Assembly (NCBI RefSeq): GCF_021026375.1
Contig: NZ_JAJNDB010000007.1
Location: 248,001-312,000 of the forward strand
Length of the DNA stretch: 64,000 nt
Direction of reading: 5' to 3'
From: Actinomycetospora endophytica
GTDB taxonomy: Bacteria > Actinomycetota > Actinomycetes > Mycobacteriales > Pseudonocardiaceae
In this document: one piece after another, positions 1-64,000 of the stretch
Layout: each line of letters begins with the position of its first letter
Position numbering within the stretch: position 1 is the stretch's first letter
Notes under the pieces: generated by a model
Seen by the model: only the letters and a program-made list of their open reading frames with translations
The model's database searches: none
What the model was told of the DNA's origin: nothing
Made by a program: the position numbers and the translations under genes

Positions 1-513
1 ACCGTCGTTGTAGGTCACGTGGATCGGCCGCGGCGCGCTGGACTGCCGGGAGAGCGTCCGCGCCAGTGGTCGGTACCCGCGGGTGATCAGGTAGTGGACG
101 GCCGTCCCGGCGACCGCGAGCAGGGGCAGGCCCGCGCCGCAGGCCGTGCCGACCGCCGCCGCCACCCACACCGTCGCCGCCGTCGTGAGTCCCCGGACGG
201 CGTCGCGGCGGACGAAGATCAGCCCGCCGCCGATGAAGCCGATGCCGGACACGATCTGCGCCGCGATGCGCGAGGGGTCGAGCGCGACGTGCTCGAGCGC
301 GAGCAGGTCACCGAAGCCGTACTTCGAGACGAGCATGAACGCGGCGGACCCGACCCCGACCAGGGCGTGGGTGCGCAGCCCGGCGCTCTTGGCCGCGAGC
401 TCGCGCTCGATCCCGATGACGGTGCACAGCACGAGGGCGAGCAACAGGTCGAGGATCACGAGCCACTGCACGCCGAGGTCCGATGCCCACAGCACCGGGA
501 ACGTCCCGCCCAT
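1..513 (-). CDS. MgtC/SapB family membrane protein (C-terminus cut by window edge)
   Basis: The reverse strand is open from an ATG at 513 to the window edge, giving about 171 residues. They form several hydrophobic helices around a [16 protein letters not shown] segment and GIGFIGGG, both typical of the MgtC/SapB inner-membrane family. Members are linked to magnesium limitation or intramacrophage survival in some bacteria, but the biochemical role here is unknown. An in-frame ATG also lies at 519; I prefer 513 because GGAGAGG lies about six bases before it. The gene diverges from trmD with under 40 bases between starts. In most actinobacteria rimM precedes trmD, so this gene may interrupt that cluster. 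Confidence 0.85.
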
Positions 514-551
514 TCGCATCCTCTCCGCGGGGCACCCGGCAGGATCCCGGC

Positions 552-1325
552 GTGCGCATCGACGTCGTCACGATCTTCCCTGGTTACCTCGGACCGCTCG
601 ACGAGGCCCTCGTCGGGCGGGCACGGCGGGCCGGGCTGATCGACCTGCACGTGCACGACCTGCGCGCCTGGGCCACCGGGGTGCACAAGGCGGTCGACGA
701 CTCGCCCTACGGCGGTGGTCCGGGCATGGTCATGGTGCCGACCGTCTGGGGCGAGGCGCTGGACGCCGTCCGGGCCGAGTCGCCCGACGAGCCCGGCCTG
801 CTGCTGGTCCCGACCCCCGCCGGGGCGCCGCTCACCCAGGCCCGCGCCGCCGCGTGGGCGGGGGAGCCGCGGCTCGTGCTCGCCTGCGGGCGCTACGAGG
901 GGATCGACGCGCGGGTCACCGCCGACGCCGCCCGCCACGGCCGCGTCGAGGAGTTCTCGCTCGGCGACTACGTGCTCGCCGGCGGCGAGGTCGCGGCCCT
1001 GGTCGCCGTGGAGGCGGTGTCCCGGCTGGTCCCGGGCGTGCTCGGCAACCCGGAGTCCGCGGAGCTCGACTCCTTCTCGGACGGCCTGCTCGAGGCCCCC
1101 GCCTTCACCCGCCCGGAGTCCTGGCGCGACCTCGACGTCCCCGGGGTGCTGCGCGGCGGCGACCACGGGGCGGTGGCCCGCTGGCGGCGCGACCGCTCGC
1201 TGGAGCGCACCGCCGCCGTCCGCCCCGACCTCCTCGACGGGCTGCTCGCCGCCCACGGGGCCGCGGTGTTCGACCGGCACGACCGGGAGGTCCTGGCCGC
1301 GGCGGGCTACGAGGTCCCGGGCTGA
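552..1325 (+). CDS. trmD: tRNA (guanine-37-N1)-methyltransferase TrmD
   Basis: TrmD methylates G37 next to the anticodon of a tRNA subset using S-adenosylmethionine, which prevents +1 frameshifting. The product is 257 residues, a normal length. It begins [10 protein letters not shown] and has the SPOUT trefoil-knot segments [13 protein letters not shown] (about residues 110-122) and [11 protein letters not shown] (about 136-146). The GTG at 552 is chosen because it matches the usual family N-terminus; the open frame continues upstream without similarity. A strong hairpin follows the stop, so rplS probably has its own transcript, although trmD and rplS are neighbours in most bacteria. Confidence 0.97.
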
Positions 1326-1338
1326 GGCGACGGGTCCG

Positions 1339-1357
1339 GCCCCCGCCCACCGGGGGC
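1339..1357 (+). terminator. Hairpin after trmD
   Basis: GCCCCCG and CGGGGGC pair perfectly around a five-base loop, 13 bases after the trmD stop. There is no T-run, as is common for actinobacterial hairpin terminators. Confidence 0.5.
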
Positions 1358-1555
1358 GGCGGAGCGGTCTGGCAGACTGGGGGAGTTGCCACGGGCCGGG
1401 ATATCGGCTTCCGGGTCCGTCCGCGTGACGCGAATCCGGCCGCATCCGGCGGGACCGTCGCGAGCAACACGGTACGAACCCATCCGGTCGCACGGCCGCC
1501 GTCGTCCCCGACGGTGCGTGCCGGGCCGACCCGTGAGACGCGAGGACGACGAGCC

Positions 1556-1915
1556 ATGAACGCCCTGGACGAGCTCGACGCGCAGTCGCTGCGCTCCGAC
1601 ATCCCGGACTTCCGTCCGGGTGACACCGTCAAGGTGCACGTCAAGGTCATCGAGGGTTCACGCTCCCGTGTACAGGTCTTCCAGGGCGTCGTGATCCGTC
1701 GCCACGGCGGTGGCCTCCGGGAAACCTTCACCGTCCGTAAGGTCTCCTTCGGCGTCGGAGTGGAGCGCACCTTCCCGGTGCACTCGCCGAACATCGACCA
1801 CATCGAGGTCGTCACCCGCGGTGACGTCCGTCGCGCGAAGCTCTACTACCTCCGTGACCTCCGCGGCAAGGCCGCGAAGATCCGCGAGAAGCGCGAGACC
1901 ACCCCCGCTTCCTGA
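1556..1915 (+). CDS. rplS: 50S ribosomal protein L19
   Basis: L19 lies at the interface of the 30S and 50S subunits. The product is 119 residues, a normal length, with [18 protein letters not shown] near the N-terminus and [20 protein letters not shown] in the core. The ATG at 1556 starts the conserved protein; the long open frame upstream is non-coding read-through. About 200 bases separate the trmD hairpin from this start. They contain a CAGACT box near 1373, similar to the one before ispG, so an independent promoter with a leader is likely but unproven. Confidence 0.97.
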
Positions 1916-1967
1916 GCGGGTGGTGCCCCGGTGCGGTCTCCCTGTGCTGACTCCCGACGCCGTCTCC

Positions 1968-1973
1968 TAGCCT
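1968..1973 (+). promoter_or_regulatory. -10 box TAGCCT of a probable leaderless lepB promoter
   Basis: TAGCCT ends six bases before the lepB GTG and no ribosome binding site is visible. This is the usual arrangement of actinobacterial leaderless transcripts, in which transcription starts at the start codon. The -35 region is not convincing. Confidence 0.45.
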
Positions 1974-1979
1974 GATCTC

Positions 1980-4154
1980 GTGCCACCTTCCGACGAGCCC
2001 GGTCGCCGCTACCGCTCGCCCCGTCACGGGGAGCCCGACTCGCGGTGGGGCGGGCCCGGCGCGGCCGACCCGGCCGACGATCCCTACGGGGACGTGAGCG
2101 GCGGGCGCGCGTCGGGAGGCAGGCACGGGACGCCCGACGACGCCGGCCCCCGGCACGGAGCCCCGGACGACGCGCCGTCGGGTCGCTCGCGGCACGGCGA
2201 GCCCGCGGCCCCGGCGCCGTGGCCGCCGCCGACCGCGCTGCCGCACGCGACCGGCGCGCCTGCCCCGCGGTTCGGTACCGACGACGCCGGGCGTGACCCG
2301 TCGGCGTCCCGGTTCGGCAGCGGGGAGCACGGCCGCGGCGCGGACCCGGCCCGCCCGTCGTCCTACGGCGCACCGAACGGCCACGGCCCGGGGCAGTCGC
2401 CGTCGTCGCCCTCGTTCGGGCAGGCCCCGTCCTCGCCGCCCTACGAGCAGGCGCCGTCGTCGTACGGCCAGCCGCCCTCGTCACCGCCCTACGGCCAGCC
2501 GCCCTCCTCGCCGTCGCACGAGCAGGCGCCGTCCTACGGCCAGGGCCCGTCGTCGTACGGCCAGCAGCCGTCGTCGCCCTCGTCGCCCTACGGCCAGGCG
2601 CCGCCCTCGCCGCCGTACGGGCAGCCGCCGTCGTACGGCCAGGCCCCGCCGCAGGGCGGCCCGGCCGGGTACGGCCGCGGGCCGTCCTCGCCGACGTCGG
2701 CGACACCGACCCAGGGGCCGACCGGTCAGAACGGCCAGGGCGCGTGGGCCGGCGCGCCGGGCTCCGGCAACGGTCCGGCGAGCGGCAGCGGCCAGTACCC
2801 CGCCGCGGGCCACGGCGGCGCGACCGGCCCCGGGTCCACGGCCGTCCAGCCGGCCGCCTCGGGTGGCCGTCCGTCGTCGACGGCGGTGCAACCGCCCGTC
2901 CCGGAGCAGCCGGCTCCGGCCGATGCGCCGCTGCTCTCGGGCGGCATCCCGCCGCCGGTCAAGAAGCGCGAGGAGTCCGCGGGGGCGCGGCCCGGCCGGT
3001 CGTCGGGCGACGGCGCCGAGGACGCGAGCACCACCGCCCTCGGCGCGAGCGGCCACCGTCACCGCCGCGGCGGCGGCGCCGCCGCCGGACCCGGTCGCGG
3101 TGACGACGCCTCGGGGCCCGGTCGTCGCTCCGGCGGCAAGGACGCCGACGACGATTCCCCGGGCGGGAAGAAGAAGCGCAAGGGCTCGTTCTGGCGCGAG
3201 CTGCCGCTGCTCGTCGTCGTCGCGATCGTCCTGACCTTCGTCATCCAGACGTTCATCGCCCGCATCTACGTGATCCCGTCGGCGTCGATGGAGCAGACGC
3301 TGCACGGCTGCGACGGCTGCGCGAACGACCGCGTCGCCGTCGACAAGGTCACCTACCGCTTCAGCGACCCCTCGCCCGGCGACGTCGTCGTGTTCAAGGG
3401 CCCGCAGGCGTGGCTCGACAACGACGAGGTCGGCGACGAGCAGCCGTCGAGCAACGCGTTGATCCGCGGATTCCAGGACGCGTTGTCGCTGGTCGGCCTG
3501 GCGGCGCCGAACGAGAAGGACTTCGTCAAGCGCGTCATCGCCACCGGCGGCCAGACGGTCGCGTGCTGCGACACCCAGAACCACGTGCTGGTCAACGGCA
3601 GGCCGATCAACGAGCCCTACCTGTACTACCAGCCGGGGCTCGGCAACAAGCAGGCCACGTTCGACCCGGTGCGGGTGCCGGACGGCCAGCTCTGGGTGAT
3701 GGGCGACAACCGCAACAACTCGGCGGACGCCCGGTTCCACGGCCCGGTGCCGGTCAGCGACGTCATCGGCAAGGTCCGGGTCGTGGTGCTGCCGATCAGC
3801 CGCTGGCGCACCGTGCCCGCGATCGATCCGCAGACCACGACGACGGCGCTGGGCGCCACGTCCACGCCCCTCGGGACCGGGACCGCCGGGGCCGCGGCCG
3901 GTGCGCTGCTGGCCGTCCCCGTCGTGGGGGTCGGGCGACGGCTGCGTCGTGCGACGGGCTCCCAGACCTCGACGGCGGCGCCGCCGCGGCCCGGGGAGGA
4001 CGAGGTCGGGCAGGCTGTCGATGACGGACTGCCGGTCGAAGCCGGGCTGCCGGTCGAAGCCGGGCCGCCGGTCGAAGCCGGGCCGCCGGACGAAGCCGGG
4101 CCGCCGGACGCCGACGGTGACGCCCCCGAGGTGGCGGAGGCCGACCGGGAGTGA
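1980..4154 (+). CDS. lepB: Signal peptidase I with a very long disordered N-terminus
   Basis: Type I signal peptidase removes signal peptides from secreted proteins at the membrane. The catalytic half begins near residue 404 with [11 protein letters not shown], a membrane helix (about 408-427), followed by the nucleophile in IPSASMEQT (Ser436), the general-base lysine in [11 protein letters not shown] (Lys517) and the [12 protein letters not shown] box. The first 400 residues are Pro/Gly/Ser/Gln-rich with repeated YGQ-PPSSPP units and a basic patch just before the helix, so they should be cytoplasmic and disordered. The 724-residue length is more than twice the usual size. The C-terminus carries a second weak hydrophobic stretch and five PVEAG-like repeats. 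The stop overlaps the rnhB start (GTGA). Confidence 0.95.
4029..4112 (+). repeat. 18-bp tandem repeat in the lepB 3' end
   Basis: About 4.5 copies of an 18-base unit (CTGCCGGTCGAAGCCGGG and variants) encode successive [12 protein letters not shown] hexapeptides near the signal peptidase C-terminus. Such a repeat is likely to vary in copy number between strains. Confidence 0.9.
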
Positions 4155-5041
4155 CGTCCGCACGATCCCGCCCCGGAGGCGACGGACGTGCCCGGACCGG
4201 AGGACGTCCGCGCCGCCGCGCCCGCCCGCTGCCGCCCCGGACCGGGGTGCAGCCGCCGCGGGCGATCATCCGGCGCTCCAGCGAGTCGTGGGCGCTGCAA
4301 TCGGCGCTCGAGCGGCACGGCCTCGGACCCGTCGTCGGTGTCGACGAGGCCGGCCGCGGGGCCTGTGCGGGGCCGCTCGCCGTCGCGGCGTGCATCCTGC
4401 GGCCGAACGACGCCGCCCGCTTCGAGGGCCTCACCGACTCGAAGCTGCTCAGCGCCGAGGAGCGCGAGCGGCTCGCGAAGGTGGTGCTGCGCCGCGCCGT
4501 CGACCACTGCGTGGTGCTGGTCGACCCCGCGGAGGTCGACCGCCGCGGCGTGCACGCCGCGAACATCGACGGCATGCGCCGGGCGGTGGCCCGCCTCGGG
4601 GTCCGGCCGGGCTACGTGCTCACCGACGGCTTCGCGGTCCACGGCTTCGGGGTGCCCAGCCTCGCGGTGCCCAAGGGCGACCTGGCGGCCGCGTGCGTGG
4701 CAGCGGCGTCGATCCTCGCCAAGACCACCCGGGACCGGCTGATGACCGAGCTGCACGAGCGCCGGCCGGAGTACGGGTTCGACCTCCACAAGGGCTACTC
4801 GACCCCGACGCACGTCGCAGCGCTCGCCGAGCACGGCCCGAGCGCCGATCATCGCTACAGCTTCGTGAACGTCGCCGGAGCGGCTCGCCTCGCCGCCGGT
4901 CGGGCGGCAGACTCGCCGGACGGGGCGGTGGGCCACAATGATGACGTCGTGGACGACGAGCTCACGGAGTTCGCGTCCGACGAGGTCGACGTCATCGAGG
5001 GCATGACGGACGCCGAGGCGGAGGGGGGAGAGGAACCATGA
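4151..5041 (+). CDS. rnhB: Ribonuclease HII
   Basis: RNase HII cuts RNA in RNA/DNA hybrids and incises at single ribonucleotides in DNA. The DEAGRG motif gives acidic residues Asp65 and Glu66; further conserved blocks are the [26 protein letters not shown] and [12 protein letters not shown] segments. The start GTG overlaps the lepB stop by four bases. The first 33 residues are Arg/Pro-rich and may not be conserved. The last 35 residues form an acidic tail that runs to an ATGA overlap with the next gene. A GTG at 4949 preceded by CACAAT lies in this tail, so a short second product or an internal promoter for the next gene is conceivable. Confidence 0.95.
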
Positions 5042-5358
5042 GCGCGGAAGATCTCGAGAAGTACGAGACCGACATGGAGCTGTCGCTCTACCGCGAGTAC
5101 CGCGACATCGTGAGCCAGTTCTCCTACGTCGTCGAGACCGAGCGCCGGTTCTACCTGGCGAACACGGTCGACGTGGCGGTGCGCAACGCCGATGGCGAGG
5201 TGTACTTCGAGGTGCGGATGTCCGACGCGTGGGTCTGGGACATGTACCGGCCCGCGCGGTTCGTCAAGAACGTCCGCGTCGTGACGTTCAAGGACGTCAA
5301 CGTCGAGGAGCTCGACAAGCCCGAGCTCCGTCTCGAGGACGGTCCGTTCGGCGGCTGA
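5038..5358 (+). CDS. DUF2469 family protein
   Basis: The 106-residue protein starts [20 protein letters not shown] and contains [19 protein letters not shown] and [26 protein letters not shown]. It is a small actinobacterial family of unknown function that follows rnhB in mycobacteria (Rv2901c) as here. It has no signal peptide or membrane helix. The start overlaps the rnhB stop (ATGA), which indicates translational coupling. I infer no function. Confidence 0.9.
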
Positions 5359-5540
5359 CCCGCCGCCGTCGGCCGCGGCCGCCGCGTCAGGCGGCGTAGC
5401 GCTCCGTCCACAGTCCGTACCTGACCCCCGGGTTGTCCACAGCTCGCCCGACGACGCTGTCCGTCGCCGCCCGCCCCCGGCCACCGTGATCTCCGCAGGG
5501 GGCGGCCCGGCCGCCCTCTCCGACGCGGTGGGAGGCGGCG

Positions 5541-5975
5541 GTGGGAGTCGGCGAGGTGGGCAGCAGCGGCTCGGGTGGCTCGGGCGGCGCCGGGGGCGAG
5601 GCGGCGGTGCACCGGGCGCCCAGGGCGTCCGACGAGCTCGGGCGGACCGGTGAGCAGGTCGCGGTCGAGCACCTGGTCGCCCGGGGGCTGGTGGTGCTGG
5701 CGCGCAACTGGCGGCGGCGCGAGGGCGAGCTGGACGTCGTGGCGACCGACGGGCGCAGCCTGGTCGTCTGCGAGGTGAAGACCCGCTCCGGGGTGGGCTA
5801 CGGCCTGCCGGTGGAAGCGGTGACGCGCGCGAAGGCCGCCCGGATCCGCCGGCTCGCCCAGCAGTGGCTCGCGGAGTCGCGGGCGCGCTGGGTCGAGGTG
5901 CGCTTCGACGTGGTCGCGGTCCTGCTGGTGCCCGGCCGGACCCCGGAGATCGAGCACTACGAGGGGGCCTTCTGA
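5541..5975 (+). CDS. UPF0102 (YraN) family nuclease-like protein
   Basis: After a Gly/Ser-rich start, residues from about 35 on match the YraN family: GRTGEQVAVEHLVARG, NWRRREGELDVVATDG and LVVCEVKTRSG, the last two forming an E/D-EVK endonuclease-like fold related to Holliday-junction resolvases. The activity of the family is not established. It sits directly before comM and dprA, as in mycobacteria, and its stop shares a base with the comM ATG (TGATG). The 182 bases upstream hold only a weak hairpin (5380-5396); the GTG at 5541 is the likely start, though a shorter protein is possible. Confidence 0.9.
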   Translation: MGVGEVGSSGSGGSGGAGGEAAVHRAPRASDELGRTGEQVAVEHLVARGLVVLARNWRRREGELDVVATDGRSLVVCEVKTRSGVGYGLPVEAVTRAKAARIRRLAQQWLAESRARWVEVRFDVVAVLLVPGRTPEIEHYEGAF

Positions 5976-7492
5976 TGGGCCTCGCGCGCTCGTGGTCGAT
6001 CGGTCTGCACGGCGTCGAGGGCGACCTCGTGGAGATCGAGGCGGACGTCGGGATCGGGCTCCCGGGGCTGTCCCTGGTGGGGCTGCCCGACGCGGCGCTC
6101 GCCGAGGCCCGCGACCGGGTCCGCGCCGCGGTCGTCAACTCCGGGCAGATCTGGCCGAACCGCAAGATCACGCTGGCGCTCTCGCCCGCGACGCTGCCCA
6201 AACAGGGGTCGAGCTACGACCTCGCGCTGGCCTGCGGCGTGCTCGCGGCGGACGACCGGCTCGCCGCCGACGCCCTCGAGGGCGTGGTGCTCTTGGGCGA
6301 GCTCGCCCTCGACGGCCGCATCCGGGACGTCCGCGGGGTGCTGCCGTGCGTCATGGCGGCGCGCCGCGCCGGGGTGAAGCGGGTCGTCGTGCCCGCGAAC
6401 GCCCTCGACGAGGCGGGCCTGGTGGACGGGGTCGAGCTGTTCGGGGCCTCGCACCTGTGCGAGGTGCTGGCCTGGCTGCGCCGGGAGGGAGACCTTCCCG
6501 GGCCGGAGACCCGGCCGCGCTCGCGGTCGCGGCCCCCGATCGACGACCTCGCGGACGTGGTCGGCCAGGAGCCCGCCCGCCGCGCGATCGAGGTGGCCGC
6601 CGCCGGCGGGCACCATCTGCTGTTCGTCGGCCCGCCCGGCTCCGGCAAGACGATGCTGGCCCGCCGGCTGACGGGCCTGCTGCCGGACCTCGTCGTCGAG
6701 GAGGCGATGGAGGTCGCCGCGGTGCGCTCGCTGGCCGGAGCGCTGCCGCCCGACGAGGAACTGCCGATCACGCCGCCGTTCGTCGCCCCGCACCACGGGG
6801 TGTCCGCGGCGGCGCTGGTCGGCGGCGGGTCGGGCCTGGCGCGGCCGGGCGCGGTCTCGATGGCGCACCGCGGCGTGCTGTTCCTCGACGAGGTCTTCGA
6901 GTTCGGTCCGCACCTGCTGGACTGCCTGCGCACCCCGCTCGAGGAGGGCGAGGTGCGGCTGGCCCGCAAGGACGGGGTCGTGCGCTACCCGGCGCGCTTC
7001 CAACTGGTCATGGCGGCGAACCCGTGCCCCTGCGCGCCGCCGCGCCCGGCCGACTGCCAGTGCGGTCCGAACCAGCTGCGGCGCTACGCGGGCCGGCTGT
7101 CCGGGCCGATGCTCGACCGGGTCGACCTGCGGGTCGTGTTCGAGGCGGTGGGCTCGCTGGATCGCGGGCCCGACGAGACACCCGAGGACACCGCCACCGT
7201 GCGCGGCCGGGTGCTCGCGGCGCGGGAGCGTGCCCGCGAGCGGTGGCGGGCGTCGGGCTGGCTCAGCAACGCCGAGGTGCCCGGTCCGGCCCTGCGCCGC
7301 CACGTACCGATCCCGCGCGACGCGGCCATGGATCTCGACCGGAAGCTGCGCAGCGGGCTCCTCACGGCGAGAGGACTCGATCGGTGCTTGCGCGTGGCAT
7401 GGACGCTGTGCGATCTCCGCGGGGGCGAGCGCCCCGACGCCGCCGACGTGCACGCCGCCCTCGAGCTCAAGCACGAGGGGTCGGCGGTATGA
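5975..7492 (+). CDS. comM: YifB/ComM family Mg-chelatase-like AAA+ ATPase
   Basis: The 505-residue protein has an N-terminal ChlI-like domain (GLPGLSLVGLPDAALAEARDRV), a Walker A GPPGSGKT near residue 219, Walker B VLFLDEV near 301-307, a Cys-rich NPCPCAPP segment and a C-terminal Mg-chelatase-like domain. ComM in Vibrio is a hexameric helicase that promotes branch migration during natural transformation. Despite the family name it has no demonstrated metal-chelatase role. It lies between yraN and dprA with one-base and four-base overlaps, so the three are almost certainly one transcript for DNA uptake or recombination. Confidence 0.95.
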   Translation: MGLARSWSIGLHGVEGDLVEIEADVGIGLPGLSLVGLPDAALAEARDRVRAAVVNSGQIWPNRKITLALSPATLPKQGSSYDLALACGVLAADDRLAADALEGVVLLGELALDGRIRDVRGVLPCVMAARRAGVKRVVVPANALDEAGLVDGVELFGASHLCEVLAWLRREGDLPGPETRPRSRSRPPIDDLADVVGQEPARRAIEVAAAGGHHLLFVGPPGSGKTMLARRLTGLLPDLVVEEAMEVAAVRSLAGALPPDEELPITPPFVAPHHGVSAAALVGGGSGLARPGAVSMAHRGVLFLDEVFEFGPHLLDCLRTPLEEGEVRLARKDGVVRYPARFQLVMAANPCPCAPPRPADCQCGPNQLRRYAGRLSGPMLDRVDLRVVFEAVGSLDRGPDETPEDTATVRGRVLAARERARERWRASGWLSNAEVPGPALRRHVPIPRDAAMDLDRKLRSGLLTARGLDRCLRVAWTLCDLRGGERPDAADVHAALELKHEGSAV

Positions 7493-8679
7493 GCGCCGAG
7501 GCCGAGCCGGGAACGCGCACCGATGACGACGGCGTCGCTGTCCCGGAGGAGGTGCTGCGCGCCCGTGCCTACCTGATGCGCCTCGCGGAGCCCCCGGCGC
7601 CGCGGTTGGCGCACCTCGTGGCCCTGCTCGGCCCGGTCGAGGCCGCCGAGCGCATCCGCGGGGGTGCCGACCTGGGCCGTCACGTCGGCGCCGAGGTCAA
7701 CGCGCGGCGCGATGTGGACCGGGTCGACGCCGACCTGGACGGCGTGCGCGCGCTCGGAGGCCGTCTCGTCGTGCCCGAGGACGCCGACTGGCCCGTCGCG
7801 GCGATGGCGGGCTTCGATCACCCGGGCCTCGACGCGAGCACCGACTGGGTGACGCCCCTGGGGCTCTGGGTGCGCGGACCGGGCTCGCTCGCCACGGTCG
7901 GTGACGCCGGGCACCGCAGCGTCGCGGTCGTCGGCTCGCGGGCGGCCACCGGGTACGGGCGGTGGGTGGCGCGCGAGTGGTCGGCCTCGCTCGCGGACGA
8001 GGGGTTGACGGTGGTGTCGGGCGCCGCGTTCGGGATCGACGGCGCGGCCCACCGGGGCGCTCTGGCCGTGGACGGGCGCACCGTCGCGGTCCTGGCCTGC
8101 GGCGTCGAGCGGGCCTACCCGGCCGCGCACGCCCGCCTGCTCGAGACCATCGCGGCGCAGGGCCTGGTGGTCAGCGAGTACCCCGTGGGGGCGGTGCCCG
8201 CCCGACACCGGTTCCTCGTCCGGAACCGCCTCATCGCCGCCCTGGCCAGCGGCACCCTCGTCGTGGAGGCCGGCGCCCGCAGCGGGGCCACCCGGACGGC
8301 CTCCGCCGCACTCGAGCTGGGGCGTCCGGTCATGGCGGTGCCGGGACCGGTCACGTCGGCGCTGTCGGTCGGCAGCCACCACCTCGCCCGCCAGCCCGGA
8401 GTGACGCTGGTCGGGTCGGTCGACGACGTGCTGGCGGACGTCGGCCCCGTGCGGGACTCCGACACGAGCCCCGTCCGCCCGAGCGGGCCCCTCGACGGCC
8501 TCTCGACGCCCGCCGTGCGCGTCCACGGCGCGCTGCGGGGGTTCGCGACGGCCACGGTCATCGCGCTCGCCCGGGAGTCCGGCGTCGACCCCAGCACGGT
8601 GCCCGCCGCGCTCGACGAGCTCGCCGCGGCGGGCCTCGTGATCCTGGACGGCGAGCGGGGGTGGTGCCGGTCCGGCTGA
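7489..8679 (+). CDS. dprA: DNA-processing protein DprA
   Basis: DprA binds incoming single-stranded DNA and loads RecA. The 396-residue product has an N-terminal helical region, then the Rossmann-like core with VAVVGSRAATGYG (about residues 145-157), SGAAFGIDGAAH, VLACGVERAYPA and the EAGARSGATRTA loop. A small winged-helix-like C-terminus follows. The ATG overlaps the comM stop (ATGA). The 131 bases to xerC contain no clear feature. Confidence 0.96.
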   Translation: MSAEAEPGTRTDDDGVAVPEEVLRARAYLMRLAEPPAPRLAHLVALLGPVEAAERIRGGADLGRHVGAEVNARRDVDRVDADLDGVRALGGRLVVPEDADWPVAAMAGFDHPGLDASTDWVTPLGLWVRGPGSLATVGDAGHRSVAVVGSRAATGYGRWVAREWSASLADEGLTVVSGAAFGIDGAAHRGALAVDGRTVAVLACGVERAYPAAHARLLETIAAQGLVVSEYPVGAVPARHRFLVRNRLIAALASGTLVVEAGARSGATRTASAALELGRPVMAVPGPVTSALSVGSHHLARQPGVTLVGSVDDVLADVGPVRDSDTSPVRPSGPLDGLSTPAVRVHGALRGFATATVIALARESGVDPSTVPAALDELAAAGLVILDGERGWCRSG

Positions 8680-8810
8680 CGCCCGGAGGCCTGCGACGAG
8701 CGGTTGCGGAGCGCGACGACCGCGACCGTTGCCCGACGGCGCCGTACGGTCACCGACGAGTGCGCGGCGGTGCTTGACGGCCCCGGCCCAGCCCGGGAGT
8801 CTCATCCGCG

Positions 8811-9992
8811 ATGACCGGCAGATTCCCCTCTCAGGGCTTCGACGCACAGGCCTCCGGGCCGAGCGCGGGGAGCCTCGGTGACGGGCCCGACCCGTCCGGG
8901 AAGGGACGGTCGGAGCGGTCACACAGAGCGACGAAATCGGAGATCCTCGCAGCTCGCGGCGTTGTCGACAGGGACGTCGACACCCCGCCTGTGGGTGACC
9001 TCCCGAGCGGCCTCGCGCGGGCCGTCGAGGACTTCGCCGAGCACCTGCGTCTCGAGCGCGGGCTCTCGGAGCACACCGTGCGCGGGTACACCGGGGACGT
9101 CACCGCGGCCCTGCGCCACCTCGCCGGGCGGCCGACCGCCCGGCGCAGCGCCGACGCGGACGGCCGGGAGGTCACGCTCGCCGATCTCGACCTGGCGGCC
9201 CTGCGGTCGTGGCTCGCCGCGGGCGCCGTCCAGACCGGGACGGCCGGGACCCCCGCGCGCGGCGGCTCGGCGGGCCGCCGCCCCGCGCAGCGGACCACCG
9301 TCGCCCGCCGCGCCGCCGCGGCCCGCGCGTTCACCGCGTGGGCCTCGCGCACCGGACGCGCCGCCACCGACCCCGGCGCCCGCCTCGCCTCGCCCCGGGC
9401 CCACCGCAGGCTCCCGGCCGTGCTGCGCACCGACCAGGCCGCCGCCGCGCTCGACAACGCCGCGGCCGGGGCCGCCGAGCACGACCCGGTCGCGCTGCGG
9501 GACCACCTGCTGCTCGAGCTGCTCTACGCCACCGGCATCCGCGTCTCGGAGCTCTGCGGGCTGGACGTGGACGACGTCGACGACGGCAGGCGGACCCTGC
9601 GGGTGCTCGGCAAGGGGGCCAAGGAGCGCACCGTCGTCTACGGCGGGCCCGCCGCGGCCGCGCTGGACGCCTGGCGCGCCGACGGGCGCCCCCACCTCGC
9701 CGTCGCGGGCTCTCCGCCCGCGCTGCTGCTCGGCGCCCGCGGTGGGCGCCTCGACCCGCGGATCGCCCGCACCGTCGTCCACGACGCGGCGCAGTCGGTC
9801 CCGGGCGCACCGGACATCGCACCGCACGGGTTGCGCCACTCCGCGGCCACCCATCTGCTCGAAGGGGGAGCGGACCTGAGAAGCGTCCAGGAATTGCTGG
9901 GACACGCCTCACCGGCGACGACCCAGCTCTACACCCACGTGACCGCCGACCGCTTGAGGGCCGTTCATGACTCCGCCCATCCCCGCGCCTGA
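8811..9992 (+). CDS. xerC: Tyrosine recombinase XerC
   Basis: The protein has a SAM-like N-terminal core-binding domain ([19 protein letters not shown]) and a catalytic domain with the full set: Arg in GIRVSEL (Arg244), Lys in GKGAKER, HGLRH, LGHAS and nucleophile Tyr374 in LYTHV. XerC acts with XerD at dif to resolve chromosome dimers. At 393 residues it is longer than usual because of an extra 60-residue N-terminus and an Ala/Gly-rich linker (about 140-160), so a later start is possible. The position between dprA and whiG matches other actinobacteria and argues for the housekeeping recombinase rather than a mobile-element integrase. Confidence 0.93.
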
Positions 9993-10971
9993 GCCGCCGC
10001 GCCCGGCGGGCCGTGCCACGGCCACGTCGGCGGCGGTCGTCAGCCCGCTGCCGGCGCTCCCGGGCGTCGACCCCGTGTTCACCGCCCCGCGGCCCGGCCG
10101 CGGCACCGCCGTGCGCGCCCGCCCCACGACGATCCGCCCGGTCACCGAGGCCGACGGCTCGGTCGCCGACGAGGAGGCGATCGTCGAGGCCGGCATCGCC
10201 GAGATGTGGGCCGACTACGCCGACGCGCCGCATGACAGGACCGTCCGCGACCGCCTGGTGCTGCACTACGCGCCGCTGGTCAAGTACGTCGCCGGCCGCG
10301 TCGGCACCGGACTCCCGTCGCACGTCGACGTCGCCGACCTCGTCCAGTGCGGGATCTTCGGCCTCGTCGACGCCATCGAGCGCTTCGAGCCGGACCGCGG
10401 CCGCAAGTTCGAGGTCTACGCGATGCAGCGCATCCGCGGCGCCATCCTCGACGAGCTGCGCTCCCAGGACTGGGTGCCGCGCTCGGTGCGCTCCCGCGCC
10501 CGGGAGATCGAGCGCGCCATCGAGCGCCTCGAGACCCGCGAGCAGCGTTCCTGCAGCGACGGCGAGCTCGCCGGCGAGCTCGGCATGGAGACCGCGGACC
10601 TGCGATCGACCTACGGGCAGATCGCCATGACCAGCGTCGCCGCGCTCGACGAGCTGGTGTCCGCGGGTCGCTCGCAGGCCGCGGGCCCGGGAACCGGGGC
10701 CGCACCGTCGCTCGCGGACTCGCTGCCCGACGCGTCCGCCGAGGACCCGGTCACGGCGATGGAGTCGCGCGAGACCCGTCGTCAGCTGGCCGAGGCGGTC
10801 CAGGGACTGGCGGAACGCGACCGGACCATCGTCGGTCTGTACTACTTCGAGAACCTGACGCTCGCCGAGATCGGCAAGGTCCTCGGGGTCACCGAGTCGC
10901 GGGTCTGCCAGCTCCACACGCGGGCCGTGCTGCGGCTGCGGGCGCGGTTGGCCGAGGCGCACGAGGACTGA
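9967..10971 (+). CDS. whiG: RNA polymerase sigma factor, FliA/WhiG type
   Basis: The 334-residue protein shows sigma-70 regions 2 ([49 protein letters not shown]), 3 and 4 ([20 protein letters not shown]). The block [22 protein letters not shown] is characteristic of the FliA/WhiG group, which controls motility in many bacteria and early sporulation of aerial hyphae in Streptomyces. The gene is in the WhiG position after xerC. Its ATG lies inside the last 26 bases of xerC; the first 60 residues are Pro/Ala-rich and weakly constrained, so the true start may be downstream. Confidence 0.92.
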
Positions 10972-10974
10972 TCG

Positions 10975-11349
10975 GTGGCGTTCGCGGCCGGCCGGGTGGT
11001 CCCCATCCTGCGGATCTTCGACCGGACGCGGGCGCACGAGTTCTACGTCGGCTACCTCGGGTGCACCGTCGACTGGACGCACCGCACCGGCGAGGACGGG
11101 CCGACCTACACCCAGGTCTCGCGGGGTGAGCTCGTGCTGCACCTGTCCGAGCACCACGGCGACGGATCGCCCGGTGTCGGCGTGTGGGTCGCCGCCACCG
11201 GGGTGCGCGAGCTGCACGCCGAGCTGGCCGCGAAGGACTACCCGTTCCTGAATCCGGGACTGTGCTCGAGCCCGGGTTCCGACGACGGGGTGTCGCTGGT
11301 TCTCCTGGACCCGTTCGGCAACCGGATCGTCCTGGACAAACGCGCCTGA
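10975..11349 (+). CDS. VOC-fold (glyoxalase/bleomycin-resistance-like) protein
   Basis: The 124-residue protein has the two-module vicinal-oxygen-chelate pattern: VVPILRIFDRTRAHEFYVGYLG at the start and LLDPFGNRIVLDK at the end. HLSEHHGDGSPGVGVWV in the middle resembles small bleomycin-resistance-like proteins, which bind a ligand rather than catalyse. The GTG lies three bases after the whiG stop, so the two are probably co-transcribed. The convergent M23-like gene ends three bases beyond the stop. Substrate unknown. Confidence 0.85.
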   Translation: MAFAAGRVVPILRIFDRTRAHEFYVGYLGCTVDWTHRTGEDGPTYTQVSRGELVLHLSEHHGDGSPGVGVWVAATGVRELHAELAAKDYPFLNPGLCSSPGSDDGVSLVLLDPFGNRIVLDKRA

Positions 11350-11352
11350 GCC

Positions 11353-11952
11353 CTACCCCCGGACCGGCCAGAGGCGCGTCCGGCCGAGCCCGACCAGCAG
11401 CAGCGGGTCGAGGTACTGCTCCCGCCGGGCGCCCGCCTCGGCGCGCCACCGCAGGCCCCAGTGCAGGCAGGCCGCCGCGGGGCAGCCGGCGTGCCCGGCG
11501 TCGAGGGTCCCGACGACGGTGCCGCGCGCGACCGGGCTCCCGATGACGACGGCCGCCGTCACGGGTTCGTAGGTGGTCCGCAGCCCGCCCGGGTGAACGA
11601 CCGAGACGACGCCCCGCCCGGCCAGCATCCCGGCCTGGGCGACGACGCCGGGGCCCGCCGCGAGGACCGGGGTGCCGCGCGCGGCGACCAGGTCCACGCC
11701 GCGGTGCCCGCGGCCGTAGGGGTTCGGCGGCGGGAGGAAGCGCTTCGCGGCGCTGCCCGGGGCACCGTCGGTCGGCGGACCGCCGCCGTCGAGCCCGCCG
11801 AGCGGCCAGCCGAAGGACCCGACCGCGATGCTCGGCACCGGCGGGTCGGGCATCGGGTCGGGCGGCGACGCGACGGCGGTCGTCGGCGGTGCGAACAGCA
11901 GCGCGCCCAGCAGGACGACGAGGGCGAGGCGGGGTCGGGAGCGGGGTCTCAC
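11353..11952 (-). CDS. Exported M23 (LytM)-like peptidase domain protein
   Basis: From GTG 11952 the protein is 199 residues with a basic start and hydrophobic LALVVLLGALLFAPP, a signal peptide likely cleaved near AVA-SPP. The M23 domain shows YGRGHRGVDLVAARGTPVLA (zinc His and Asp) and ends in CLHWGLRW. Most active M23 enzymes have HxH at that last site; here the first His, normally catalytic, is Cys. The protein may therefore be weakly active or a regulator of wall hydrolases. The mycobacterial neighbour of rpsB (Rv2891) is in the same position. The open frame extends to 12132, but nothing upstream looks like protein and no good ribosome site is seen. Confidence 0.82.
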   Translation of the reverse strand: MRPRSRPRLALVVLLGALLFAPPTTAVASPPDPMPDPPVPSIAVGSFGWPLGGLDGGGPPTDGAPGSAAKRFLPPPNPYGRGHRGVDLVAARGTPVLAAGPGVVAQAGMLAGRGVVSVVHPGGLRTTYEPVTAAVVIGSPVARGTVVGTLDAGHAGCPAAACLHWGLRWRAEAGARREQYLDPLLLVGLGRTRLWPVRG

Positions 11953-12005
11953 GGGGATGGGACGCGCGCGGCGGCCGCACGGCTCCGTCGAATTGGCGGT
12001 GGCTT

Positions 12006-12065
12006 GATCAGGGGCACGTGGGGCAGCGCCGGGGCGGGCTGGGGCTGCGTGGAGTGCCCCTCGAC
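12006..12065. repeat. Palindromic repeat family 2, copy upstream of rpsB
   Basis: GATCAGGGGCACGTGGGGCAG on the left and a GTGCCCCT half on the right form an imperfect hairpin. The left half nearly matches copies at 37837 and 50997. This copy lies between divergent genes, unlike the other copies, which lie between convergent gene ends. Confidence 0.6.
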
Positions 12066-12127
12066 GGCCGCAGCGGCCTGCGGATTCGTGAGGTCCGTGC
12101 CGGTCGGAGGCCGTCGGGGCGCCCGCG

Positions 12128-12367
12128 TACACTGACCGTCAGCGGCCCACCTGGTGTGGGTCGACTTCGCGTGCCCCGACCAGCCCGCACAGCAGCCCCG
12201 CTGCCTCGTGCGCGCCACCTCTCGCGGTCGAGCGGTCCGGAGTCCTGACAGGGGCCCGGGATCGGTCGCGAACGGGACACCAGGGCGCCGGTCCGACCGG
12301 TCCGGCGCGACAACCGCACGCAGGTCCGTCCGCGGGCCGGCCGAGAGACAGAGGTAGTACGACCACC
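12128..12367 (+). promoter_or_regulatory. Probable rpsB promoter (TACACT) and long 5' leader
   Basis: TACACT at 12128-12133 is a good -10 box with no clear -35. It leaves a leader of about 230 bases before the rpsB ATG, containing a CCCAC-CTGGT-GTGGG hairpin (12146-12160) and further GC-rich inverted segments. Long leaders are common before rpsB and can mediate S2 autoregulation in other bacteria; here that is inference. Together with the family-2 repeat this accounts for the 415 gene-free bases. Confidence 0.45.
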
Positions 12368-13378
12368 ATGGCCGTCGTCACCATGCGACAGCTGCTGGAT
12401 TCCGGTGTCCACTTCGGACACCAGACCCGGCGCTGGAACCCCAAGATGCGTCGCTTCATCTTCACCGAGCGCAACGGCATCTACATCATCGACCTGCAGC
12501 AGACGCTGTCCTACGTGGACCGCGCCTACGACTTCGTGAAGCAGACGGTCGCCCACGGCGGCACGATCCTCTTCGTCGGCACGAAGAAGCAGGCCCAGGA
12601 AGCGATCGACGAGCAGGCCACTCGCGTGGGGATGCCCTTCGTGAACCAGCGCTGGCTGGGCGGCATGCTGACGAACTTCCAGACCGTGCACAAGCGGCTG
12701 ACCCGCCTCAAGGAGCTCGAGGCGATGGAGCAGACCGGGGGCTTCGAGGGTCGCACCAAGAAGGAGATCCTCATGCTCACCCGTGAGCACGAGAAGCTCG
12801 AGAAGACCCTCGGCGGTATCCGCGACATGGCCCGCGTCCCGAGCGCGGTCTGGATCGTGGACACCAAGAAGGAGCACATCGCCGTCGGCGAGGCCCGCAA
12901 GCTGAACATCCCGGTCGTCGCGATCCTCGACACGAACTGCGACCCGGACGAGGTCGACTACCCGATCCCGGGCAACGACGACGCGATCCGCTCGGCGGCG
13001 CTGCTGACCAAGGTCGTCGCCGAGGCCTGCGCCGACGGTCTGCAGACCCGCGGCCAGCGCCACAGCGGCAACGAGGAGGACCCGGCCGCCGACGCGCAGG
13101 CCGAGGCCGACTTCGCGCCGGTCGGCGGGGACGGCGCCTCGGCGCCCGAGACGCTGCCGTCGAACTCGGTCGCCGACGCGGGCGGCGACGCCCCGGTGGC
13201 GAGCCCGGCCGCCGAGGCCGAGGCCGCCGCGACCAGCGACGAGGTCCAGCCGACGGGCGAGGAGGCCCGCCCGGAGCGGACCCGCGGCACCGTCGACTCC
13301 GCGTCCGAGGGTGACGACAACGCCGTCGCCGCGGCCCCCGACGCGGGCTCGGCGAACGGCGCGGCGCCCCAGAGCTGA
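12368..13378 (+). CDS. rpsB: 30S ribosomal protein S2
   Basis: S2 joins the 30S subunit late and helps bind S1 or mRNA. The N-terminal 235 residues are a canonical S2 ([58 protein letters not shown]). The remaining 100 residues are an acidic Ala/Glu/Asp-rich tail without a fold, longer than in mycobacteria (287 residues in total there). No clear ribosome site other than AGAGG about 8-12 bases upstream. tsf follows after a strong hairpin. Confidence 0.97.
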
Positions 13379-13395
13379 CACCTGAGGCCGGGCCC

Positions 13396-13425
13396 GGCGG
13401 CCGCCTGCGATCGCGGGCGGCCGCC
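13396..13425 (+). terminator. Hairpin between rpsB and tsf
   Basis: GGCGGCCGCC is repeated as a perfect self-complementary pair around a ten-base loop, 17 bases after the rpsB stop. It may attenuate tsf relative to rpsB or protect the rpsB mRNA end. Confidence 0.5.
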
Positions 13426-13467
13426 GGACCGGCACCCACCGACACCGAGGAACGGGAAGACACCGCG

Positions 13468-14283
13468 ATGGCGAACTACACCGCCGCCGACGTGAAGAAG
13501 CTCCGCGAGGCCACCGGCTCCGGGATGATGGACTGCAAGAAGGCGCTCGAGGAGAACGAGGGCGACTTCGACAAGGCCATCGAGGCGCTGCGCATCAAGG
13601 GCGCCAAGGACGTCGGCAAGCGCGCCGGCCGCGCCACGGCCAACGGCGTCGTGGCCGCCCGCGACGGCTCGATGATCGAGCTGAACTCCGAGACCGACTT
13701 CGTCGCGAAGAACCCGGACTTCGTGGCGCTCGCCGAGGACATCCTCGGTGCCGCGATCTCCGCGAAGACCAGCGACCTCGAGGCGCTCAAGGGCGAGAAG
13801 CTCGGGGACCAGACCGTCGAGGACGCCGTGCAGGCCCTCTCGGCGCGCATCGGCGAGAAGCTCGAGCTGCGCCGCGTCGTGACCCTCGACGGCCCGACGA
13901 CGACCTACCTGCACCGTCGCTCCTCGGATCTGCCGCCGGCGATCGGCGTCGTCGTGGCCTACACCGGGTCCGACGAGGAGGCCGCCCGCGGCGCCGCGAT
14001 GCAGGTCGCGGCCGCGCGCCCGCTCTACACCACGCGCGAGGAGGTGCCGGCGGACGTGCTCGAGGGCGAGCGCCGCGTCGCCGAGGCCACCGCGCGCGAG
14101 GAGGGCAAGCCGGAGAAGATCATCGAGAAGATCGTCGATGGTCGGATCAACGGCTACTACAAGGACACCGTGCTGCTCGAGCAGGACTCGGTGGCCGTCG
14201 ACAAGAAGTCGGTCGGCGCCGTGCTGAAGGACGCGGGCGTGGAGCTCCGCACCTTCGCCCGGTTCGAGGTCGGCCAGGCCTGA
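13468..14283 (+). CDS. tsf: Elongation factor Ts
   Basis: EF-Ts is the nucleotide exchange factor for EF-Tu. The 271-residue product starts [27 protein letters not shown], the UBA-like N-terminal domain, and contains [13 protein letters not shown], the conserved EF-Tu contact segment. Two core subdomains and a C-terminal module follow ([19 protein letters not shown]). The length is typical for actinobacteria. It follows rpsB as in most bacteria. Confidence 0.98.
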
Positions 14284-14289
14284 GCGGTT

Positions 14290-14336
14290 CCGCCGTCCCG
14301 GCCCGCGGTCAGCCGACCGCGGGCCCGGGACGGCGG
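14290..14336 (+). terminator. Very strong hairpin after tsf
   Basis: Arms of 21-22 bases (14290-14310 and 14315-14336) pair completely except for one bulged base, around the loop AGCC. It ends the rpsB-tsf unit; pyrH begins 40 bases later and so probably has its own signal or depends on read-through. Confidence 0.8.
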
Positions 14337-14375
14337 TCACCTGCAGCACCCAGCGGACGAGGGGAGCCGTCGCCA

Positions 14376-15149
14376 GTGACCGGTACCGAGATCGTCGACG
14401 CGTCGGCGCAGCGCACCGAGGACTGGACGCCGGAGCCGCGCCGCCGGGTACTGCTCAAGCTGGGCGGCGAGATGTTCGGCGGGGGCGGGGTCGGGGTCGA
14501 CCCCACCGTCGTGCGGACCGTCGCCCGCCAGATCGCCGAGGTCGTGAGCTCCGGGGTACAGGTCGCCGTCGTCATCGGCGGCGGCAACTTCTTCCGCGGC
14601 GAGGAGCTCTCCCAGGCCGGGATGCAGCGCCAGCGCAGCGACTACATGGGCATGCTGGGCACGGTCATGAACTGCCTGGCCCTGCAGGACTTCCTCGAGC
14701 GCGAGCACCACATCGACACGCGCGTGCAGACCGCCATCACGATGGGCCAGGTCGCCGAGTCCTACATCCCGCGCCGGGCCATGCGGCACCTCGAGAAGGG
14801 CCGCGTGGTGATCTTCGGGGCCGGCGTCGGCATGCCGTACTTCTCCACCGATACCACCGCCGCACAGCGCGCCCTCGAGATCGAGTGCGAGGTCGTGCTG
14901 CTGGCCAAGGGCGTCGACGGCGTGTTCACGGCCGACCCGAAGATCGACCCGACCGCCACGATGTACAGCGAGATCACCCACCGCGAGGTCCTGGAGAAGG
15001 GCCTCAAGGTCGCGGACGCCACCGCCTTCAGCCTCTGCATGGACAACCAGATGCCGATCATGGTGTTCAACCTGCTGGTCGAGGGGAACATCGCCCGTGC
15101 CGTCAGAGGTGAGAGGATCGGCACGCTGGTCCACACCCCCACCTCCTGA
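14376..15149 (+). CDS. pyrH: Uridylate kinase
   Basis: PyrH phosphorylates UMP to UDP. The amino-acid-kinase fold is shown by [46 protein letters not shown] and [15 protein letters not shown]. Length is 257 residues, with an extra 20 residues before the first strand. GTG 14376 is preceded by GAGGGGAG. It precedes frr as in most bacteria, with 26 bases between. Confidence 0.98.
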
Positions 15150-15175
15150 TCTTCGCCCGCCGAGAGGAGACCGCA

Positions 15176-15733
15176 GTGATCGACGAGACCCTCCTCGACG
15201 CCGAGGAGAAGATGGAGAAGGCCGTCAGCGTCGCGCGCGAGGACCTCACCGGGGTGCGCACCGGGCGGGCCAGCCCGGCGATGTTCAACCGCATCAACGT
15301 CGAGTACTACGGCGCGTACACCCCGCTGCCGCAGCTCGCGTCGGTGTCGGTGCCCGAGGCCCGCATGGCGATCGTCAAGCCGTACGACGTGAGCTCGCTG
15401 GGCGTCATGGAGCGCGCCATCCGCGACTCCGACCTCGGCGTCAACCCGTCCAACGACGGCACGATCATCCGCATCGTGTTCCCGGAGCTCTCCGAGGAGC
15501 GCCGCAAGGACATGGTCAAGGTCGCCCGCAGCAAGGGCGAGGACGCGCGCGTGTCCATCCGCAGCGTGCGCCGGTCCGCGATGACCGAGCTGCAGCGCAT
15601 CGCCAAGGACGGCGAGGCGGGCGAGGACGAGGTGTCCCGGGCCGAGAAGGAGCTCGAGGGCACCACGCACACGTACGTCTCGAAGATCGACGACATGGTC
15701 AAGGCCAAGGAGAACGAGCTGCTCGAGGTCTGA
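15176..15733 (+). CDS. frr: Ribosome recycling factor
   Basis: RRF with EF-G splits post-termination ribosomes. The 185-residue protein contains [23 protein letters not shown], the conserved PYD-containing segment, and [15 protein letters not shown]; the length is exactly that of the family. The start GTG 15176 follows AGAGGAGA at a good distance. Between pyrH and cdsA in the usual order. Confidence 0.98.
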
Positions 15734-15784
15734 GCGGCTCGACCCGGAGTCTCGGCACCGGGTCCTCGATCGGGGAGGTCCGCG

Positions 15785-16672
15785 GTGGCGGAGGACGTGG
15801 CGGGGCCTGCCCCGTCGGACGCGGCCCCGCCCTCGGGCGGGTCCGGCGGCTCGGGCTCGCGCGCCGGTCGCAACCTCCCGCTCGCCATCGGTGTCGCGCT
15901 GCTCATGGGCGCGGTGATCATCGTCGCCCTGCTCACGGTCCGGCAGGCGTGGATCGCGATCGTCGCCGTCTCGGCCGTGATCGGGACCTGGGAGGTCTTC
16001 GGCGCGCTGAACCGCGCGGCGGGGATCCGGCTCTCGCGGGTCCCGGTGCTCATCGGCGGCCAGGCGATGATCTGGCTGTCCTGGCCGTTCGGCACCGAAG
16101 GCATCCTCGCGTCGCTGCTGGTCACGGTGCTCGGCTGCTTCGTGTGGCGGATGCGTCTCGGCGCGGCCGGCTTCGTCCGCGACGTCGGCGCGTCGATGCT
16201 CGTGCTCGTCTGGATCCCGCTGTGCATGGCGTTCGGCGCGATGCTCGTCGTGCCGCCCGACGGCACCGGCCGGGTCCTGACCTTCCTGATCATCGTGGTG
16301 TGCTCCGACACCGGCGGTTACGCGGCGGGGGTGCTGTTCGGCAAGCACCCGATGGCACCCAAGGTCAGCCCCAAGAAGTCCTGGGAGGGACTCGCGGGGT
16401 CGATGGTGCTCGGTGCTGCCGGGGCATCGCTGTCGATCATGTGGCTGCTCGGCTCGACGTGGTGGTACGGCCTGATCCTCGGCCCGGTGCTGGTGTGCAC
16501 CGCCGTGATCGGCGACCTCGTCGAGTCGCTGATCAAGCGCGACCTGGGCATCAAGGACATGGGCCAGACCATCCCCGGGCACGGCGGGCTCATGGAGCGG
16601 CTCGACTCGCTGGTCACCTCCGCCCCGGTCGCCTGGTTGCTGCTGTTCCTGCTCATCCCGCCGATGACCTGA
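15785..16672 (+). CDS. cdsA: Phosphatidate cytidylyltransferase
   Basis: CdsA makes CDP-diacylglycerol from phosphatidic acid and CTP for phospholipid synthesis. After 30 Gly/Ser/Ala-rich cytoplasmic residues, the protein has about eight hydrophobic segments and the C-terminal signature KRDLGIKDMGQTIPGHGG followed by ERLDSL. VCSDTGGYAAGVLFGKHP is the conserved metal-binding region. GTG 15785 has a GGGGAGG site upstream. Length 295 residues, normal. Confidence 0.97.
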   Translation: MAEDVAGPAPSDAAPPSGGSGGSGSRAGRNLPLAIGVALLMGAVIIVALLTVRQAWIAIVAVSAVIGTWEVFGALNRAAGIRLSRVPVLIGGQAMIWLSWPFGTEGILASLLVTVLGCFVWRMRLGAAGFVRDVGASMLVLVWIPLCMAFGAMLVVPPDGTGRVLTFLIIVVCSDTGGYAAGVLFGKHPMAPKVSPKKSWEGLAGSMVLGAAGASLSIMWLLGSTWWYGLILGPVLVCTAVIGDLVESLIKRDLGIKDMGQTIPGHGGLMERLDSLVTSAPVAWLLLFLLIPPMT

Positions 16673-16676
16673 CCCG

Positions 16677-17393
16677 GTGACGTTCCCCGGGGTGGCCGAG
16701 AGCCCCAACATCTGGCGCTGGCCCGACGTCTACGAGGCCGAGAACGAGGCGCAGGACGCCACCGGCGCGCTGTGGGAGGCGCTGGCCGACGCGGTCGACC
16801 TGCACGACGTGGACGTCGTCGACGTCGGCTGCGGCGACGGCTACCACCTGCCGCGGTTCGCGACGACGGCGCGCAGCGTCACCGGGGTCGAGCCGCACCC
16901 GCCGTTGGTGACCCGGGCCCGCAGCCGCTGCCAGGGGCTCGACACCGTGACCGTGCTGGGCGGCAGCGCCGCGGCCCTGCCGTTGCCGGACGACTCCGCC
17001 GACGTGCTGCACGCGCGCACCGCCTACTTCTTCGGCCCGGGCTGCGAACCCGGTCTGGCCGAGGCCGACCGGGTGCTGCGCCCCGGCGGTGTGCTGGTGG
17101 TCGTCGACCTCGACGCGAGCCGCCACTCCTACGGCTCGTGGATGCGCGCGTCCGCGCCGAAGTACGACCCGCGGGCGGCGGAGCGCTTCTTCGCCGAACG
17201 GGGGTTCTCGACGCGGCGCGTCGACACCCTCTGGCGCTTCCCCGACCGCGCCACGCTCTCCGCGGTGCTGCACATCGAGTTCACCCCCTCGGTGGCGGAT
17301 CGGGCGGTGGACGGTACGCCGGGGCTGGCGCTGCCGGTGGCGTACCGGATCCACGTGCGACGGCGTCCGGACGGCCTGCTGCCCGCCCGCTGA
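16677..17393 (+). CDS. Class I SAM-dependent methyltransferase (type 11)
   Basis: The 238-residue protein has motif I VVDVGCGDGYHLPRFA, motif II after VTGVEPHP and the motif LRPGGVLVVVDLD. A TLWRFPDRATLSAVLHIEF segment follows. These give a type-11 methyltransferase; the substrate is not evident. The start GTG lies four bases after the cdsA stop, so it is probably translated from the same mRNA. Similar genes sit next to cdsA in other actinobacteria. Confidence 0.85.
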   Translation: MTFPGVAESPNIWRWPDVYEAENEAQDATGALWEALADAVDLHDVDVVDVGCGDGYHLPRFATTARSVTGVEPHPPLVTRARSRCQGLDTVTVLGGSAAALPLPDDSADVLHARTAYFFGPGCEPGLAEADRVLRPGGVLVVVDLDASRHSYGSWMRASAPKYDPRAAERFFAERGFSTRRVDTLWRFPDRATLSAVLHIEFTPSVADRAVDGTPGLALPVAYRIHVRRRPDGLLPAR

Positions 17394-17448
17394 GGCAGCG
17401 AGGACCTGCCCGTCACCCCGTTGCCGACACGCCGCTACCGTGGTGGGC

Positions 17449-18150
17449 GTGTCGTACCCGCATCCCGGACCCCGCCCCGGTGAGCCCCACCGCGGTGGCG
17501 GACAAGGCCCGGGCGGCTTCCAGCGCCCGCCGTCCGGCCCCGCGGGACCGCCGCGCGGTGCGCCCCGCCCACCCTCCCGCGGCCCGGCCCCGAGCGGTGG
17601 GCGCGGATCGCGCGGTCCGAGCTCCGCGATCCGGATCGACCCGGTGATCGTGGAGTGCCTCGCGGGCGTCGCGTGGCTGACGGTCGGGACCCTCGGGCTC
17701 GGCGCCGACGGAGCCGGGACGCTGCTGCTCGCGGGCGGCATCGCGCTGGTCGTCTTCATCTTCGTCGAGAACCGCCGGCGCGGCTCGCACGCGTTCGACC
17801 CCCACCGCTCGGCGGACCTGATGCGCTACGGCGCCATCGCGATCGTCGCGATCATCGCGGAGTCGGTGCTGCTCGGGCTGATCTCGGAGGCCGGGTTCGG
17901 GCCCGGGATCGCCGCCGTGATCACCGGCGTCGCCTTCCTCGCGCTGTCCCGCTCGACCGGGCAGCGCCCGACGCAGTGGCTCGGGATCGCGCTCATCGTG
18001 CTGGGCGTGCTCGGCGCGCTGATGTCGACCCAGGAGACCTCGAGCTTCGTCTCGCAGGGCATCCTCGGCCTGCTGTGCGGGCTTCTCCTGCTGGTCTCGG
18101 CGGCGGACCGCATCGGGCTCCTGGAGACGCTGCGGGACCGGGTCCGGTGA
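17449..18150 (+). CDS. Membrane protein with Pro/Gly-rich N-terminus, unknown function
   Basis: From GTG 17449 the protein is 233 residues: about 60 disordered Pro/Gly/Arg residues, then six hydrophobic segments (for example [41 protein letters not shown]). No catalytic motif is recognised. TACCGT ends seven bases before the start, fitting a leaderless transcript; an in-frame GTG at 17443 is an alternative. The stop overlaps the rlmN start (GTGA), so the two are coupled. Confidence 0.75.
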
Positions 18151-19301
18151 CTGCCGACCCCGCACCCGAGGCCTCCGAGGACGCGACGCAGCTGCCGGTC
18201 CTCTCGCTGTCGGGCACCGGCACCCGACGGACCCGCCCGCCGCGCCACTTCGCCGACCTCGGCCCCGAGGAGCGCAAGAAGGCCGTCACCGACCTCGGCC
18301 TCCCGGGGTTCCGCGCCGACCAGATCGCGCGGCAGTACTTCGCCCGCTACGAGGCCGACCCGGCCGCGATGACCGACCTCCCGGCCGGCGCGCGCGACGC
18401 CATCGGCAGCCTCTTCCCGCAGCTGTTCGAGCCGACGTCCGTCGTGGACTGCGACGGCGGCGCCACCCGGAAGACGCTGTGGAAGGCGATCGACGGGGCC
18501 CTCGTCGAGAGCGTCCTCATGGGCTACTCGGACCGCGCCACGGTGTGCATCTCCAGCCAGGCCGGCTGCGGGATGGCCTGCCCGTTCTGCGCGACCGGCC
18601 AGAACGGGCTGCAGCGCAACATGTCGACGGCGGAGATCGTCGAGCAGGTCCGCGTGGCGGCCGTGGCGGCGCGCGACGGGGCACTCGGCGAGGGCATCCC
18701 GGCCCGGCTCTCCAACATCGTCTTCATGGGCATGGGGGAGCCGCTGGCCAACTACCGCCGAGTGGTCGACGCCGTGCACCGGATCTGCGACCCGGCGCCG
18801 TCGGGCTTCGGCATCTCGCAGCGCAGCGTCACCGTCTCGACGGTCGGTCTCGTCCCGGCGATCCACCGCCTCGCCGACGAGGGCCTGCAGGTCACCCTCG
18901 CGGTCAGCCTGCACACCCCCGACGACGAGCTGCGCGACACCCTCGTCCCGGTCAACACCCGCTGGCCGGTGCGCGAGGTCCTCGAGGCGGCGCGTCACTA
19001 CGCCGACGTCACCGGGCGGCGGGTGTCCATCGAGTACGCCCTGATCCGCGACATCAACGACCAGCCGTGGCGGGCCGACCTGCTCGCCCAGCTCGCGTCG
19101 AAGCACCTCGGGCGGCTCGTGCACGTCAACCTCATCCCGCTCAACCCGACGCCGGGGTCGAAGTGGGACGCGAGCCCGGCGCCGGTGCAGGCGGAGTTCG
19201 TGCGCCGCGTGCGCGACGGCGGGGTGGCGTGCACCGTCCGCGACACCCGGGGCCGCGAGATCGCGGCCGCGTGCGGTCAGCTGGCCGCGACCGGGGGCTG
19301 A
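18147..19301 (+). CDS. rlmN: Dual-specificity 23S rRNA/tRNA adenine-C2 methyltransferase RlmN
   Basis: RlmN is a radical-SAM enzyme that methylates A2503 of 23S rRNA and A37 of some tRNAs. The radical-SAM cluster cysteines are Cys141, Cys145 and Cys148 (CGMACPFC). [24 protein letters not shown] and the closing [11 protein letters not shown] with the methyl-carrying Cys are all present. Length 384 residues is slightly long due to a 40-residue N-terminal extension. The GTG overlaps the previous stop. Confidence 0.97.
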
Positions 19302-19308
19302 GCCGAGG

Positions 19309-20571
19309 GTGCCCACCCAGATCCGCTCGATGACGCCGCGCGTCACCGAGGGCTCCGCCGACGCCGGCACCGTCGCGTGGACGCGCGCGATGCTCGCGTC
19401 GTTCCTGGGACCGCGCCTGGAGTCCGAGCAGCTCGCCCGGATCGGGGCGGGCTTCGAGGGCATGCGGCTCCGCGGCGCGTACGACGATCCCGACCCGTCA
19501 CCGGTGGCCACGCTGCGGTCCTGGGACGCCGAGCTCACCGTGCCCGGCGGGACGCTGACGGCCCACGCGGTCACCGGGATCGGCGTCCGCTCGACGCACC
19601 GCCGCCGCGGCCTCGCCCGCCGCCTGCTCGCCGAGGACCTCGCCGCCGCCGTGCGGACGGGGAGCCCGGCCGCCGTCCTGACCTCGACACAGGGCTCGCT
19701 CTACGAGCGGTTCGGGTTCGGCCTCGCGACCCGGACCCGCTCGATCACCCTCGACGCCACCAGTGCCCGGTTCCGCGACGCCGAGCCGCGCGGCACCGTC
19801 GAGATCGTCGACCGGCCCGACGCCGCCCTCGCCCTCGCGCGCCCGGTGCACGACCGCGCCCGCCGTCGTCACCCCGGTGCCCTGGCCCGGACGCCGCAGC
19901 AGTGGGACGCGGTGCTCTCCGGGGCGGGCCCGTGGAACGGGCTCGAGCCGGACCGCGCCCGTCAGGTCGTGATCTGGCGTGACGACGACGGCGAGCCGGC
20001 CGGTTACGTCGTGCACCGGGTCGAGGAGGGCTGGTACGCGACCGGCTCGGCGACCCTCGGCGTGGCCGACCTGCAGGCGGTGACCCCGACCGCCTACGCC
20101 GAGCTGTGGCGCCACCTGTGCGGGCAGGACCTCGTCGGCACCGTCCGTTGGGGCCAGGCCTCGGTGGACGAGCCGCTGGGGTGGCTGCTCTCCGACCACC
20201 GGGCGGTCACCGTCGAGGGCGACAAGGCGATGCTCTGGCTACGGGTGCTCGACGTGCCCGCGCTGCTCGCCGCCCGGCGCTACCCGATCGAGGACGCGAT
20301 CGTGCTCGAGGTCGCCGACGACGCCGGGTTCACCCCCGGCCGGTGGCGACTCGACACGCACGACCGGCTCGCACCCGCCGTCGAACCCACCCGGGACACC
20401 CCCGACGTCGTGCTCCCGGTGACCTCGCTCGGCTCGCTGGTGCTCGGCGGCGTCGACCCGCGGGTGCTGGCGCGGACCGGTCGGCTCGAGGAGGCCTCGC
20501 CGGGGGCGGCCGGACGGCTGGCGCGGCTGCTGGCGGCGCCGTCGGTGCCCTGGAACGGGACACCGTTCTGA
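19309..20571 (+). CDS. Eis-like GNAT N-acetyltransferase
   Basis: The 420-residue protein has an N-terminal GNAT domain (GIGVRSTHRRRGLARRLLAEDL is the acetyl-CoA loop), a second GNAT-like fold and an SCP2-like C-terminal domain, as in Eis. Eis enzymes acetylate aminoglycosides at several amines or protein lysines. The chain ends in Phe (NGTPF); in Eis the C-terminal Phe carboxylate is the general base, so the feature is conserved. Starts eight bases after rlmN. Substrate here is unknown. Confidence 0.88.
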   Translation: MPTQIRSMTPRVTEGSADAGTVAWTRAMLASFLGPRLESEQLARIGAGFEGMRLRGAYDDPDPSPVATLRSWDAELTVPGGTLTAHAVTGIGVRSTHRRRGLARRLLAEDLAAAVRTGSPAAVLTSTQGSLYERFGFGLATRTRSITLDATSARFRDAEPRGTVEIVDRPDAALALARPVHDRARRRHPGALARTPQQWDAVLSGAGPWNGLEPDRARQVVIWRDDDGEPAGYVVHRVEEGWYATGSATLGVADLQAVTPTAYAELWRHLCGQDLVGTVRWGQASVDEPLGWLLSDHRAVTVEGDKAMLWLRVLDVPALLAARRYPIEDAIVLEVADDAGFTPGRWRLDTHDRLAPAVEPTRDTPDVVLPVTSLGSLVLGGVDPRVLARTGRLEEASPGAAGRLARLLAAPSVPWNGTPF

Positions 20572-20575
20572 GAAC

Positions 20576-21520
20576 CTAGACCTCCGGGGCCTCGGGCTCC
20601 TCGGCGTCGTCGCGGTCGGCCCACTCCAGCAGTGGGGCGAGGTCGAACACGGCCTCGTCGATCCCGGCGTGCAGGTCCCCGATCTCGGCGTAGCGCGCCG
20701 GCATCGTCGCGATGGTGAAGTCGCCCGGCTCGACGTCGGGTATCTCGTCCCAGCGCACCGGCGCCGACACGATCCCGAGCGGCGTCCCGCGCACCGAGTA
20801 CGCACAGGCGATGGTGTGGTCGCGGGTGTTCTGGTTGTAGTCGACGAAGACGGTGCCGGGCTCGCGGTCCTTGCGCCACCACGCCGTCGTCACCAGCCGC
20901 GGCGCCCGGCGCTCCACCTCCCGCGCGAACGCCCACGCGGCGCGACGGACCTCGCCGAACGAGTACTCGGGGCGGATGCGCACGTAGACGTGCAGCCCCT
21001 TGCCGCCGGAGGTCTTGGGGAAGCCGACGGCGCCGAGCTCGTCGAGCACCTCGTGCACGACCGTCGAGACCTCGCGGACCGTCGCGAACCCGACCCCGGG
21101 CATCGGGTCGAGGTCGATGCGCCACTCGTCGGGGGACTCGACGTCGGCGGCGCGGGAGTTCCAGGGGTGGAACTCCACCGTCGACATCTGCACCGCCCAG
21201 ACGACGTCCGCCACGGAGGAGACGCAGAGCTCGTCGGCGGTGCGGTTGTAGCGGGGGAAGCGCACCCGCACCGTCGGGACCCAGTCCGGCGCGCCCTTCG
21301 GCAGCCGCTTCTGGTGGACCTTCTCGCCGTCCACGCCGGTCGGGAAGCGGTGCATCATGCAGGGTCGGTCCCGCAGCGCGTTGACGATGCCGGGCCCGAC
21401 CGACTCGTAGTAGTGCGCGAGATCGAGTTTCGTCTCGCCGCGAGCCGAGAAATACACCCTGTCCGGGTTGGTCAGGCGCACGATGCGCCCGTCGACCTCG
21501 AGTTCGGCTGCGTCCGCCAC
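20576..21520 (-). CDS. Stand-alone LigD-type polymerase/primase
   Basis: The 314-residue protein matches the polymerase domain of LigD of bacterial non-homologous end joining, an archaeo-eukaryotic primase fold. It has RIVRLTNPDRVYF, MHRFPTGVDGEKVHQK, the metal-binding DLDP (Asp136 and Asp138), KTSGGKGLHVYVRI and FVDYNQNTRDHT. No ligase or nuclease domain is fused; other actinobacteria also have separate PolDom proteins. GTG 21520. It converges with the Eis-like gene, with four bases between stops, and diverges from the flavoprotein gene at 21548. Confidence 0.93.
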   Translation of the reverse strand: MADAAELEVDGRIVRLTNPDRVYFSARGETKLDLAHYYESVGPGIVNALRDRPCMMHRFPTGVDGEKVHQKRLPKGAPDWVPTVRVRFPRYNRTADELCVSSVADVVWAVQMSTVEFHPWNSRAADVESPDEWRIDLDPMPGVGFATVREVSTVVHEVLDELGAVGFPKTSGGKGLHVYVRIRPEYSFGEVRRAAWAFAREVERRAPRLVTTAWWRKDREPGTVFVDYNQNTRDHTIACAYSVRGTPLGIVSAPVRWDEIPDVEPGDFTIATMPARYAEIGDLHAGIDEAVFDLAPLLEWADRDDAEEPEAPEV

Positions 21521-21547
21521 GAGCGCACGCTATCGGAGGTTCGGGAT

Positions 21548-22939
21548 ATGACCCGTCGCATCGTCGTCGTCGGTGGTGACGCCACCGGGATGAGCGCGGC
21601 GAACACCGCGTTGCGGCACGGCGGCTCCGCCTCCTATGAGGTGGTCGTGCTGGAGTGCGGGCACTACACGTCGTACTCCGCCTGTGGCATCCCGTACTGG
21701 ATCGCCGGCGACGTCACCGAGCGCGACGACCTCATCGCCCGGGCCCCCGAGCAGCACCGCGAGGCCGGCATCGACCTGCGGATGCGTACCGAGGTGACCG
21801 CGGTCGACCTCGACAAGCAGGTGGTGTCGTTCCGCGCCGTCGACGGCGACGGCCAGGACGGCGAGCTCGAGTACGACGACCTCGTGCTCGCCACCGGCGC
21901 GCGCCCGATCCGGCCGCCGCTGGACGGGATCGACGCCGAGGGCATCTTCGGGGTGCAGTCGCTCGAGGACGGCGAGGCGATCCTCGACGACCTGACCGGA
22001 CGCGACCTGCGCCGGGCCGTCGTCGTGGGCGCGGGGTACATCGGCGTCGAGATGGCCGAGGCGATGCTGCGGCGAGGCCTCGAGGTGACCGTCGTCGACC
22101 AGGCCCCGGAGCCGTTCACCCAGGTCGACCCGGACATGGGCGCGCTGGTGCGCGAGGCCATGGAGGGCATGGGCATGACCGTGCTCACCGGCACGCCGGT
22201 CGAGGGCTTCGACGTCGGCGACGACGGGCGGGTGCGGGCGGTCCGGACGGGGGACGCGACGCTGCCGGCCGACGTCGTCGTGCTGGGCCTGGGGGTGCGG
22301 CCGAACGTCTCGCTCGCCTCCGAGGCGGGCCTGACGATCGGGGAGTCCGGCGGGATCGCCACCGACGTGCGGATGCGCTGTGTGGGCCACGGGAACGTGT
22401 GGGCGGGCGGGGACTGCGTGCAGACCCACCATCGGCTCTCCGGTCGCGGGGTCGCGATCGCGCTGGGCACGCACGCGAACAAGCACGGGCGGATCATCGG
22501 CACGAACCTGGCCGGCGGGTACGGCGCCTTCCCCGGCGTCATCGGCACCGCGATCTCCAAGGTGTGCTCACTGGAGATCGGCCGCACGGGGCTGGGGGAG
22601 GCCGAGGCGACGGCGGCCGGGTTCGCGTACGTGACGGCGACGATCGAGTCGTCGAACGTCGCCGGCTACCTGCCCGGCGCGGAGATGATGACGGTGAAGG
22701 TGCTCGCCGAGCAGCGTTCCGGGCGGCTGCTGGGGGCGCAGATCGTCGGCCGGGCGAACGCGGCCAAGCGGATCGACGTGTTCGCGACGGCGATCTGGAA
22801 CGGCATGGGCGCCGAGGAGATGACCTTCATGGATCTCTCGTACGCCCCGCCGTTCTCGCCGGTGTGGGACGCGGTGCTCGTCGCGGCGCGCAAGGCGACG
22901 AAGGCGGTCGAGGCGGACAGCCCGGCGTCACCGGCATAG
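21548..22939 (+). CDS. CoA-disulfide reductase-like FAD/NAD(P)-dependent oxidoreductase
   Basis: The 463-residue protein has an FAD-binding start RRIVVVGGDATGMSAAN, a single redox cysteine Cys46 in SYSACGIPYW, a second nucleotide fold VVVGAGYIGVEMAE and a C-terminal dimerisation domain (SYAPPFSPVWD). This is the single-cysteine group of pyridine nucleotide-disulfide reductases: CoA-disulfide reductase, persulfide reductase or NADH oxidase. The substrate cannot be chosen from sequence. Its TAG stop is formed by the left end of the palindrome at 22936. Confidence 0.9.
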   Translation: MTRRIVVVGGDATGMSAANTALRHGGSASYEVVVLECGHYTSYSACGIPYWIAGDVTERDDLIARAPEQHREAGIDLRMRTEVTAVDLDKQVVSFRAVDGDGQDGELEYDDLVLATGARPIRPPLDGIDAEGIFGVQSLEDGEAILDDLTGRDLRRAVVVGAGYIGVEMAEAMLRRGLEVTVVDQAPEPFTQVDPDMGALVREAMEGMGMTVLTGTPVEGFDVGDDGRVRAVRTGDATLPADVVVLGLGVRPNVSLASEAGLTIGESGGIATDVRMRCVGHGNVWAGGDCVQTHHRLSGRGVAIALGTHANKHGRIIGTNLAGGYGAFPGVIGTAISKVCSLEIGRTGLGEAEATAAGFAYVTATIESSNVAGYLPGAEMMTVKVLAEQRSGRLLGAQIVGRANAAKRIDVFATAIWNGMGAEEMTFMDLSYAPPFSPVWDAVLVAARKATKAVEADSPASPA

Positions 22940-23013
22940 GTGCGCTGCGCGCCTGTGAGCACTAAGTGACGCCATAGCGTCAATTAGTGCTCACAGGCGC
23001 GCAGCGCACCTAT
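22936..23013. repeat. Palindromic repeat family 1, copy A (supplies both convergent stops)
   Basis: Two 37-base arms (22936-22972 and 22977-23013) differ from perfect complementarity by one base, around a four-base loop. Both ends read ATAGGTGCG outward-in, so the TAG of the flavoprotein gene (22937-22939) and the TAG of the convergent DUF2631 gene (23010-23012 on the minus strand) are symmetric parts of it. It should act as a bidirectional terminator. Confidence 0.92.
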
Positions 23014-23318
23014 CGGCGCCAGGACGTCCGGTTGCGGATGATCGCGCCGAGCGACAACGCGAAGAAGGCGACGGCGAGGACGACGAGCCAGATGTCCTCC
23101 TCCTTGCCGACGTGGTTGCCGTGGATCATGATCAGGCAGATCGCGGCGACCACGAAGCCGGCGAAGTGGGCCACCTTCGGGTAGTGCCCGTGCCATCCCC
23201 ACTCGACCGAGGGCTCGTCGTCGGACGAGACGCCGTTGACGACGACGGCCCGGTGCTCGTGACCGTGATGCTCCACGTCACCGTGGTCGGTACGGGCCGG
23301 GCTCGTGCTGCTCGCCAC
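23010..23318 (-). CDS. DUF2631 family small membrane protein
   Basis: The 102-residue protein has a His-rich N-terminus ([16 protein letters not shown]), [22 protein letters not shown] and two hydrophobic helices ending in RNRTSWRR. It matches DUF2631, which lies close to dxr in mycobacteria (Rv2876). Function is unknown; the histidines could bind metal. GTG 23318; the stop lies in palindrome copy A. It diverges from dxr, whose start is 150 bases away. Confidence 0.85.
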
Positions 23319-23468
23319 CGGATCCTCCTCGCGGGTCGTTCCGGGGCCTGCCCGGGATGTCGGGGGTCAACCTATCCGGCCGCGGCGCTCGGGGCGATCC
23401 GTGGGTGGGCGGGAAATGACGCGGTGTGTCGTTCCCGTCGTGACCGCCGACGGGACAGGATGGCGGGG

Positions 23469-24689
23469 ATGGCCACCGCACACCCCACCGCTCCGCCCTC
23501 CCAGCCCATCCCCGTCCGCCGCCCGGTGGTCCTGCTCGGCTCGACCGGGTCGATCGGCACGCAGGCGCTGGACGTCGTGCGGGCCCATCCGGACCGGTTC
23601 GTGGTCACCGGGCTCGCGGCGGGCGGCGGGCGCCCGCAGCTGCTGGCCGCGCAGGCCGCCGAGTTCGGGGTGGCGACGGTGGCGGTGTCGGCGCCGTCGG
23701 CCGCGGGTGCGGTCGAGGCGGCGCTGCGCGCGGCGGGCTCGCGCGCCACCGTGACCGCGGGCCCGGAGGCGATGACCGACCTCGCCGGGTCCGGCGGGCG
23801 CGGCACCGTCGTCCTCAACGCCGTCGACGGGTCACGGGGCCTGTCGCCCACCCTCGCGGCGCTGCACACCGGCGCGACGCTCGCGCTCGCGAACAAGGAG
23901 TCGCTGGTGGCGGGCGGTCCGCTCGTCACCCGGGCGGCCACCCCAGGCCAGATCGTCCCGGTGGACTCGGAGCACTCCGCGATCGCACAGTGCTTGCGCT
24001 CGGGGGCCGCGCGCGAGGTGGGCCGCATCGTGCTCACCGCGTCCGGCGGGCCGTTCCGGGGCCGCAGCCGCGCGCAGCTCGCCCAGGTCTCCCTCGACGA
24101 CGCCCTCGCGCACCCGACCTGGGCGATGGGACCCGTCGTCACGCTGAACTCGTCCACGCTGGTGAACAAGGGTCTCGAGCTCATCGAGGCGCACCTGCTG
24201 TTCGGGGTGCCGTACGAGCGCATCGACGTGGTGGTCCACCCGCAGTCGATGGTCCACTCGATGGTCACCTTCACCGACGGCGCCACGATCGCGCAGGCCA
24301 GCCCGCCGGACATGCACCTGCCGATCGCGCTCGCCCTCGGCTGGCCGGAGCGCCTGGCCGGGGCCTCGCCGCGGGAGACGTTCGCGTCGCCGTCGGCCTG
24401 GACGTTCGAGCCCCTCGACGCGACCGCGTTCCCGGCCGTCGACCTCGCCCGCGCGGCCGGGTCGGCGGGCGGCTGCCTGCCCGCCGTGTTCAACGCCGCG
24501 AACGAGGAGGCCGTCCGCGCGTACCTCGCCGGGCAGGGGCACTGGCTGGGCATCGTCGACACCGTGGCGGAGGTGCTCAACGCGGCCGGCGGGTGGTCGC
24601 GCGACCCGGCGTCGGTGGCCGACGTGCTGGCCGCCGAGGAGTGGGCGCGGGCCCGGGCCGGGGAGCTGCTGGGGGCGGCGCGCCGCTGA
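23469..24689 (+). CDS. dxr: 1-deoxy-D-xylulose 5-phosphate reductoisomerase
   Basis: Dxr (IspC) makes 2-C-methyl-D-erythritol 4-phosphate, the first committed MEP-pathway step. The NADPH loop [37 protein letters not shown] and the metal-site region [22 protein letters not shown] are present. From ATG 23469 the protein is 406 residues. An in-frame ATG at 23460 is too close to the GGACAGG site, so 23469 is preferred. ispG of the same pathway lies two genes downstream. Confidence 0.97.
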
Positions 24690-24743
24690 TTCCCCCCGGG
24701 GCGCAACGTGATCTCCACAAGGTCCCGGATACCGTGACGCCTC

Positions 24744-26060
24744 GTGATGCTCGTCGTCGGGATCGTGCTCTTCGCGCTCGGCCTGCTCTTCTCGATCGCC
24801 TGGCACGAGCTCGGCCATTTCACGGCCGCTCGCCGGTTCGGGGTGCGGGTGCCGGAGTTCATGGTCGGGTTCGGCCCGACGCTGTTCTCCCGCCAGCGCG
24901 GCGAGACCTCGTTCGGGATCAAGGCCATCCCGCTGGGCGGCTACATCCGCATGATCGGGATGGTGCCGCCGGCGCCGGGTGAGCGGATCGGTCGCAGCCG
25001 CCGGTCCGGGCCCTTCCAGGGGCTCATCGACGACGTCCGGGCCGACTCGGCGCGCGACATCATGCCCGGCGACGAGGACCGGCAGTTCTGGACCCGCAAG
25101 CCGTGGCAGCGGATCATCGTCATGTTCGCCGGGCCGTTCATGAACCTGATCCTCGCCGCGGTGCTGTTCGTCATCGTGCTCATGGGCTTCGGGATCCCGA
25201 CCTCGCAGCCGGTGGTGAGCACGGTCAGCGCCTGCGTCGTCCCCGCCTCGCAGGCCACCCCGGACAACCGCTGCCCCGCCGGCGCGCCGCTGACCCCCGC
25301 GGCCCAGGCCGGGTTCCGCGCCGGTGACCGCATCGTGAGCTTCGAGGGGCGCACGTTCGACTCCTGGCAGGACCTGCAGGTGGCGATCCGCGACGCCTCC
25401 GGCACGGTCCCCGTCGTCGTCCAGCGTCCGCAGCCGAACGGCACCGTGCAGACCCTCACGCTCTACCCGAAGCTCATCGAGACCCAGCTGCTCGACCTGG
25501 ACTCGGCGCAGTCCGGGCAGCCGCGGTACGTGACCGGGTCGTTCCTCGGGCTCACCCCGATCCAGCCGGTGATGCGTCAGACACCGGCCCAGGTCCTGGA
25601 CTACACGGGCCAGATGTTCTCCAACGTGGTCACCAGCGTGGCCGCGCTGCCGCACAAGGTCCCGGCGCTGTTCGGCGCGGTCTTCCTCGGTGAGCAGCGC
25701 GACGCGACCGGACCCGTCAGCGTCGTCGGGGTCTCGGTGATCGGCGGCGAGGTGCTCGCGTCCGACCAGCCGGTCGCCGAGGAGCTCGCGACGATGCTGC
25801 AGCTGCTGGCCGCGGTGAACGTCTCGTTGTTCCTGCTCAACCTGCTGCCGATCCTGCCGCTCGACGGCGGGCACATCCTGCCCGCGCTCTGGGAGGCGGC
25901 GAAGAAACGGCTGGCGCGGCTGCGCGGGCGTCCGGACCCCGGTCCGGTCGACATGGCCCGGCTGATGCCGATCGCCTACGGGTTCGCGATCCTGATCATG
26001 CTCTACGGCGGGCTCGTGATCGTGGCCGACATCGTCAACCCCATCAAGCTGAACCTCTGA
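24744..26060 (+). CDS. rip1: Site-2 intramembrane metalloprotease (Rip1/RseP family)
   Basis: This zinc protease cleaves membrane anchors, such as anti-sigma factors, within the membrane. The HELGH active site is at residues 21-25 in the first helix, a PDZ domain lies in the middle (AAQAGFRAGDRIVSFEGRTF) and the last motif is NLLPILPLDGGHIL, which supplies the third metal ligand. Length 438 residues. TACCGT ends eight bases before the GTG, so a leaderless promoter is likely; ATG 24747 is an alternative start. The order dxr-rip1-ispG is the mycobacterial one. Confidence 0.96.
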   Translation: MMLVVGIVLFALGLLFSIAWHELGHFTAARRFGVRVPEFMVGFGPTLFSRQRGETSFGIKAIPLGGYIRMIGMVPPAPGERIGRSRRSGPFQGLIDDVRADSARDIMPGDEDRQFWTRKPWQRIIVMFAGPFMNLILAAVLFVIVLMGFGIPTSQPVVSTVSACVVPASQATPDNRCPAGAPLTPAAQAGFRAGDRIVSFEGRTFDSWQDLQVAIRDASGTVPVVVQRPQPNGTVQTLTLYPKLIETQLLDLDSAQSGQPRYVTGSFLGLTPIQPVMRQTPAQVLDYTGQMFSNVVTSVAALPHKVPALFGAVFLGEQRDATGPVSVVGVSVIGGEVLASDQPVAEELATMLQLLAAVNVSLFLLNLLPILPLDGGHILPALWEAAKKRLARLRGRPDPGPVDMARLMPIAYGFAILIMLYGGLVIVADIVNPIKLNL

Positions 26061-26136
26061 CGACTTCCCCGTGAGGTCCGCCCGCCGATGCCGCGTCTCA
26101 CGTGGCACGGCGGCGGCGGGACCGGGTCGGCTGTAG

Positions 26137-26142
26137 CAGACT
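26137..26142 (+). promoter_or_regulatory. -10 box CAGACT of a probable leaderless ispG promoter
   Basis: CAGACT lies seven bases before the ispG ATG within CTGTAGCAGACT; TAGCAG three bases earlier is an alternative. No ribosome site is seen before the ATG. Confidence 0.35.
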
Positions 26143-26149
26143 GGGTGGC

Positions 26150-27313
26150 ATGACGATCGATCTGGGCATGCCGGAGGCGCCCGCGGTGCTCGCGCCGCGA
26201 CGCACGACCCGTCAGCTCGACGTCGGGGGAGTCGGCGTGGGCAGCGACCACCCGGTGTCGGTGCAGTCGATGACCACGACCCTCACGGCGGACGTCAACG
26301 CCACCCTGCAGCAGATCGCGGAGCTCACCGCCGCGGGCTGCGACATCGTGCGCGTCGCCTGCCCGAGCGCCGACGACGCCGAGGCGCTCCCGGCGATCGC
26401 GAAGAAGTCGGGCATCCCGGTCATCGCGGACATCCACTTCCAGCCGAAGTACGTGTTCGCCGCGATCGACGCCGGGTGCGCCGGCGTCCGCGTGAACCCG
26501 GGCAACATCAAGAAGTTCGACGACAAGGTCGGCGACATCGCGAAGGCGGCCAAGGACGCCGGGATCCCGATCCGCATCGGCGTCAACGCCGGGTCGCTCG
26601 AACCGGGGATCATGGCCAAGCACGGCAAGGCGACGCCCGAGGCGCTCGTCGAGTCGGCGCTGTGGGAGGCCTCGCTGTTCGCCGAGCACGACTACCACGA
26701 CATCAAGATCTCGGTGAAGCACCACGACCCGGTGACGATGGTGCGCGCCTACGAGCTGCTGGCCGAGCAGTGCGACTACCCGCTGCACCTCGGCGTCACC
26801 GAGGCCGGGCCGACGTTCCAGGGGACGATCAAGTCGGCGACCGCGTTCGGGGCACTCCTGTCCCGCGGCATCGGCGACACCATCCGCGTCTCGCTCTCGG
26901 CGCCGCCGATCGAGGAGGTCCGGGTGGGCCTGTCGATCCTGGAGTCGCTGAACCTGCGCCCGCGCAAGCTCGAGATCGTGTCGTGCCCCTCCTGCGGGCG
27001 CGCGCAGGTCGACGTCTACAAGCTCGCCGACGAGGTCACCGCGGGCCTGGAGGGCATGGAGGTGCCGCTGCGCGTCGCCGTCATGGGCTGCGTCGTGAAC
27101 GGTCCGGGCGAGGCGCGCGACGCCGACCTGGGCGTGGCGAGCGGCAACGGCAAGGGCCAGATCTTCGTCAAGGGCGAGGTCATCAAGACCGTCCCCGAGG
27201 CGCAGATCGTCGAGACGCTGATCGACGAGGCGATGCGCCTGGCCGAGGAGGCCGGTGAGGGCGAGCTCGCGGGCGGACAGGCGGGTGGCACGCCGAGCGT
27301 GACCGTCGGGTAG
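26150..27313 (+). CDS. ispG: 4-hydroxy-3-methylbut-2-enyl diphosphate synthase
   Basis: IspG (GcpE) reduces MEcPP to HMBPP with a [4Fe-4S] cluster in the MEP pathway. [29 protein letters not shown] and [13 protein letters not shown] are conserved TIM-barrel blocks. The cluster cysteines are in [13 protein letters not shown] and [17 protein letters not shown]. Length 387 residues. The stop TAG is the first triplet of palindrome copy B. Confidence 0.97.
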
Positions 27314-27385
27314 GTGCGCTTCGCGCACGTGAGCAGAAATTGACGTCAGGGCGTCACTTTGTGCTCACGAGCGCGGAGCGCACCT
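27311..27385. repeat. Palindromic repeat family 1, copy B (supplies the ispG stop)
   Basis: It begins TAGGTGCGC, contains the core GTGAGCAGAAATTGACG, and returns through TGTGCTCAC to GCGCACCT. The arms are imperfect. It lies between two genes in the same direction (ispG and the S9 peptidase) and provides the TAG of ispG. Confidence 0.85.
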
Positions 27386-27406
27386 GGCGTGGTGGGATCG
27401 GCGTCG

Positions 27407-29473
27407 ATGAGCACCTTCGACGACCTCGACGCCTTCGTCTCCGCCCGCCGCCAGGCCGGGCTCGCGCTCTCGCCGGACGGGGCGCGGCTGGTCACCACGG
27501 TCGCCGAGCTCTCCCCGGACGCGACGTCCTACGTCAGCGCCGTCTGGGAGGTCGACCCGACGGGCGAGGCGCCCGCGCGGCGGCTGACGCGATCGGCGGC
27601 GGGGGAGTCGTCCGCGGCGTTCACCCCCGACGGCGACCTGCTGTTCACCTCCCGCCGCCCCGACCCCGGCGCGAAGGAGCCCGACGGCGAGCCGGCAGCG
27701 CTGTGGGTGCTGCCGCTGCGGGGCGGTGAGGCGCGTCCGGTGCTGACCTGCGGCGACGGCGTCGCGTCGTTCGACGTCGCGCGGGACTCGGGCCGGGTCG
27801 TCGTCGTGACCTCGGTCCCCGTCGGTCCGACGCCGGAGAAGCCCGCCGACGTGCCCGACGGCGAGGAGACCCCGGCCGACGCCGCCGGGGCGTTGCGCGC
27901 CGCCCGCAAGAAGGCCGGCGTGACCGCCCTGCTGCACGAGCGGTTCCCCGTCCGCTTCTGGGACCACGACCTCGGGCCCGGCCGCCCCCAGCTGCGCGTC
28001 CACGACCCGCTCGACGGCGAGCGCCTCGACCCCGCCACGACGGTGATCGACCCGACGGAGGCCCGGCAGCGCCTGCGCGAGTACGCGGTGAGCCCGGACG
28101 GCGCAGCGGTCGCGGTCGCCGTCGACGTCCGGGACCCGTCCGACCCGGCCGCCGTCCGTGTCCGGGTCGAGCTGCGCCGCGGTGACGACGTCGAGGTGGT
28201 CGCGGACGAGCCCGCCATCGACGGTTCCGAGGGCGCCGACCACGAACGCCCGACGATCACCCCGGACGGCCGCTGGCTGCTCTGGATCCGCGAGCGCCAC
28301 GCCCGTCCCGGTCGCGCGCCCGCGCACACCCTGCTCGCGCGCCCGCTCGACGGCGGCGGGACGGTCACCGTGCTCGACGAGGGCCGGCTGACGGTGCAGT
28401 CGGTGGTCGGGTCGGCCGAGCCCGACGTCGTGCTGGTCACCGCCGACGAGCAGGGGCACTGCCCGGTGTTCCGGCTGTCGATCACCGACGGCGGCCTCAC
28501 GCGCCTGACCGGGTCGGGGGCCTACACCGACGTCGTCGCGAGCCCCGAGGGCGGCGCGGTCTACGCGATGCGGTCGGCGATCGACACCGCGCCCACCCCG
28601 GTGCGCCTCGACCCCCGCACCCCCGACCAGGACCCCGCGGTCCTGCGCGGGGCCACCGAGATAGACCCGATCCCGGGCACGCTGACCGAGGTCACCGCCA
28701 CCGGCGAGGACGGCGCGCCGCTGCGGGCGTGGCTGGCGCTGCCGGAGGGCGCCGGTCCACACCCGCTCCTGCTCTGGATCCACGGCGGGCCGTTCGGCAG
28801 CTGGAACGCCTGGACGTGGCGCTGGAACCCGTGGACGGCCACCGCCCGCGGCTACGCGGTGCTGCTGCCCGACCCGCGGCTGTCCACCGGGTACGGCCAG
28901 GACTTCCTGGACGTCTCGACGGGGGCCTGGGGCGGCCTGCCGTACACCGACCTGATGGCGCTCACCGACGCGACGACCGCACGGCCGGACGTCGACGCGT
29001 CCCGGACGGCGGCGATGGGCGGGTCGTTCGGCGGCTACATGGCCAACTGGGTCGCCGGGCACACCGACCGGTTCCGCGCGATCGTCACGCACGCCTCGAT
29101 CTGGCACCTCGACGGCTTCGTCGGCACCACCGACGGCTCGTATCACTGGGTGCGCCAGTGGGGCGACCCGATCGTGGACCGCGACCGCTACGACGAGCAC
29201 TCCCCGCACCGGTGGGCGTCGGAGATCACCACGCCGATGCTCGTGATCCACGGTGACAAGGACTACCGCGTGCCGATCGGGGAGGGTCTGCGGCTCTGGT
29301 ACGACCTGCAGCGTCACGGCCGCGTCGGGGACGTCTCGCAGTTCCTGTACTTCCCGGACGAGAACCACTGGGTGCTCCGGCCGGGCGACGCGAAGCTCTG
29401 GTACTCGACGGTGTTCGCGTTCCTCGCCCACCACGTGCTGGGGCAGGACTGGGTGCGCCCGGAACTGGTCTAG
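27407..29473 (+). CDS. S9 family prolyl-oligopeptidase-type serine peptidase
   Basis: The 688-residue protein has an N-terminal seven-bladed beta-propeller region (repeated SPDG/TPDG motifs) and a C-terminal alpha/beta-hydrolase domain. The catalytic serine is Ser540 in GGSFGGYM, the Asp is in HGDKDYRVP and the His in PDENHWV. Acylaminoacyl-peptidase or dipeptidyl-peptidase activity on short peptides is likely. There is no signal peptide, so it is cytoplasmic. ATG 27407 starts 21 bases after palindrome copy B. Confidence 0.92.
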   Translation: MSTFDDLDAFVSARRQAGLALSPDGARLVTTVAELSPDATSYVSAVWEVDPTGEAPARRLTRSAAGESSAAFTPDGDLLFTSRRPDPGAKEPDGEPAALWVLPLRGGEARPVLTCGDGVASFDVARDSGRVVVVTSVPVGPTPEKPADVPDGEETPADAAGALRAARKKAGVTALLHERFPVRFWDHDLGPGRPQLRVHDPLDGERLDPATTVIDPTEARQRLREYAVSPDGAAVAVAVDVRDPSDPAAVRVRVELRRGDDVEVVADEPAIDGSEGADHERPTITPDGRWLLWIRERHARPGRAPAHTLLARPLDGGGTVTVLDEGRLTVQSVVGSAEPDVVLVTADEQGHCPVFRLSITDGGLTRLTGSGAYTDVVASPEGGAVYAMRSAIDTAPTPVRLDPRTPDQDPAVLRGATEIDPIPGTLTEVTATGEDGAPLRAWLALPEGAGPHPLLLWIHGGPFGSWNAWTWRWNPWTATARGYAVLLPDPRLSTGYGQDFLDVSTGAWGGLPYTDLMALTDATTARPDVDASRTAAMGGSFGGYMANWVAGHTDRFRAIVTHASIWHLDGFVGTTDGSYHWVRQWGDPIVDRDRYDEHSPHRWASEITTPMLVIHGDKDYRVPIGEGLRLWYDLQRHGRVGDVSQFLYFPDENHWVLRPGDAKLWYSTVFAFLAHHVLGQDWVRPELV

Positions 29474-29487
29474 GTCCGGACACGAAA

Positions 29488-29517
29488 GACGCCCGCCGCG
29501 TCGTCGCGGCGGGCGTC
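29488..29517 (-). terminator. Perfect 13-bp-stem terminator
   Basis: GACGCCCGCCGCG and its complement are separated by TCGT. Read on the minus strand it is followed by TTTCG, the best T-tract seen in the window. It fits the end of the small minus-strand gene at 29534 and may also stop the S9 peptidase transcript. Confidence 0.75.
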
Positions 29518-29533
29518 GGGAGGTCTCGGGGTG

Positions 29534-29638
29534 TCAGCGCCGGGTGCGTCGGGGGTTCGCCACGCTGCTCTGTCGGGCCAGCGTCTCGAGGATGGCGGCG
29601 CGGTCCTGATCCTCGTGGGTGGTGTCGTTCTCGTTCAT
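29534..29638 (-). CDS. Possible 34-residue small protein
   Basis: From ATG 29638 the frame encodes a hydrophilic peptide starting MNENDTTHEDQDRAAIL and ending PRRTRR. Its acidic first half and basic end, with no membrane segment, are not recognised. In its favour: an intrinsic terminator with a T-tract lies just downstream on the same strand, and the region is otherwise an unexplained 313-base gap between two plus-strand genes. Against it: no strong ribosome site, and the frame continues upstream. Confidence 0.4.
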   Translation of the reverse strand: MNENDTTHEDQDRAAILETLARQSSVANPRRTRR

Positions 29639-29742
29639 GATCCCAGGATGCTCGCCCAGCCTGTGGAGTACATGTCCCATGGCTGTGGTGATCATGACGG
29701 TGCGATGATGATCGCGCGACGCAACCTGTCCGAGGTGTACGC

Positions 29743-29754
29743 ACCGTGCACGGT
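29743..29754. promoter_or_regulatory. ACCGTGCACGGT palindrome, possible operator
   Basis: A perfect 12-base palindrome lies between the small minus-strand gene and the GNAT gene, about 20 bases upstream of the GNAT -10 box. No regulator can be assigned. Confidence 0.3.
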
Positions 29755-29786
29755 CGGTGGCGACCCTGATGTGGCACTCTGGTCCC

Positions 29787-30620
29787 GTGCTCCGTACCGC
29801 CGGTGCGCGGCTCCTCGACGACCGTGACCGGTCGAGGGTGCGCGGTGTGCTCGATGACGACCCGGTCGCGACCTGCATGGTCGCCTCACGGGTAGAGACC
29901 GTGGGCGTGGAGCCCTGGCGGCTCGGCGGCGAGCTCTGGGGCGTCGGCGGCCGCCTCGACGGCCTCTGTTTCTCGGGCGCGAACCTGGTTCCGCTCCGTG
30001 GCGAGCGCGCCGCGGTCCGCGCCTTCGCCGACCGTGCCCGACGTCACCGTCGGACCTGCTCCTCGCTCGTCGGGCGCCGCGAGCTCGTGCTCCCGCTCTG
30101 GGAGGAGCTCGCCGAGCACTGGGGGACCGCCCGCGAGGTGCGCCCCGACCAGCCGCTCATGGCCATCGACGGCATGCCCTCGATCCGCTCCGACCCCGCG
30201 GTGCGGCAGGCCCGCCCGGACGACATGGAGCGCTACCTCCCCGCGGCGATCGCGATGTTCCTCGAGGAGGTCGGGGTCGACCCGCGCCTCGGCGACGGCG
30301 GCGCGGGATACCGGGCGCGGGTCGGCGAGCTGATCTCCTCGGGGCGGGCGTTCGTGCGCTTCGAGGCGGGCGAGGTCGTGTTCAAGGCCGAGGTGGGGGC
30401 GCTCTCCACCCGGGTCGGGCAGATCCAGGGCGTCTGGGTGCACCCCGACTGGCGCGGCCGCGGGCTCGGCCAGGCCGGCACGGCCGCCGTCGTCGAACAC
30501 CTGGTGCGGGCGGGCCGGATCGCGTCCCTCTACGTGAACGCGTTCAACACCCCGGCGCGGGCCGCCTACCAGCGGGTCGGGTTCGACCAGGTGGCGAGCT
30601 TCGCGACGGTGCTGTTCTAG
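29787..30620 (+). CDS. GNAT family N-acetyltransferase (Rv2867c-like)
   Basis: From GTG 29787 the protein is 277 residues. The N-terminal half (RVRGVLDDDPVATCMVASRVE) is typical of the family next to ispG in mycobacteria. The C-terminal GNAT domain has IQGVWVHPDWRGRGLGQAGTAAVV, the acetyl-CoA pyrophosphate loop, and YVNAFNTPARAAYQRVGF. CACTCT six bases before GTG 29787 supports a leaderless start there; GTG 29757 and ATG 29769 are in-frame alternatives. Substrate unknown. Confidence 0.85.
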   Translation: MLRTAGARLLDDRDRSRVRGVLDDDPVATCMVASRVETVGVEPWRLGGELWGVGGRLDGLCFSGANLVPLRGERAAVRAFADRARRHRRTCSSLVGRRELVLPLWEELAEHWGTAREVRPDQPLMAIDGMPSIRSDPAVRQARPDDMERYLPAAIAMFLEEVGVDPRLGDGGAGYRARVGELISSGRAFVRFEAGEVVFKAEVGALSTRVGQIQGVWVHPDWRGRGLGQAGTAAVVEHLVRAGRIASLYVNAFNTPARAAYQRVGFDQVASFATVLF

Positions 30621-30637
30621 CGCCTACCCTCGCCGTC

Positions 30638-31030
30638 GTGACCTCCCGGACCTCGCTGCTCGCCCTCGTCGACGCCCTCGCGGTGCTGATGTTCGCCGCC
30701 ATCGGCCGGCGCAGTCACGACGAGGGCCTCGCCGTCGTCGGGATCGTCGAGGTCGCGGCGCCGTTCCTGGCCGGTGGGCTGGTCGCGGCGCTCGCCGTCC
30801 GGTCCTGGCGGGACCCGCTCGCGTGGCGCAGCGGGATCGCGGTGTGGCTCGGCGCGGTGGTGATCGGGATGCTGCTGCGGTGGGCGTTCGTCGACAACCC
30901 GCCGCTGTCCTTCATCGTCGTCGCCACGATCTCGCTCGCCGTCCTGGTGCTGGGCTGGCGCGGGGTGGTGCGCGGAATCATGGCGCTGCGAGGTAGGCGG
31001 GCCCGTCAGGACGCGCAGCACCCGGCTTAG
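30638..31030 (+). CDS. DUF3054 family membrane protein
   Basis: The 130-residue protein has four hydrophobic helices and the family hallmark AIGRRSHDEG after the first helix. DUF3054 proteins are small actinobacterial integral membrane proteins without an assigned role. TACCCT ends seven bases before the GTG, a leaderless arrangement. It lies between the GNAT and map genes. Confidence 0.85.
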   Translation: MTSRTSLLALVDALAVLMFAAIGRRSHDEGLAVVGIVEVAAPFLAGGLVAALAVRSWRDPLAWRSGIAVWLGAVVIGMLLRWAFVDNPPLSFIVVATISLAVLVLGWRGVVRGIMALRGRRARQDAQHPA

Positions 31031-31039
31031 GGTGGGGTC

Positions 31040-31897
31040 ATGCCGGTGCGTGCTCCTCTGCGCGCCGGGCAGCAGACCCCTCTGCGCCCGGTGCCCGACT
31101 CGATCGTCCGTCCCGAGTACGTCGGGAAGCCCGCCCCCGCCCGCTCGACGGACCCGTGGGTGCAGGACCCCGACGTCATCGAGCGCATGCGCGTGGCCAG
31201 CCGGATCGCGGCGCAGTCCCTGGTCGCCGGGGGCGAGGCGGTCAAGCCGGGCGCGACCACCGACGACGTCGACCGGGTCATCCACGAGTTCCTCGTCGAC
31301 CACGGCGCGTACCCGTCGACGCTCGGCTACCGCGGGTTCCCGAAGTCCTGCTGCACCTCGCTGAACGAGGTCATCTGCCACGGCATCCCGGACTCGACGG
31401 TGATCGAGGACGGCGACATCGTGAACATCGACGTCACGGCGTACATCGACGGCGTGCACGGCGACACCAACGCCACGTTCCTCGCCGGAGAGGTGGCCGA
31501 GGAGGACCGGCTCCTCGTCGAGCGCACCCACGAGGCGACGATGCGCGCGATCAAGGCGGTCAAGCCCGGACGGGAGCTGAACGTCGTCGGGCGGGTCATC
31601 GAGTCGTACGCGAACCGCTTCGGCTACGGCGTCGTCCGCGACTTCACCGGACACGGCATCGGGCGGACCTTCCACTCGGGCCTCGTCGTCGTGCACTACG
31701 ACGACCCCGACCGGCACGAGATGCTCGAGCCCGGCATGACGTTCACGATCGAGCCGATGATCACCCTCGGGGCCATCGACTACGACATCTGGGACGACGG
31801 CTGGACGGTGACGACGAAGGACAAGTCGCGCACCGCCCAGTTCGAGCACACGCTCCTGGTCACCGACACCGGTAGCGAGATCCTGACGCTGCCGTGA
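31040..31897 (+). CDS. map: Methionine aminopeptidase, type I
   Basis: MetAP removes the initiator methionine. The 285-residue protein has the five metal ligands in the usual blocks: [19 protein letters not shown] (two Asp), [11 protein letters not shown] (His), FTIEPM (Glu) and QFEHTLLVT (Glu). The 40-residue Pro-rich N-terminal extension ([16 protein letters not shown]) is typical of MetAP1c of actinobacteria, where it resembles an SH3-binding linker. TAGGGT ends six bases before the ATG, so a leaderless transcript is likely. Confidence 0.97.
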
Positions 31898-31929
31898 GGC
31901 CCGGTGCCGGGGTCCGGCACCATCCACCC

Positions 31930-32940
31930 ATGAGACCGCATGTCCTCGCCTCGTGCGCGGTCTCGCTCGACGGCTTCCTCGACGACGCGTCCGATGAGCG
32001 GCTGATCCTGTCCGGGCCCGCCGACCTGGACCGGGTCGACGGGGAGCGGGCGGGGGTGGACGCGATCCTGGTCGGCGCGGGCACCGTGCGCGCCGACGAT
32101 CCGCGGCTGCTCGTGCGCTCGGCCGAGCGGCGCGACGTGCGCGTCTCGTGGCGCCGGACGCCGTCGCCGCTGCGGGTCGTGCTCTCCGGCAAGCCCCTCG
32201 ACCCGGCCGCGCGCGTGCTCACCGAGCCGGGCGCCGAGACGGTGGTGCTGGACGGGTCGCCGGGCGAGGTCCTCGACGACCTGGCCGGCCGGGGTGTCGT
32301 GCGGCTCATGATCGAGGGCGGCGCCGGCGTCCTGCGGGAGTTCCTGACGGCGGGTGCGGTCGACGAACTGCAGCTGGTCGTGGCGCCGGTGCTGGTGGGG
32401 GCCGGACCGCGGTTCACCGGGGCGCCGGGGGTGAGGGCGGCGCTCGTCGAGACCCGGTCGGTCGGCGACGACGTGCTGCTGCGCCACCGCTTCGGCCCGC
32501 CCGACGACCGCCACCTCGCCGAGGCCTGCGTCCTCACCGAGCGCTGCCCGCCCAGCGAGAGCGCGTTCAGCGTCGGGTGCCTGGTGGTCGCTGCCGACGG
32601 CGCCGTTCTCGGCTCGGGCTGGTCCCGGCGCGACGACCCGCTCGACCACGCCGAGGAGGGCGTCCTGCGGGAGCTGGCGGGCGACCCGCGGCTGCCCGGC
32701 GCGACGCTCTACAGCTCCCTGGAGCCCTGCGGGCAGCGGGCGTCCCGGCCGGACTCGTGCGCGACGCTGATCGAGCGGGCCGGCATCGGCCGGGTCGTCT
32801 ACGCCTGGCGCGAGCCGCCGGAGTTCGTCGCCCGCCCGTCCGGGATCGCGGCGCTCGAGCGCGCCGGGATCACGACCACGCACCTGCCGCGGTGGGAGCC
32901 GCTGGCCCGGCGGTCCGCCCGGTGGCCTTCGGCCATGTGA
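31930..32940 (+). CDS. RibD-like fusion with reversed order: reductase then deaminase
   Basis: Residues 1-195 match the RibD C-terminal (dihydrofolate-reductase-like) pyrimidine reductase: ASCAVSLDGFLDD, ILVGAGTVRADDPRL, MIEGGAGVLREFL and ELQLVVAPVLVGAG. Residues 200-320 match a cytidine-deaminase-type zinc domain: DHAEEGVL and LEPCGQRASRPDSC supply the His, Glu and two Cys. Canonical RibD has the deaminase first. A role in riboflavin or deazaflavin supply, or in modified-pyrimidine metabolism, is possible. The CATGTGA stop lies within palindrome copy C, which encodes the final SAM. Confidence 0.88.
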   Translation: MRPHVLASCAVSLDGFLDDASDERLILSGPADLDRVDGERAGVDAILVGAGTVRADDPRLLVRSAERRDVRVSWRRTPSPLRVVLSGKPLDPAARVLTEPGAETVVLDGSPGEVLDDLAGRGVVRLMIEGGAGVLREFLTAGAVDELQLVVAPVLVGAGPRFTGAPGVRAALVETRSVGDDVLLRHRFGPPDDRHLAEACVLTERCPPSESAFSVGCLVVAADGAVLGSGWSRRDDPLDHAEEGVLRELAGDPRLPGATLYSSLEPCGQRASRPDSCATLIERAGIGRVVYAWREPPEFVARPSGIAALERAGITTTHLPRWEPLARRSARWPSAM

Positions 32941-32994
32941 GCAGAAATTGTCGTCAGGGCATCAATTTGTGCTCACGAGCGCGCAGCGCACCTA
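32921..32994. repeat. Palindromic repeat family 1, copy C (overlaps the end of the RibD-like gene)
   Basis: The left outer arm GGTGGCCTTCGGCCAT and core GTGAGCAGAAATTG are coding; the TGA at 32938 is the stop. The right side is TTTGTGCTCAC then GAGCGCGCAGCGCACCT. The left outer arm is of the GGTGGCC type and the right one of the GCGCACCT type, so the copy is chimeric. Confidence 0.85.
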
Positions 32995-33007
32995 GGCTCA
33001 CCTGATC

Positions 33008-34531
33008 ATGCATGGTGCGCTGCTCGTCGCCGGGACCACCAGCGACGCGGGCAAGAGCGTGCTCGTGGCGGGCCTCTGTCGATGGCTGCACCGGCAGGGC
33101 GTCGACGTGGCGCCGTTCAAGGCGCAGAACATGAGCAACAACTCCGTCGTGACCACCGACGGCGGGGAGATCGGCCGGGCGCAGGCGCTGCAGGCGGCGG
33201 CGTGCGGCCTGGCGCCGAGCGTCGCGTTCAACCCGGTGCTGCTCAAACCGGGCTCGGACCGCACCAGCCAGGTGGTCGTGCACGGCCGCGTCGACGGTTC
33301 GGTCACGGCGCTGTCCTACCGGGAGCGCAAGGCGGCGCTGCTCGAGGTCGTCACGCAGACGCTCACCGACCTCCGGGCCCGCCACGACGTCGTGATCTGT
33401 GAGGGCGCCGGCTCGCCCGCGGAGATCAACCTGCGCGCCACCGACATCGCCAACATGGGACTCGCGCGCGCCGCGGACCTGCCCACCCTCGTCGTCGGGG
33501 ACATCGACCGCGGCGGCGTGCTCGCCCACCTGTTCGGGACGCTCGCCGTGCTGGAGCCCGAGGACCAGGCCCTGATCGCGGGGTTCGTCGTCAACAAGTT
33601 CCGCGGCGACCCGGCGCTGCTCGAGCCCGGCCTCGCGCAGCTGGAGAGGCTCACCGGGCGCCCGACGCTCGGCACGATCCCGTTCGCGCCGGAGCTGTGG
33701 ATCGACGCGGAGGACTCGCTCGGCCACGACGGCGCCGTGGGGCGTCCGGCCGCGCCGCTCGGTGCCGACTGGCTCCGGGTCGCCGTCGTGCGCCTGCCGC
33801 GGGTCTCCAACGGCACCGACGTCGACGCGCTCGCGGCCGAGCCCGGGGTGTCCGTCCGCTACGTCACCGCACCGGGCGAGCTCACCGGCGCCGACCTCGT
33901 CGTGCTCCCGGGCTCCAAGACCACCGTCTCCGACCTCGCGTGGCTGCGCGAGACCGGGCTCGCCGACGCCGTGCTCGCCCACGCCCGGGCCGGCCGGACC
34001 ACGCTCGGGATCTGCGGCGGCTACCAGATGCTCGGCCGCGCGGTCGATGACCCGCACGGGGTCGAGGCCGCGCCCGGGCGCCATGCTGGGCTCGGGCTGC
34101 TCGACGTCGACGTCGTCTTCGACCCCGACAAGCACCTCGGCAACCCCGCGGGCACGGCGCTCGGCGAGACGGTCGAGGGCTACGAGATTCACCACGGCCG
34201 CGAGGTGCGTGGCCACGGTTCGGCACCGCTGGTCACGCTCGCCGACGGCACGCCGGAGGGGGTCGACGCCGGCGCGGTGCTCGGTACGCACTGGCACGGC
34301 CTGCTCGAGAACGACGGGTTCCGGCGGCGTCTGCTGGAACGGGTCGCGACGACGACGGGCCGGGCGTTCCGGGTGTCGACGACGACGTCGTTCGCGGCGG
34401 CCCGCGCCGCTCAGCTCGACCTGCTGGCCGACCTCGTGGAGTCCCATCTCGACACGGCGGCGCTGGAGCATCTGATCGAGCACGGAGCGCCGTCCGGGCT
34501 ACGGACTGTTCCGCCGGCCGGCGCCCCCTGA
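33008..34531 (+). CDS. cobQ: Cobyric acid synthase CobQ
   Basis: CobQ amidates four carboxyl groups of adenosylcobyrinic acid a,c-diamide using glutamine and ATP. The P-loop-like start [37 protein letters not shown] and [14 protein letters not shown] form the N-terminal domain. The C-terminal glutaminase domain has its cysteine at Cys336 ([10 protein letters not shown]) and the His in THWHG. Length 507 residues. It stands apart from the other cobalamin genes at 46396-50969. TAGGCT ends nine bases before the ATG and overlaps the end of palindrome copy C. Confidence 0.97.
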
Positions 34532-34532
34532 G

Positions 34533-34585
34533 GTCAGCGATGGTCCGTTGCTGACGTCTGACGTCAGCAACGGACCATCGCTGAC
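34533..34585. terminator. Perfect 26-bp palindrome between cobQ and a convergent gene
   Basis: Arms at 34533-34558 and 34560-34585 are perfectly complementary with a single central base. Each arm also contains GTCAGC and GCTGAC, so smaller hairpins are possible. It begins two bases after the cobQ stop and ends 16 bases before the convergent SRPBCC stop, so it should terminate both. Confidence 0.85.
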
Positions 34586-34601
34586 AACGGGGTGGGGAGA
34601 T

Positions 34602-35078
34602 CTACTTCGCGGCGTTCGCGACCTTGTCGATCGACGCGGTGAGCTGGTCCTCGGAGACCATCGGGAAGAAGCCGCGGAAGCTCTCGTCCTTCACGCCGCT
34701 CCAGTCGTAGGTCTGGGTGACCTTCGTGCCGGAGCCGGCCGGCTCGAGCTCCCAGGTGTACGTGTGGCCGGTGGCCTTCACGTCGCCGAGCTTGTCGGTG
34801 TAGCCGTCGATCGGGTGGATCGACGGCGCCCAGCCGATCTTCCGGTTCTGCTCGAACGCGGTGACCGTGTTCTTCATCTGGTACGGCCCGAGCGCGTCGT
34901 TCTCCATGTTCATGATGAACACGTCGCCGGTGCCGTTGACCTGGTTGCCGCTGCCCTCGACGCCGCGGAGCATGTTCGCGCCGTCGAACTCCTGGTGCCG
35001 CTGCGGCGTGGAGAGGATGGCGAACATCTCGTCGGGCTTGGCGTCGACGGTCTTGCTGACCTGGATCTGGTCGCTCAC
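34602..35078 (-). CDS. SRPBCC (START/Bet v 1-like) ligand-binding protein
   Basis: The 158-residue protein has the helix-grip pattern QIQVSKTVDAKPDEMFAILSTPQRHQEFDG at the start, a TGHTYTWELEPAGSGTKVTQTYDWSG beta segment and a long C-terminal helix. This is the polyketide-cyclase/Bet v 1-like family, which binds hydrophobic ligands in a cavity. GGAGGA lies six bases before GTG 35078, which decides the start. Role unknown. Confidence 0.85.
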   Translation of the reverse strand: MSDQIQVSKTVDAKPDEMFAILSTPQRHQEFDGANMLRGVEGSGNQVNGTGDVFIMNMENDALGPYQMKNTVTAFEQNRKIGWAPSIHPIDGYTDKLGDVKATGHTYTWELEPAGSGTKVTQTYDWSGVKDESFRGFFPMVSEDQLTASIDKVANAAK

Positions 35079-35114
35079 GGCGTCCTCCGTTGCGCGTCGC
35101 GTGACTGGTCGGTG

Positions 35115-35149
35115 GATCGCCCGCGGCGGAGGAGCCCGCGCGGGCGATC
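35115..35149. promoter_or_regulatory. 11-bp inverted repeat upstream of the SRPBCC gene
   Basis: GATCGCCCGCG and CGCGGGCGATC are separated by 13 bases, 37 bases upstream of the SRPBCC start. Three further CGATCGG motifs follow at 35195, 35217 and 35250. Whether this is an operator or an RNA hairpin cannot be told. Confidence 0.35.
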
Positions 35150-35295
35150 GACACATCGCAGGCGTGCCCGGATGGCGGACACTTCAATCGCGCACGATCG
35201 GCCATTCGGCGCTGACCGATCGGACGGCATTCGGCCGTCGACGTTCGGACGATCGGCCCTGGAGGGGCCGGTGGGGCCGGTGAGGTCCACGAGAT

Positions 35296-36534
35296 CTACG
35301 ACGCGCGGCCCGCCTCGTACACGTGCCCGGCGGTCCGCAGCCGCTCGACCAACACCGGGCCCATCGCGGTCGCCGGGGTCAGCGAGCCGGCGCGGTCGGG
35401 CAGCCGGTCGCCGTCGAGGGCGAGGCAGAGGACCGACTCCCCGAGCATCACTGCCGTGGCCGCGTACCCCGGGTCGCCGGAGGCCGAGATCCGACCGGTG
35501 TAGCGGGCACCCGTCGTCGTGGTGGCGTCGAGGTCGTGGCGGAACCACCCCTTCGCCTGGGTCTGCTCCGACGGGCCCTCGCCCGGCTTGGGCAGGACGC
35601 GGTCGAGCAGTTGGCGCGCACCCGGCGTCGCGAACCCCGCGAGCAGGGCGCCGAGCCCGGCGGCGACCGCGCCCGCCGTCAGCGCGCCGGCGGGACCGGA
35701 GCCGGTCGCCATCACCTCGCCGTAGCGCAGCCCCTTGCCGTAGGCGTAGCCGGCGATCGCGTTGGAGCGGCGCACGATGCGGGTGTTGTACGACGCCATC
35801 ACGAACGGCGCCGCCCACCGGCCGTCCCGCCAGCCGCCGTCGATGCGGTGCGGCGGCGGGTTGTCGCTGGGCTGACGGGTGTCGGGCTCGCCGCCGCGGT
35901 CGGGCGAGAGGCTGTAGGGATCGCGCAGGATCTTGATCGTCGACCGGTCCGCCTTGACGGTGTCGGCGAGCCCGCGCATCGAGTCGATGGTGCCGCCCGA
36001 GACGCCGCCCCGGATGCGGACCACGGCGTCGACGTCGGTGAGCTCCCCCTCGCCGTCGGCCTGCACCCGGGTGTGCAGGAGCATCACGCCGAGGTCGGAG
36101 GGCACCGAGTCGTAGCCGCAGGAGTGGACGATCCGCGCACCGGTCGCCTGGGCGCGGGCGTCGGTGGCGTCGATGGCCTCGCGGGCGAACGTCGCCTCGC
36201 CGGTGAGGTCGGCGTAGTGCGTCCCCGCCGCGGCGCATGCCTCGACCAGGGGCAGGCCGTACTTCGCGTAGGGCCCGACGGTGGTGGCCAGCGCCGTCGT
36301 GGAGGCGGCCATCGCGTCGAGCGCGGCGCGGTCGGTCGAGTCGGCGACGATCAGCGGCCAGTCCGAGCCGGGCGCGGGGAGCGACGCGCGGACGCGCTCG
36401 AGCTTGTCCCGCGAGCGGCCGGCCAGCGCCACGCGGGTGCCGGTCGGGGTGTGACGGGCGAGGTAGTCGGCGGTGAGGGCCCCGACGAAGCTGGTCGCGC
36501 CGTAGAGGACGACGTCGTGCACGCGCTCGCTCAT
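35296..36534 (-). CDS. Saccharopine-dehydrogenase-like / trans-acting enoyl reductase family protein
   Basis: The 412-residue protein begins with a Rossmann fold (DVVLYGATSFVGALTADYLARH), then LAGRSRDKLERVRASL, TVGPYAKYGLPLVEACAAAGTHYADLTGE and HSCGYDSVPSDLG, the signature of the mycobacterial Rv2449c/Rv2953 family. Rv2953 is a trans-acting enoyl reductase for phenolic glycolipid and PDIM synthesis; most members have unknown substrates. ATG 36534. It lies upstream of, and in line with, the SRPBCC gene, but 217 bases separate them. Confidence 0.88.
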   Translation of the reverse strand: MSERVHDVVLYGATSFVGALTADYLARHTPTGTRVALAGRSRDKLERVRASLPAPGSDWPLIVADSTDRAALDAMAASTTALATTVGPYAKYGLPLVEACAAAGTHYADLTGEATFAREAIDATDARAQATGARIVHSCGYDSVPSDLGVMLLHTRVQADGEGELTDVDAVVRIRGGVSGGTIDSMRGLADTVKADRSTIKILRDPYSLSPDRGGEPDTRQPSDNPPPHRIDGGWRDGRWAAPFVMASYNTRIVRRSNAIAGYAYGKGLRYGEVMATGSGPAGALTAGAVAAGLGALLAGFATPGARQLLDRVLPKPGEGPSEQTQAKGWFRHDLDATTTTGARYTGRISASGDPGYAATAVMLGESVLCLALDGDRLPDRAGSLTPATAMGPVLVERLRTAGHVYEAGRAS

Positions 36535-36577
36535 GGTCGGGCACGCTATCGCCGGTCGGAGGGCCGCGCCGCCCCCG

Positions 36578-37024
36578 TCACCCGGTGATCGCGAACACCG
36601 GGTGCTGCGGCGCGATGGCGGCCAGCTCCTCGTCCGAGGCGTCGGCGCCCACGCCCTGGAAGAACGCGCCGACCTCCCACGCCCAGACCTTCAGGTAGGC
36701 GCGCAGGATCGGGACGATCTCGGCCGGGTCGGTGATCTCCCGGGCGGTCACGCGCTCGGTCTTCCGGCCGACGGTGAGCTCGGCCCAGCCCGACACCCGC
36801 AGGTTGCGCACCCACTGGGTGTGGCCGCGGGCGGCGAGCAGGTAGCGCTGCCCGTCCAGGGTGAGCGGGTTGACCGGGGTCGTGCGCATCTCGCCGGTAC
36901 TGCGGCCGGGGACGCCGAGGACCGAGGAGCCGGCGAGCGAGACGCCGCGGCGGGTCATGAACGCGACCATCGGGTTCATGACGTGGCGGGTCAGGAAGCC
37001 GGGCTGCTGGTAGTGGGTGCTCAT
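36578..37024 (-). CDS. F420-dependent nitroreductase-like (DUF385/Ddn family) protein
   Basis: The 148-residue protein contains GRSTGEMRTTPVNPLTLDGQRYLLAARG and WVRNLRVSGWAELTVGRKTE, the split-barrel pattern of the Ddn/DUF385 family, which uses deazaflavin F420. AAGGAG lies eight bases before ATG 37024. It is divergent from the TetR gene at 37140, and the intergenic DNA carries three copies of a palindrome, so this gene is the likely TetR target. Substrate unknown. Confidence 0.88.
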   Translation of the reverse strand: MSTHYQQPGFLTRHVMNPMVAFMTRRGVSLAGSSVLGVPGRSTGEMRTTPVNPLTLDGQRYLLAARGHTQWVRNLRVSGWAELTVGRKTERVTAREITDPAEIVPILRAYLKVWAWEVGAFFQGVGADASDEELAAIAPQHPVFAITG

Positions 37025-37048
37025 CGGGATCGCTCCTTCACGGTTTTC

Positions 37049-37115
37049 GAGAGCGGCGCTCTCTGTTGAGAGCAATGCTCTCTGTTTGAGCGGGGCGTGT
37101 CAAGAGCAGTGCTCT
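37049..37115. promoter_or_regulatory. Three GAGAGC-N3-GCTCTC operators
   Basis: Perfect 15-base palindromes occur at 37049-37063 (GAGAGCGGCGCTCTC) and 37068-37082 (GAGAGCAATGCTCTC), and a 13-base one at 37103-37115 (AGAGCAGTGCTCT). They fill the gap between the divergent DUF385 and TetR genes and should be the TetR protein's own operators. Confidence 0.8.
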
Positions 37116-37139
37116 CGGAAATGTGCGAGGGTGTGCTCC

Positions 37140-37799
37140 ATGCCCACCGCCCGCGAGCGCGCCCGCGCACAGACCACCGAGGCGATCCTGGCCGCGGCCC
37201 GCACGCAGCTCGCCGAGGTCGGGGCGGCGGCGCTGTCGCTGCGGGCGGTGGCACGCGAGGTCGGGATGGTCTCCTCGGCGGTCTACCGCTACTTCCCCAG
37301 CCGGGACGAACTGCTCACCGCGCTGATCATCGAGGCCTACGACGACGTCGGGGAGGCGGCCGAGGCGGCCGCCGCTCTTGTGGCCGGGCGGTCGCCGCGG
37401 GAGCGCTGGCTCGCGGTGTGGCGCAGCGTGCGGGCCTGGGGGCTCGAGCACCCGGCCCAGTACGCGCTCATCTACGGCTCGCCCGTGCCCGGCTACGCCG
37501 CCCCGCAGGACACGCTGCCGGCCGCCGGGCGGGTCGGCGTGGTGCTGGGCGCGATTGCGACGGCGGCCGACGGCGGCGTCGTCGGGGATGACGACGTCGC
37601 CGCGGCGGTCGCGCCCGACGTCCCCGGGACGCTCGGCATCGACCCGCGCCTGGCGCCGGCGGCGGTCTCGGCGTGGACGCTGCTGTTCGGCACCGTCGGG
37701 TTCGAGCTGTTCGGGCAGTACGAGAACGTGGTGATCGACCGGGAGGCCTACTTCGACCACGTGGCCGGGACGGCGGCCACGTCGGTCGGCATCGGCTGA
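37140..37799 (+). CDS. TetR family regulator (with three upstream operators)
   Basis: The 219-residue protein has the TetR helix-turn-helix in ILAAARTQLAEVGAAALSLRAVAREVGMVSSAVYRYFPSRDELLTALI and a C-terminal domain with WRSVRAWGLEHPAQYALIYGSPVPGY, typical of the WHG subgroup. It probably represses itself and the divergent F420-type reductase gene. The ATG at 37140 is the first consistent start; the frame upstream runs through the operators. Confidence 0.9.
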   Translation: MPTARERARAQTTEAILAAARTQLAEVGAAALSLRAVAREVGMVSSAVYRYFPSRDELLTALIIEAYDDVGEAAEAAAALVAGRSPRERWLAVWRSVRAWGLEHPAQYALIYGSPVPGYAAPQDTLPAAGRVGVVLGAIATAADGGVVGDDDVAAAVAPDVPGTLGIDPRLAPAAVSAWTLLFGTVGFELFGQYENVVIDREAYFDHVAGTAATSVGIG

Positions 37800-37836
37800 G
37801 GGGCGCTCGGGCGCGGCTCCCCTCACCTCGCCTCAA

Positions 37837-37896
37837 GATCATCAGCACGTGGGGCGCGGTGCGGCGGCGCTGCGCATGCCTGGAGTGCTGATGATC
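37837..37896. repeat. Palindromic repeat family 2, copy between convergent TetR genes
   Basis: GATCATCAGCAC and its complement are perfect at both ends with a 36-base GC-rich loop. The left side continues GTGGGGC like the copy at 12006. A half-copy (37956-37980, GCGCCATGTGCTCCTGATCA) overlaps the stop codon of the TetR gene on the minus strand. Confidence 0.65.
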
Positions 37897-37977
37897 AACG
37901 GGGTGCGGGGCGGGCCGTCGACGACGGGCACACCAGGCATCCGATGGCGCCCGCAGGCCTGCGCCATGTGCTCCTGA

Positions 37978-38676
37978 TCATGGAATGGGGCTGGCCGGAG
38001 CCTGGCTGGCCGGAGCCTGGCTGGCCGGAGCCTGGCCGGCCGGCGCCCGATCCGCCTCCGGCGCCGACTCCGCCCGCGCCCGCAGGCCGTCGATCAGGCA
38101 GGTGAGTCCCCGCTCGAAGGTGCGCCCGACGTCGAGGCCCGCCTCACCGGCGGCGCGCAGGTGCGGGAGCTCCGCGATCCGAGCGACGAGGTCGGGATCG
38201 GGCGGGGTGTCGCCGCGCGCCGCCTCGGCCTGCGCCTCCAGGGCCGCCCCGAGCACGTAGTGGCCGACCCCGAACACCGCGTCCATCGCCTCGCCGGGCT
38301 CGAGTCCGGCAGCGACCAGGACCGCGAGCACGTGCTCGATGTGCTCGACCGAGGTGCTCGTCGTCGGACGGTTGCCCGCGACGACGAGGGCGGCGTCCCG
38401 GTGCGACGTCAGGGCCCGGTACTGCCGGCGGGCCTGCTCGGCGAACCACTCCCACCAGGGTTCCCCGTCCGCGGGTGCGTCCGGAGCGGCGGGTTCGCCG
38501 ACGATGCGCTCGGCCATGAGGTCGAGCAGAGCGCGCTTGTCCGTGACGTGCCAGTACAGCGTCGGCGCCGACACCCCGAGCCTCGCTGCGAGCCGGCGCA
38601 GCGAGAGCGCCGCGAGCCCGGCCTCGTCCAGGAGGTCGATCGCGGCCGTCACCACCTCGTCGCGACTGATCGCCAC
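37978..38676 (-). CDS. TetR family regulator of the adjacent ABC exporter
   Basis: The 232-residue protein has the helix-turn-helix IDLLDEAGLAALSLRRLAARLGVSAPTLYWHVTDKRALL and a TetR_C domain as in tetracycline-type repressors. AAGGAGG lies upstream of GTG 38676. The last 20 residues are QAPAS repeats encoded by a 15-base tandem repeat. It is divergent from the ABC genes with an operator-like palindrome between, so it should repress the exporter. The TGA lies in a family-2 half repeat. Confidence 0.9.
   Translation of the reverse strand: MAISRDEVVTAAIDLLDEAGLAALSLRRLAARLGVSAPTLYWHVTDKRALLDLMAERIVGEPAAPDAPADGEPWWEWFAEQARRQYRALTSHRDAALVVAGNRPTTSTSVEHIEHVLAVLVAAGLEPGEAMDAVFGVGHYVLGAALEAQAEAARGDTPPDPDLVARIAELPHLRAAGEAGLDVGRTFERGLTCLIDGLRARAESAPEADRAPAGQAPASQAPASQAPASPIP
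37991..38035. repeat. 15-bp tandem repeat, three perfect copies
   Basis: CTGGCCGGAGCCTGG occurs three times in a row inside the 3' end of the TetR gene and encodes repeated QAPAS on the minus strand. A fourth degenerate unit follows. Confidence 0.9.
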
Positions 38677-38721
38677 CGGCGAAACCTCCTTGCTGCTCGG
38701 GTCGGCGCCCCACTACCGTGA

Positions 38722-38738
38722 CTCTAACGCTGTTAGAG
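38722..38738. promoter_or_regulatory. TetR operator CTCTAAC-GCT-GTTAGAG
   Basis: A perfect 7+7-base palindrome lies 12 bases before the ABC ATPase start and 46 bases from the divergent TetR start, the classical position for a repressor that controls both. Confidence 0.8.
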
Positions 38739-38750
38739 AATGGAGCGAAG

Positions 38751-39740
38751 GTGGACCAACCGGCCGTATCGGTCAGCGGTCTGACCAAGCGCTACGGGGA
38801 GGTCGAGGCGGTCCGCGGGATCGACCTCGAGGTGGCCCGCGGCGAGACGTTCGGCTTCCTCGGCCCCAACGGCGCCGGCAAGTCGACCACGATCAACATC
38901 CTGTGCACCCTCGTCGAGCCGACCGGCGGGACCGCGGCCGTCGCCGGCCTCGACGTCGTCGCCGACCGGGCCGCGGTCCGCCGGCGCATCGGACTGGTGT
39001 TCCAGGAGCCGACCCTGGACGGGCCGATGTCGGGGGAGCAGAACCTGCGCTTCCACGGCGAGCTCTACGGCGTGGACCGGCGCACCGCCGCCGCGCGGCG
39101 CGAGGAGGTGCTGCGCACCGTCGGGCTCTGGGAGCGGCGCAAGGACCCGGTGACGACCTACTCCGGCGGCATGCGGCGGCGCCTGGAGATCGCCCGGGGC
39201 CTGCTGCACTCGCCGCAGGTGCTCTTCCTCGACGAGCCCACCATCGGCCTGGACCCGCAGACCCGCGCGTCGATCTGGAACTACCTCGCGCGGCTCGGCG
39301 AGGCCGAGGAGATCACCGTCTTCGTCACCACGCACTACATGGACGAGGCCGAGAACTGCGACCGGATCGCGATCATGAACGAGGGCCGGATCGTCGCGCT
39401 CGACACCCCGGAGGCACTCAAGGCGCAGGTCGGGGCGGACCGGGTCTCGGTCACGACGGAGGACGACGAGGCGGCGCTGGTCGCCGTCCGGCGCGAGTTC
39501 GGGCTCGAGGCGGCGGTCCGGGAGGGAGCGGTGACGATCTCGGTGCCCGACGGCGCCGGGTTCGTGCCGCGCCTCTTCGCGGCACTGACGGCCGAGGGCG
39601 TCGTCGTGAAGTCCGTGGCGGTGACGCGGCCGTCGCTCGACGACGTGTTCCTCGCCCACACCGGCACGACCCTGCGTGACGCCGAGGCGAACCGCGGGCC
39701 GTCCATGCACCCGATGGCCATGCGGATGAGGGGACGTTGA
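38751..39740 (+). CDS. ABC transporter ATP-binding protein (DrrA type)
   Basis: From GTG 38751 the protein is 329 residues. Walker A GPNGAGKST is near residues 38-46, the signature is TYSGGMRRRLEIA, and Walker B is VLFLDEPTIGLDPQ. A C-terminal domain of about 100 residues is as in DrrA-type ATPases of drug and lipid exporters. GGAG lies five bases before GTG 38751; the longer frame from 38718 would run through the operator. It is followed five bases later by its permease. Confidence 0.95.
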   Translation: MDQPAVSVSGLTKRYGEVEAVRGIDLEVARGETFGFLGPNGAGKSTTINILCTLVEPTGGTAAVAGLDVVADRAAVRRRIGLVFQEPTLDGPMSGEQNLRFHGELYGVDRRTAAARREEVLRTVGLWERRKDPVTTYSGGMRRRLEIARGLLHSPQVLFLDEPTIGLDPQTRASIWNYLARLGEAEEITVFVTTHYMDEAENCDRIAIMNEGRIVALDTPEALKAQVGADRVSVTTEDDEAALVAVRREFGLEAAVREGAVTISVPDGAGFVPRLFAALTAEGVVVKSVAVTRPSLDDVFLAHTGTTLRDAEANRGPSMHPMAMRMRGR

Positions 39741-39744
39741 CGCG

Positions 39745-40671
39745 ATGACGGAGACGCAACGCAGTCCCGACGGCGCCGCTCTCGACGACCGCGGTCCGGA
39801 GCGGGCGGCCGGACTGCGCGTGGAGGCGGTGCGCGTCCCGCAGAGCGGGATCGCCACCGAGGCGCGCGCCGCCGCGGTCGTCTGGCAGCGCGAGATGATC
39901 CGGTTCTTCAAGGACCGGACCCGGATCGTGTCCTCGCTGGCCCAGCCGCTGCTGTTCCTGTTCGTGCTGGGCAGCGGCCTCGGATCACTGCTCTCCAGCG
40001 CGGGCGGGCGCAGCGGCGGGGTCTCGCTCCCGACGTTCCTGTTCCCCGGCGTGCTCGCGATCTCGGTGCTGTTCACCGCGGCGTTCTCGGGGATCTCGAT
40101 CGTGTGGGACCGGGAGTTCGGCTTCCTGCGCGAGATGCTCGTGGCGCCGGTGTCGACGACGTCGATCCTGCTCGGCAAGGCGGTCGGCGGCGCCACCGTC
40201 GCGACGCTGCAGTGCATCCTGCTGCTCGCGCTGGCGGGGCTCGTCGGGGTGCCCTACGACCCGCTGATGTTCGTCGAGCTGCTCGTGCTGATCTTCCTCA
40301 TGGCGTTCATGATCTGCGCGCTCGGGCTGATGCTCGCGGCGCGGCTCAAGCAGGTGCAGACCGCCATGCCGATGGTCCAGCTGATCATCACGCCGCTGAT
40401 GTTCCTGTCCGGGGCGCTCTTCCCGCTCGGGAACCTGCCGACCTGGCTGACGGTGCTCACGCACATCAACCCGATGACCTACGCCGTCGAGCCGCTGCGC
40501 CACGTGGTGTTCGCGCGGTTGAACGCCTCGGCGGCCGACCTCGCGCGCTACGACCCGGGCATCCACTGGGGCTCGTTCCTGGTCCCGACGTGGCTGGAGA
40601 TCGTGCTGACGATCGGCTTCTCGGTGCTCCTGCTCGGGCTCGCCGTGACCCGGTTCCGGCGGACGGAGTAG
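39745..40671 (+). CDS. ABC-2 type transporter permease (DrrB type)
   Basis: The 308-residue protein has a 50-residue cytoplasmic start and six hydrophobic segments, with the ABC-2 motif WDREFGFLREMLVAPVSTTSILLGKAVGG and LTHINPMTYAVEPLRHVVF near the end. It forms an exporter with the preceding ATPase. Drug or lipid efflux is the usual role; the substrate is not evident. A perfect palindrome lies after the stop. Confidence 0.93.
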   Translation: MTETQRSPDGAALDDRGPERAAGLRVEAVRVPQSGIATEARAAAVVWQREMIRFFKDRTRIVSSLAQPLLFLFVLGSGLGSLLSSAGGRSGGVSLPTFLFPGVLAISVLFTAAFSGISIVWDREFGFLREMLVAPVSTTSILLGKAVGGATVATLQCILLLALAGLVGVPYDPLMFVELLVLIFLMAFMICALGLMLAARLKQVQTAMPMVQLIITPLMFLSGALFPLGNLPTWLTVLTHINPMTYAVEPLRHVVFARLNASAADLARYDPGIHWGSFLVPTWLEIVLTIGFSVLLLGLAVTRFRRTE

Positions 40672-40684
40672 TCGCCGAACGGGA

Positions 40685-40730
40685 CGAACGGCTCGTTGGT
40701 CACCTTCGAAGGTGACCAACGAGCCGTTCG
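40685..40730. terminator. Perfect 46-bp palindrome between convergent genes
   Basis: Arms 40685-40706 and 40709-40730 are perfectly complementary around CG (centre TTCGAA). It separates the ABC permease stop from the convergent mycothione reductase stop and should terminate both. The segment CGTTGGTCAC resembles CGTTGCTGAC of the palindrome at 34533. Confidence 0.85.
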
Positions 40731-40762
40731 TGCGGTCCGGGGCCGGCCCGGGGCCGGACCGG

Positions 40763-42154
40763 CTACACGTCCAGCGGCAGGCCCAGCAGCGCGTTCTCGA
40801 TCAGCTCCGGCAGCGCGGGGTGGATCCAGTACTGGCCGGTGGCGACCTCCTGCGCCTTCTGGCCGAACACCATCGCCTGCACCAGGACCTGGATCAGCGA
40901 GGACGCCTGCGGGCCCATGAAGTGCGCGCCGAGCAGCGTGCCGTCGGGGGAGGCGAGGACCTTGGCGAACCCGGTCCGGTCCTCCATGGCCCAGCCGAAC
41001 GCGACGTCGCCGTAGGCCTGGACCTTCGAGACATAGGCGGTGCCCGCGTCGCGCAGGTCCTGCTCGCGCTGCCCGACCGCGGCGACCTGCGGGTGGCTGA
41101 ACACCGCCGACGGCACGAACCGGTGGCTGGTGGCGCGGGGCGTGTCGGGGTGGAGCAGGTTGTGCTGCACGACCCGTGCCTCGTGGTTGGCGACGTGCTT
41201 GAGCTGGTAGGGGGAGCTGACGTCGCCGAGCGCCCAGATGCCCTCGACTCCGGTGCGCTGGTACTCGTCGACCGGCACGCGGCCGTCGTCGGTGAGCTCG
41301 AGGCCGGTCTTCGCGACGTCCATCCGGTCGCCGTTGGGGGCGCGGCCGGTGGCGACGAGCAGGGCGTCGCCCTCGACGGTGCCCTGCCCGGCGAGGGTCA
41401 GCACGATGGTGCCGTCCGGGCGCTGCTCGGCCGCGGTCGGCGCGGCGTCGGTGTGCACGGTGAAGCGGTCCCGGGCGAGCGCGGTGAACCGTTCGGTCAC
41501 CAGCTCGTCCTGTTCCCGCAGCAGCGCCGGGCCGCGGGTCACGACGGTGACGTCCACGCCGAGGGCGTCGAAGACGTGCGCGAACTCCGCGGCGATGTAG
41601 CCGCCGCCGACGACGATCATCCGGCGGGGGAGGTCGTCGAGGCGCATGACGTCGTCGGAGGTGTGGAACGGCACGCCGGACTCGGCGATGCACGCGGGCA
41701 CCGTCGGGCGGGATCCGGCGGCGATGACGACCCGGTCCGCCGACAACGTCGCGGCGGCGCCGCCGTCGGTGGGTGCGACGGCGAGCTCGCGCTCGCCGGT
41801 GAAGGTGGCGTGGCCCTCGTAGAGCGTGACGTTGGGGCTCTCGGAGGCGCGGTAGCGGCGGCCGCCGGCCGAGATGGGGTCGATGCGGGAGAACACCCGG
41901 TCGCGGATGTCGGGCCAGCGGACCTTGTCGATGCTCGCGTCGATGCCGTAGGCGCTCGCCTCGCGGACGGCCTGGGCGACGTCGGAGGCGTAGACGTACA
42001 TCTTCGTCGGGATGCAGCCGACGTTCAGGCAGGTCCCGCCGAAGACGCCGTGCTCGACGATCGCGACGTCCCAGTCGTCGAAACGCGAGTCCAGGATCGA
42101 GTTGCCCGATCCCGAGCCGATGATGACGAGGTCGTGGTGCGGCACGACCTCCAC
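40763..42154 (-). CDS. mtr: Mycothione reductase
   Basis: Mtr reduces mycothiol disulfide with NADPH and FAD, keeping the actinobacterial thiol buffer reduced. The protein is 463 residues. The redox pair is Cys42 and Cys47 in GGTCLNVGCIPTK, preceded by LVIIGSGSGNSILD, which is distinctive for Mtr in place of GxGxxG-AA. The NADPH fold is MIVVGGGYIAAEFAH and the C-terminal catalytic His is in YWIHPALPE. GTG 42154 is chosen for fit to family length. It is monocistronic, convergent with the ABC genes. Confidence 0.93.
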   Translation of the reverse strand: MEVVPHHDLVIIGSGSGNSILDSRFDDWDVAIVEHGVFGGTCLNVGCIPTKMYVYASDVAQAVREASAYGIDASIDKVRWPDIRDRVFSRIDPISAGGRRYRASESPNVTLYEGHATFTGERELAVAPTDGGAAATLSADRVVIAAGSRPTVPACIAESGVPFHTSDDVMRLDDLPRRMIVVGGGYIAAEFAHVFDALGVDVTVVTRGPALLREQDELVTERFTALARDRFTVHTDAAPTAAEQRPDGTIVLTLAGQGTVEGDALLVATGRAPNGDRMDVAKTGLELTDDGRVPVDEYQRTGVEGIWALGDVSSPYQLKHVANHEARVVQHNLLHPDTPRATSHRFVPSAVFSHPQVAAVGQREQDLRDAGTAYVSKVQAYGDVAFGWAMEDRTGFAKVLASPDGTLLGAHFMGPQASSLIQVLVQAMVFGQKAQEVATGQYWIHPALPELIENALLGLPLDV

Positions 42155-42495
42155 GCTACTGAGGACGGCCGACTCCGGCGCGTCCGCACGTCGTCACCCA
42201 CAGTCGTCGCAACGACGACCGACCGTCACCACCGCCGAGCGGCACGACGAGCGGTCAACGACCGGCCGAACAACGCTGTCATCCGACCGCTCACCGCACG
42301 CAACTCACTCGGCGGTGTCGTTTACCGACGGAAATCGACCGTTCGTCGTCGCTCAGCGGGGCGAACTCCGTCTCTTCGTCTTGTCGCGCCTCCGCCACCT
42401 CTGGTCAGGTTCTGCTCCGTCAGGCGCTGGGCGTTGCCCCGGACAGCCCCCGGTCAGGGGGAGCCCGGGGCAGCGGAACGTGAGGGGAGGGGTGC
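42155..42495. other. Intergenic region between mtr and the protease gene, no gene seen
   Basis: These 341 bases separate two divergent genes. They are less GC-rich than the flanks and contain repeated CGACGA and CGGTC words but no clear palindrome. Open frames here look like read-through from neighbouring shadows. Promoters for both genes must lie here; CAGTAGC directly before the mtr start is the only hint. Confidence 0.5.
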
Positions 42496-43536
42496 ATGCG
42501 GGAACGTGCGACGGCGGATCGGGTGCAGCACGCGGCCGCGGACCCCGAGGACGGGCGGAGCCGTGCGGGCGGCCGTCACCGGGCGGCGCCCACGCCCAGG
42601 GGCGTGATCGCCGCGGCGATGGCGCGCAGGACCGTGCTGCTGGCGACGACGGGCGTGGTCGTCCTGGCCGTCGTCGCGGTCGGGCTGGTCGGCTTCGGCG
42701 GGAAGAGTTCGGCGACGGTGCGGGACGGCGTCGCCGACGTCGTCGTCTCGGGTCACGCGGGTTCCGACGGCGGGTCCGGCGGCTCGGGTGGCTCCGACGG
42801 CGGTTCGGACGGCGGGTCCGACAGCGGGAGTGGATCGGGCAACGACGCCGAGCAGGGTCGCGTCGTCGGCGGGCAGCAGGCCTCCACCTCGGCCGCTCCC
42901 TGGGTCGTCTACCTCACCGACGCCTCCGGCTTCCAGTTCTGCGGCGGCACGCTGGTGAGCCCGACGAAGGTCGTCACCGCGGCGCACTGCACCGCCTCGT
43001 CGCCGGACCGGAAGACCTTCGTCGTCGTCGGGCGCGACGACAAGCAGTCCCAGGCCGGCAGCTCGATCCCCGTCACGAAGACCTGGGTCAGCCCGACGTT
43101 CACCGCGGTCGGCAGCGGCCTGGACGTCTCGGTGCTCACGCTCGCCACGCCGGCCACCCAGAAGCCGCTCCCGCTCGCGACACCCGCGGACAGCGCGCTC
43201 TACTCGCCGGCGACCGCGGCCACGATCTACGGCTGGGGCTCGACCGCGGAGAACGGGACGCCCTCGCGCTTCCTGCTCTCCGCCACGGTGCCGATCCGCG
43301 ACAACTCGTACTGCAAGGCGGGTGCGTCGAACTTCGACCCGGGGCTGCTGACCTGCGCCGGGTACGACGACGGCGGTGTCGACACCTGCCAGGGCGACTC
43401 CGGCGGGCCGCTGGTGGCCGGCGGCAAGCTGATCGGCATCACGAGCTTCGGCGACGGGTGCGCGCGGGCGGGCAAGCCGGGCTTCTACACCCGGGTCGGC
43501 CCGAACTCCGCGCTGATCCAGAAGCAGTTGTCCTGA
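42496..43536 (+). CDS. Membrane-anchored trypsin-like (S1) serine protease
   Basis: The 346-residue protein has about 40 cytoplasmic residues, one membrane helix (RTVLLATTGVVVLAVVAVGLVGF, about 44-67), a Gly/Ser/Asp linker and an extracellular S1 domain starting RVVGGQQAS. The triad is His164 (TAAHC), Asp210 (GLDVSVLTL) and Ser302 (GDSGGPL); Cys pairs surround them. RVVGG would be the new N-terminus if a zymogen is activated by cleavage. GGGGAGGGG precedes the ATG. Type II membrane topology is inferred; a long signal peptide is an alternative. Confidence 0.92.
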   Translation: MRERATADRVQHAAADPEDGRSRAGGRHRAAPTPRGVIAAAMARRTVLLATTGVVVLAVVAVGLVGFGGKSSATVRDGVADVVVSGHAGSDGGSGGSGGSDGGSDGGSDSGSGSGNDAEQGRVVGGQQASTSAAPWVVYLTDASGFQFCGGTLVSPTKVVTAAHCTASSPDRKTFVVVGRDDKQSQAGSSIPVTKTWVSPTFTAVGSGLDVSVLTLATPATQKPLPLATPADSALYSPATAATIYGWGSTAENGTPSRFLLSATVPIRDNSYCKAGASNFDPGLLTCAGYDDGGVDTCQGDSGGPLVAGGKLIGITSFGDGCARAGKPGFYTRVGPNSALIQKQLS

Positions 43537-43571
43537 GGCGTCCCCCCTGGTGGGCAGACCGGACGGGGGAT

Positions 43572-43605
43572 GAGGGCGGATCGGCGGGCAGGCCGGTCCG
43601 CCCTC
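43572..43605 (+). terminator. Hairpin after the S1 protease gene
   Basis: GAGGGCGGA and TCCGCCCTC pair around a 16-base loop, 36 bases after the stop. Confidence 0.6.
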
Positions 43606-43607
43606 GG

Positions 43608-43654
43608 TCATTCCCGGACAGAGTCATTCCCGGACAGAGTCATTCCCGGACACA
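43608..43654. repeat. 16-bp direct repeats upstream of the iron box
   Basis: TCATTCCCGGACAGAG occurs twice, followed by a third copy lacking its end. The repeats end 23 bases before the iron box. They could be activator sites or a chance duplication. Confidence 0.8.
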
Positions 43655-43676
43655 GGCCGCGCCCAGGGGTGCACGG

Positions 43677-43695
43677 TAAGGTGAGCCTAACCTGA
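43677..43695. promoter_or_regulatory. IdeR/DtxR iron box
   Basis: TAAGGTGAGCCTAACCTGA matches the consensus TWAGGTWAGSCTWACCTWA at 17 of 19 positions. It lies 15 bases before the ATG of the siderophore-interacting protein, so that gene should be repressed by an IdeR/DmdR-type regulator when iron is sufficient. Confidence 0.88.
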
Positions 43696-43709
43696 TTCGA
43701 GGAGGCTCC

Positions 43710-44531
43710 ATGGCGTCACCCACGGCACCGGCGACCAAGCGCGGTGGCTCCGGCCACCGCCTGACCGTGCTGCGCTCCGAGCGGCTCACCCCGCACCTGG
43801 TCCGGATCGTCCTCGGCGGTCCCGGAGTGGCCGGCGTGACCGACAACGGCTACACCGACCGCTACGTCAAGCTCGCCTTCCGCCGGCCGGGCGTGGACTA
43901 CCCCGAGCCGTTCGACGTCGGCGCGGTGCGCGAGACCATGCCGCGCTCCGACTGGCCGATCATGCGGACCTACACGGTCCGTTCCCTCGACCACGCCGCC
44001 GGCGAGATGGTCATCGACTTCGTCGTCCACGGCGATACCGGCGTCGCCGGACCGTGGGCGCTGGCCGCGCAGCCGGGCGACGAGCTCGTCCTGCAGGGCC
44101 CGGGCGGCGCCTACTCGCCCGCCGGGGACGCGGACGCCCACGTCATGATCGGCGACGAGGCCGCGCTGCCGGCCATCGCCGCGGCGTGCGAGCGGGTCGC
44201 CCCCGGCACGCCGGTGCACGCGTTCGTCGAGGTCGACGGTCCCGACGACGAGCTGACGCTCGACTGCCCCGGTGACCTGACGGTGCGCTGGGCCCACCGC
44301 GAGGCGGGCGAGGACGTCGTCGCCGCCGTCCGGGACGCCGCCTGGCCCGCCGGGCGGGTGCAGGCGTTCGTCCACGGTGAGACCAGCCAGGTGAGGGCGC
44401 TGCGGTCCCACCTGCTCGAGGAACGCGGACTGGAGCGCGAGCTGCTCTCGATCTCCGGCTACTGGCGCCGGGGCCTCGACGAGGAGGCGTTCCAGGCCGA
44501 CAAGCGTGCGGGGAACGGCGTCGCGGCCTGA
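43710..44531 (+). CDS. Siderophore-interacting protein (FAD/NAD(P)H ferric-siderophore reductase)
   Basis: The 273-residue protein has an FAD-binding barrel with MRTYTVRSLDHAAGEMVIDFVVHG and GPWALAAQPGDELVLQGPGG, then the SIP C-terminal domain (VMIGDEAALPAIAAACER, FVHGETSQVRALR) ending SISGYWRRGLDEE. Such proteins reduce ferric siderophores in the cytoplasm to release iron. GAGGAGG precedes the ATG. The iron box upstream agrees with the function. No siderophore synthesis or uptake gene is next to it. Confidence 0.94.
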   Translation: MASPTAPATKRGGSGHRLTVLRSERLTPHLVRIVLGGPGVAGVTDNGYTDRYVKLAFRRPGVDYPEPFDVGAVRETMPRSDWPIMRTYTVRSLDHAAGEMVIDFVVHGDTGVAGPWALAAQPGDELVLQGPGGAYSPAGDADAHVMIGDEAALPAIAAACERVAPGTPVHAFVEVDGPDDELTLDCPGDLTVRWAHREAGEDVVAAVRDAAWPAGRVQAFVHGETSQVRALRSHLLEERGLERELLSISGYWRRGLDEEAFQADKRAGNGVAA

Positions 44532-44590
44532 CGGTGCTCACGGCATTCACTGGTCTGATCGGGTGAGGAGTGGGCGGCGGGGCCCGACGG

Positions 44591-44618
44591 TGTCATCGTG
44601 CGGGTCGCGGTTCCGACC
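44591..44618 (+). promoter_or_regulatory. Possible ECF42-type promoter of the DGPF/sigma pair
   Basis: TGTCAT and CGACC are separated by 17 bases, about 50 bases before the DGPF gene. They resemble the TGTCGA / CGA(T)C elements described for ECF42 sigma factors, so the operon may be autoregulated. The match is short. Confidence 0.3.
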
Positions 44619-44669
44619 CCCGGTCGAGCCGCACACCGGGTGCGGCCACACCGAGCGAGGAGACCCGCC

Positions 44670-45062
44670 GTGAAGTTCCTGCTGCTGACCCGCCACAACG
44701 CCGCCGAGACCGCCGTCCCCCCGATGACCGAGTGGGACCCCGCCGACGCCGAGGCCCACCTCGCCGCGCTCCGGGCGATCAACACCCAGCTCACCGAGAG
44801 CGGGGAGCTGCTCACCATGCAGGCGCTGGCCGACCCGGCGAGCGCCCGGGTGGTCTCGGGGATCGACGCCGGCGTCCCGATCGTCACCGACGGGCCGTAC
44901 CCGGAGAGCACGGAGCTCTTCGCCGGCTACCAGCTCGTCGACGTGGTCGACGAGGACCGCGCCGTCGAGATCGCCGCCCAGGTCGCCGCCGCCCCCGGGC
45001 CGGGCGGGAAGCCCATCAACAACCGCATCGAGGTCCGCGCCGTGATGTTCACCTGGGCCTGA
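44670..45062 (+). CDS. YCII/DGPF family protein
   Basis: From GTG 44670 the protein is 130 residues: MKFLLLTRHN at the start and TDGPYPESTELFAGYQLVDV, the DGPF variant, in the middle. YCII-fold proteins are dimeric ferredoxin-like barrels. DGPF members are conserved partners of ECF42 sigma factors, and the sigma gene follows after two bases here. GAGGAG lies before the start. Whether it binds a ligand that signals to the sigma factor is not known. Confidence 0.9.
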   Translation: MKFLLLTRHNAAETAVPPMTEWDPADAEAHLAALRAINTQLTESGELLTMQALADPASARVVSGIDAGVPIVTDGPYPESTELFAGYQLVDVVDEDRAVEIAAQVAAAPGPGGKPINNRIEVRAVMFTWA

Positions 45063-45064
45063 CC

Positions 45065-46282
45065 GTGACGACCACCGGGGACCTCGAGGGCCTGCTGCGC
45101 GAGCACGCGCCGCGGGCCCTCGCGGCCCTCGCCCGGCGCCTCGGGGACCTCGCCGACGCCGAGGACGCCGTCCAGGAGGCCCTCATCGCGGCGGCCGGCG
45201 CCTGGCCGGAGCGCGGGGTGCCGGACGACCCGACGGCGTGGCTGGTCACCGCCGCCGTGCGCCGCCACGTCGACCGCGTCCGCAGCGACACCTCGCGGCG
45301 GGCCCGGGAGGACGCCGTGGTCGTCGCCGACCCGGGGCTCCCGTCGTCGCTGGCGCCCTCGCGCGACGACTCGCTCGCCCTGCTCTTCAGCTGCGCGCAT
45401 CCGGCGCTGACCCCGTCGGCGGCGATCCCGCTGACCCTGCGCGCGGTCGGCGGCCTGGCCACGCCCGAGATCGCCCGGCTGCTCCTGCTCACCGAGCCCG
45501 CGGTGAACCAGCGGATCCACCGGGCCAAGCAGGCCGTCCGCGCTTCCGGGGACCGGTTCCGGCTCCCGACGCCGCAGGAATGGCCCGACCGGCTGCGCGC
45601 GGTGCTGCACGTGCTCTACCTGCTCGCGACGGTCGGGAACGGTCCCGACGACGCGGGCCCCCCGGAGGCCGCCGGCGAGGCGCTCCGGCTGCTGCGGGAG
45701 CTCGACCGGCTGCTGCCCGACGAACCCGAGGTCGGCGGGCTGCTCGCGCTGGTCCTGCTCACCGAGGCCCGGCGGCCGGCCAGGACCGGCCCGGTCGGCG
45801 AGCTGGTCCCGCTCGACGAGCAGGACCGCTCGGCCTGGGACGCCGCGCTGATCGCCGAGGGCACCGAGCGGGTGGAGCGGGCGATGCGCCGCGGCCGGGT
45901 CGGGGCGTACCAGTTGCAGGCCGCGGTCGCCGCCGTGCACGCCGAGGCGGCGGACTACCGCGACACCGACTGGCCCCAGATCGCCGGGCTCTACGAGGTG
46001 CTCGGCCGCATCGACCCGTCGCCGGTGGTGGCGCTCAACCGGGCCGTCGCGCTCGCCGAGGCGGGGGAGCCCCGGGCGGGGCTGGCGCTGCTCGACGCGC
46101 TCGACGGCGAGGCCGGCCGGCTCGGGCACCGGCTGCCGGCGGCGCGTGCCCACCTGCTGGTGCGCGCCGGCGACCTCGCCGCGGCCCACCACGCCTACGG
46201 CGCGGCCGCGGCCGCGGCGACCAGCGTCGCCGAGCGGGACCTGCTGGTGCTGAAGGCCGCGAGGTGCGCTCCGCGCCCGTGA
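45065..46282 (+). CDS. ECF sigma factor of the ECF42 type with C-terminal extension
   Basis: The 405-residue protein has sigma regions 2 (ALAALARRLGDLADAEDAVQEALIAA) and 4 (LRAVGGLATPEIARLLLLTEPAVNQRIHRAKQ) in the first 160 residues. A 200-residue helical TPR-like extension follows (DTDWPQIAGLYEVLGRIDPSPVVALNRAVALAEAGEP). This is ECF42, which lacks an anti-sigma factor and is regulated through the extension. The TGA is formed by the core GTGAGCAG of palindrome copy D. Confidence 0.92.
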   Translation: MTTTGDLEGLLREHAPRALAALARRLGDLADAEDAVQEALIAAAGAWPERGVPDDPTAWLVTAAVRRHVDRVRSDTSRRAREDAVVVADPGLPSSLAPSRDDSLALLFSCAHPALTPSAAIPLTLRAVGGLATPEIARLLLLTEPAVNQRIHRAKQAVRASGDRFRLPTPQEWPDRLRAVLHVLYLLATVGNGPDDAGPPEAAGEALRLLRELDRLLPDEPEVGGLLALVLLTEARRPARTGPVGELVPLDEQDRSAWDAALIAEGTERVERAMRRGRVGAYQLQAAVAAVHAEAADYRDTDWPQIAGLYEVLGRIDPSPVVALNRAVALAEAGEPRAGLALLDALDGEAGRLGHRLPAARAHLLVRAGDLAAAHHAYGAAAAAATSVAERDLLVLKAARCAPRP

Positions 46283-46335
46283 GCAGAAATTGACGCTCCG
46301 GCGTCAATTTCTGCTCACATGGCCGGAGGCCACCT
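46262..46335. repeat. Palindromic repeat family 1, copy D (overlaps the sigma gene stop)
   Basis: The core is a perfect 18-base stem, 46279-46296 with 46301-46318, around TCCG, starting GTGAGCAGAAATTGACGC. The left outer arm is AGGTGCGCTCCGCGCC; the right outer arm is ATGGCCGGAGGCCACCT. This mixed pair is the mirror image of copy C. Confidence 0.9.
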
Positions 46336-46340
46336 ACGCC

Positions 46341-46364
46341 ACATCTCAGCGACGGATGAGATGT
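46341..46364. promoter_or_regulatory. ACATCTCA-N8-TGAGATGT operator-like palindrome
   Basis: A perfect 8+8-base inverted repeat lies about 18 bases before TAGGGT, the probable -10 box (46382-46387), covering the expected -35 region of the chelatase-cobO-cobB operon. A repressor site is likely. No cobalamin riboswitch is seen. Confidence 0.6.
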
Positions 46365-46381
46365 CGCGCGTCGGCCCGGGT

Positions 46382-46387
46382 TAGGGT
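46382..46387 (+). promoter_or_regulatory. -10 box TAGGGT of the cobalamin operon
   Basis: TAGGGT ends eight bases before GTG 46396; no ribosome binding site precedes the start, so a leaderless transcript is likely. Confidence 0.45.
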
Positions 46388-46395
46388 CGCGCCTC

Positions 46396-48576
46396 GTGGC
46401 ATTCCCCTTCTCCGCCGTCGTCGGCCACCCGGACCTGCGGCTGGCCCTGCTGCTCTCGGCGGTCGACCCCGGGATCGGCGGCGTGCTGGTGCGCGGCGAG
46501 AAGGGCACCGCGAAGTCGACGATCGTCCGGGCGCTCGCGGACCTGCTGCCCGAGGTCACGGTGCGCGCGGGGGACCGCTTCGGGGTCGACGTCGAGGCCG
46601 GTGAGGAGAGCCCGGACGGCCCGTTCGGCCCCGAGGTGCCCGTCGAGCACCGTCCGGCCCGGCTCGTCGAGCTGCCCGTCGGCGCCTCCGAGGACCGGCT
46701 GATCGGGTCGCTCGACCTGCAGGAGGTCCTCGCCCACGGCCGCGGCTCGGTCCAGCCCGGCCTGCTCGCCGCCGCCCACCGCGGCGTGCTCTACGTCGAC
46801 GAGGTCAACCTCCTCCACGACCACCTCGTCGACCTGCTCCTCGACGCCGCCGCCTCCGGGCGCTCGCACGTCGAGCGCGACGGGATCTCGTTCGCGCACC
46901 CGGCCCGGTTCCTCCTCGTCGGGACGATGAACCCGGAGGAGGGCGAGCTGCGCCCGCAGCTGCTCGACCGCTTCGGGCTCACCGTCGCGGTGACCGCCTC
47001 GCGGGAGGTCGGCGAGCGCACCGAGGTGGTGCGCCGCCGGCTGGCCCACGACGCCGACCCGGCCGGGTTCGCCGCCCGCTACGCCGACGCCGAGGACGAG
47101 CTGCGGGCCGCCCTGACCGTGGCCCGCGAGCGCCTCTCCGACGTCATGCTCGCCGACCGCGAACTGGTGCGGATCTCGGCGGTCTGCGCCGCGGTCGACG
47201 TGGACGGCATGCGCGCCGACGTCGTCGTCGCCCGCACCGCCGTTGCGCACGCGGCGTGGCGGGGGAGCGCCGCGGTCGACGTCGAGGACGTCCGCGCGGC
47301 GTCCCGGCTCGCCCTGCCGCACCGCCGCCGCCGCGACCCGTTCGACGAGCCGCACCTCTCCTCCGACGAACTCGAGAAGGCCCTCGAGCAGGCCGAACAG
47401 GCGGTCCAGGACCACGACGACGACCAGCCGCCGGACCCGCCCACCGGTGGTCCCGACGACGGTGGTCCCGACGACGACGGTCCGCAGGACCCCGGCCCCG
47501 ACGACGGCGAGCCGCAGGAGGTCGAGGCGGACGACCAGGGTGACGAGGGAGTGCCGTCCGGCGCCCCGCCGTCGGGTGGTTCCGGCGACGGCGGCCCGAC
47601 GGGGCAGGCCCCGGCAGAGTCCATGACCGACGGTCAGGGTCCTCCCGACCCGTCGTCGGAGGACGCCGACGCCGGTGCCGAGAACACTCCCGCCGGGACG
47701 GCCGACGAGCCGGCCGGTCGCCCGGTCGGCGCCCCCACCCCGACGCGGCTGCGCACGCGGCGCTTCGAGGTGCACGGCCTCGGCGAGGGCGCGCCCGGGC
47801 GCCGCTCCCGCTCCCGCGGACGACGCGGCCGCACCGTCCGCGCCGTCGTCGAGACCCCCGCCTCCGGTCCGGCGCCGCACCTGCCGGCGACGGTGCTCGC
47901 CTCGATCCGCGGCGGACGGCGCGGTCGTCCGGCGCCGGACGACCTGCGGCACGCGCAGCGTGAGGGCCGCGAGGGGAACCTCGTGCTGTTCTGCGTCGAC
48001 GCCTCCGGCTCGATGGCCGCGCGGCGGCGGATGACCGCGGTGACCGGCGCGGTCGAGGCGCTGCTGCGCGACGCCTACCAGCGCCGCGACAAGGTCGGTG
48101 TGGTGACCTTCCGCGGGTCCGGCGCCACGCTCGCGCTGCCCCCGACGACGTCGGTGCACACCGCGCACCACCGCCTCGCCGACCTGCGCACCGGCGGCCG
48201 GACCCCGCTCGCCGACGGGCTGCGGACAGCGCGCCGGGTGCTGCGCGCCGAGCGGGTGCGCGACCCGCGCCGGCGCGGCCTGCTCATCGTGCTCACCGAC
48301 GGGCGCGCGACCGTGTCGCCGCGGTCCGGGGGCGCCGGGGGCAGGCCGCTCGACGAGGCCCTCGACGCCGCGCGCGGGCTCGCGCGCGAGGCCGGGCCGG
48401 GCCGCGGCGGGGCGGCGATGAGCACCGTCGTCGTCGACTGCGAGTCCGGGCCGGTGAAGTTGGGCCTCGCCGGTCGGGTCGCCGGGGCGGCCGCCGGTGC
48501 GATCGTGACCCTCGACGAGCTGACCGGCGAGAGCGTGGCCGCGGTCGCCCGCGCCGCCGTCCAGCCCGCGCCGTAG
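46396..48576 (+). CDS. Mg/Co-chelatase-like protein: fused AAA+ and VWA subunits
   Basis: The 726-residue protein joins a ChlI-like AAA+ ATPase (Walker A RGEKGTAKST near residue 34, Walker B VLYVDEVNLL) to a VWA domain with the MIDAS DASGSM (Asp535) and LTDGRATV. A 150-residue Asp/Pro/Gly-rich linker lies between. This is the Rv2850c family, positioned before cobO and cobB in mycobacteria too. It probably acts as the ATPase part of cobalt insertion with CobN, but that large subunit is not in the window, so the metal is inferred. Confidence 0.92.
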   Translation: MAFPFSAVVGHPDLRLALLLSAVDPGIGGVLVRGEKGTAKSTIVRALADLLPEVTVRAGDRFGVDVEAGEESPDGPFGPEVPVEHRPARLVELPVGASEDRLIGSLDLQEVLAHGRGSVQPGLLAAAHRGVLYVDEVNLLHDHLVDLLLDAAASGRSHVERDGISFAHPARFLLVGTMNPEEGELRPQLLDRFGLTVAVTASREVGERTEVVRRRLAHDADPAGFAARYADAEDELRAALTVARERLSDVMLADRELVRISAVCAAVDVDGMRADVVVARTAVAHAAWRGSAAVDVEDVRAASRLALPHRRRRDPFDEPHLSSDELEKALEQAEQAVQDHDDDQPPDPPTGGPDDGGPDDDGPQDPGPDDGEPQEVEADDQGDEGVPSGAPPSGGSGDGGPTGQAPAESMTDGQGPPDPSSEDADAGAENTPAGTADEPAGRPVGAPTPTRLRTRRFEVHGLGEGAPGRRSRSRGRRGRTVRAVVETPASGPAPHLPATVLASIRGGRRGRPAPDDLRHAQREGREGNLVLFCVDASGSMAARRRMTAVTGAVEALLRDAYQRRDKVGVVTFRGSGATLALPPTTSVHTAHHRLADLRTGGRTPLADGLRTARRVLRAERVRDPRRRGLLIVLTDGRATVSPRSGGAGGRPLDEALDAARGLAREAGPGRGGAAMSTVVVDCESGPVKLGLAGRVAGAAAGAIVTLDELTGESVAAVARAAVQPAP

Positions 48577-48592
48577 TCCAGGAGGAACCACC

Positions 48593-49207
48593 ATGCCGCA
48601 GGGCGTTCCCAGCACGGTGCCCGCCGACGGGCTCACCACCCGCCAGCGCCGCCGCCGTCCGCTCGTCGTCGTGCACACCGGACCGAACAAGGGCAAGTCG
48701 ACGGCCGCGTTCGGGATGGCGCTGCGCCAGTGGACGGCCGGTTCGAGCGTGGCCGTGTTCCAGTTCGTGAAGTCGGCGAAGTGGCGGGTCGGCGAGGAGA
48801 CCGCGCTCAAGGCGCTCGGCGAGCTGCACTCCGAGACCGGGCAGGGCGGGCCCGTCGAGTGGCACAAGATGGGCGAGGGCTGGTCGTGGTCGCGCAAGGC
48901 GGGCACCGAGGACGACCACGCCGACGCCGCCCGGGAGGGCTGGGCGGAGATCCGGCGCCGGCTGGAGTCCGGCGCGCACGACTTCTACGTCCTCGACGAG
49001 TTCACCTACCCGCTGAAGTGGGGGTGGATCGACGTCGACGAGGTGGTCGAGGTGCTGCGCGACCGGCCGGGGTTCCAGCACGTCGTCATCACCGGGCGGG
49101 ACGCGCCGGACGCCCTCGTCGAGGTCGCGGACCTCGTCACCGAGATGACCAAGATCAAGCACCCGATGGACGCCGGCCAGAAGGGTCAGAAGGGCATCGA
49201 GTGGTGA
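48593..49207 (+). CDS. cobO: Cob(I)yrinic acid a,c-diamide adenosyltransferase CobO
   Basis: CobO transfers the adenosyl group of ATP to the corrinoid cobalt. The 204-residue protein has the P-loop variant VVVHTGPNKGKSTAAFGMALR, FQFVKSAKW and VLDEFTYPLKWGW, all family blocks. AGGAGG lies seven bases before the ATG. It is 16 bases after the chelatase gene and overlaps cobB by four bases (GTGA), so the four genes 46396-50969 form one operon. Confidence 0.97.
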   Translation: MPQGVPSTVPADGLTTRQRRRRPLVVVHTGPNKGKSTAAFGMALRQWTAGSSVAVFQFVKSAKWRVGEETALKALGELHSETGQGGPVEWHKMGEGWSWSRKAGTEDDHADAAREGWAEIRRRLESGAHDFYVLDEFTYPLKWGWIDVDEVVEVLRDRPGFQHVVITGRDAPDALVEVADLVTEMTKIKHPMDAGQKGQKGIEW

Positions 49208-50613
49208 CTCTGCCGCCGCGGGTGGTGGTGGCGGCGCCGTCGTCGGGCAGCGGGAAGACGACGATCGCGACGGGACTGCTCGGCGCGTTCGCCGCCCGCG
49301 GCACCCGTCCCGCGCCCTTCAAGATCGGCCCGGACTACGTCGACCCCGGGTACCACGCGCTCGCCGCGGGCCGGCCGGGTCGCAACCTCGACCCGGTCCT
49401 GGTCGGCGCGGATCGCCTGCCCGGGCTCGTCGTGCACGGGACCCGGGGAGCCGAGCTCGCCGTCGTCGAGGGGGTCATGGGGCTCTTCGACGGCCGTCTC
49501 GTGCGTGCGTTTCCGTCCCAGGACGCGGAAACACACGCACGGGCGCGTAGCGCGAACGACGACGGGTCGACGGCGCACGTCGCGCGCGTGCTGGAGGCGC
49601 CCGTCGTGCTCGTGGTCGACGCCCGCGGCCAGCACCGGTCGATCGCCGCGCTGCTTCACGGGTTCGCCCACTTCGACCCCCGGGTGCGCCCGGCCGGCGT
49701 GATCCTCAACCGCGTCGGCACCGAGCGGCACGCCGAGGCGTTGCGGGCGGCCTGCGCGGAGGTCGGGATGCCGGTGCTCGGGGTGGTGCCCCGGCGCGCC
49801 GAGCTGGCCGTGCCCTCGCGACATCTCGGCCTCGTCACCGCCGCCGAGCACGGGGACGCGGCCCGCGCGGCGGTGGACGCGATGACGGCGCTGGTTGCCG
49901 AACACGTCGACCTGGACGCGGTGGAGGCGCTGGCCCGTCGTGCGCCGGCGACTCCCGCAGCGGCCTGGGACCCCGCGGCCGGGACGCAACGCCTCGACGG
50001 CCCGCCGCCGATCGTCGCGATGGCCGGCGGGCCCGCGTTCACCTTCGGCTACCCCGAGCACGCCGAGCTGCTCAGAGCGGCCGGCTGCGAGGTGGTGACG
50101 GTCGACCCGCTGCGCGACGAGGCACTGCCCGAGGGCACGGCCGGACTGGTGCTGCCCGGCGGGTTCCCCGAGGAGCACCTCGAGCCGCTCGCCGCGAACG
50201 CGCCGCTGCGCGAGGCGGTCCGGCGGTTCGCGCTCGACGGCGGCCCGGTGCACGCGGAGTGCGGCGGGCTCCTCTACCTCGGGCGCTCGCTCGACGGTGC
50301 CGCGATGTGCGGGGTCCTCGACGCCGACGCCGCGATGGGCCCGCGGCTGCACCTGGGCTACCGCACCGCGACGGCGGCCGCCGACTCACCCGTCGCGGCC
50401 GGCGCGGAGACCGTCACCGGGCACGAGTTCCACCGGACCGTCACCACCCCGAGGGCCGGCGCCACCCCGGCCTGGCACTGGTCGGCGCACGGGGGCGAGT
50501 CGGTCACCGAGGGGTACGTCGCCGGGAACGTCCACGCCTCCTATCTGCACACCCACCCCGCCGGTCGCCCGCACGCCGTCGCGCGGTTCGCCCGGGCGTG
50601 CCGCGCCCGATGA
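49204..50613 (+). CDS. cobB: Hydrogenobyrinic/cobyrinic acid a,c-diamide synthase CobB
   Basis: CobB amidates the a and c carboxylates using glutamine and ATP. The N-terminal domain starts RVVVAAPSSGSGKTTIATGLL, with FKIGPDYVDPGYH and EGVMGLFDGR. The glutaminase domain has Cys353 in HAECGGLLYLG and a C-terminal His in NVHASYLHTH. Length 469 residues. Between FDGR and DGSTAHVARVL an extra 20-residue segment is encoded by an in-frame palindrome (49500-49556); other CobB proteins have about ten residues there. The segment would be a loop near the ATP site. Confidence 0.96.
   Translation: MTLPPRVVVAAPSSGSGKTTIATGLLGAFAARGTRPAPFKIGPDYVDPGYHALAAGRPGRNLDPVLVGADRLPGLVVHGTRGAELAVVEGVMGLFDGRLVRAFPSQDAETHARARSANDDGSTAHVARVLEAPVVLVVDARGQHRSIAALLHGFAHFDPRVRPAGVILNRVGTERHAEALRAACAEVGMPVLGVVPRRAELAVPSRHLGLVTAAEHGDAARAAVDAMTALVAEHVDLDAVEALARRAPATPAAAWDPAAGTQRLDGPPPIVAMAGGPAFTFGYPEHAELLRAAGCEVVTVDPLRDEALPEGTAGLVLPGGFPEEHLEPLAANAPLREAVRRFALDGGPVHAECGGLLYLGRSLDGAAMCGVLDADAAMGPRLHLGYRTATAAADSPVAAGAETVTGHEFHRTVTTPRAGATPAWHWSAHGGESVTEGYVAGNVHASYLHTHPAGRPHAVARFARACRAR
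49500..49556. repeat. Palindromic element in frame inside cobB
   Basis: CGTGCGTGCGTTTCCG (49500-49515) and CGGAAACACACGCACG (49526-49541) are complementary at 15 of 16 positions. Right after it comes GGCGCGTAGCGCGA, close to GAGCGCGCAGCGCAC, the right outer arm of the intergenic family-1 copies. It adds about a dozen residues to CobB without a stop. Confidence 0.75.
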
Positions 50614-50969
50614 CGGAACCGCTGGTCCTCGGGGTCGGCGTCGAGCCCGGGACACCGCCGGCGCACCTCGCCGACGCGGTCGCCGCGCTCGGCGAGGTGA
50701 CGATCGCCGTCGTCGCCACCATCGACCGGCGCCTCGGCGAACCCTCGATCGACGCCGTCGCCGACGGTCGCACGTTGCTCGCCTACACGACCGAACAGCT
50801 CGACGCCGTCGTCGTCCCGAACCCGTCCGCCGTCGTCCGCCGCCTTACCGGCACCGGCAGCGTCGCCGAGGCTGCCGCGATCCTCGCGGCGCGCGCGACC
50901 GGCGGGGCCGGGGTGCTCGTCGTCGAGAAGCAGCGCGGGACCGGGGTGACGGTCGCGCTGGCGCGCTGA
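50610..50969 (+). CDS. cobE: CobE/CbiG C-terminal domain protein
   Basis: The 119-residue protein starts LVLGVGVEPGTPPAHLADAVAALG and contains VVATIDRRLGEPSIDAVAD, a VRRLTGTGSVAEAAAIL segment and VVEKQRGTGVTVALAR, matching the CobE/CbiG C-terminal fold. CobE supports the early corrin pathway, and CbiG opens the lactone of cobalt-precorrin-5A; which role applies here is not certain. The ATG overlaps the cobB stop (ATGA). Confidence 0.85.
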   Translation: MTEPLVLGVGVEPGTPPAHLADAVAALGEVTIAVVATIDRRLGEPSIDAVADGRTLLAYTTEQLDAVVVPNPSAVVRRLTGTGSVAEAAAILAARATGGAGVLVVEKQRGTGVTVALAR

Positions 50970-50996
50970 CGCCGGGCTGCGCCCGCCGCGCGGCAT

Positions 50997-51056
50997 GATC
51001 AGGGGCACGTCAGGCAGCTCCGAAGGGCCGCTGACCTGCGCAATGTGCCCCTGGTC
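50997..51056. repeat. Palindromic repeat family 2, copy between convergent genes
   Basis: GATCAGGGGCACGTCAGGCAG on the left and GCGCAATGTGCCCCTGGTC on the right form an imperfect hairpin between cobE (plus) and the VOC dioxygenase gene (minus). The halves match the copies at 12006 and 37837/37956. Confidence 0.75.
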
Positions 51057-51098
51057 GGCGGGCGGGGCCGGGCACGCCCGCCGGCCCGCCGAACCCGC

Positions 51099-51707
51099 TC
51101 AGTAGACCTCCGGCAGCAGCAGGTCGGCCGGCGGGTGCTCCGGCCGGTACTTGCCCGCGCGGGCGCCCTCGTGGATCTCGTCCGGCGACAGGCCCTGCTC
51201 GCGGGCCTCGAGGAGCTTGTCCGGGTCGAACCACTCGCCGATGGGGTTCTCGGCGAACTCGCGCGAGGCCCACATCCACTCCTTGGAGACCGCCCAGTCG
51301 CCGAACGCGTCGAACTGGATCTCGACGCCGTTGCCCTCCGGGTCGGCGTAGTACATCGACATCGTGATGCCGTGGTCGAGGCACATGAACGGCGTGATGC
51401 CGTGGCCCCGCAGCCGGGCGTAGTTGTCGAGCCACTGCCCGAAGCCCGCGTACTCGAACGCGGTGTGGTGCAGCCCCGCGCTGGTCGGCTTGTTCACCGG
51501 CTTGTGCACGGCCGGGTGGGCGATGAGCGCGATCCGGTGGTTGGCCTCGTCGTTGGTCAGCCAGGCCGCGCCCGCGGAGTAGTGCACCGGGTGGAGCCCG
51601 CAGACGATCCCGTACCAGCGGACCATCTCGTCGAGCTTGAGCGTCAGGAACGTCGCGTGGTGCAGCCGCGGCGGGATGATCGGGGTCTGACGGTTCTCGG
51701 TGGGCAT
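51099..51707 (-). CDS. VOC-fold extradiol dioxygenase-like protein
   Basis: The 202-residue protein has metal-ligand candidates His in RLHHATFLTLKLDEMVRWYG, His in AGLHHTAFEYAGF and Glu in EGNGVEIQFDAFGDW, the HHE set of type I extradiol dioxygenases. The long tail is WASREFAENPIGEWFDPDKLL. GGGAGG precedes ATG 51707. It is the last gene of a four-gene minus-strand cluster and probably opens a catecholic ring. Confidence 0.85.
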   Translation of the reverse strand: MPTENRQTPIIPPRLHHATFLTLKLDEMVRWYGIVCGLHPVHYSAGAAWLTNDEANHRIALIAHPAVHKPVNKPTSAGLHHTAFEYAGFGQWLDNYARLRGHGITPFMCLDHGITMSMYYADPEGNGVEIQFDAFGDWAVSKEWMWASREFAENPIGEWFDPDKLLEAREQGLSPDEIHEGARAGKYRPEHPPADLLLPEVY

Positions 51708-51721
51708 CGGTGTCCTCCCGG

Positions 51722-52702
51722 TCATTGCGGACGGTCGAGGGTCGCGACCCACTCGAGGAGGGTCTCGACGTAGCGCTTCGGGTCGTGCTCGTGCATCGAG
51801 TGCGGCATGTCCGGGAAGGAGCGGTACTCGATCGGGGCGCCGGCGGCGGTGACGATCTCCCGCACGCGACGGGCCTGGTCGTCGGACGAGGCGCCGATCA
51901 GCCGGCCGGTCCCGTGGTCCACCGTCCGGAAGTGGTGGGTGAACAGCACCGGGACGCGGACCCGCGCGAGCATCGCGGCGTGGTCGCACGACGCCGTCGC
52001 GGCGCCGGTGACGAAGGCCCGCGCCCACTCGGGGTCGTACTCGCGGAGGTTCTGCGGTGGCCCCGCGTCGGGAGCCTCGGCGTCGTCGCTGGGCATCATC
52101 GCCGCGAGGCCGCGCAGCAGCTCCATGGGGATCTCGGTCGGCATGGCGCACAGGGCGCCGGGCCAGTCGCCGATCGACCACTGGTCGCCGAGCCACTTGT
52201 GCCAGCAGGCGAACAGCGGCCCGATCGCCTGCCCGATGCCGGGCCCGATCGCCGGCGTCCGCTCGCAGGCGAACAACGGCGGGTCCTCCCAGAGCGCGGC
52301 GCGGACCTGCCCGGGCTTCGCGAACGCCGAGAGCCACGCCGACAGCACGCCGCCCGAGGACAGCCCGCCCACCAGCGTCTCCCGGCCGATCACCAGGTCG
52401 ATGAAGCGCACGAGGTCGCCGCCGAAGAGGTCGATCGTGTAGCGGCCCGGGGTCCAGGTCGAGCGGCCCTGCCCCCGCAGGTCGACGGCGTGCACGTGGA
52501 AGTGCTCGGCCAGCGGGCCCATCACCGGCTCGTAGCTCCACCAGGACTGGGTCTGGCCGGGGATCAGCAGCAGCGCGGGGTTCGACGGGGCACCCGCCAC
52601 CGCGTAGTTCATGCGGATCTCGCCGAGGTCGACGGTGTGCTCGTCGAACGTGTGCGGGACGAAGGTGCCGGGCCGGTCCTCGGCCTCGAGGTAGCCGGTC
52701 AT
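51722..52702 (-). CDS. Alpha/beta-hydrolase
   Basis: The 326-residue protein has the oxyanion region LLIPGQTQSWWSYEPVM, AVDLRGQGRS, the nucleophile elbow GGLSSGG (GxSxG) and a C-terminal MPHSMHEHDP with the catalytic His. In ring-cleavage pathways such hydrolases cut the C-C bond of the product. The ATG overlaps the stop of the upstream FAA-hydrolase gene (ATGA), so they are co-translated. Confidence 0.88.
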   Translation of the reverse strand: MTGYLEAEDRPGTFVPHTFDEHTVDLGEIRMNYAVAGAPSNPALLLIPGQTQSWWSYEPVMGPLAEHFHVHAVDLRGQGRSTWTPGRYTIDLFGGDLVRFIDLVIGRETLVGGLSSGGVLSAWLSAFAKPGQVRAALWEDPPLFACERTPAIGPGIGQAIGPLFACWHKWLGDQWSIGDWPGALCAMPTEIPMELLRGLAAMMPSDDAEAPDAGPPQNLREYDPEWARAFVTGAATASCDHAAMLARVRVPVLFTHHFRTVDHGTGRLIGASSDDQARRVREIVTAAGAPIEYRSFPDMPHSMHEHDPKRYVETLLEWVATLDRPQ

Positions 52703-53565
52703 GACACGAACCGCTGCCGCAGGTGCCCGATGCCGGTGCACCAGGACGTCAGCTCGTCGCCCTCGGCGAGGAAGCGCGGCGGCGTCATGCCCGCGCCGAT
52801 GCCCGACGGCGTGCCGGTGAAGATCACGTCGCCGGGCAGCAGCGTCACGATCGCCGAGAGCTTCGCGACCAGCGCCGGGACCGAGAAGATCATGGCCGAG
52901 GTCCGGCCCTTCTGGACGCTCTCGCCGTTGACCAGGCAGCCCAGCTCGAGGTCGTCGGGGTCGATCCCGTCCGCCCGGAGCTCGTCGGTGGTGACCAGGG
53001 CCGGGCCGACGGGGGAGAAGCCGGGGAACGACTTGCCCATCCCGAACTGCGGCGGGGGTGCCGCGAACTGGGCGACCCGGTCGGAGAGGTCCTGGCCCAG
53101 CGTGAGGCCGGCGACGTGGTCCCAGCCGTCGGCCTCGGCGACCCGGTGCCCGCCCGCCCCGATCACCGCGACCAGCTCGACCTCCCAGTCGACGTTCCCG
53201 CCGGTCAGCCGGACGTCGCCGCGCGGGCCGGTGAAGCTGGACGCGTACTTGGTGAACACGACGGGTTCGTTCGGCAGCTCGAAGCCGGACTCGGCGGCGT
53301 GGTCGCGGTAGTTCAGGCCGATCGCGAAGACCTGGGTCGGGCGTGGGGTGACGGGCCCGAGCGCCGTCGGGTCGAGCGGTGCCGCCGAGGTGAACGACGC
53401 GGCCGCGGCCCAGGCCCGCAGCTCGTCCCACCGGGCGTAGACCGCCTGCGGGTCGGCGTCGAACCGGCCCCCGGAGGCGTCCGCGACGTCGATCCCGCGG
53501 GGCTCGTCGGGATCGGTGCCGGGCTCGAGCAGGGTGAGCCGGCCGCTGACAGTGGTGATTCGCAT
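52699..53565 (-). CDS. Fumarylacetoacetate hydrolase family protein
   Basis: The 288-residue protein matches the FAH family: FAIGLNYRDHAAESG, FTKYASSFTGP, DWEVELVAVIG (metal-binding Glu residues), GQDLSDRV, SFPGFSPVGPALVTTDEL and DVIFTGTPSGIG. FAH-family members act as hydratases, decarboxylases or hydrolases of oxo-acids from aromatic breakdown. ATG 53565 follows GGAGG. In the cluster it would process the ring-cleavage product. Confidence 0.9.
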   Translation of the reverse strand: MRITTVSGRLTLLEPGTDPDEPRGIDVADASGGRFDADPQAVYARWDELRAWAAAASFTSAAPLDPTALGPVTPRPTQVFAIGLNYRDHAAESGFELPNEPVVFTKYASSFTGPRGDVRLTGGNVDWEVELVAVIGAGGHRVAEADGWDHVAGLTLGQDLSDRVAQFAAPPPQFGMGKSFPGFSPVGPALVTTDELRADGIDPDDLELGCLVNGESVQKGRTSAMIFSVPALVAKLSAIVTLLPGDVIFTGTPSGIGAGMTPPRFLAEGDELTSWCTGIGHLRQRFVS

Positions 53566-53586
53566 GCTGGAGGTCCTCCCGACCCG

Positions 53587-54818
53587 TCAGACCAGCGCCG
53601 TCACGCCGTCGGTCAGGCCCAGCAGGGCCCGGCCGTACACCTCGGTCGAGATCGCCGGGCTGATCACCGCGTGGCGCGACGCGACCTCCGAGTCCCGCCA
53701 GATCCGCTGCAGCGGGCTGGTCTCCGCGAACGACGACGCGCCGTGGGCCGAGACGAGCACGCGGATGGCCTCGCGGGCGTTCTCGATCGCCGCGCCCGTG
53801 TCCATCCGGACGCGGGCCCGCGCCGCGTAGTCGGGATAGACGCCGTCGACGGCGGCCTGGTCGATGTCGGCGGCCGCGCGGTAGGCGAACAGGTGGGCCG
53901 CGTCGACCAGCGAGGCGGCCTTGGCACCGCGAGCTGCACCGTCGGCGCCTCGGTCTGGACCTCGTAGAACGTGTACGAGATCGAGCGCTTCGGCGCCTTC
54001 TCGATCACCAGGTCCAGCGCGGCCTGGGCGAGCCCGAGCTGCGGGCCGGCCAGCACGAGCGCCGCGACCGGGATGAATGCCGAGCGGTAGAGCGCCTCGT
54101 CGGTGTGCTCCGTGGCGTAGCGGCCGCCGATCGCCGCCGGGATCGAGATCACCCGGTGGCCGGGGACGAAGACATCCCGGGCGACGAGCGTGTTCGACCC
54201 GGTCCCGCGCATGCCGGCGACGTACCAGGTGTCGGAGATCGACAGCTCGCTCATCGGCACCAGCGCCAGGCCCTGGTCGACGATCTCGCCGCGCTCGTCG
54301 GGCACCGGGAACCCGACGACGGCCCACTGCGCGTGCAGGCAGCCCGATGCCCAGCCCCAGGACCCGGACAGGCGGTACCCGGCCTCGACCCGCGTCGCCT
54401 CGCCGGTCGGGGCGAGCACGCCGGCGATGCGGTCACCCGGGGAGTCCGCCCAGAGATCGCGCTGCGCCCGGTCCGGATAGAGACCGGCGAAGAAGGAGCA
54501 GACGTTCATCAGCGTCGCGGCCCACGACGTCGAGCCGCAGCCGCGGGCGAGCTCGCGGGAGACCTCGAGCTTGGTGCGCATGTCGGTCTCGAGCCCGCCG
54601 AGCCGCCGCGGCTTCATGATCGCGAACAGGTCGGCCCGGTCGATCAGCTCGATGTTCTCCTCGACCACCCGACGGTCGGCCTCGGTCTGCGCGGCGTTGC
54701 GGGCGAGCACCGGGACGATCTCGCGGGCCCGTCCGACGAGCTCCGCGCGCAGGGCACGGGCCTCGTCGGACGTGCCGGGACGGTCGAGCGAGCAGTCGGA
54801 CATCGACGTCGAGGACAT
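53587..54818 (-). pseudogene. Acyl-CoA-dehydrogenase-like flavin monooxygenase (HsaA type), frameshifted
   Basis: From ATG 54818 (GGAGG upstream) the frame encodes an acyl-CoA-dehydrogenase-fold protein: GLETDMRTKLEVSRELARGCGSTSWAATLMN, WGWASGCLHAQWAVVGFPV and DVFVPGHRVI. This resembles HsaA-like two-component flavin hydroxylases. Near 53927 (after EAPTVQLA) the family similarity jumps to another frame, which continues KAASLVDAAHLFAYRAAADIDQAA to a stop at 53587. One base is missing there. Restored, the protein would be about 410 residues, the normal length. The rest is intact, so the break is recent or a sequencing error. Confidence 0.75.
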
Positions 54819-54869
54819 GCGGGCACCTCCGGTCGGTGGTCACGGACGGCGTGACCTGCGCCACGCTCG

Positions 54870-54899
54870 ACGCTAGGGCGCTAAGTTATAAGTTGTCAA
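54870..54899 (-). promoter_or_regulatory. Promoter of the catabolic cluster
   Basis: On the minus strand TTGACA (54899-54894) and TAGCGT (54875-54870) are 18 bases apart and about 50 bases before the monooxygenase start. The AAGTTATAAGTTG words that overlap the spacer may be part of the GntR site. Confidence 0.6.
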
Positions 54900-54938
54900 T
54901 CTGCGCTACGCTGCTCCGCGTACCGGGAGATCACGGGG

Positions 54939-55676
54939 GTGGGCGTGGCGGGCGATGCGGGTTCCGGGGTGCGGTCGGTGGCCTCGCGCAAGGCCTCGGC
55001 GGTCGACCTCGTGCTGCACGAGATCCGGCGCTCGATCCTGTCCGGCGAGCTGCCGCCCGGGCAGCCGTTCACGGTCCCGGCGCTGACCGAACAGCTCGGC
55101 GTCAGCCACGTCCCGGTCCGTGAAGCGCTACGCCAGCTCGAGGCCCAGGGGCTGATCACCCTGAGCCCGTCGCGCAGCGCGATGGTCACCCCGCTCGACG
55201 CGGACGACCTGCGCGCGATCTACCGGCTCCGGATCACCGTGGAGCCCGAGCTCGCCGCGCTCTCTGCGCCCGGCCGGACCGACGCCGAGGTCGACGAGCT
55301 CGACCGGATGGTCCGCGCGACCTTCGGCGAGGTGCTCGGCGAGGCGTTCTGGGCGCCGCACCGGGAGTTCCACGCCGCGATGATCGAGCCGGCCGCCAGC
55401 GGCTGGGACCGCCGGATGCTCGCCCCGCTGTGGGACGCCTCGGAGCGCTACACGCGGCTGGTCTTCGACCCCGTCGGCGCCCCGGAGTCGTTCGCCGCGC
55501 ACCGGGCGCACGCCCACGACGAGCTCGTGCGCGCCGCCCGCTCCCGCGACCAGGAGCAGGTCCGGGCCGCCGTGCGCGAGCACCTCGAGAACAACCTCGC
55601 GACCATGCTCGAGGGGATGCGCTCGCTGGACGCGACCCGTCGTCGGGAGTGGAGCGGGCAGGACGCCACGGCGTGA
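54939..55676 (+). CDS. GntR family (FadR/VanR type) regulator
   Basis: The 245-residue protein has the winged helix with IRRSILSGELPPGQPFTVPALTEQLGVSHVPVREALRQLEAQGLI and an FCD ligand domain (LRITVEPELAALS, HREFHAAMI, HDELVRAARSRD). It is divergent from the minus-strand catabolic cluster, with promoters in the 120 bases between, so it should control that cluster. FCD regulators bind small acids, often pathway intermediates. Confidence 0.93.
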   Translation: MGVAGDAGSGVRSVASRKASAVDLVLHEIRRSILSGELPPGQPFTVPALTEQLGVSHVPVREALRQLEAQGLITLSPSRSAMVTPLDADDLRAIYRLRITVEPELAALSAPGRTDAEVDELDRMVRATFGEVLGEAFWAPHREFHAAMIEPAASGWDRRMLAPLWDASERYTRLVFDPVGAPESFAAHRAHAHDELVRAARSRDQEQVRAAVREHLENNLATMLEGMRSLDATRRREWSGQDATA

Positions 55677-55756
55677 ACCGGACGGCGCGTCGCAGACCCG
55701 GCGAAACCCCCGTTGACCAGCAGGGATGTCCCAGGGAGCGGGTGTAGCTTGCGGGC

Positions 55757-56635
55757 GTGTCCGATCAGTGGGACGGCCGGGGCCTGCCTCCGGTCGCCGC
55801 CGAGCGGGTGCGTCGTGCCGCGTCGGGCGGTCCGTGGACCTCGATGCTGACCGTGCCCTCGGCCGCCGGGCTCTCGGCCACCGAGTTCGAGCCGGTCGGC
55901 GAGGTGATGGGCTCGATCGTCGAGAACATCGGCTGGCGTGGGTACGGCGGCTGCGGGGCGTGGGGCGGCGGGTTCGGCGGCCCGTTGGGCCCGATGACCC
56001 CGGTGCCCGCCTTCGCGCCCTACGTCGACGCGTTGCGCCACGGCTACGACACCGCGCTGCACCGCATGCAGCTCGAGGCCTCCGGGATCGGCGCGGACGG
56101 CGTCGTCGGGGTGACCCTCGCCGCGACGCCGTTCGACCAGGGCAGCCGCGAGTTCACCGCGCTCGGCACCGCCGTCCGGTCCCGCCGTGCGCACGACCGC
56201 CCGCCGCGGCCGTTCTGCACCGAGCTGGCCGGTCAGGACGTGGCGAAGCTCCTCGGGGCGGGCTGGCTGCCGGTCAGCATCGCCTACGGGATCGCGATGC
56301 TCGTCCGCCACGACGACATGCGGACGCGCAACCAGGTGTCCTGGATGGGCGGGAACACCGAGGTCACCGGTTACACCCAGCTCGTGACGGCGGCCCGCGC
56401 CCAGGCCCGCAAGGACTTCGCCGGGCGCATCCGGGCGATCGGCGCCGAGGGCGCGATCGTCTCCGCGATGGGCGTGGGCATGCACGAGATCGAACCGTCC
56501 GAGAACCACCGCGACCACATCGCCGAGGCCACCGTCTTCGGCAACGCCCTGCTCGCCGTCGACCATCCGACGACCCCCGCGACCACGTCGTCGTTGACGT
56601 TCCTGCCCCTGCGCCCCACCCGGGAGACCTCGTGA
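55757..56635 (+). CDS. Tandem YbjQ-like (heavy-metal-binding domain) protein
   Basis: The 292-residue protein has two YbjQ-type modules. The first (about 28-145) has GEVMGSIVENIGWRGYGG, DALRHGYDTALHRMQLEASGIGADGVVGV and FTALGTAV. The second (about 150-275) has FCTELAGQDVAKLLGAGWLPV and a degenerate copy. A Gly/Trp-rich GCGAWGGGFGGPLGP insertion is unusual. YbjQ proteins form ring-shaped oligomers of unknown function; metal binding is assumed from the family name only. TAGCTT ends six bases before the GTG. Confidence 0.82.
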   Translation: MSDQWDGRGLPPVAAERVRRAASGGPWTSMLTVPSAAGLSATEFEPVGEVMGSIVENIGWRGYGGCGAWGGGFGGPLGPMTPVPAFAPYVDALRHGYDTALHRMQLEASGIGADGVVGVTLAATPFDQGSREFTALGTAVRSRRAHDRPPRPFCTELAGQDVAKLLGAGWLPVSIAYGIAMLVRHDDMRTRNQVSWMGGNTEVTGYTQLVTAARAQARKDFAGRIRAIGAEGAIVSAMGVGMHEIEPSENHRDHIAEATVFGNALLAVDHPTTPATTSSLTFLPLRPTRETS

Positions 56636-57468
56636 CCGAGTCCGACGCACCCACCGCGACGGGAGTCCCGTCCGACGCCATGCGCCGGCTGGCCCACATG
56701 CGGCCCGGCCAGGCGACGAGCATGTTCACCTCGGACCTCTCGGTGAACGAGTTCCTGCTGGTGCGCGAGGCCGGGTTCCGGCCGTTGGGGCTGGTCCTGG
56801 GCTCGAGCATCTACCACGTGGGCTTCCAGGTGGGCCGCTGGGGGAAGAACCAGGAGCTCGACACGCTCTCGCAGGCGATGTACCACGCCCGCGAGCTCGC
56901 GATGACCCGCATGGAGGCCGAGGCCGACCAGCTCGGCGCCGACGGGATCGTCGGGGTGCGGCTCGACATCGAGTTCAAGGAGTTCGGCAACGATCTCGCC
57001 GAGTTCATCGCCGTCGGGACCGCGGTCTCGGCGGAGAGCGCGCCGCCGGAGGGCGGGTCCTGGCGCAACGTCCACCGTCAGCCCTTCACCTCCGACCTCT
57101 CCGGGCAGGACTTCTGGACGCTGATCCAGGCCGGATACGCCCCGCTCGGCATGGTGATGGGCACCTGCGTCTACCACATCGCGCACCAGGGGATGTTCCG
57201 CGCGATGAGCAACATCGGGCAGAACGTCGAGCTGCCGCAGTACACCGAGGGGCTCTACGACGCCCGCGAGCTCGCCATGAGCCGCATGCAGGCCGAGGCC
57301 GAGGCGCTGCACGCCGAGGGCATCGTCGGGGTCCGGTTGCGGGCGCACGGTCACCGCTGGGGCGGGCACACGACGGAGTTCTTCGCGATCGGCACCGCGG
57401 TCCGCCCGCTGCGCGCCGACCACCACATCCCGACCCCGCAGCTCGTGCTGCCGCTGACGGACGGGTGA
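56632..57468 (+). CDS. Second tandem YbjQ-like protein
   Basis: The 278-residue protein again has two modules, each with FTSDLSVNEFLLVREAGFRP or FTSDLSGQDFWTLIQAGYAP, a G-x-V-x-GS/TC turn, a YHARELAMTRMEAEADQLGADGIVGVRL type helix and an F-I-AVGTAV end. The modules are more alike than in the preceding gene. GTG 56632 overlaps that gene's stop (GTGA). The two proteins together hold four modules and could build a hetero-ring; this is inference. Confidence 0.82.
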   Translation: MTESDAPTATGVPSDAMRRLAHMRPGQATSMFTSDLSVNEFLLVREAGFRPLGLVLGSSIYHVGFQVGRWGKNQELDTLSQAMYHARELAMTRMEAEADQLGADGIVGVRLDIEFKEFGNDLAEFIAVGTAVSAESAPPEGGSWRNVHRQPFTSDLSGQDFWTLIQAGYAPLGMVMGTCVYHIAHQGMFRAMSNIGQNVELPQYTEGLYDARELAMSRMQAEAEALHAEGIVGVRLRAHGHRWGGHTTEFFAIGTAVRPLRADHHIPTPQLVLPLTDG

Positions 57469-57472
57469 GGGT

Positions 57473-57949
57473 ATGACGACGGGTCCCGACGACGGGGGTG
57501 GCGCCTTGGAGCCGCGCGCGTCCGGTGCGGGCGGGGTGGAGCCGACCGGCCTCGGTCCGATGGCCGACGTGGCCGTGCTCGCCCAGGCGCTGCGCACCGA
57601 CCGCGCCGACGTCGCCTCCTACGCCCGGGTGCTCTCCGGTGCCCTCGGGGATGCGCTCCCACCGGGGACCGTGCAGGTCGGCTACCGGCGGGGACTGTCC
57701 GACCGGCTCGCTGGGCGGGAGGGCCGCGCCGAGTCGGTACTGGTCCACGGCGAGGGCCGCGACCTGGAACTGCGGGCCGAGGGCGAGCGGGTGCACGCCG
57801 AGGTCCGGCGGGTGTCGGGCGGGGTCGTGATCAGCCGGCGCCGGGTCGACGTCGAGCAGTGGCTGCAGGCGCTGGCCGAGGACCTGTCCGCGATCGCCGC
57901 GCGTGACGCCTCGGCCCGGCAGGCGTTCGAGCGGTGGCTTCGCATGTGA
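57473..57949 (+). CDS. Hypothetical protein following the YbjQ pair
   Basis: The 158-residue protein starts four bases after the YbjQ stop. Its predicted beta-rich middle (VQVGYRRGLSDRLAGREGRAESVLVHGEGRDLELR) and VEQWLQALAEDLSAIAARDASARQAFERWLRM helices are not a family I recognise, although the end resembles proteins found beside YbjQ genes. No signal peptide. Stop TGA and final Arg-Met come from palindrome copy E. Confidence 0.7.
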   Translation: MTTGPDDGGGALEPRASGAGGVEPTGLGPMADVAVLAQALRTDRADVASYARVLSGALGDALPPGTVQVGYRRGLSDRLAGREGRAESVLVHGEGRDLELRAEGERVHAEVRRVSGGVVISRRRVDVEQWLQALAEDLSAIAARDASARQAFERWLRM

Positions 57950-57990
57950 ACAGATGTGGTCGCCCTGGCGACCACATTCGTTCACATGCG
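57941..57990. repeat. Palindromic repeat family 1, copy E (supplies both convergent stops)
   Basis: Arms 57942-57963 and 57968-57989 match at 20 of 22 positions around CCTG. Both ends read GCATGTGAAC inward, so each convergent gene ends Arg-Met-stop with its ATGTGA in the palindrome (57944-57949 and 57987-57982). The right flank GCGCGTCAGCGCG resembles the outer arm of the other copies. Confidence 0.88.
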
Positions 57991-58809
57991 CGTCAGCGCG
58001 TTCGGCGCGTCCCGCCGCCACACCAGCCGGTGCTCGACGAGCAGCGGCTCCCCGGCGAGCGGCCGCACGACCACCCCGGGCGGCACCCCACCCGCGAGTG
58101 AGCGCCGCTGGGTGATCCCGAACGCCACGCCGGAGACCACCAGCGGCACCAGCCGGTCGAGGCGCAGCGCCTCGTGGGTCGCGACGACGTCGGCGCCCCG
58201 CTCGCGCAGACCGGTGACGAAGCGGTCGTGCAGCCACGGGTTCACCGAGCGGGGCACGACGGCGAGGGGGCGTCCGGAGAGGGCGGTCGGGTCGAGTTCT
58301 GCGTGGTCGGCCAGCGGGTCGTCCGCGGCCAGCACGATCACCGCCTCCTCGCGCCCGACGAGCGCCGAGGCCAGCTCCGCCGACAGCTCCGGCTCCCACG
58401 CCCACCCGGCGTCGAGTCGTCCCTCGACGAGCGCGGTCAGCTGCTCGGGGCTCGACATCGGCACCGGGACGACGTGCACCGGCGGCACGGCCGCGGCGGC
58501 CCGCGTGAACAGGTCGGTGCCCAGGTCCTCGGCGTACCCGACGCGGAGCTCGGCGTGCCCCGTCGCGGCGTCCCTCGCACGACGCGCGGCCGCGATCGTC
58601 GCGCGCGCCTCGGGCAGGAACGCCTCACCCGCTGTCGTGAGCTCCACCCGACGGCTGGTGCGGCCGAACAACGGGGCGCCGAGCTCGCGCTCGAGGCGCC
58701 GGATCTGTTCGCTCACCGACTGCTGGCGCACGTGCATCCGGGCCGCGGCCCGCCCGAAGTGGCGCTCCTCGGCCACCGCGATCACGTACTCCAGCTGACG
58801 CAGCTCCAC
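57982..58809 (-). CDS. LysR family transcriptional regulator
   Basis: The 275-residue protein has the N-terminal helix-turn-helix MELRQLEYVIAVAEERHFGRAAARMHVRQQSVSEQIRRLERELGAPLFGR and a substrate-binding domain (LRVGYAEDLGTDLF, AVVPRSVNPWLHDRF). It is slightly short for the family. It is divergent from the SDR gene at 58908, with a palindromic T-N11-A site between. It should control that gene. Confidence 0.92.
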   Translation of the reverse strand: MELRQLEYVIAVAEERHFGRAAARMHVRQQSVSEQIRRLERELGAPLFGRTSRRVELTTAGEAFLPEARATIAAARRARDAATGHAELRVGYAEDLGTDLFTRAAAAVPPVHVVPVPMSSPEQLTALVEGRLDAGWAWEPELSAELASALVGREEAVIVLAADDPLADHAELDPTALSGRPLAVVPRSVNPWLHDRFVTGLRERGADVVATHEALRLDRLVPLVVSGVAFGITQRRSLAGGVPPGVVVRPLAGEPLLVEHRLVWRRDAPNALTRM

Positions 58810-58833
58810 CCGCGCTCCTTCGCTGACAGTGAT

Positions 58834-58852
58834 TGACAGGCTCAGCCTGTCA
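58834..58852. promoter_or_regulatory. LysR box TGACAGGC-TCA-GCCTGTCA
   Basis: A perfect 8+8-base palindrome with the T-N11-A pattern lies 24 bases upstream of the LysR start and 55 bases upstream of the SDR start, the expected place for the LysR protein's recognition site. Confidence 0.8.
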
Positions 58853-58907
58853 CAGCGTGGCGGAGACGGTCGTTGATCACGGGGCGTCCGGGGCGCGCAA
58901 TGGACTC

Positions 58908-59765
58908 ATGAAGACATGGTTCGTCACCGGCGCGTCCCGCGGCTTCGGGCGCGAGCTCACCGAGCAGCTCCTGGCCCGCGGGGATCGCGTCGCCGCCACC
59001 CTGCGACGCCCCGAGCAGCTCGACGACCTCGCCACGACCCACGGCGACCGGCTCTGGCGCGCGGCTCTCGACGTCACCGGCACCGACCGGCTCCACGCCG
59101 TCGTCGACGCCGCCTTCACCGAGCTCGGCCGGATCGACGTCGTCGTCTCCAACGCCGGCTCCGGGACGTTCGGGGCGGCGGAGGAGCTCACCGACGCGCA
59201 GGTCGAGGACATGCTCGCCGTCAACCTGACCGCGTCGATCCACCTCGCCCGATTCGCCGTTCCGCACCTGCGTGAGCAGGGCGGCGGGCTGCTCATGCAG
59301 GTCTCGAGCATGGGTGGGCAGATGTCGTTCCCGGCGTTCTCGCTCTACCACGCGTCGAAGTGGGGCATCGAGGGCTTCTACGAGGCGCTCGCGCCGGAGG
59401 TCGCGCCGTTCGGGATCCGGACCGTGCTCGTCGAGCCGGGGATGATCCGCACCTCCTTCTTCGACGCCGCCCAGCACGCCGACGAGCTCCCGGCCTACGA
59501 GCACCTGCACGGCCCGCGGATCTCCGTCGCGGACATGCCGGGCGACCAGGGCCGCGTCGTCGCCGCCATGATCGAGGCGGGGGAGCGGCCGGACCCGCCC
59601 CGGCGGTTGGTGCTCGGCTCCGACGCCCACCGGCTGATCACCGAGGCGCTGCGGGAGCGGTCGGCCGAGGTGGCGGCCCAGCGCGACACGGCGCCCCGGA
59701 CCGACCTCGTCCCGGGAGAGGTGACTGGTGGGCCCGACGGCGCCCGCGCCACGATGTGCGCATGA
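58908..59765 (+). CDS. Short-chain dehydrogenase/reductase
   Basis: From ATG 58908 the protein is 285 residues. The NAD(P) loop is WFVTGASRGFGREL, followed by NAGSGTFGAAEE, QVSSMGG (catalytic Ser) and SLYHASKWG (Tyr and Lys). VLVEPGMIRTSFF is typical of classical SDRs of about this length. Substrate unknown. The stop overlaps the lapA start (ATGA), so the three genes to 61342 may be one transcript. Confidence 0.92.
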   Translation: MKTWFVTGASRGFGRELTEQLLARGDRVAATLRRPEQLDDLATTHGDRLWRAALDVTGTDRLHAVVDAAFTELGRIDVVVSNAGSGTFGAAEELTDAQVEDMLAVNLTASIHLARFAVPHLREQGGGLLMQVSSMGGQMSFPAFSLYHASKWGIEGFYEALAPEVAPFGIRTVLVEPGMIRTSFFDAAQHADELPAYEHLHGPRISVADMPGDQGRVVAAMIEAGERPDPPRRLVLGSDAHRLITEALRERSAEVAAQRDTAPRTDLVPGEVTGGPDGARATMCA

Positions 59766-60244
59766 GCGAGCAGCCCGATCTCACCGCGCCGTCCCCCGCG
59801 GACGGCCCGACGACGCCGGGCTCGCCCGCGGTCCCGGAGTCCACGACGACGCGCCCGGTGGAGCGGGAGACCGATCGGCTGCCGGGTGGGACGGCGGGTG
59901 CGGGTGAGCTCTCGGACCCGACGTCGGGTGCGGTGGACCCGACGTCGGGCGCCGCTCCGACCCGCACGAGCACCGCCCCTCGGTCCGGGCCGGGCGTGAC
60001 CCGGATCGGCGGCGCCTGGGTCGGGCTGATCGTCGGCGCCGTGCTCCTCATCTTCCTGCTGATCTTCGTCCTGCAGAACCTCGGGCCGGCCCGGGTCTAC
60101 TTCCTGGGCTGGCAGGCGGAGCTGCCGCTCGGCATCTGGTTGCTGTTCGCGGCGATCGCCGGAGTGCTGCTCCTCGCGATCCCGGGACTGGCCCGCATGC
60201 TCCAGTGGCGACGGGCCTCGAAGGGCGGCAGAGCGCGACGGTGA
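59762..60244 (+). CDS. lapA: LapA-domain (DUF1049) membrane protein
   Basis: The 160-residue protein has 80 disordered Thr/Pro/Ser-rich residues, then two membrane helices (VGLIVGAVLLIFLLIFVLQNL and IWLLFAAIAGVLLLAIPGL) and a basic end. VLQNLGPARVYFLGWQAELPLG between the helices is the LapA/YciS hallmark. In enterobacteria LapA acts in lipopolysaccharide control; in actinobacteria the role is unknown. ATGA overlap with the SDR. Confidence 0.85.
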   Translation: MSEQPDLTAPSPADGPTTPGSPAVPESTTTRPVERETDRLPGGTAGAGELSDPTSGAVDPTSGAAPTRTSTAPRSGPGVTRIGGAWVGLIVGAVLLIFLLIFVLQNLGPARVYFLGWQAELPLGIWLLFAAIAGVLLLAIPGLARMLQWRRASKGGRARR

Positions 60245-60259
60245 GGGCAGGATGAGGGC

Positions 60260-61342
60260 GTGACCTCTCGCCTCGCCCTCGCCGGAGAACCGCTGCCGCT
60301 GGTCGGGCGTGCCCGCGCCTACGTCTGCGGCATCACCCCCTACGACACCACCCACCTCGGCCACGCCTCGACCTTCGTGTGGGCCGACGTCGCGACCCGG
60401 GTGCTGCGCCGCATCGGCATCGAGGTCGAGACCTGCCGCAACATCACCGACGTCGACGACGTCCTCGACGCCGCCGCCGAGCGGGCCGGCCGACGGTTCG
60501 ACAGCTTCGCCGCGGTCGGACAGTTCCGGTTCGACCGCGACATGGCCGCGCTCGGCGTCCGCCCGCCCACCCACCAGCCCCGGGCGCACAACCACGTCGC
60601 CGACGTCGTCCGCCTCGCCGCCGCCCTGCTCGAGCGCGGTGTCGCCTACGAGCGCGACGGCGAGATCCTGCTGCGGGCCTCGGCGGTGGGTCTCGACGTC
60701 GTCGCGACCGATCCCGACGCGTCCGAGGTCCCCGTCTCCGCCCGGGCCGAGGACCCGCACGACCCGACCGTCTGGCGGCCCGCCACCGCCGGCGAGGCCG
60801 CCTGGCCGAGCCCGTGGGGCGACGGGCGCCCGGGCTGGCACGCCGAGTGCGCCGCGATGGCGCTCTCGGTGCTCGGCCCCGCCGTCGACCTGCACGTGGG
60901 CGGGGCGGACCTGCGCCACCCGCACCACCGGTGCATGGCCGCGATGGCCGAGGCCGTCACCGGGGTGCATCCGTTCGCGCGGGCCCGGCTGCACGTCGGG
61001 ACGGTGCGCGTGGACGGCGCCAAGATGGCCAAGTCGGCGGGCAACCTCGTCCTCGTCGCCGACCTCCTCGAGACCCACCCGGCCGCCGCGGTGCGCCTCC
61101 TGCTGCTCGATCGGCCGTGGGCGCAGGCCTGGGACATCGCCCCGGGGGCGCTCGACGCCGCCGCCGGTCGCCTCGAGCGGCTGTTCGCCGCGGCCGCGCG
61201 GCACGTCGACGGGGACGCGGCCGCGGACGCCGTCGTCGCCGCCCTCCTCGACGACCTCGACGTCCCGTCCGCCCTCGCGATCGCCGAGAGCGAGGGCGGT
61301 GAAGCGGCGCGAACGGCACTGTCCGTGCTCGGATTGGCCTGA
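60260..61342 (+). CDS. MshC-like cysteinyl-tRNA synthetase paralogue
   Basis: The 360-residue protein has a class I synthetase core: Cys23 in VCGITPYD, HLGH (32-35), WHAEC with Cys197, HPHH (220-223) and KMAKS (255-259) in place of KMSKS. The zinc ligands Cys, Cys and His of MshC are therefore conserved. MshC links cysteine to glucosaminyl-inositol in mycothiol synthesis. This copy lacks about 40 N-terminal residues compared with MshC (about 410) and has no tRNA anticodon domain. It may be MshC itself or a paralogue that aminoacylates another amine. Confidence 0.85.
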   Translation: MTSRLALAGEPLPLVGRARAYVCGITPYDTTHLGHASTFVWADVATRVLRRIGIEVETCRNITDVDDVLDAAAERAGRRFDSFAAVGQFRFDRDMAALGVRPPTHQPRAHNHVADVVRLAAALLERGVAYERDGEILLRASAVGLDVVATDPDASEVPVSARAEDPHDPTVWRPATAGEAAWPSPWGDGRPGWHAECAAMALSVLGPAVDLHVGGADLRHPHHRCMAAMAEAVTGVHPFARARLHVGTVRVDGAKMAKSAGNLVLVADLLETHPAAAVRLLLLDRPWAQAWDIAPGALDAAAGRLERLFAAAARHVDGDAAADAVVAALLDDLDVPSALAIAESEGGEAARTALSVLGLA

Positions 61343-61470
61343 ATCGCCTCTGTTACGCGTGATGCGCCTGTGACACGCGGGCCGGATGTGCTGAATTCCC
61401 GGCGCTCGCTGCCTACGGTGTGCCCGGGGTGCGGCCGTCCGCCGCCCCGGGGGAGGCGGAGGTGGGCGTG

Positions 61471-64000
61471 ATGCGCTGGGGCGGGCCGGACGAGGTGACC
61501 CTGAAGCCGCCGGAGCGGTACGTGGCGGCGAAGGGGGATGAGCTCCCATCCGCGGCACCGGAGGAATCCGGCTCGACGATGGTCGCGGAGGCGCCGACCG
61601 AGGCCCCGGAGCCGCGCCGCTCGCCGGAGAACGAGCCCGACGACGAGGGCGAGTCGCCGTCGGGTGCGTCGGCGTCCGGTGCGACGGGGGTGTCGGCGTC
61701 GGGTGAGGCGGCAGCGGCTCGGGCCGCGTCGGCGGCGGACCCGGCTCCGGCCTCGGACGATGCCCCGGCACCGGAGCGCCCCTCCGGCGCGTCCGCGCGC
61801 CCGGTCCCCCCGCGAGGCTCGACCGGACCCGCCCGCCCGTCGGAGGACGCGCGCCGCCCCGGCGAGGGCCGCCGCATGCCCTGGAGCCGACGCCCGTCGT
61901 CGGCGAAGCGGACCGAGAACGGCGCTCCGCCCGGTGGGCCGCCGGCGTCGCGCGCCGACGCCGAACGACCCCCGATGCTCGGCGTCCCACCCTGGCGGAC
62001 CGGCGACCCGTCGGCCGACGACCGCCGGACTCCTCCGCCCGCGGAAGCGACGACGGCACGGACGACGACGCCCGACCCGTCACCGGACGTCCCGGCCGAG
62101 GGCAGCCCGGCGACGGCCACCGAGGGACGGGGCTCAGCGGTCGGCGGGGCGGAGGGCTCGTCGACGACGGTGGCCGATGGTCAGGACTCCACGGCTGGTC
62201 CGGCGGCGGCTGCCGGCGCGGCCGCGGTGGGTGCGGCGGCCGTCGGAGCGGCGATCGCCTCGTCGCGGACGTCGCCGAAGGACGAGACGGCGCCGACCGA
62301 GCGGGACGCCGCGTCCAGGGCTCCGTCGCCGGTCAAGCGCTCCGGTCCGTCGGCGCCTCGACGCGAGGACGCGGCGGGCGCGCCCACCGAACCGGACACC
62401 GTGCGCACCGGGACACCTGCGGTGCAGCCTCCGGGCTCGCCGAGCGAGGCGAGGTCCGAGGATGATGGCGCAACCGAGTCATCGCGACTCGGTTCCGCAC
62501 CAGGACTTCCGACCACGGCGGAGAAGCCGGCGCGCTCGAACGGGGTGTCGGCGAGCAGCGCACCCCCGGCCGAGCGGCGCGGCAAGTCGCCCGAACCGCC
62601 GACGCCCACCGAGCCGGACACCGTGCGCTCCGGGACACCTGCGGTGCAGCCTTCGGGCTCGCCGAGCGAGGCGAGGTCCGAGGGTGATGGCGCAACCGAG
62701 TCATCGCGACTCGGTTCCGCACCAGGACTTCCGACCACGGCGGAGAAGACCGGCCGCGCGAACGGCACCGGGGCGGCGGTCGCGGGCGCCGCTGCGGCCG
62801 GCGTGGGTGCGGCCGCAGCGGCGAAGACCACGGCTCCGACGGCATCGGCACCGACCGAGCCGACGACGCGGAACGGGCAGTGGCCGGACCGCGCGAAGAC
62901 CGCGTCCCTGCGCCCCTCGACCGCATCCGCCCCGCCGGGGAAGGAGAAGAAGTCCCGGCGCTACGTCGAGCTCACGACAGGTGCCGCCGCGGCGACGGGG
63001 GCCGTGGCGGCGGCGCCGGAGAAGGAGCGGACGAGATCGCCGGCGGGAGTTTCCACCCGGACCCGCGCCGGCGAGGACACCACCTCCACCACCGCGAAGG
63101 TCGCCGAGCCGGCCGAGGCGGAGCGCACCGACACCATCGTCCCGGTCACCGATCCTGCGGAGGCGGAGCGGACGGACACGATCGTCCCGGTCGCGGACCC
63201 TGCGGAGGCGGAGCGGACGGACAGGATCGTCCCGGTCGCCGACCCGGAGACCGACCCCGAGGCCGCACCGGAGACGCCGCCGCGGCCCGGGATCGTGCGG
63301 GACCGGCGCCGTCGTCGTCGGGTGCTCTTCGCGTTCCTGCTGGCGGCGTTCATCCTGGCGGTGTTCCTGGGGCTGGTCGCGCTGATCTCCGACCACGCCG
63401 CATCGTCGGCGCCGCCTCCCCGCGCGGCGGCGACCCCGGCGATCACCGTCCCGGCCGCTCCACCCACGCCACCACCGATCCCGCAGCTGCCCCGGGGTGG
63501 CACGACGATCTTCCCGAACTACCGGGTCGTCGCCTACTACGGCACCGCGGACTCGGACCGGCTCGGCGTCCTCGGGGCGGGCACCCCCGAGCAGGCGGCG
63601 ACGAAGCTCGAGCAGGCGGCGGCGCCGTTCGCGTCCGCCGGGCGCACGGTGCAGCCGGCGATGGAGCTGATCGTCGGGGTCGCGGACGGGGGCCCCGGCC
63701 CGGACGGCGACTACCACCACGACATCGACCAGAACGCCGCCCGCCAGTACCTCGCGGCGGCACGGGCGCACAAGCAGCTGATGATCATCGACATCCAGCC
63801 CGGGCGCACCGACTTCATGACCGCGGTCCGGCCGTGGGCGGATCTGCTCAAGGAGCCGGACGTCAGCCTCGCGCTCGACCCGGAGTGGCGGATGCCGCCG
63901 GGGCAGGTGCCGGGCCAGCAGATCGGCACCGTGTCCGCCGACGAGATCAACCAGGTCTCGACGTGGCTCGCGGGCATGGTCGCGGCCGACAACCTCCCGC
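61471..64000 (+). CDS. Large membrane-anchored protein with a C-terminal extracellular domain (cut by window edge)
   Basis: The frame is open from 61471 to the window end (843 codons), so it has no stop here. The first 610 residues are disordered Ala/Pro/Thr/Ser/Glu-rich, with a duplicated 146-base block and a 45-base tandem repeat. One membrane helix (about 618-640) follows a run of arginines. The outside part has PQLPRGGTTIFPNYRVVAYYGT, DIQPGRTDFMTAVRPWADLL and ALDPEWRMPPGQVPGQQIG, a TIM-barrel-like domain known from actinobacterial lipoproteins without established activity. GGAGG precedes ATG 61471; GTG 61462 is an alternative. Confidence 0.85.
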   Translation, partial: MRWGGPDEVTLKPPERYVAAKGDELPSAAPEESGSTMVAEAPTEAPEPRRSPENEPDDEGESPSGASASGATGVSASGEAAAARAASAADPAPASDDAPAPERPSGASARPVPPRGSTGPARPSEDARRPGEGRRMPWSRRPSSAKRTENGAPPGGPPASRADAERPPMLGVPPWRTGDPSADDRRTPPPAEATTARTTTPDPSPDVPAEGSPATATEGRGSAVGGAEGSSTTVADGQDSTAGPAAAAGAAAVGAAAVGAAIASSRTSPKDETAPTERDAASRAPSPVKRSGPSAPRREDAAGAPTEPDTVRTGTPAVQPPGSPSEARSEDDGATESSRLGSAPGLPTTAEKPARSNGVSASSAPPAERRGKSPEPPTPTEPDTVRSGTPAVQPSGSPSEARSEGDGATESSRLGSAPGLPTTAEKTGRANGTGAAVAGAAAAGVGAAAAAKTTAPTASAPTEPTTRNGQWPDRAKTASLRPSTASAPPGKEKKSRRYVELTTGAAAATGAVAAAPEKERTRSPAGVSTRTRAGEDTTSTTAKVAEPAEAERTDTIVPVTDPAEAERTDTIVPVADPAEAERTDRIVPVADPETDPEAAPETPPRPGIVRDRRRRRRVLFAFLLAAFILAVFLGLVALISDHAASSAPPPRAAATPAITVPAAPPTPPPIPQLPRGGTTIFPNYRVVAYYGTADSDRLGVLGAGTPEQAATKLEQAAAPFASAGRTVQPAMELIVGVADGGPGPDGDYHHDIDQNAARQYLAAARAHKQLMIIDIQPGRTDFMTAVRPWADLLKEPDVSLALDPEWRMPPGQVPGQQIGTVSADEINQVSTWLAGMVAADNLP
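62381..62526 (+). repeat. 146-bp direct duplication, copy 1
   Basis: This block and the one at 62603-62748 are nearly identical at a spacing of 222 bases and encode the same disordered segment (EPDTVR-GTPAVQP). Each contains a palindrome, AACCGAGTC-ATCGC-GACTCGGTT, in frame. Confidence 0.9.
62603..62748 (+). repeat. 146-bp direct duplication, copy 2
   Basis: Second copy of the block at 62381, with a few substitutions, including the same palindrome. Confidence 0.9.
63112..63246 (+). repeat. 45-bp tandem repeat, three copies
   Basis: Three units of 15 residues (AEAERTDTIVPVTDP and variants) follow each other at 63112, 63157 and 63202, shortly before the membrane helix. Confidence 0.9.

Follow-up and report, generated by a model that had tools for sequence, protein, structure and literature searches.

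A REP-like palindromic repeat of Actinomycetospora that contains the stop codons of convergent and tandem genes

Analysis of a 64,000-nucleotide stretch of the Actinomycetospora endophytica genome (the window) revealed a short dispersed palindrome, which we call family A, located exactly at the 3′ ends of genes. Family A is probably a REP-like non-coding repeat that multiplied in this lineage and that most likely acts as a two-way terminator or mRNA 3′-end hairpin. When the arms were counted as part of the element, the stop codon lay within it at 93 of the 93 gene ends that read into 56 sampled copies, in agreement with the original prediction of a dispersed palindromic family at gene 3′ ends. 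The sampled copies were found between convergent genes (37) and between tandem genes (19), with none within genes or between divergent genes.

Five palindromes had been described in the window, at 22936, 27311, 32921, 46262, and 57941, and all five positions proved correct (Table 1). Four are family A. These four carry the core GTGARCA...TGYTCAC that had been ascribed to all five, while the palindrome at 57941 (CATGTGARYGGAT...) does not match it and is a member of family B, a sister family. The longer wording GTGARCAGA did not fit the copy at 22936, which reads GTGAGCACTA. Using our own codon-based gene caller, we confirmed that the adjoining stop codon lies within the palindrome in all five cases, comprising seven gene ends. 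Matches to the half-core numbered 8 in the window compared to 0.10 expected from shuffles, and full cores numbered 4 compared to 0.00 expected. The predicted RNA fold of the first element has an energy of -74.3 kcal/mol (z -16.8). At the 32921 element, the reading frame of the RibD_C/deaminase gene crosses the left arm, such that the element encodes the final residues of the protein. The mini-hairpins of the 46262 element are unequal (left, GCGC-TCC-GCGC; right, GGCC-GGA-GGCC).

Table 1. Palindromic elements in the window and the gene ends they contact
Element	Position	Relation to gene ends
Family A, full form	22936..23013	TAG stops both convergent genes, 21548-22939 (+) and 23010-23318 (-)
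Family A	27311..27385	Gene 26150-27313 (GcpE, PF04551) ends with TAG 27311-27313
Family A, left-edge TAG lost	32921..32994	Gene 31930-32940 (RibD_C/deaminase) stops at core TGA 32938-32940
Family A	46262..46335	Core TGA 46280-46282 is the stop of gene 45065-46282
Family B (CATGTGAACAGAT...)	57941..57990	TGA 57947-57949 and its mirror 57982-57984 stop two convergent genes
Palindrome of dispersed family E (GTCAGCGATG...)	34526..34592	Overlaps TGA 34529-34531 of gene 33008-34531
Palindrome of dispersed family F (GACGAACGGCTCGTT...)	40675..40740	Begins 3 bp past the TAG of gene 39745-40671

The family A element is ~76 nt long and consists of TAGGTG, a mini-hairpin, a 40-nt core hairpin (GTGAGCA...TGCTCAC), a second mini-hairpin, and CACCTA. 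A search of the 7-Mb genome with the half-core, as the original prediction had proposed, bore out a dispersed family: allowing up to 3 mismatches, it recovered 152 forward and 152 reverse matches, compared to 1 and 1 for the control. There were no lone half-cores, of the kind that an autonomous parent element split by a gene would leave, in an 800-kb stretch (11% of the genome), as all 23 forward matches were paired with 23 reverse matches. Copies of ~74 nt at unrelated genes are closely alike, and the family shares with GTAG REPs the character of high-copy palindromes (20-40 bp, extragenic, near the 3′ ends of ORFs). TAGGTG, which with CACCTA forms terminal inverted repeats as in a MITE, was present at 80 of 112 element edges. 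TAGGTG also marks gene-free edges (12 of 19), and the T can therefore be assigned to the element itself.

The placement of the element respects the reading frame. TAGGTG was in frame at 62 of the 68 gene-side edges that carry it (p = 2.6e-23 against 1/3), and where this TAG is the stop, the core begins ~15 nt downstream. Stops other than the edge TAG accounted for 31 of the 93, with 28 of these 31 falling in the core. Over the contiguous 800 kb, all 40 stops at family A copies lay in the element, 16 of them in the core hairpin proper. At ordinary type-G hairpins, an equal 18-nt margin took in 7 of 25 stops, and the hairpin itself took in none. With the same margin, stops were contained in sister families B (17/18), C (9/10), D (6/6), and E (13/18); thus, the stop-hugging position is partly common to these families.

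Comparison with relatives did not support the idea that proteins end where they do because of the element. Orthologues share their last position at six of nine gene ends, in part without the palindrome, which is what the original prediction had named as evidence against itself; at three of the nine, C-termini differ from those of orthologues. Many of the orthologues ending at the same position lack the element, so it usually takes over the sequence of a stop that was already there. The GcpE gene has the same last position in 16 relatives, of which 8 use TAG and the other 8 use TGA. For a ThiF-like gene (Pfam ThiF/rhodanese), A. endophytica and one relative (G010) have TAG and the element, while in an alignment read by eye, six relatives have TGA followed by a different, ordinary hairpin. 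This replacement by other hairpins suggests that the element may have a terminator role.

The core hairpin has the same format throughout the genus. We found the core in 18 of 18 Actinomycetospora genomes, at 61-261 copies each. Its length was 40 nt in 43 of 43 hairpins from A. endophytica and 19 of 19 from the other genomes (62/62), while the remaining hairpins of A. endophytica are of variable length. The feet (GTGARY/RYTCAC) are constant and the stem covaries, with stems typical of each species; a core with the same feet and spacing was present in two other genera. Two members of a genus designated g5 carried 66 and 1 copies of the 40-nt hairpin. Among 106 distinct 40-mers selected by their ends alone, stem pairing was 0.858 in register, compared to 0.18-0.33 when slid, and the covariation score was 0.550, compared to 0.137 after shuffling (32 rows). 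In the seven copies folded, a stable hairpin lies at or just past the stop (z -3.3 to -16.8).

A model based on these features is that the 40-nt core would fold as an 18-bp hairpin, in RNA or in single-stranded DNA, and the TAGGTG...CACCTA arms would form the mini-hairpins. The outer TAG would usually substitute for the gene's own stop, leaving the protein unchanged. Since both strands of the element read alike, a single copy could serve two convergent genes. We infer that family A copies terminate transcription, although some features count against a terminator role. With 28 of 93 stops in the core, the terminating ribosome should melt the hairpin, and the constant 40-nt length exceeds what a terminator needs. 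No U-tract was visible after the hairpin in the five window copies. In data reported for E. coli terminators, function is strongly lost at such stop-to-hairpin distances (PMC4824070).

How the copies spread was examined in several ways. Copies appear to have arrived by insertion at stops. Empty sites are present in relatives, where the flanks are too diverged for a target-site duplication to be read. Searching for the Y1 transposase (RAYT, PF01797) yielded matches in none of the 18 genus genomes and in 5 of 14 control genomes, which argues against a RAYT/REPtron as the copying engine, with the proviso that a very distant HUH enzyme could escape this search. A TA target duplication within TAG was not supported, as the bases past gene-free TA edges (C 5, G 5, A 1, T 1; n = 12) were not enriched in the expected G. 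A CTAG overlap of convergent stops was discarded as the general empty site, as it was seen in one case (G001) and the A. endophytica flanks misfit a simple duplication. Nor is the element tagged by GTAG, since G precedes TAG at 42 of 80 edges and at 58 of 114 TAG stops elsewhere in the 800-kb stretch. The remaining edges are preceded by C (20), A (17), or T (1), with A raised relative to the other TAG stops (17/80 vs 7/114). A candidate repeat near C10:508182-508330 proved to consist of two ordinary type-G-like hairpins.

We tentatively consider, as one possibility, a so far undescribed mobile or copying system of Pseudonocardiaceae that would recognize a hairpin from the GTGARY/RYTCAC feet and a length of exactly 40 nt, rather than from the stem, and would put copies precisely on stops. 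The stem families of each species would evolve as if stem and recognizer were replaced together, and the cell would use the copies as two-way terminators. An unlikely alternative is that family A is purely selfish, inserting broadly and surviving only where harmless, at the stops of tightly packed genes, with no role in termination or at the mRNA level. Lineage-specific copy numbers and species-typical stems fit such a repeat, as does the scarcity of harmless space (median convergent-gene gap, 40 bp). Yet gene-free sides are often roomy (distance from core to nearest gene, 20-761 bp; n = 19 sides), and the upstream stop is nonetheless inside the element in every sampled case. Stem pairing is preserved by two-sided changes between subfamilies, and the other hairpins found in the element's place at the ThiF-like gene also argue against a repeat with no role.

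It is improbable that family A consists of ordinary, immobile terminators that are alike through shared ancestry or gene conversion. The same gene end does bear hairpins in several species, and hairpins past stops are described as common in bacteria (PMC6060812). However, the element is present or absent at orthologous stops within the genus, very similar copies occur at unrelated genes, and the other hairpins of this genome differ in length, with type G mostly keeping a distance from the stop (≥20 nt at 16 of 25 gene ends). It is very improbable that family A is a site acting at the DNA level, in recombination, chromosome organization, or protein binding, that gathered at gene ends by chance: the length of 40 nt in every genus hairpin and the feet and spacing shared with two other genera could be a binding rule, but the freely changing stem argues against a long sequence-specific site, and there were no Rfam families at gathering score in 144 kb and no phage or plasmid matches in a search with one element copy.

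A REP-like repeat used at gene 3′ ends thus remains our preferred reading. The original prediction regarded a stop-supplying repeat family as unusual, but such families are already in print for GTAG REPs (PMC3733652) and pneumococcal BOX elements (PMC3049150). The termini of GTAG REPs are reported to provide a TAG stop codon in many cases (Di Nocera 2013, PMC3733652), and in the two species diagrammed there, REPs in convergent gaps are mostly ≤20 bp from both genes. As described in that report, GTAG REPs/REPtrons resemble family A in being short, high-copy palindromes mostly between convergent or tandem genes. Unlike them, family A has TAG at both ends, a free preceding base, a core of always 40 nt in the hairpins measured, and no Y1 transposase match in the 18 genomes. 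BOX encodes the stop codon of 36 genes, with no strong evidence reported for truncation relative to orthologues (Croucher 2011, PMC3049150); the same paper describes SPRITE, terminator-like repeats enriched between convergent genes. BOX is modular, up to >500 bp, and in another host, while in family A all sampled incoming gene ends stop inside the element. In Neisseria and Pasteurellaceae, inverted pairs of DNA-uptake sequences are terminator hairpins, which in N. meningitidis are most often between tail-to-tail genes (Kingsford 2007, PMC1852404). In contrast to these, family A showed no single half sites in the 800-kb stretch, and its stem sequence is free to change.

Our searches of open-access text brought up no reports of such repeats in Actinomycetospora or Pseudonocardia. 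The MIRU of mycobacteria are short repeats of similar size that also lie at stop codons; unlike family A, they are not known to be palindromic, contain short reading frames, and sit at stop/start overlaps in operons. Family A is thus a new variant within the known REP/BOX kind of stop-supplying repeat, with a fit to stops that is complete in the copies examined. It offers a comparative case for studying the spread of repeats onto stop codons with no damage to proteins, in one genus whose 18 genomes share a hairpin format and differ in stems and occupied sites. With this combination, it becomes testable by what means palindromic repeats spread in genomes lacking a recognizable RAYT, and whether they turn into terminators of GC-rich actinobacteria.

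The five palindromes of the original prediction were confirmed as described, with numbers far above chance, and in all five the stop codon of a neighbouring gene lies inside the palindrome (seven gene ends altogether, called with a codon-based caller written for this analysis). The closest named relatives of one protein encoded in the window are from Actinomycetospora (79-81% identity). Four of the palindromes form a single family, which we call A; the fifth, at 57941, had been assigned to the same family and instead belongs to a sister family, B.

The full form of family A, about 76 nt long, has a 40-nt core hairpin (GTGAGCA[GC][TA]AATTGACG-6 nt-mirror) with a mini-hairpin on each side, and is bounded by TAGGTG at one end and CACCTA at the other. 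Of the 112 arms in 56 distinct copies, 109 contain a self-complementary stem of 3 bp or longer; on fixed 19-nt arms, 99 of 112 reach 4 bp or more, compared with 13.8% of shuffled arms. The left and right stems are unlike each other in 30 of the 53 copies in which both arms fold, so the arms act as units in their own right and not merely as the outer part of a single long palindrome. Matching arms give a very stable fold of the whole element.

To relate the elements to genes, we used 56 family-A copies from the window (C15:248001-312000), from C10:1-800000 (another contig of the 6.98-Mb, 17-contig genome) and from loci returned by genome searches as best core matches, leaving out copies that were close to a locus end or differed from the core at more than 6 positions. 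Of these, 37 lie between convergent and 19 between tandem genes; none of the 56 is within a gene or between divergent genes. A gene end reads in within 400 nt on 93 of 112 sides, and none does on the other 19. The expected concentration at stop codons was complete, as all 93 stops fall inside the element: 62 at the edge TAG (the TAG of TAGGTG), 3 elsewhere in the arm and 28 in the core, where the TGA of GTGAGC provides 18. TAGGTG occurs on 68 gene-bearing sides and is in frame and used on 62 and out of frame on 6 (p = 2.6e-23 against one third). Because 12 of the 19 gene-free sides also carry TAGGTG, the T of the edge TAG belongs to the element.

C10:1-800000 also holds six other recurrent palindrome types (B-G), mostly close to gene 3′ ends. 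Types B and D are long and homogeneous in sequence, E also occurs within called genes (4/17), and G is an ordinary terminator-type hairpin. In this contiguous 800 kb, the stop overlapped the hairpin itself at 16/40 gene ends for A, 10/18 for B, 5/10 for C, 0/6 for D, 3/18 for E, 0/8 for F and 0/25 for G. With an 18-nt margin (the sequence-conserved arm in A and C), these counts became 40/40, 17/18, 9/10, 6/6, 13/18, 3/8 and 7/25. With equal margins for all types, A contrasts sharply with G and F, but its sisters B, C and D likewise hug the stop. The distinguishing mark of family A is that the stop is the element's own conserved TAG, in frame.

A repeat family that supplies stop codons is not as unusual as had been thought. 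PMC3733652 describes GTAG REPs whose termini often supply a TAG stop codon; in the two species that it diagrams, most REPs flanked by convergent genes are no more than 20 bp from each gene. Similarly, a BOX repeat is described in PMC3049150 as encoding the stop codon of 36 genes. Stop-supplying repeats are thus already known as a kind. As far as our literature searches show, what is new is this actinobacterial family, its completeness at stops in the sampled copies, a format fixed at 40 nt whose stems are exchangeable, and the failure to detect RAYT (the Y1 transposase tied to REPs).

We compared nine family-A gene ends with their orthologues; six share the end position and three differ. The proposal that the palindromes end reading frames therefore holds for the letters of the stop, which lie in the element, but mostly not for where proteins end. 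Since orthologues end alike at most gene ends compared, the element usually gives the letters of a pre-existing stop. The genes at 21548 and 23010 (DUF2631) are adjacent here, adjacent with overlapping CTAG stops in G001, and separated by about 2 kb in G010 and G007, which may reflect recombination between elements.

Palindromes, compared gene ends and further hairpins (bare coordinates, window; C10, another contig of the same genome; G numbers, other genomes)
Position	Feature	End versus orthologues	Observation
22936	family A		
27311	family A		
32921	family A		
46262	family A		
57941	family B		
21548-22939	gene	same	hairpin at gene end in 6/15 relatives
23010-23318	gene	same	TSWRR C-terminus in 15/15 relatives (TGA 14, TAG 1); own stop is the element's TAG; hairpin in 0/15 at threshold used
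26150-27313	GcpE gene	same	same position in 16 relatives (TAG 8, TGA 8); 40-nt hairpin above threshold in one (G009), imperfect armed copy visible in G015, arm-like remnants in G001, G003, G011
31930-32940	gene	different	edge TAG lost; final residues encoded by element's arm
C10, ending 500602	gene	same	
C10:500655-501857	gene	different	
C10:511341-512516	ThiF-like gene	same	LPTY ending in 7/7 relatives; TAG and element in G010, TGA then another hairpin in six (read by eye)
C10:512586-513995	gene	different	
C10:533968-535359	MFS gene	same	same position in 6/6 relatives; TAG here and in G010, G003; TGA then 40-nt hairpin directly after in G001, G007, G015; TGA without hairpin (empty site) in G016
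C10:62737-62850	family-C-like element		stem irregular and apparently rearranged, arms intact
C10:508151-508360	type-G-like tandem pair (GAGCGAAGGGCCCC...)		many similar places in seven relatives searched; no Rfam match
G010 C1:15907-16027, 893884-894006	doublets		paired GTGAAC-type 40-nt hairpins ~80 bp apart

The core sequence is almost restricted to this genome, with a match of at most 1 mismatch in 2 of 40 other genomes searched. The format is widespread: GTGARY-28-RYTCAC occurs 61-261 times per genome in 18/18 Actinomycetospora genomes (control, 0-3). In a scan covering lengths of 26-56 nt, hairpins with GTGARY/RYTCAC feet were exactly 40 nt in 43/43 cases in 864 kb of this genome and 19/19 in 344 kb of relatives, while the reversed control gave 2 and 3 hairpins, respectively, with lengths of 38 or 46 nt. 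In a sample of 298 genomes of the order, copies of GTGAGC-28-GCTCAC numbered 192 here, 122 in G003, 72 in G295 and 66 in G021, with at most 10 in any of the other 294. G295 and G021 represent other genera of the family, each with its own stems; their hairpins are near gene ends, lack TAG arms and contain the stop within the core at 5/25 and 8/24 gene ends, respectively (codon model trained on A. endophytica). At the sequenced loci examined in other Actinomycetospora, the stop was at most 24 nt before the core or in it at 53/57 gene ends, the other four being 67-96 nt off. The TAG-armed form is common in A. endophytica (260 edge matches), G010 (173) and G014 (89); the remaining 15 genomes have 5 to 43, several near the control (1-6).

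Across 106 distinct 40-mers, filtered by their ends only and with many source loci fetched through similarity to the A. endophytica core, pairing in stem columns 8-17 was 0.858 in register and 0.18-0.33 when slid. Two-sided changes numbered 116 cells versus 33 in shuffles (32 hand-picked rows, most already known to pair). The median difference between copies, of 40 bases, was 6 within A. endophytica, 5 within G010 (7 copies, some found through similarity to A. endophytica) and 10 between the two. Four of the compared sites carry an element in both genomes, and there the two copies differ by 8-12 bases; the G010 copy is nearer its paralogues at all four and the A. endophytica copy at three, the exception being C10:500619. 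Because copies at shared sites are mostly nearer their own-genome paralogues, the occupied sites seem older than the present element sequences, which points to turnover via conversion or repeated insertion. Across these comparisons, element structure is kept while sequence is replaced species by species.

A copying mechanism that spreads the elements is suggested by their constant format, their dispersal and the empty sites; we found no Y1 transposase in the 18 genomes of the genus, nor any half-element standing alone in 800 kb of A. endophytica. The edge-TAG stop is ~15 nt upstream of the core start, which agrees, as a fit and not a test, with the 10-15 nt of free RNA that, according to PMC4824070, a terminator hairpin needs to fold behind a ribosome; this spacing does not apply to the 28 of 93 gene ends whose stop lies in the core. 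The element lies at 3′ ends, is symmetrical on its two sides and keeps its stem, which makes a terminator or 3′-end hairpin its most likely use.
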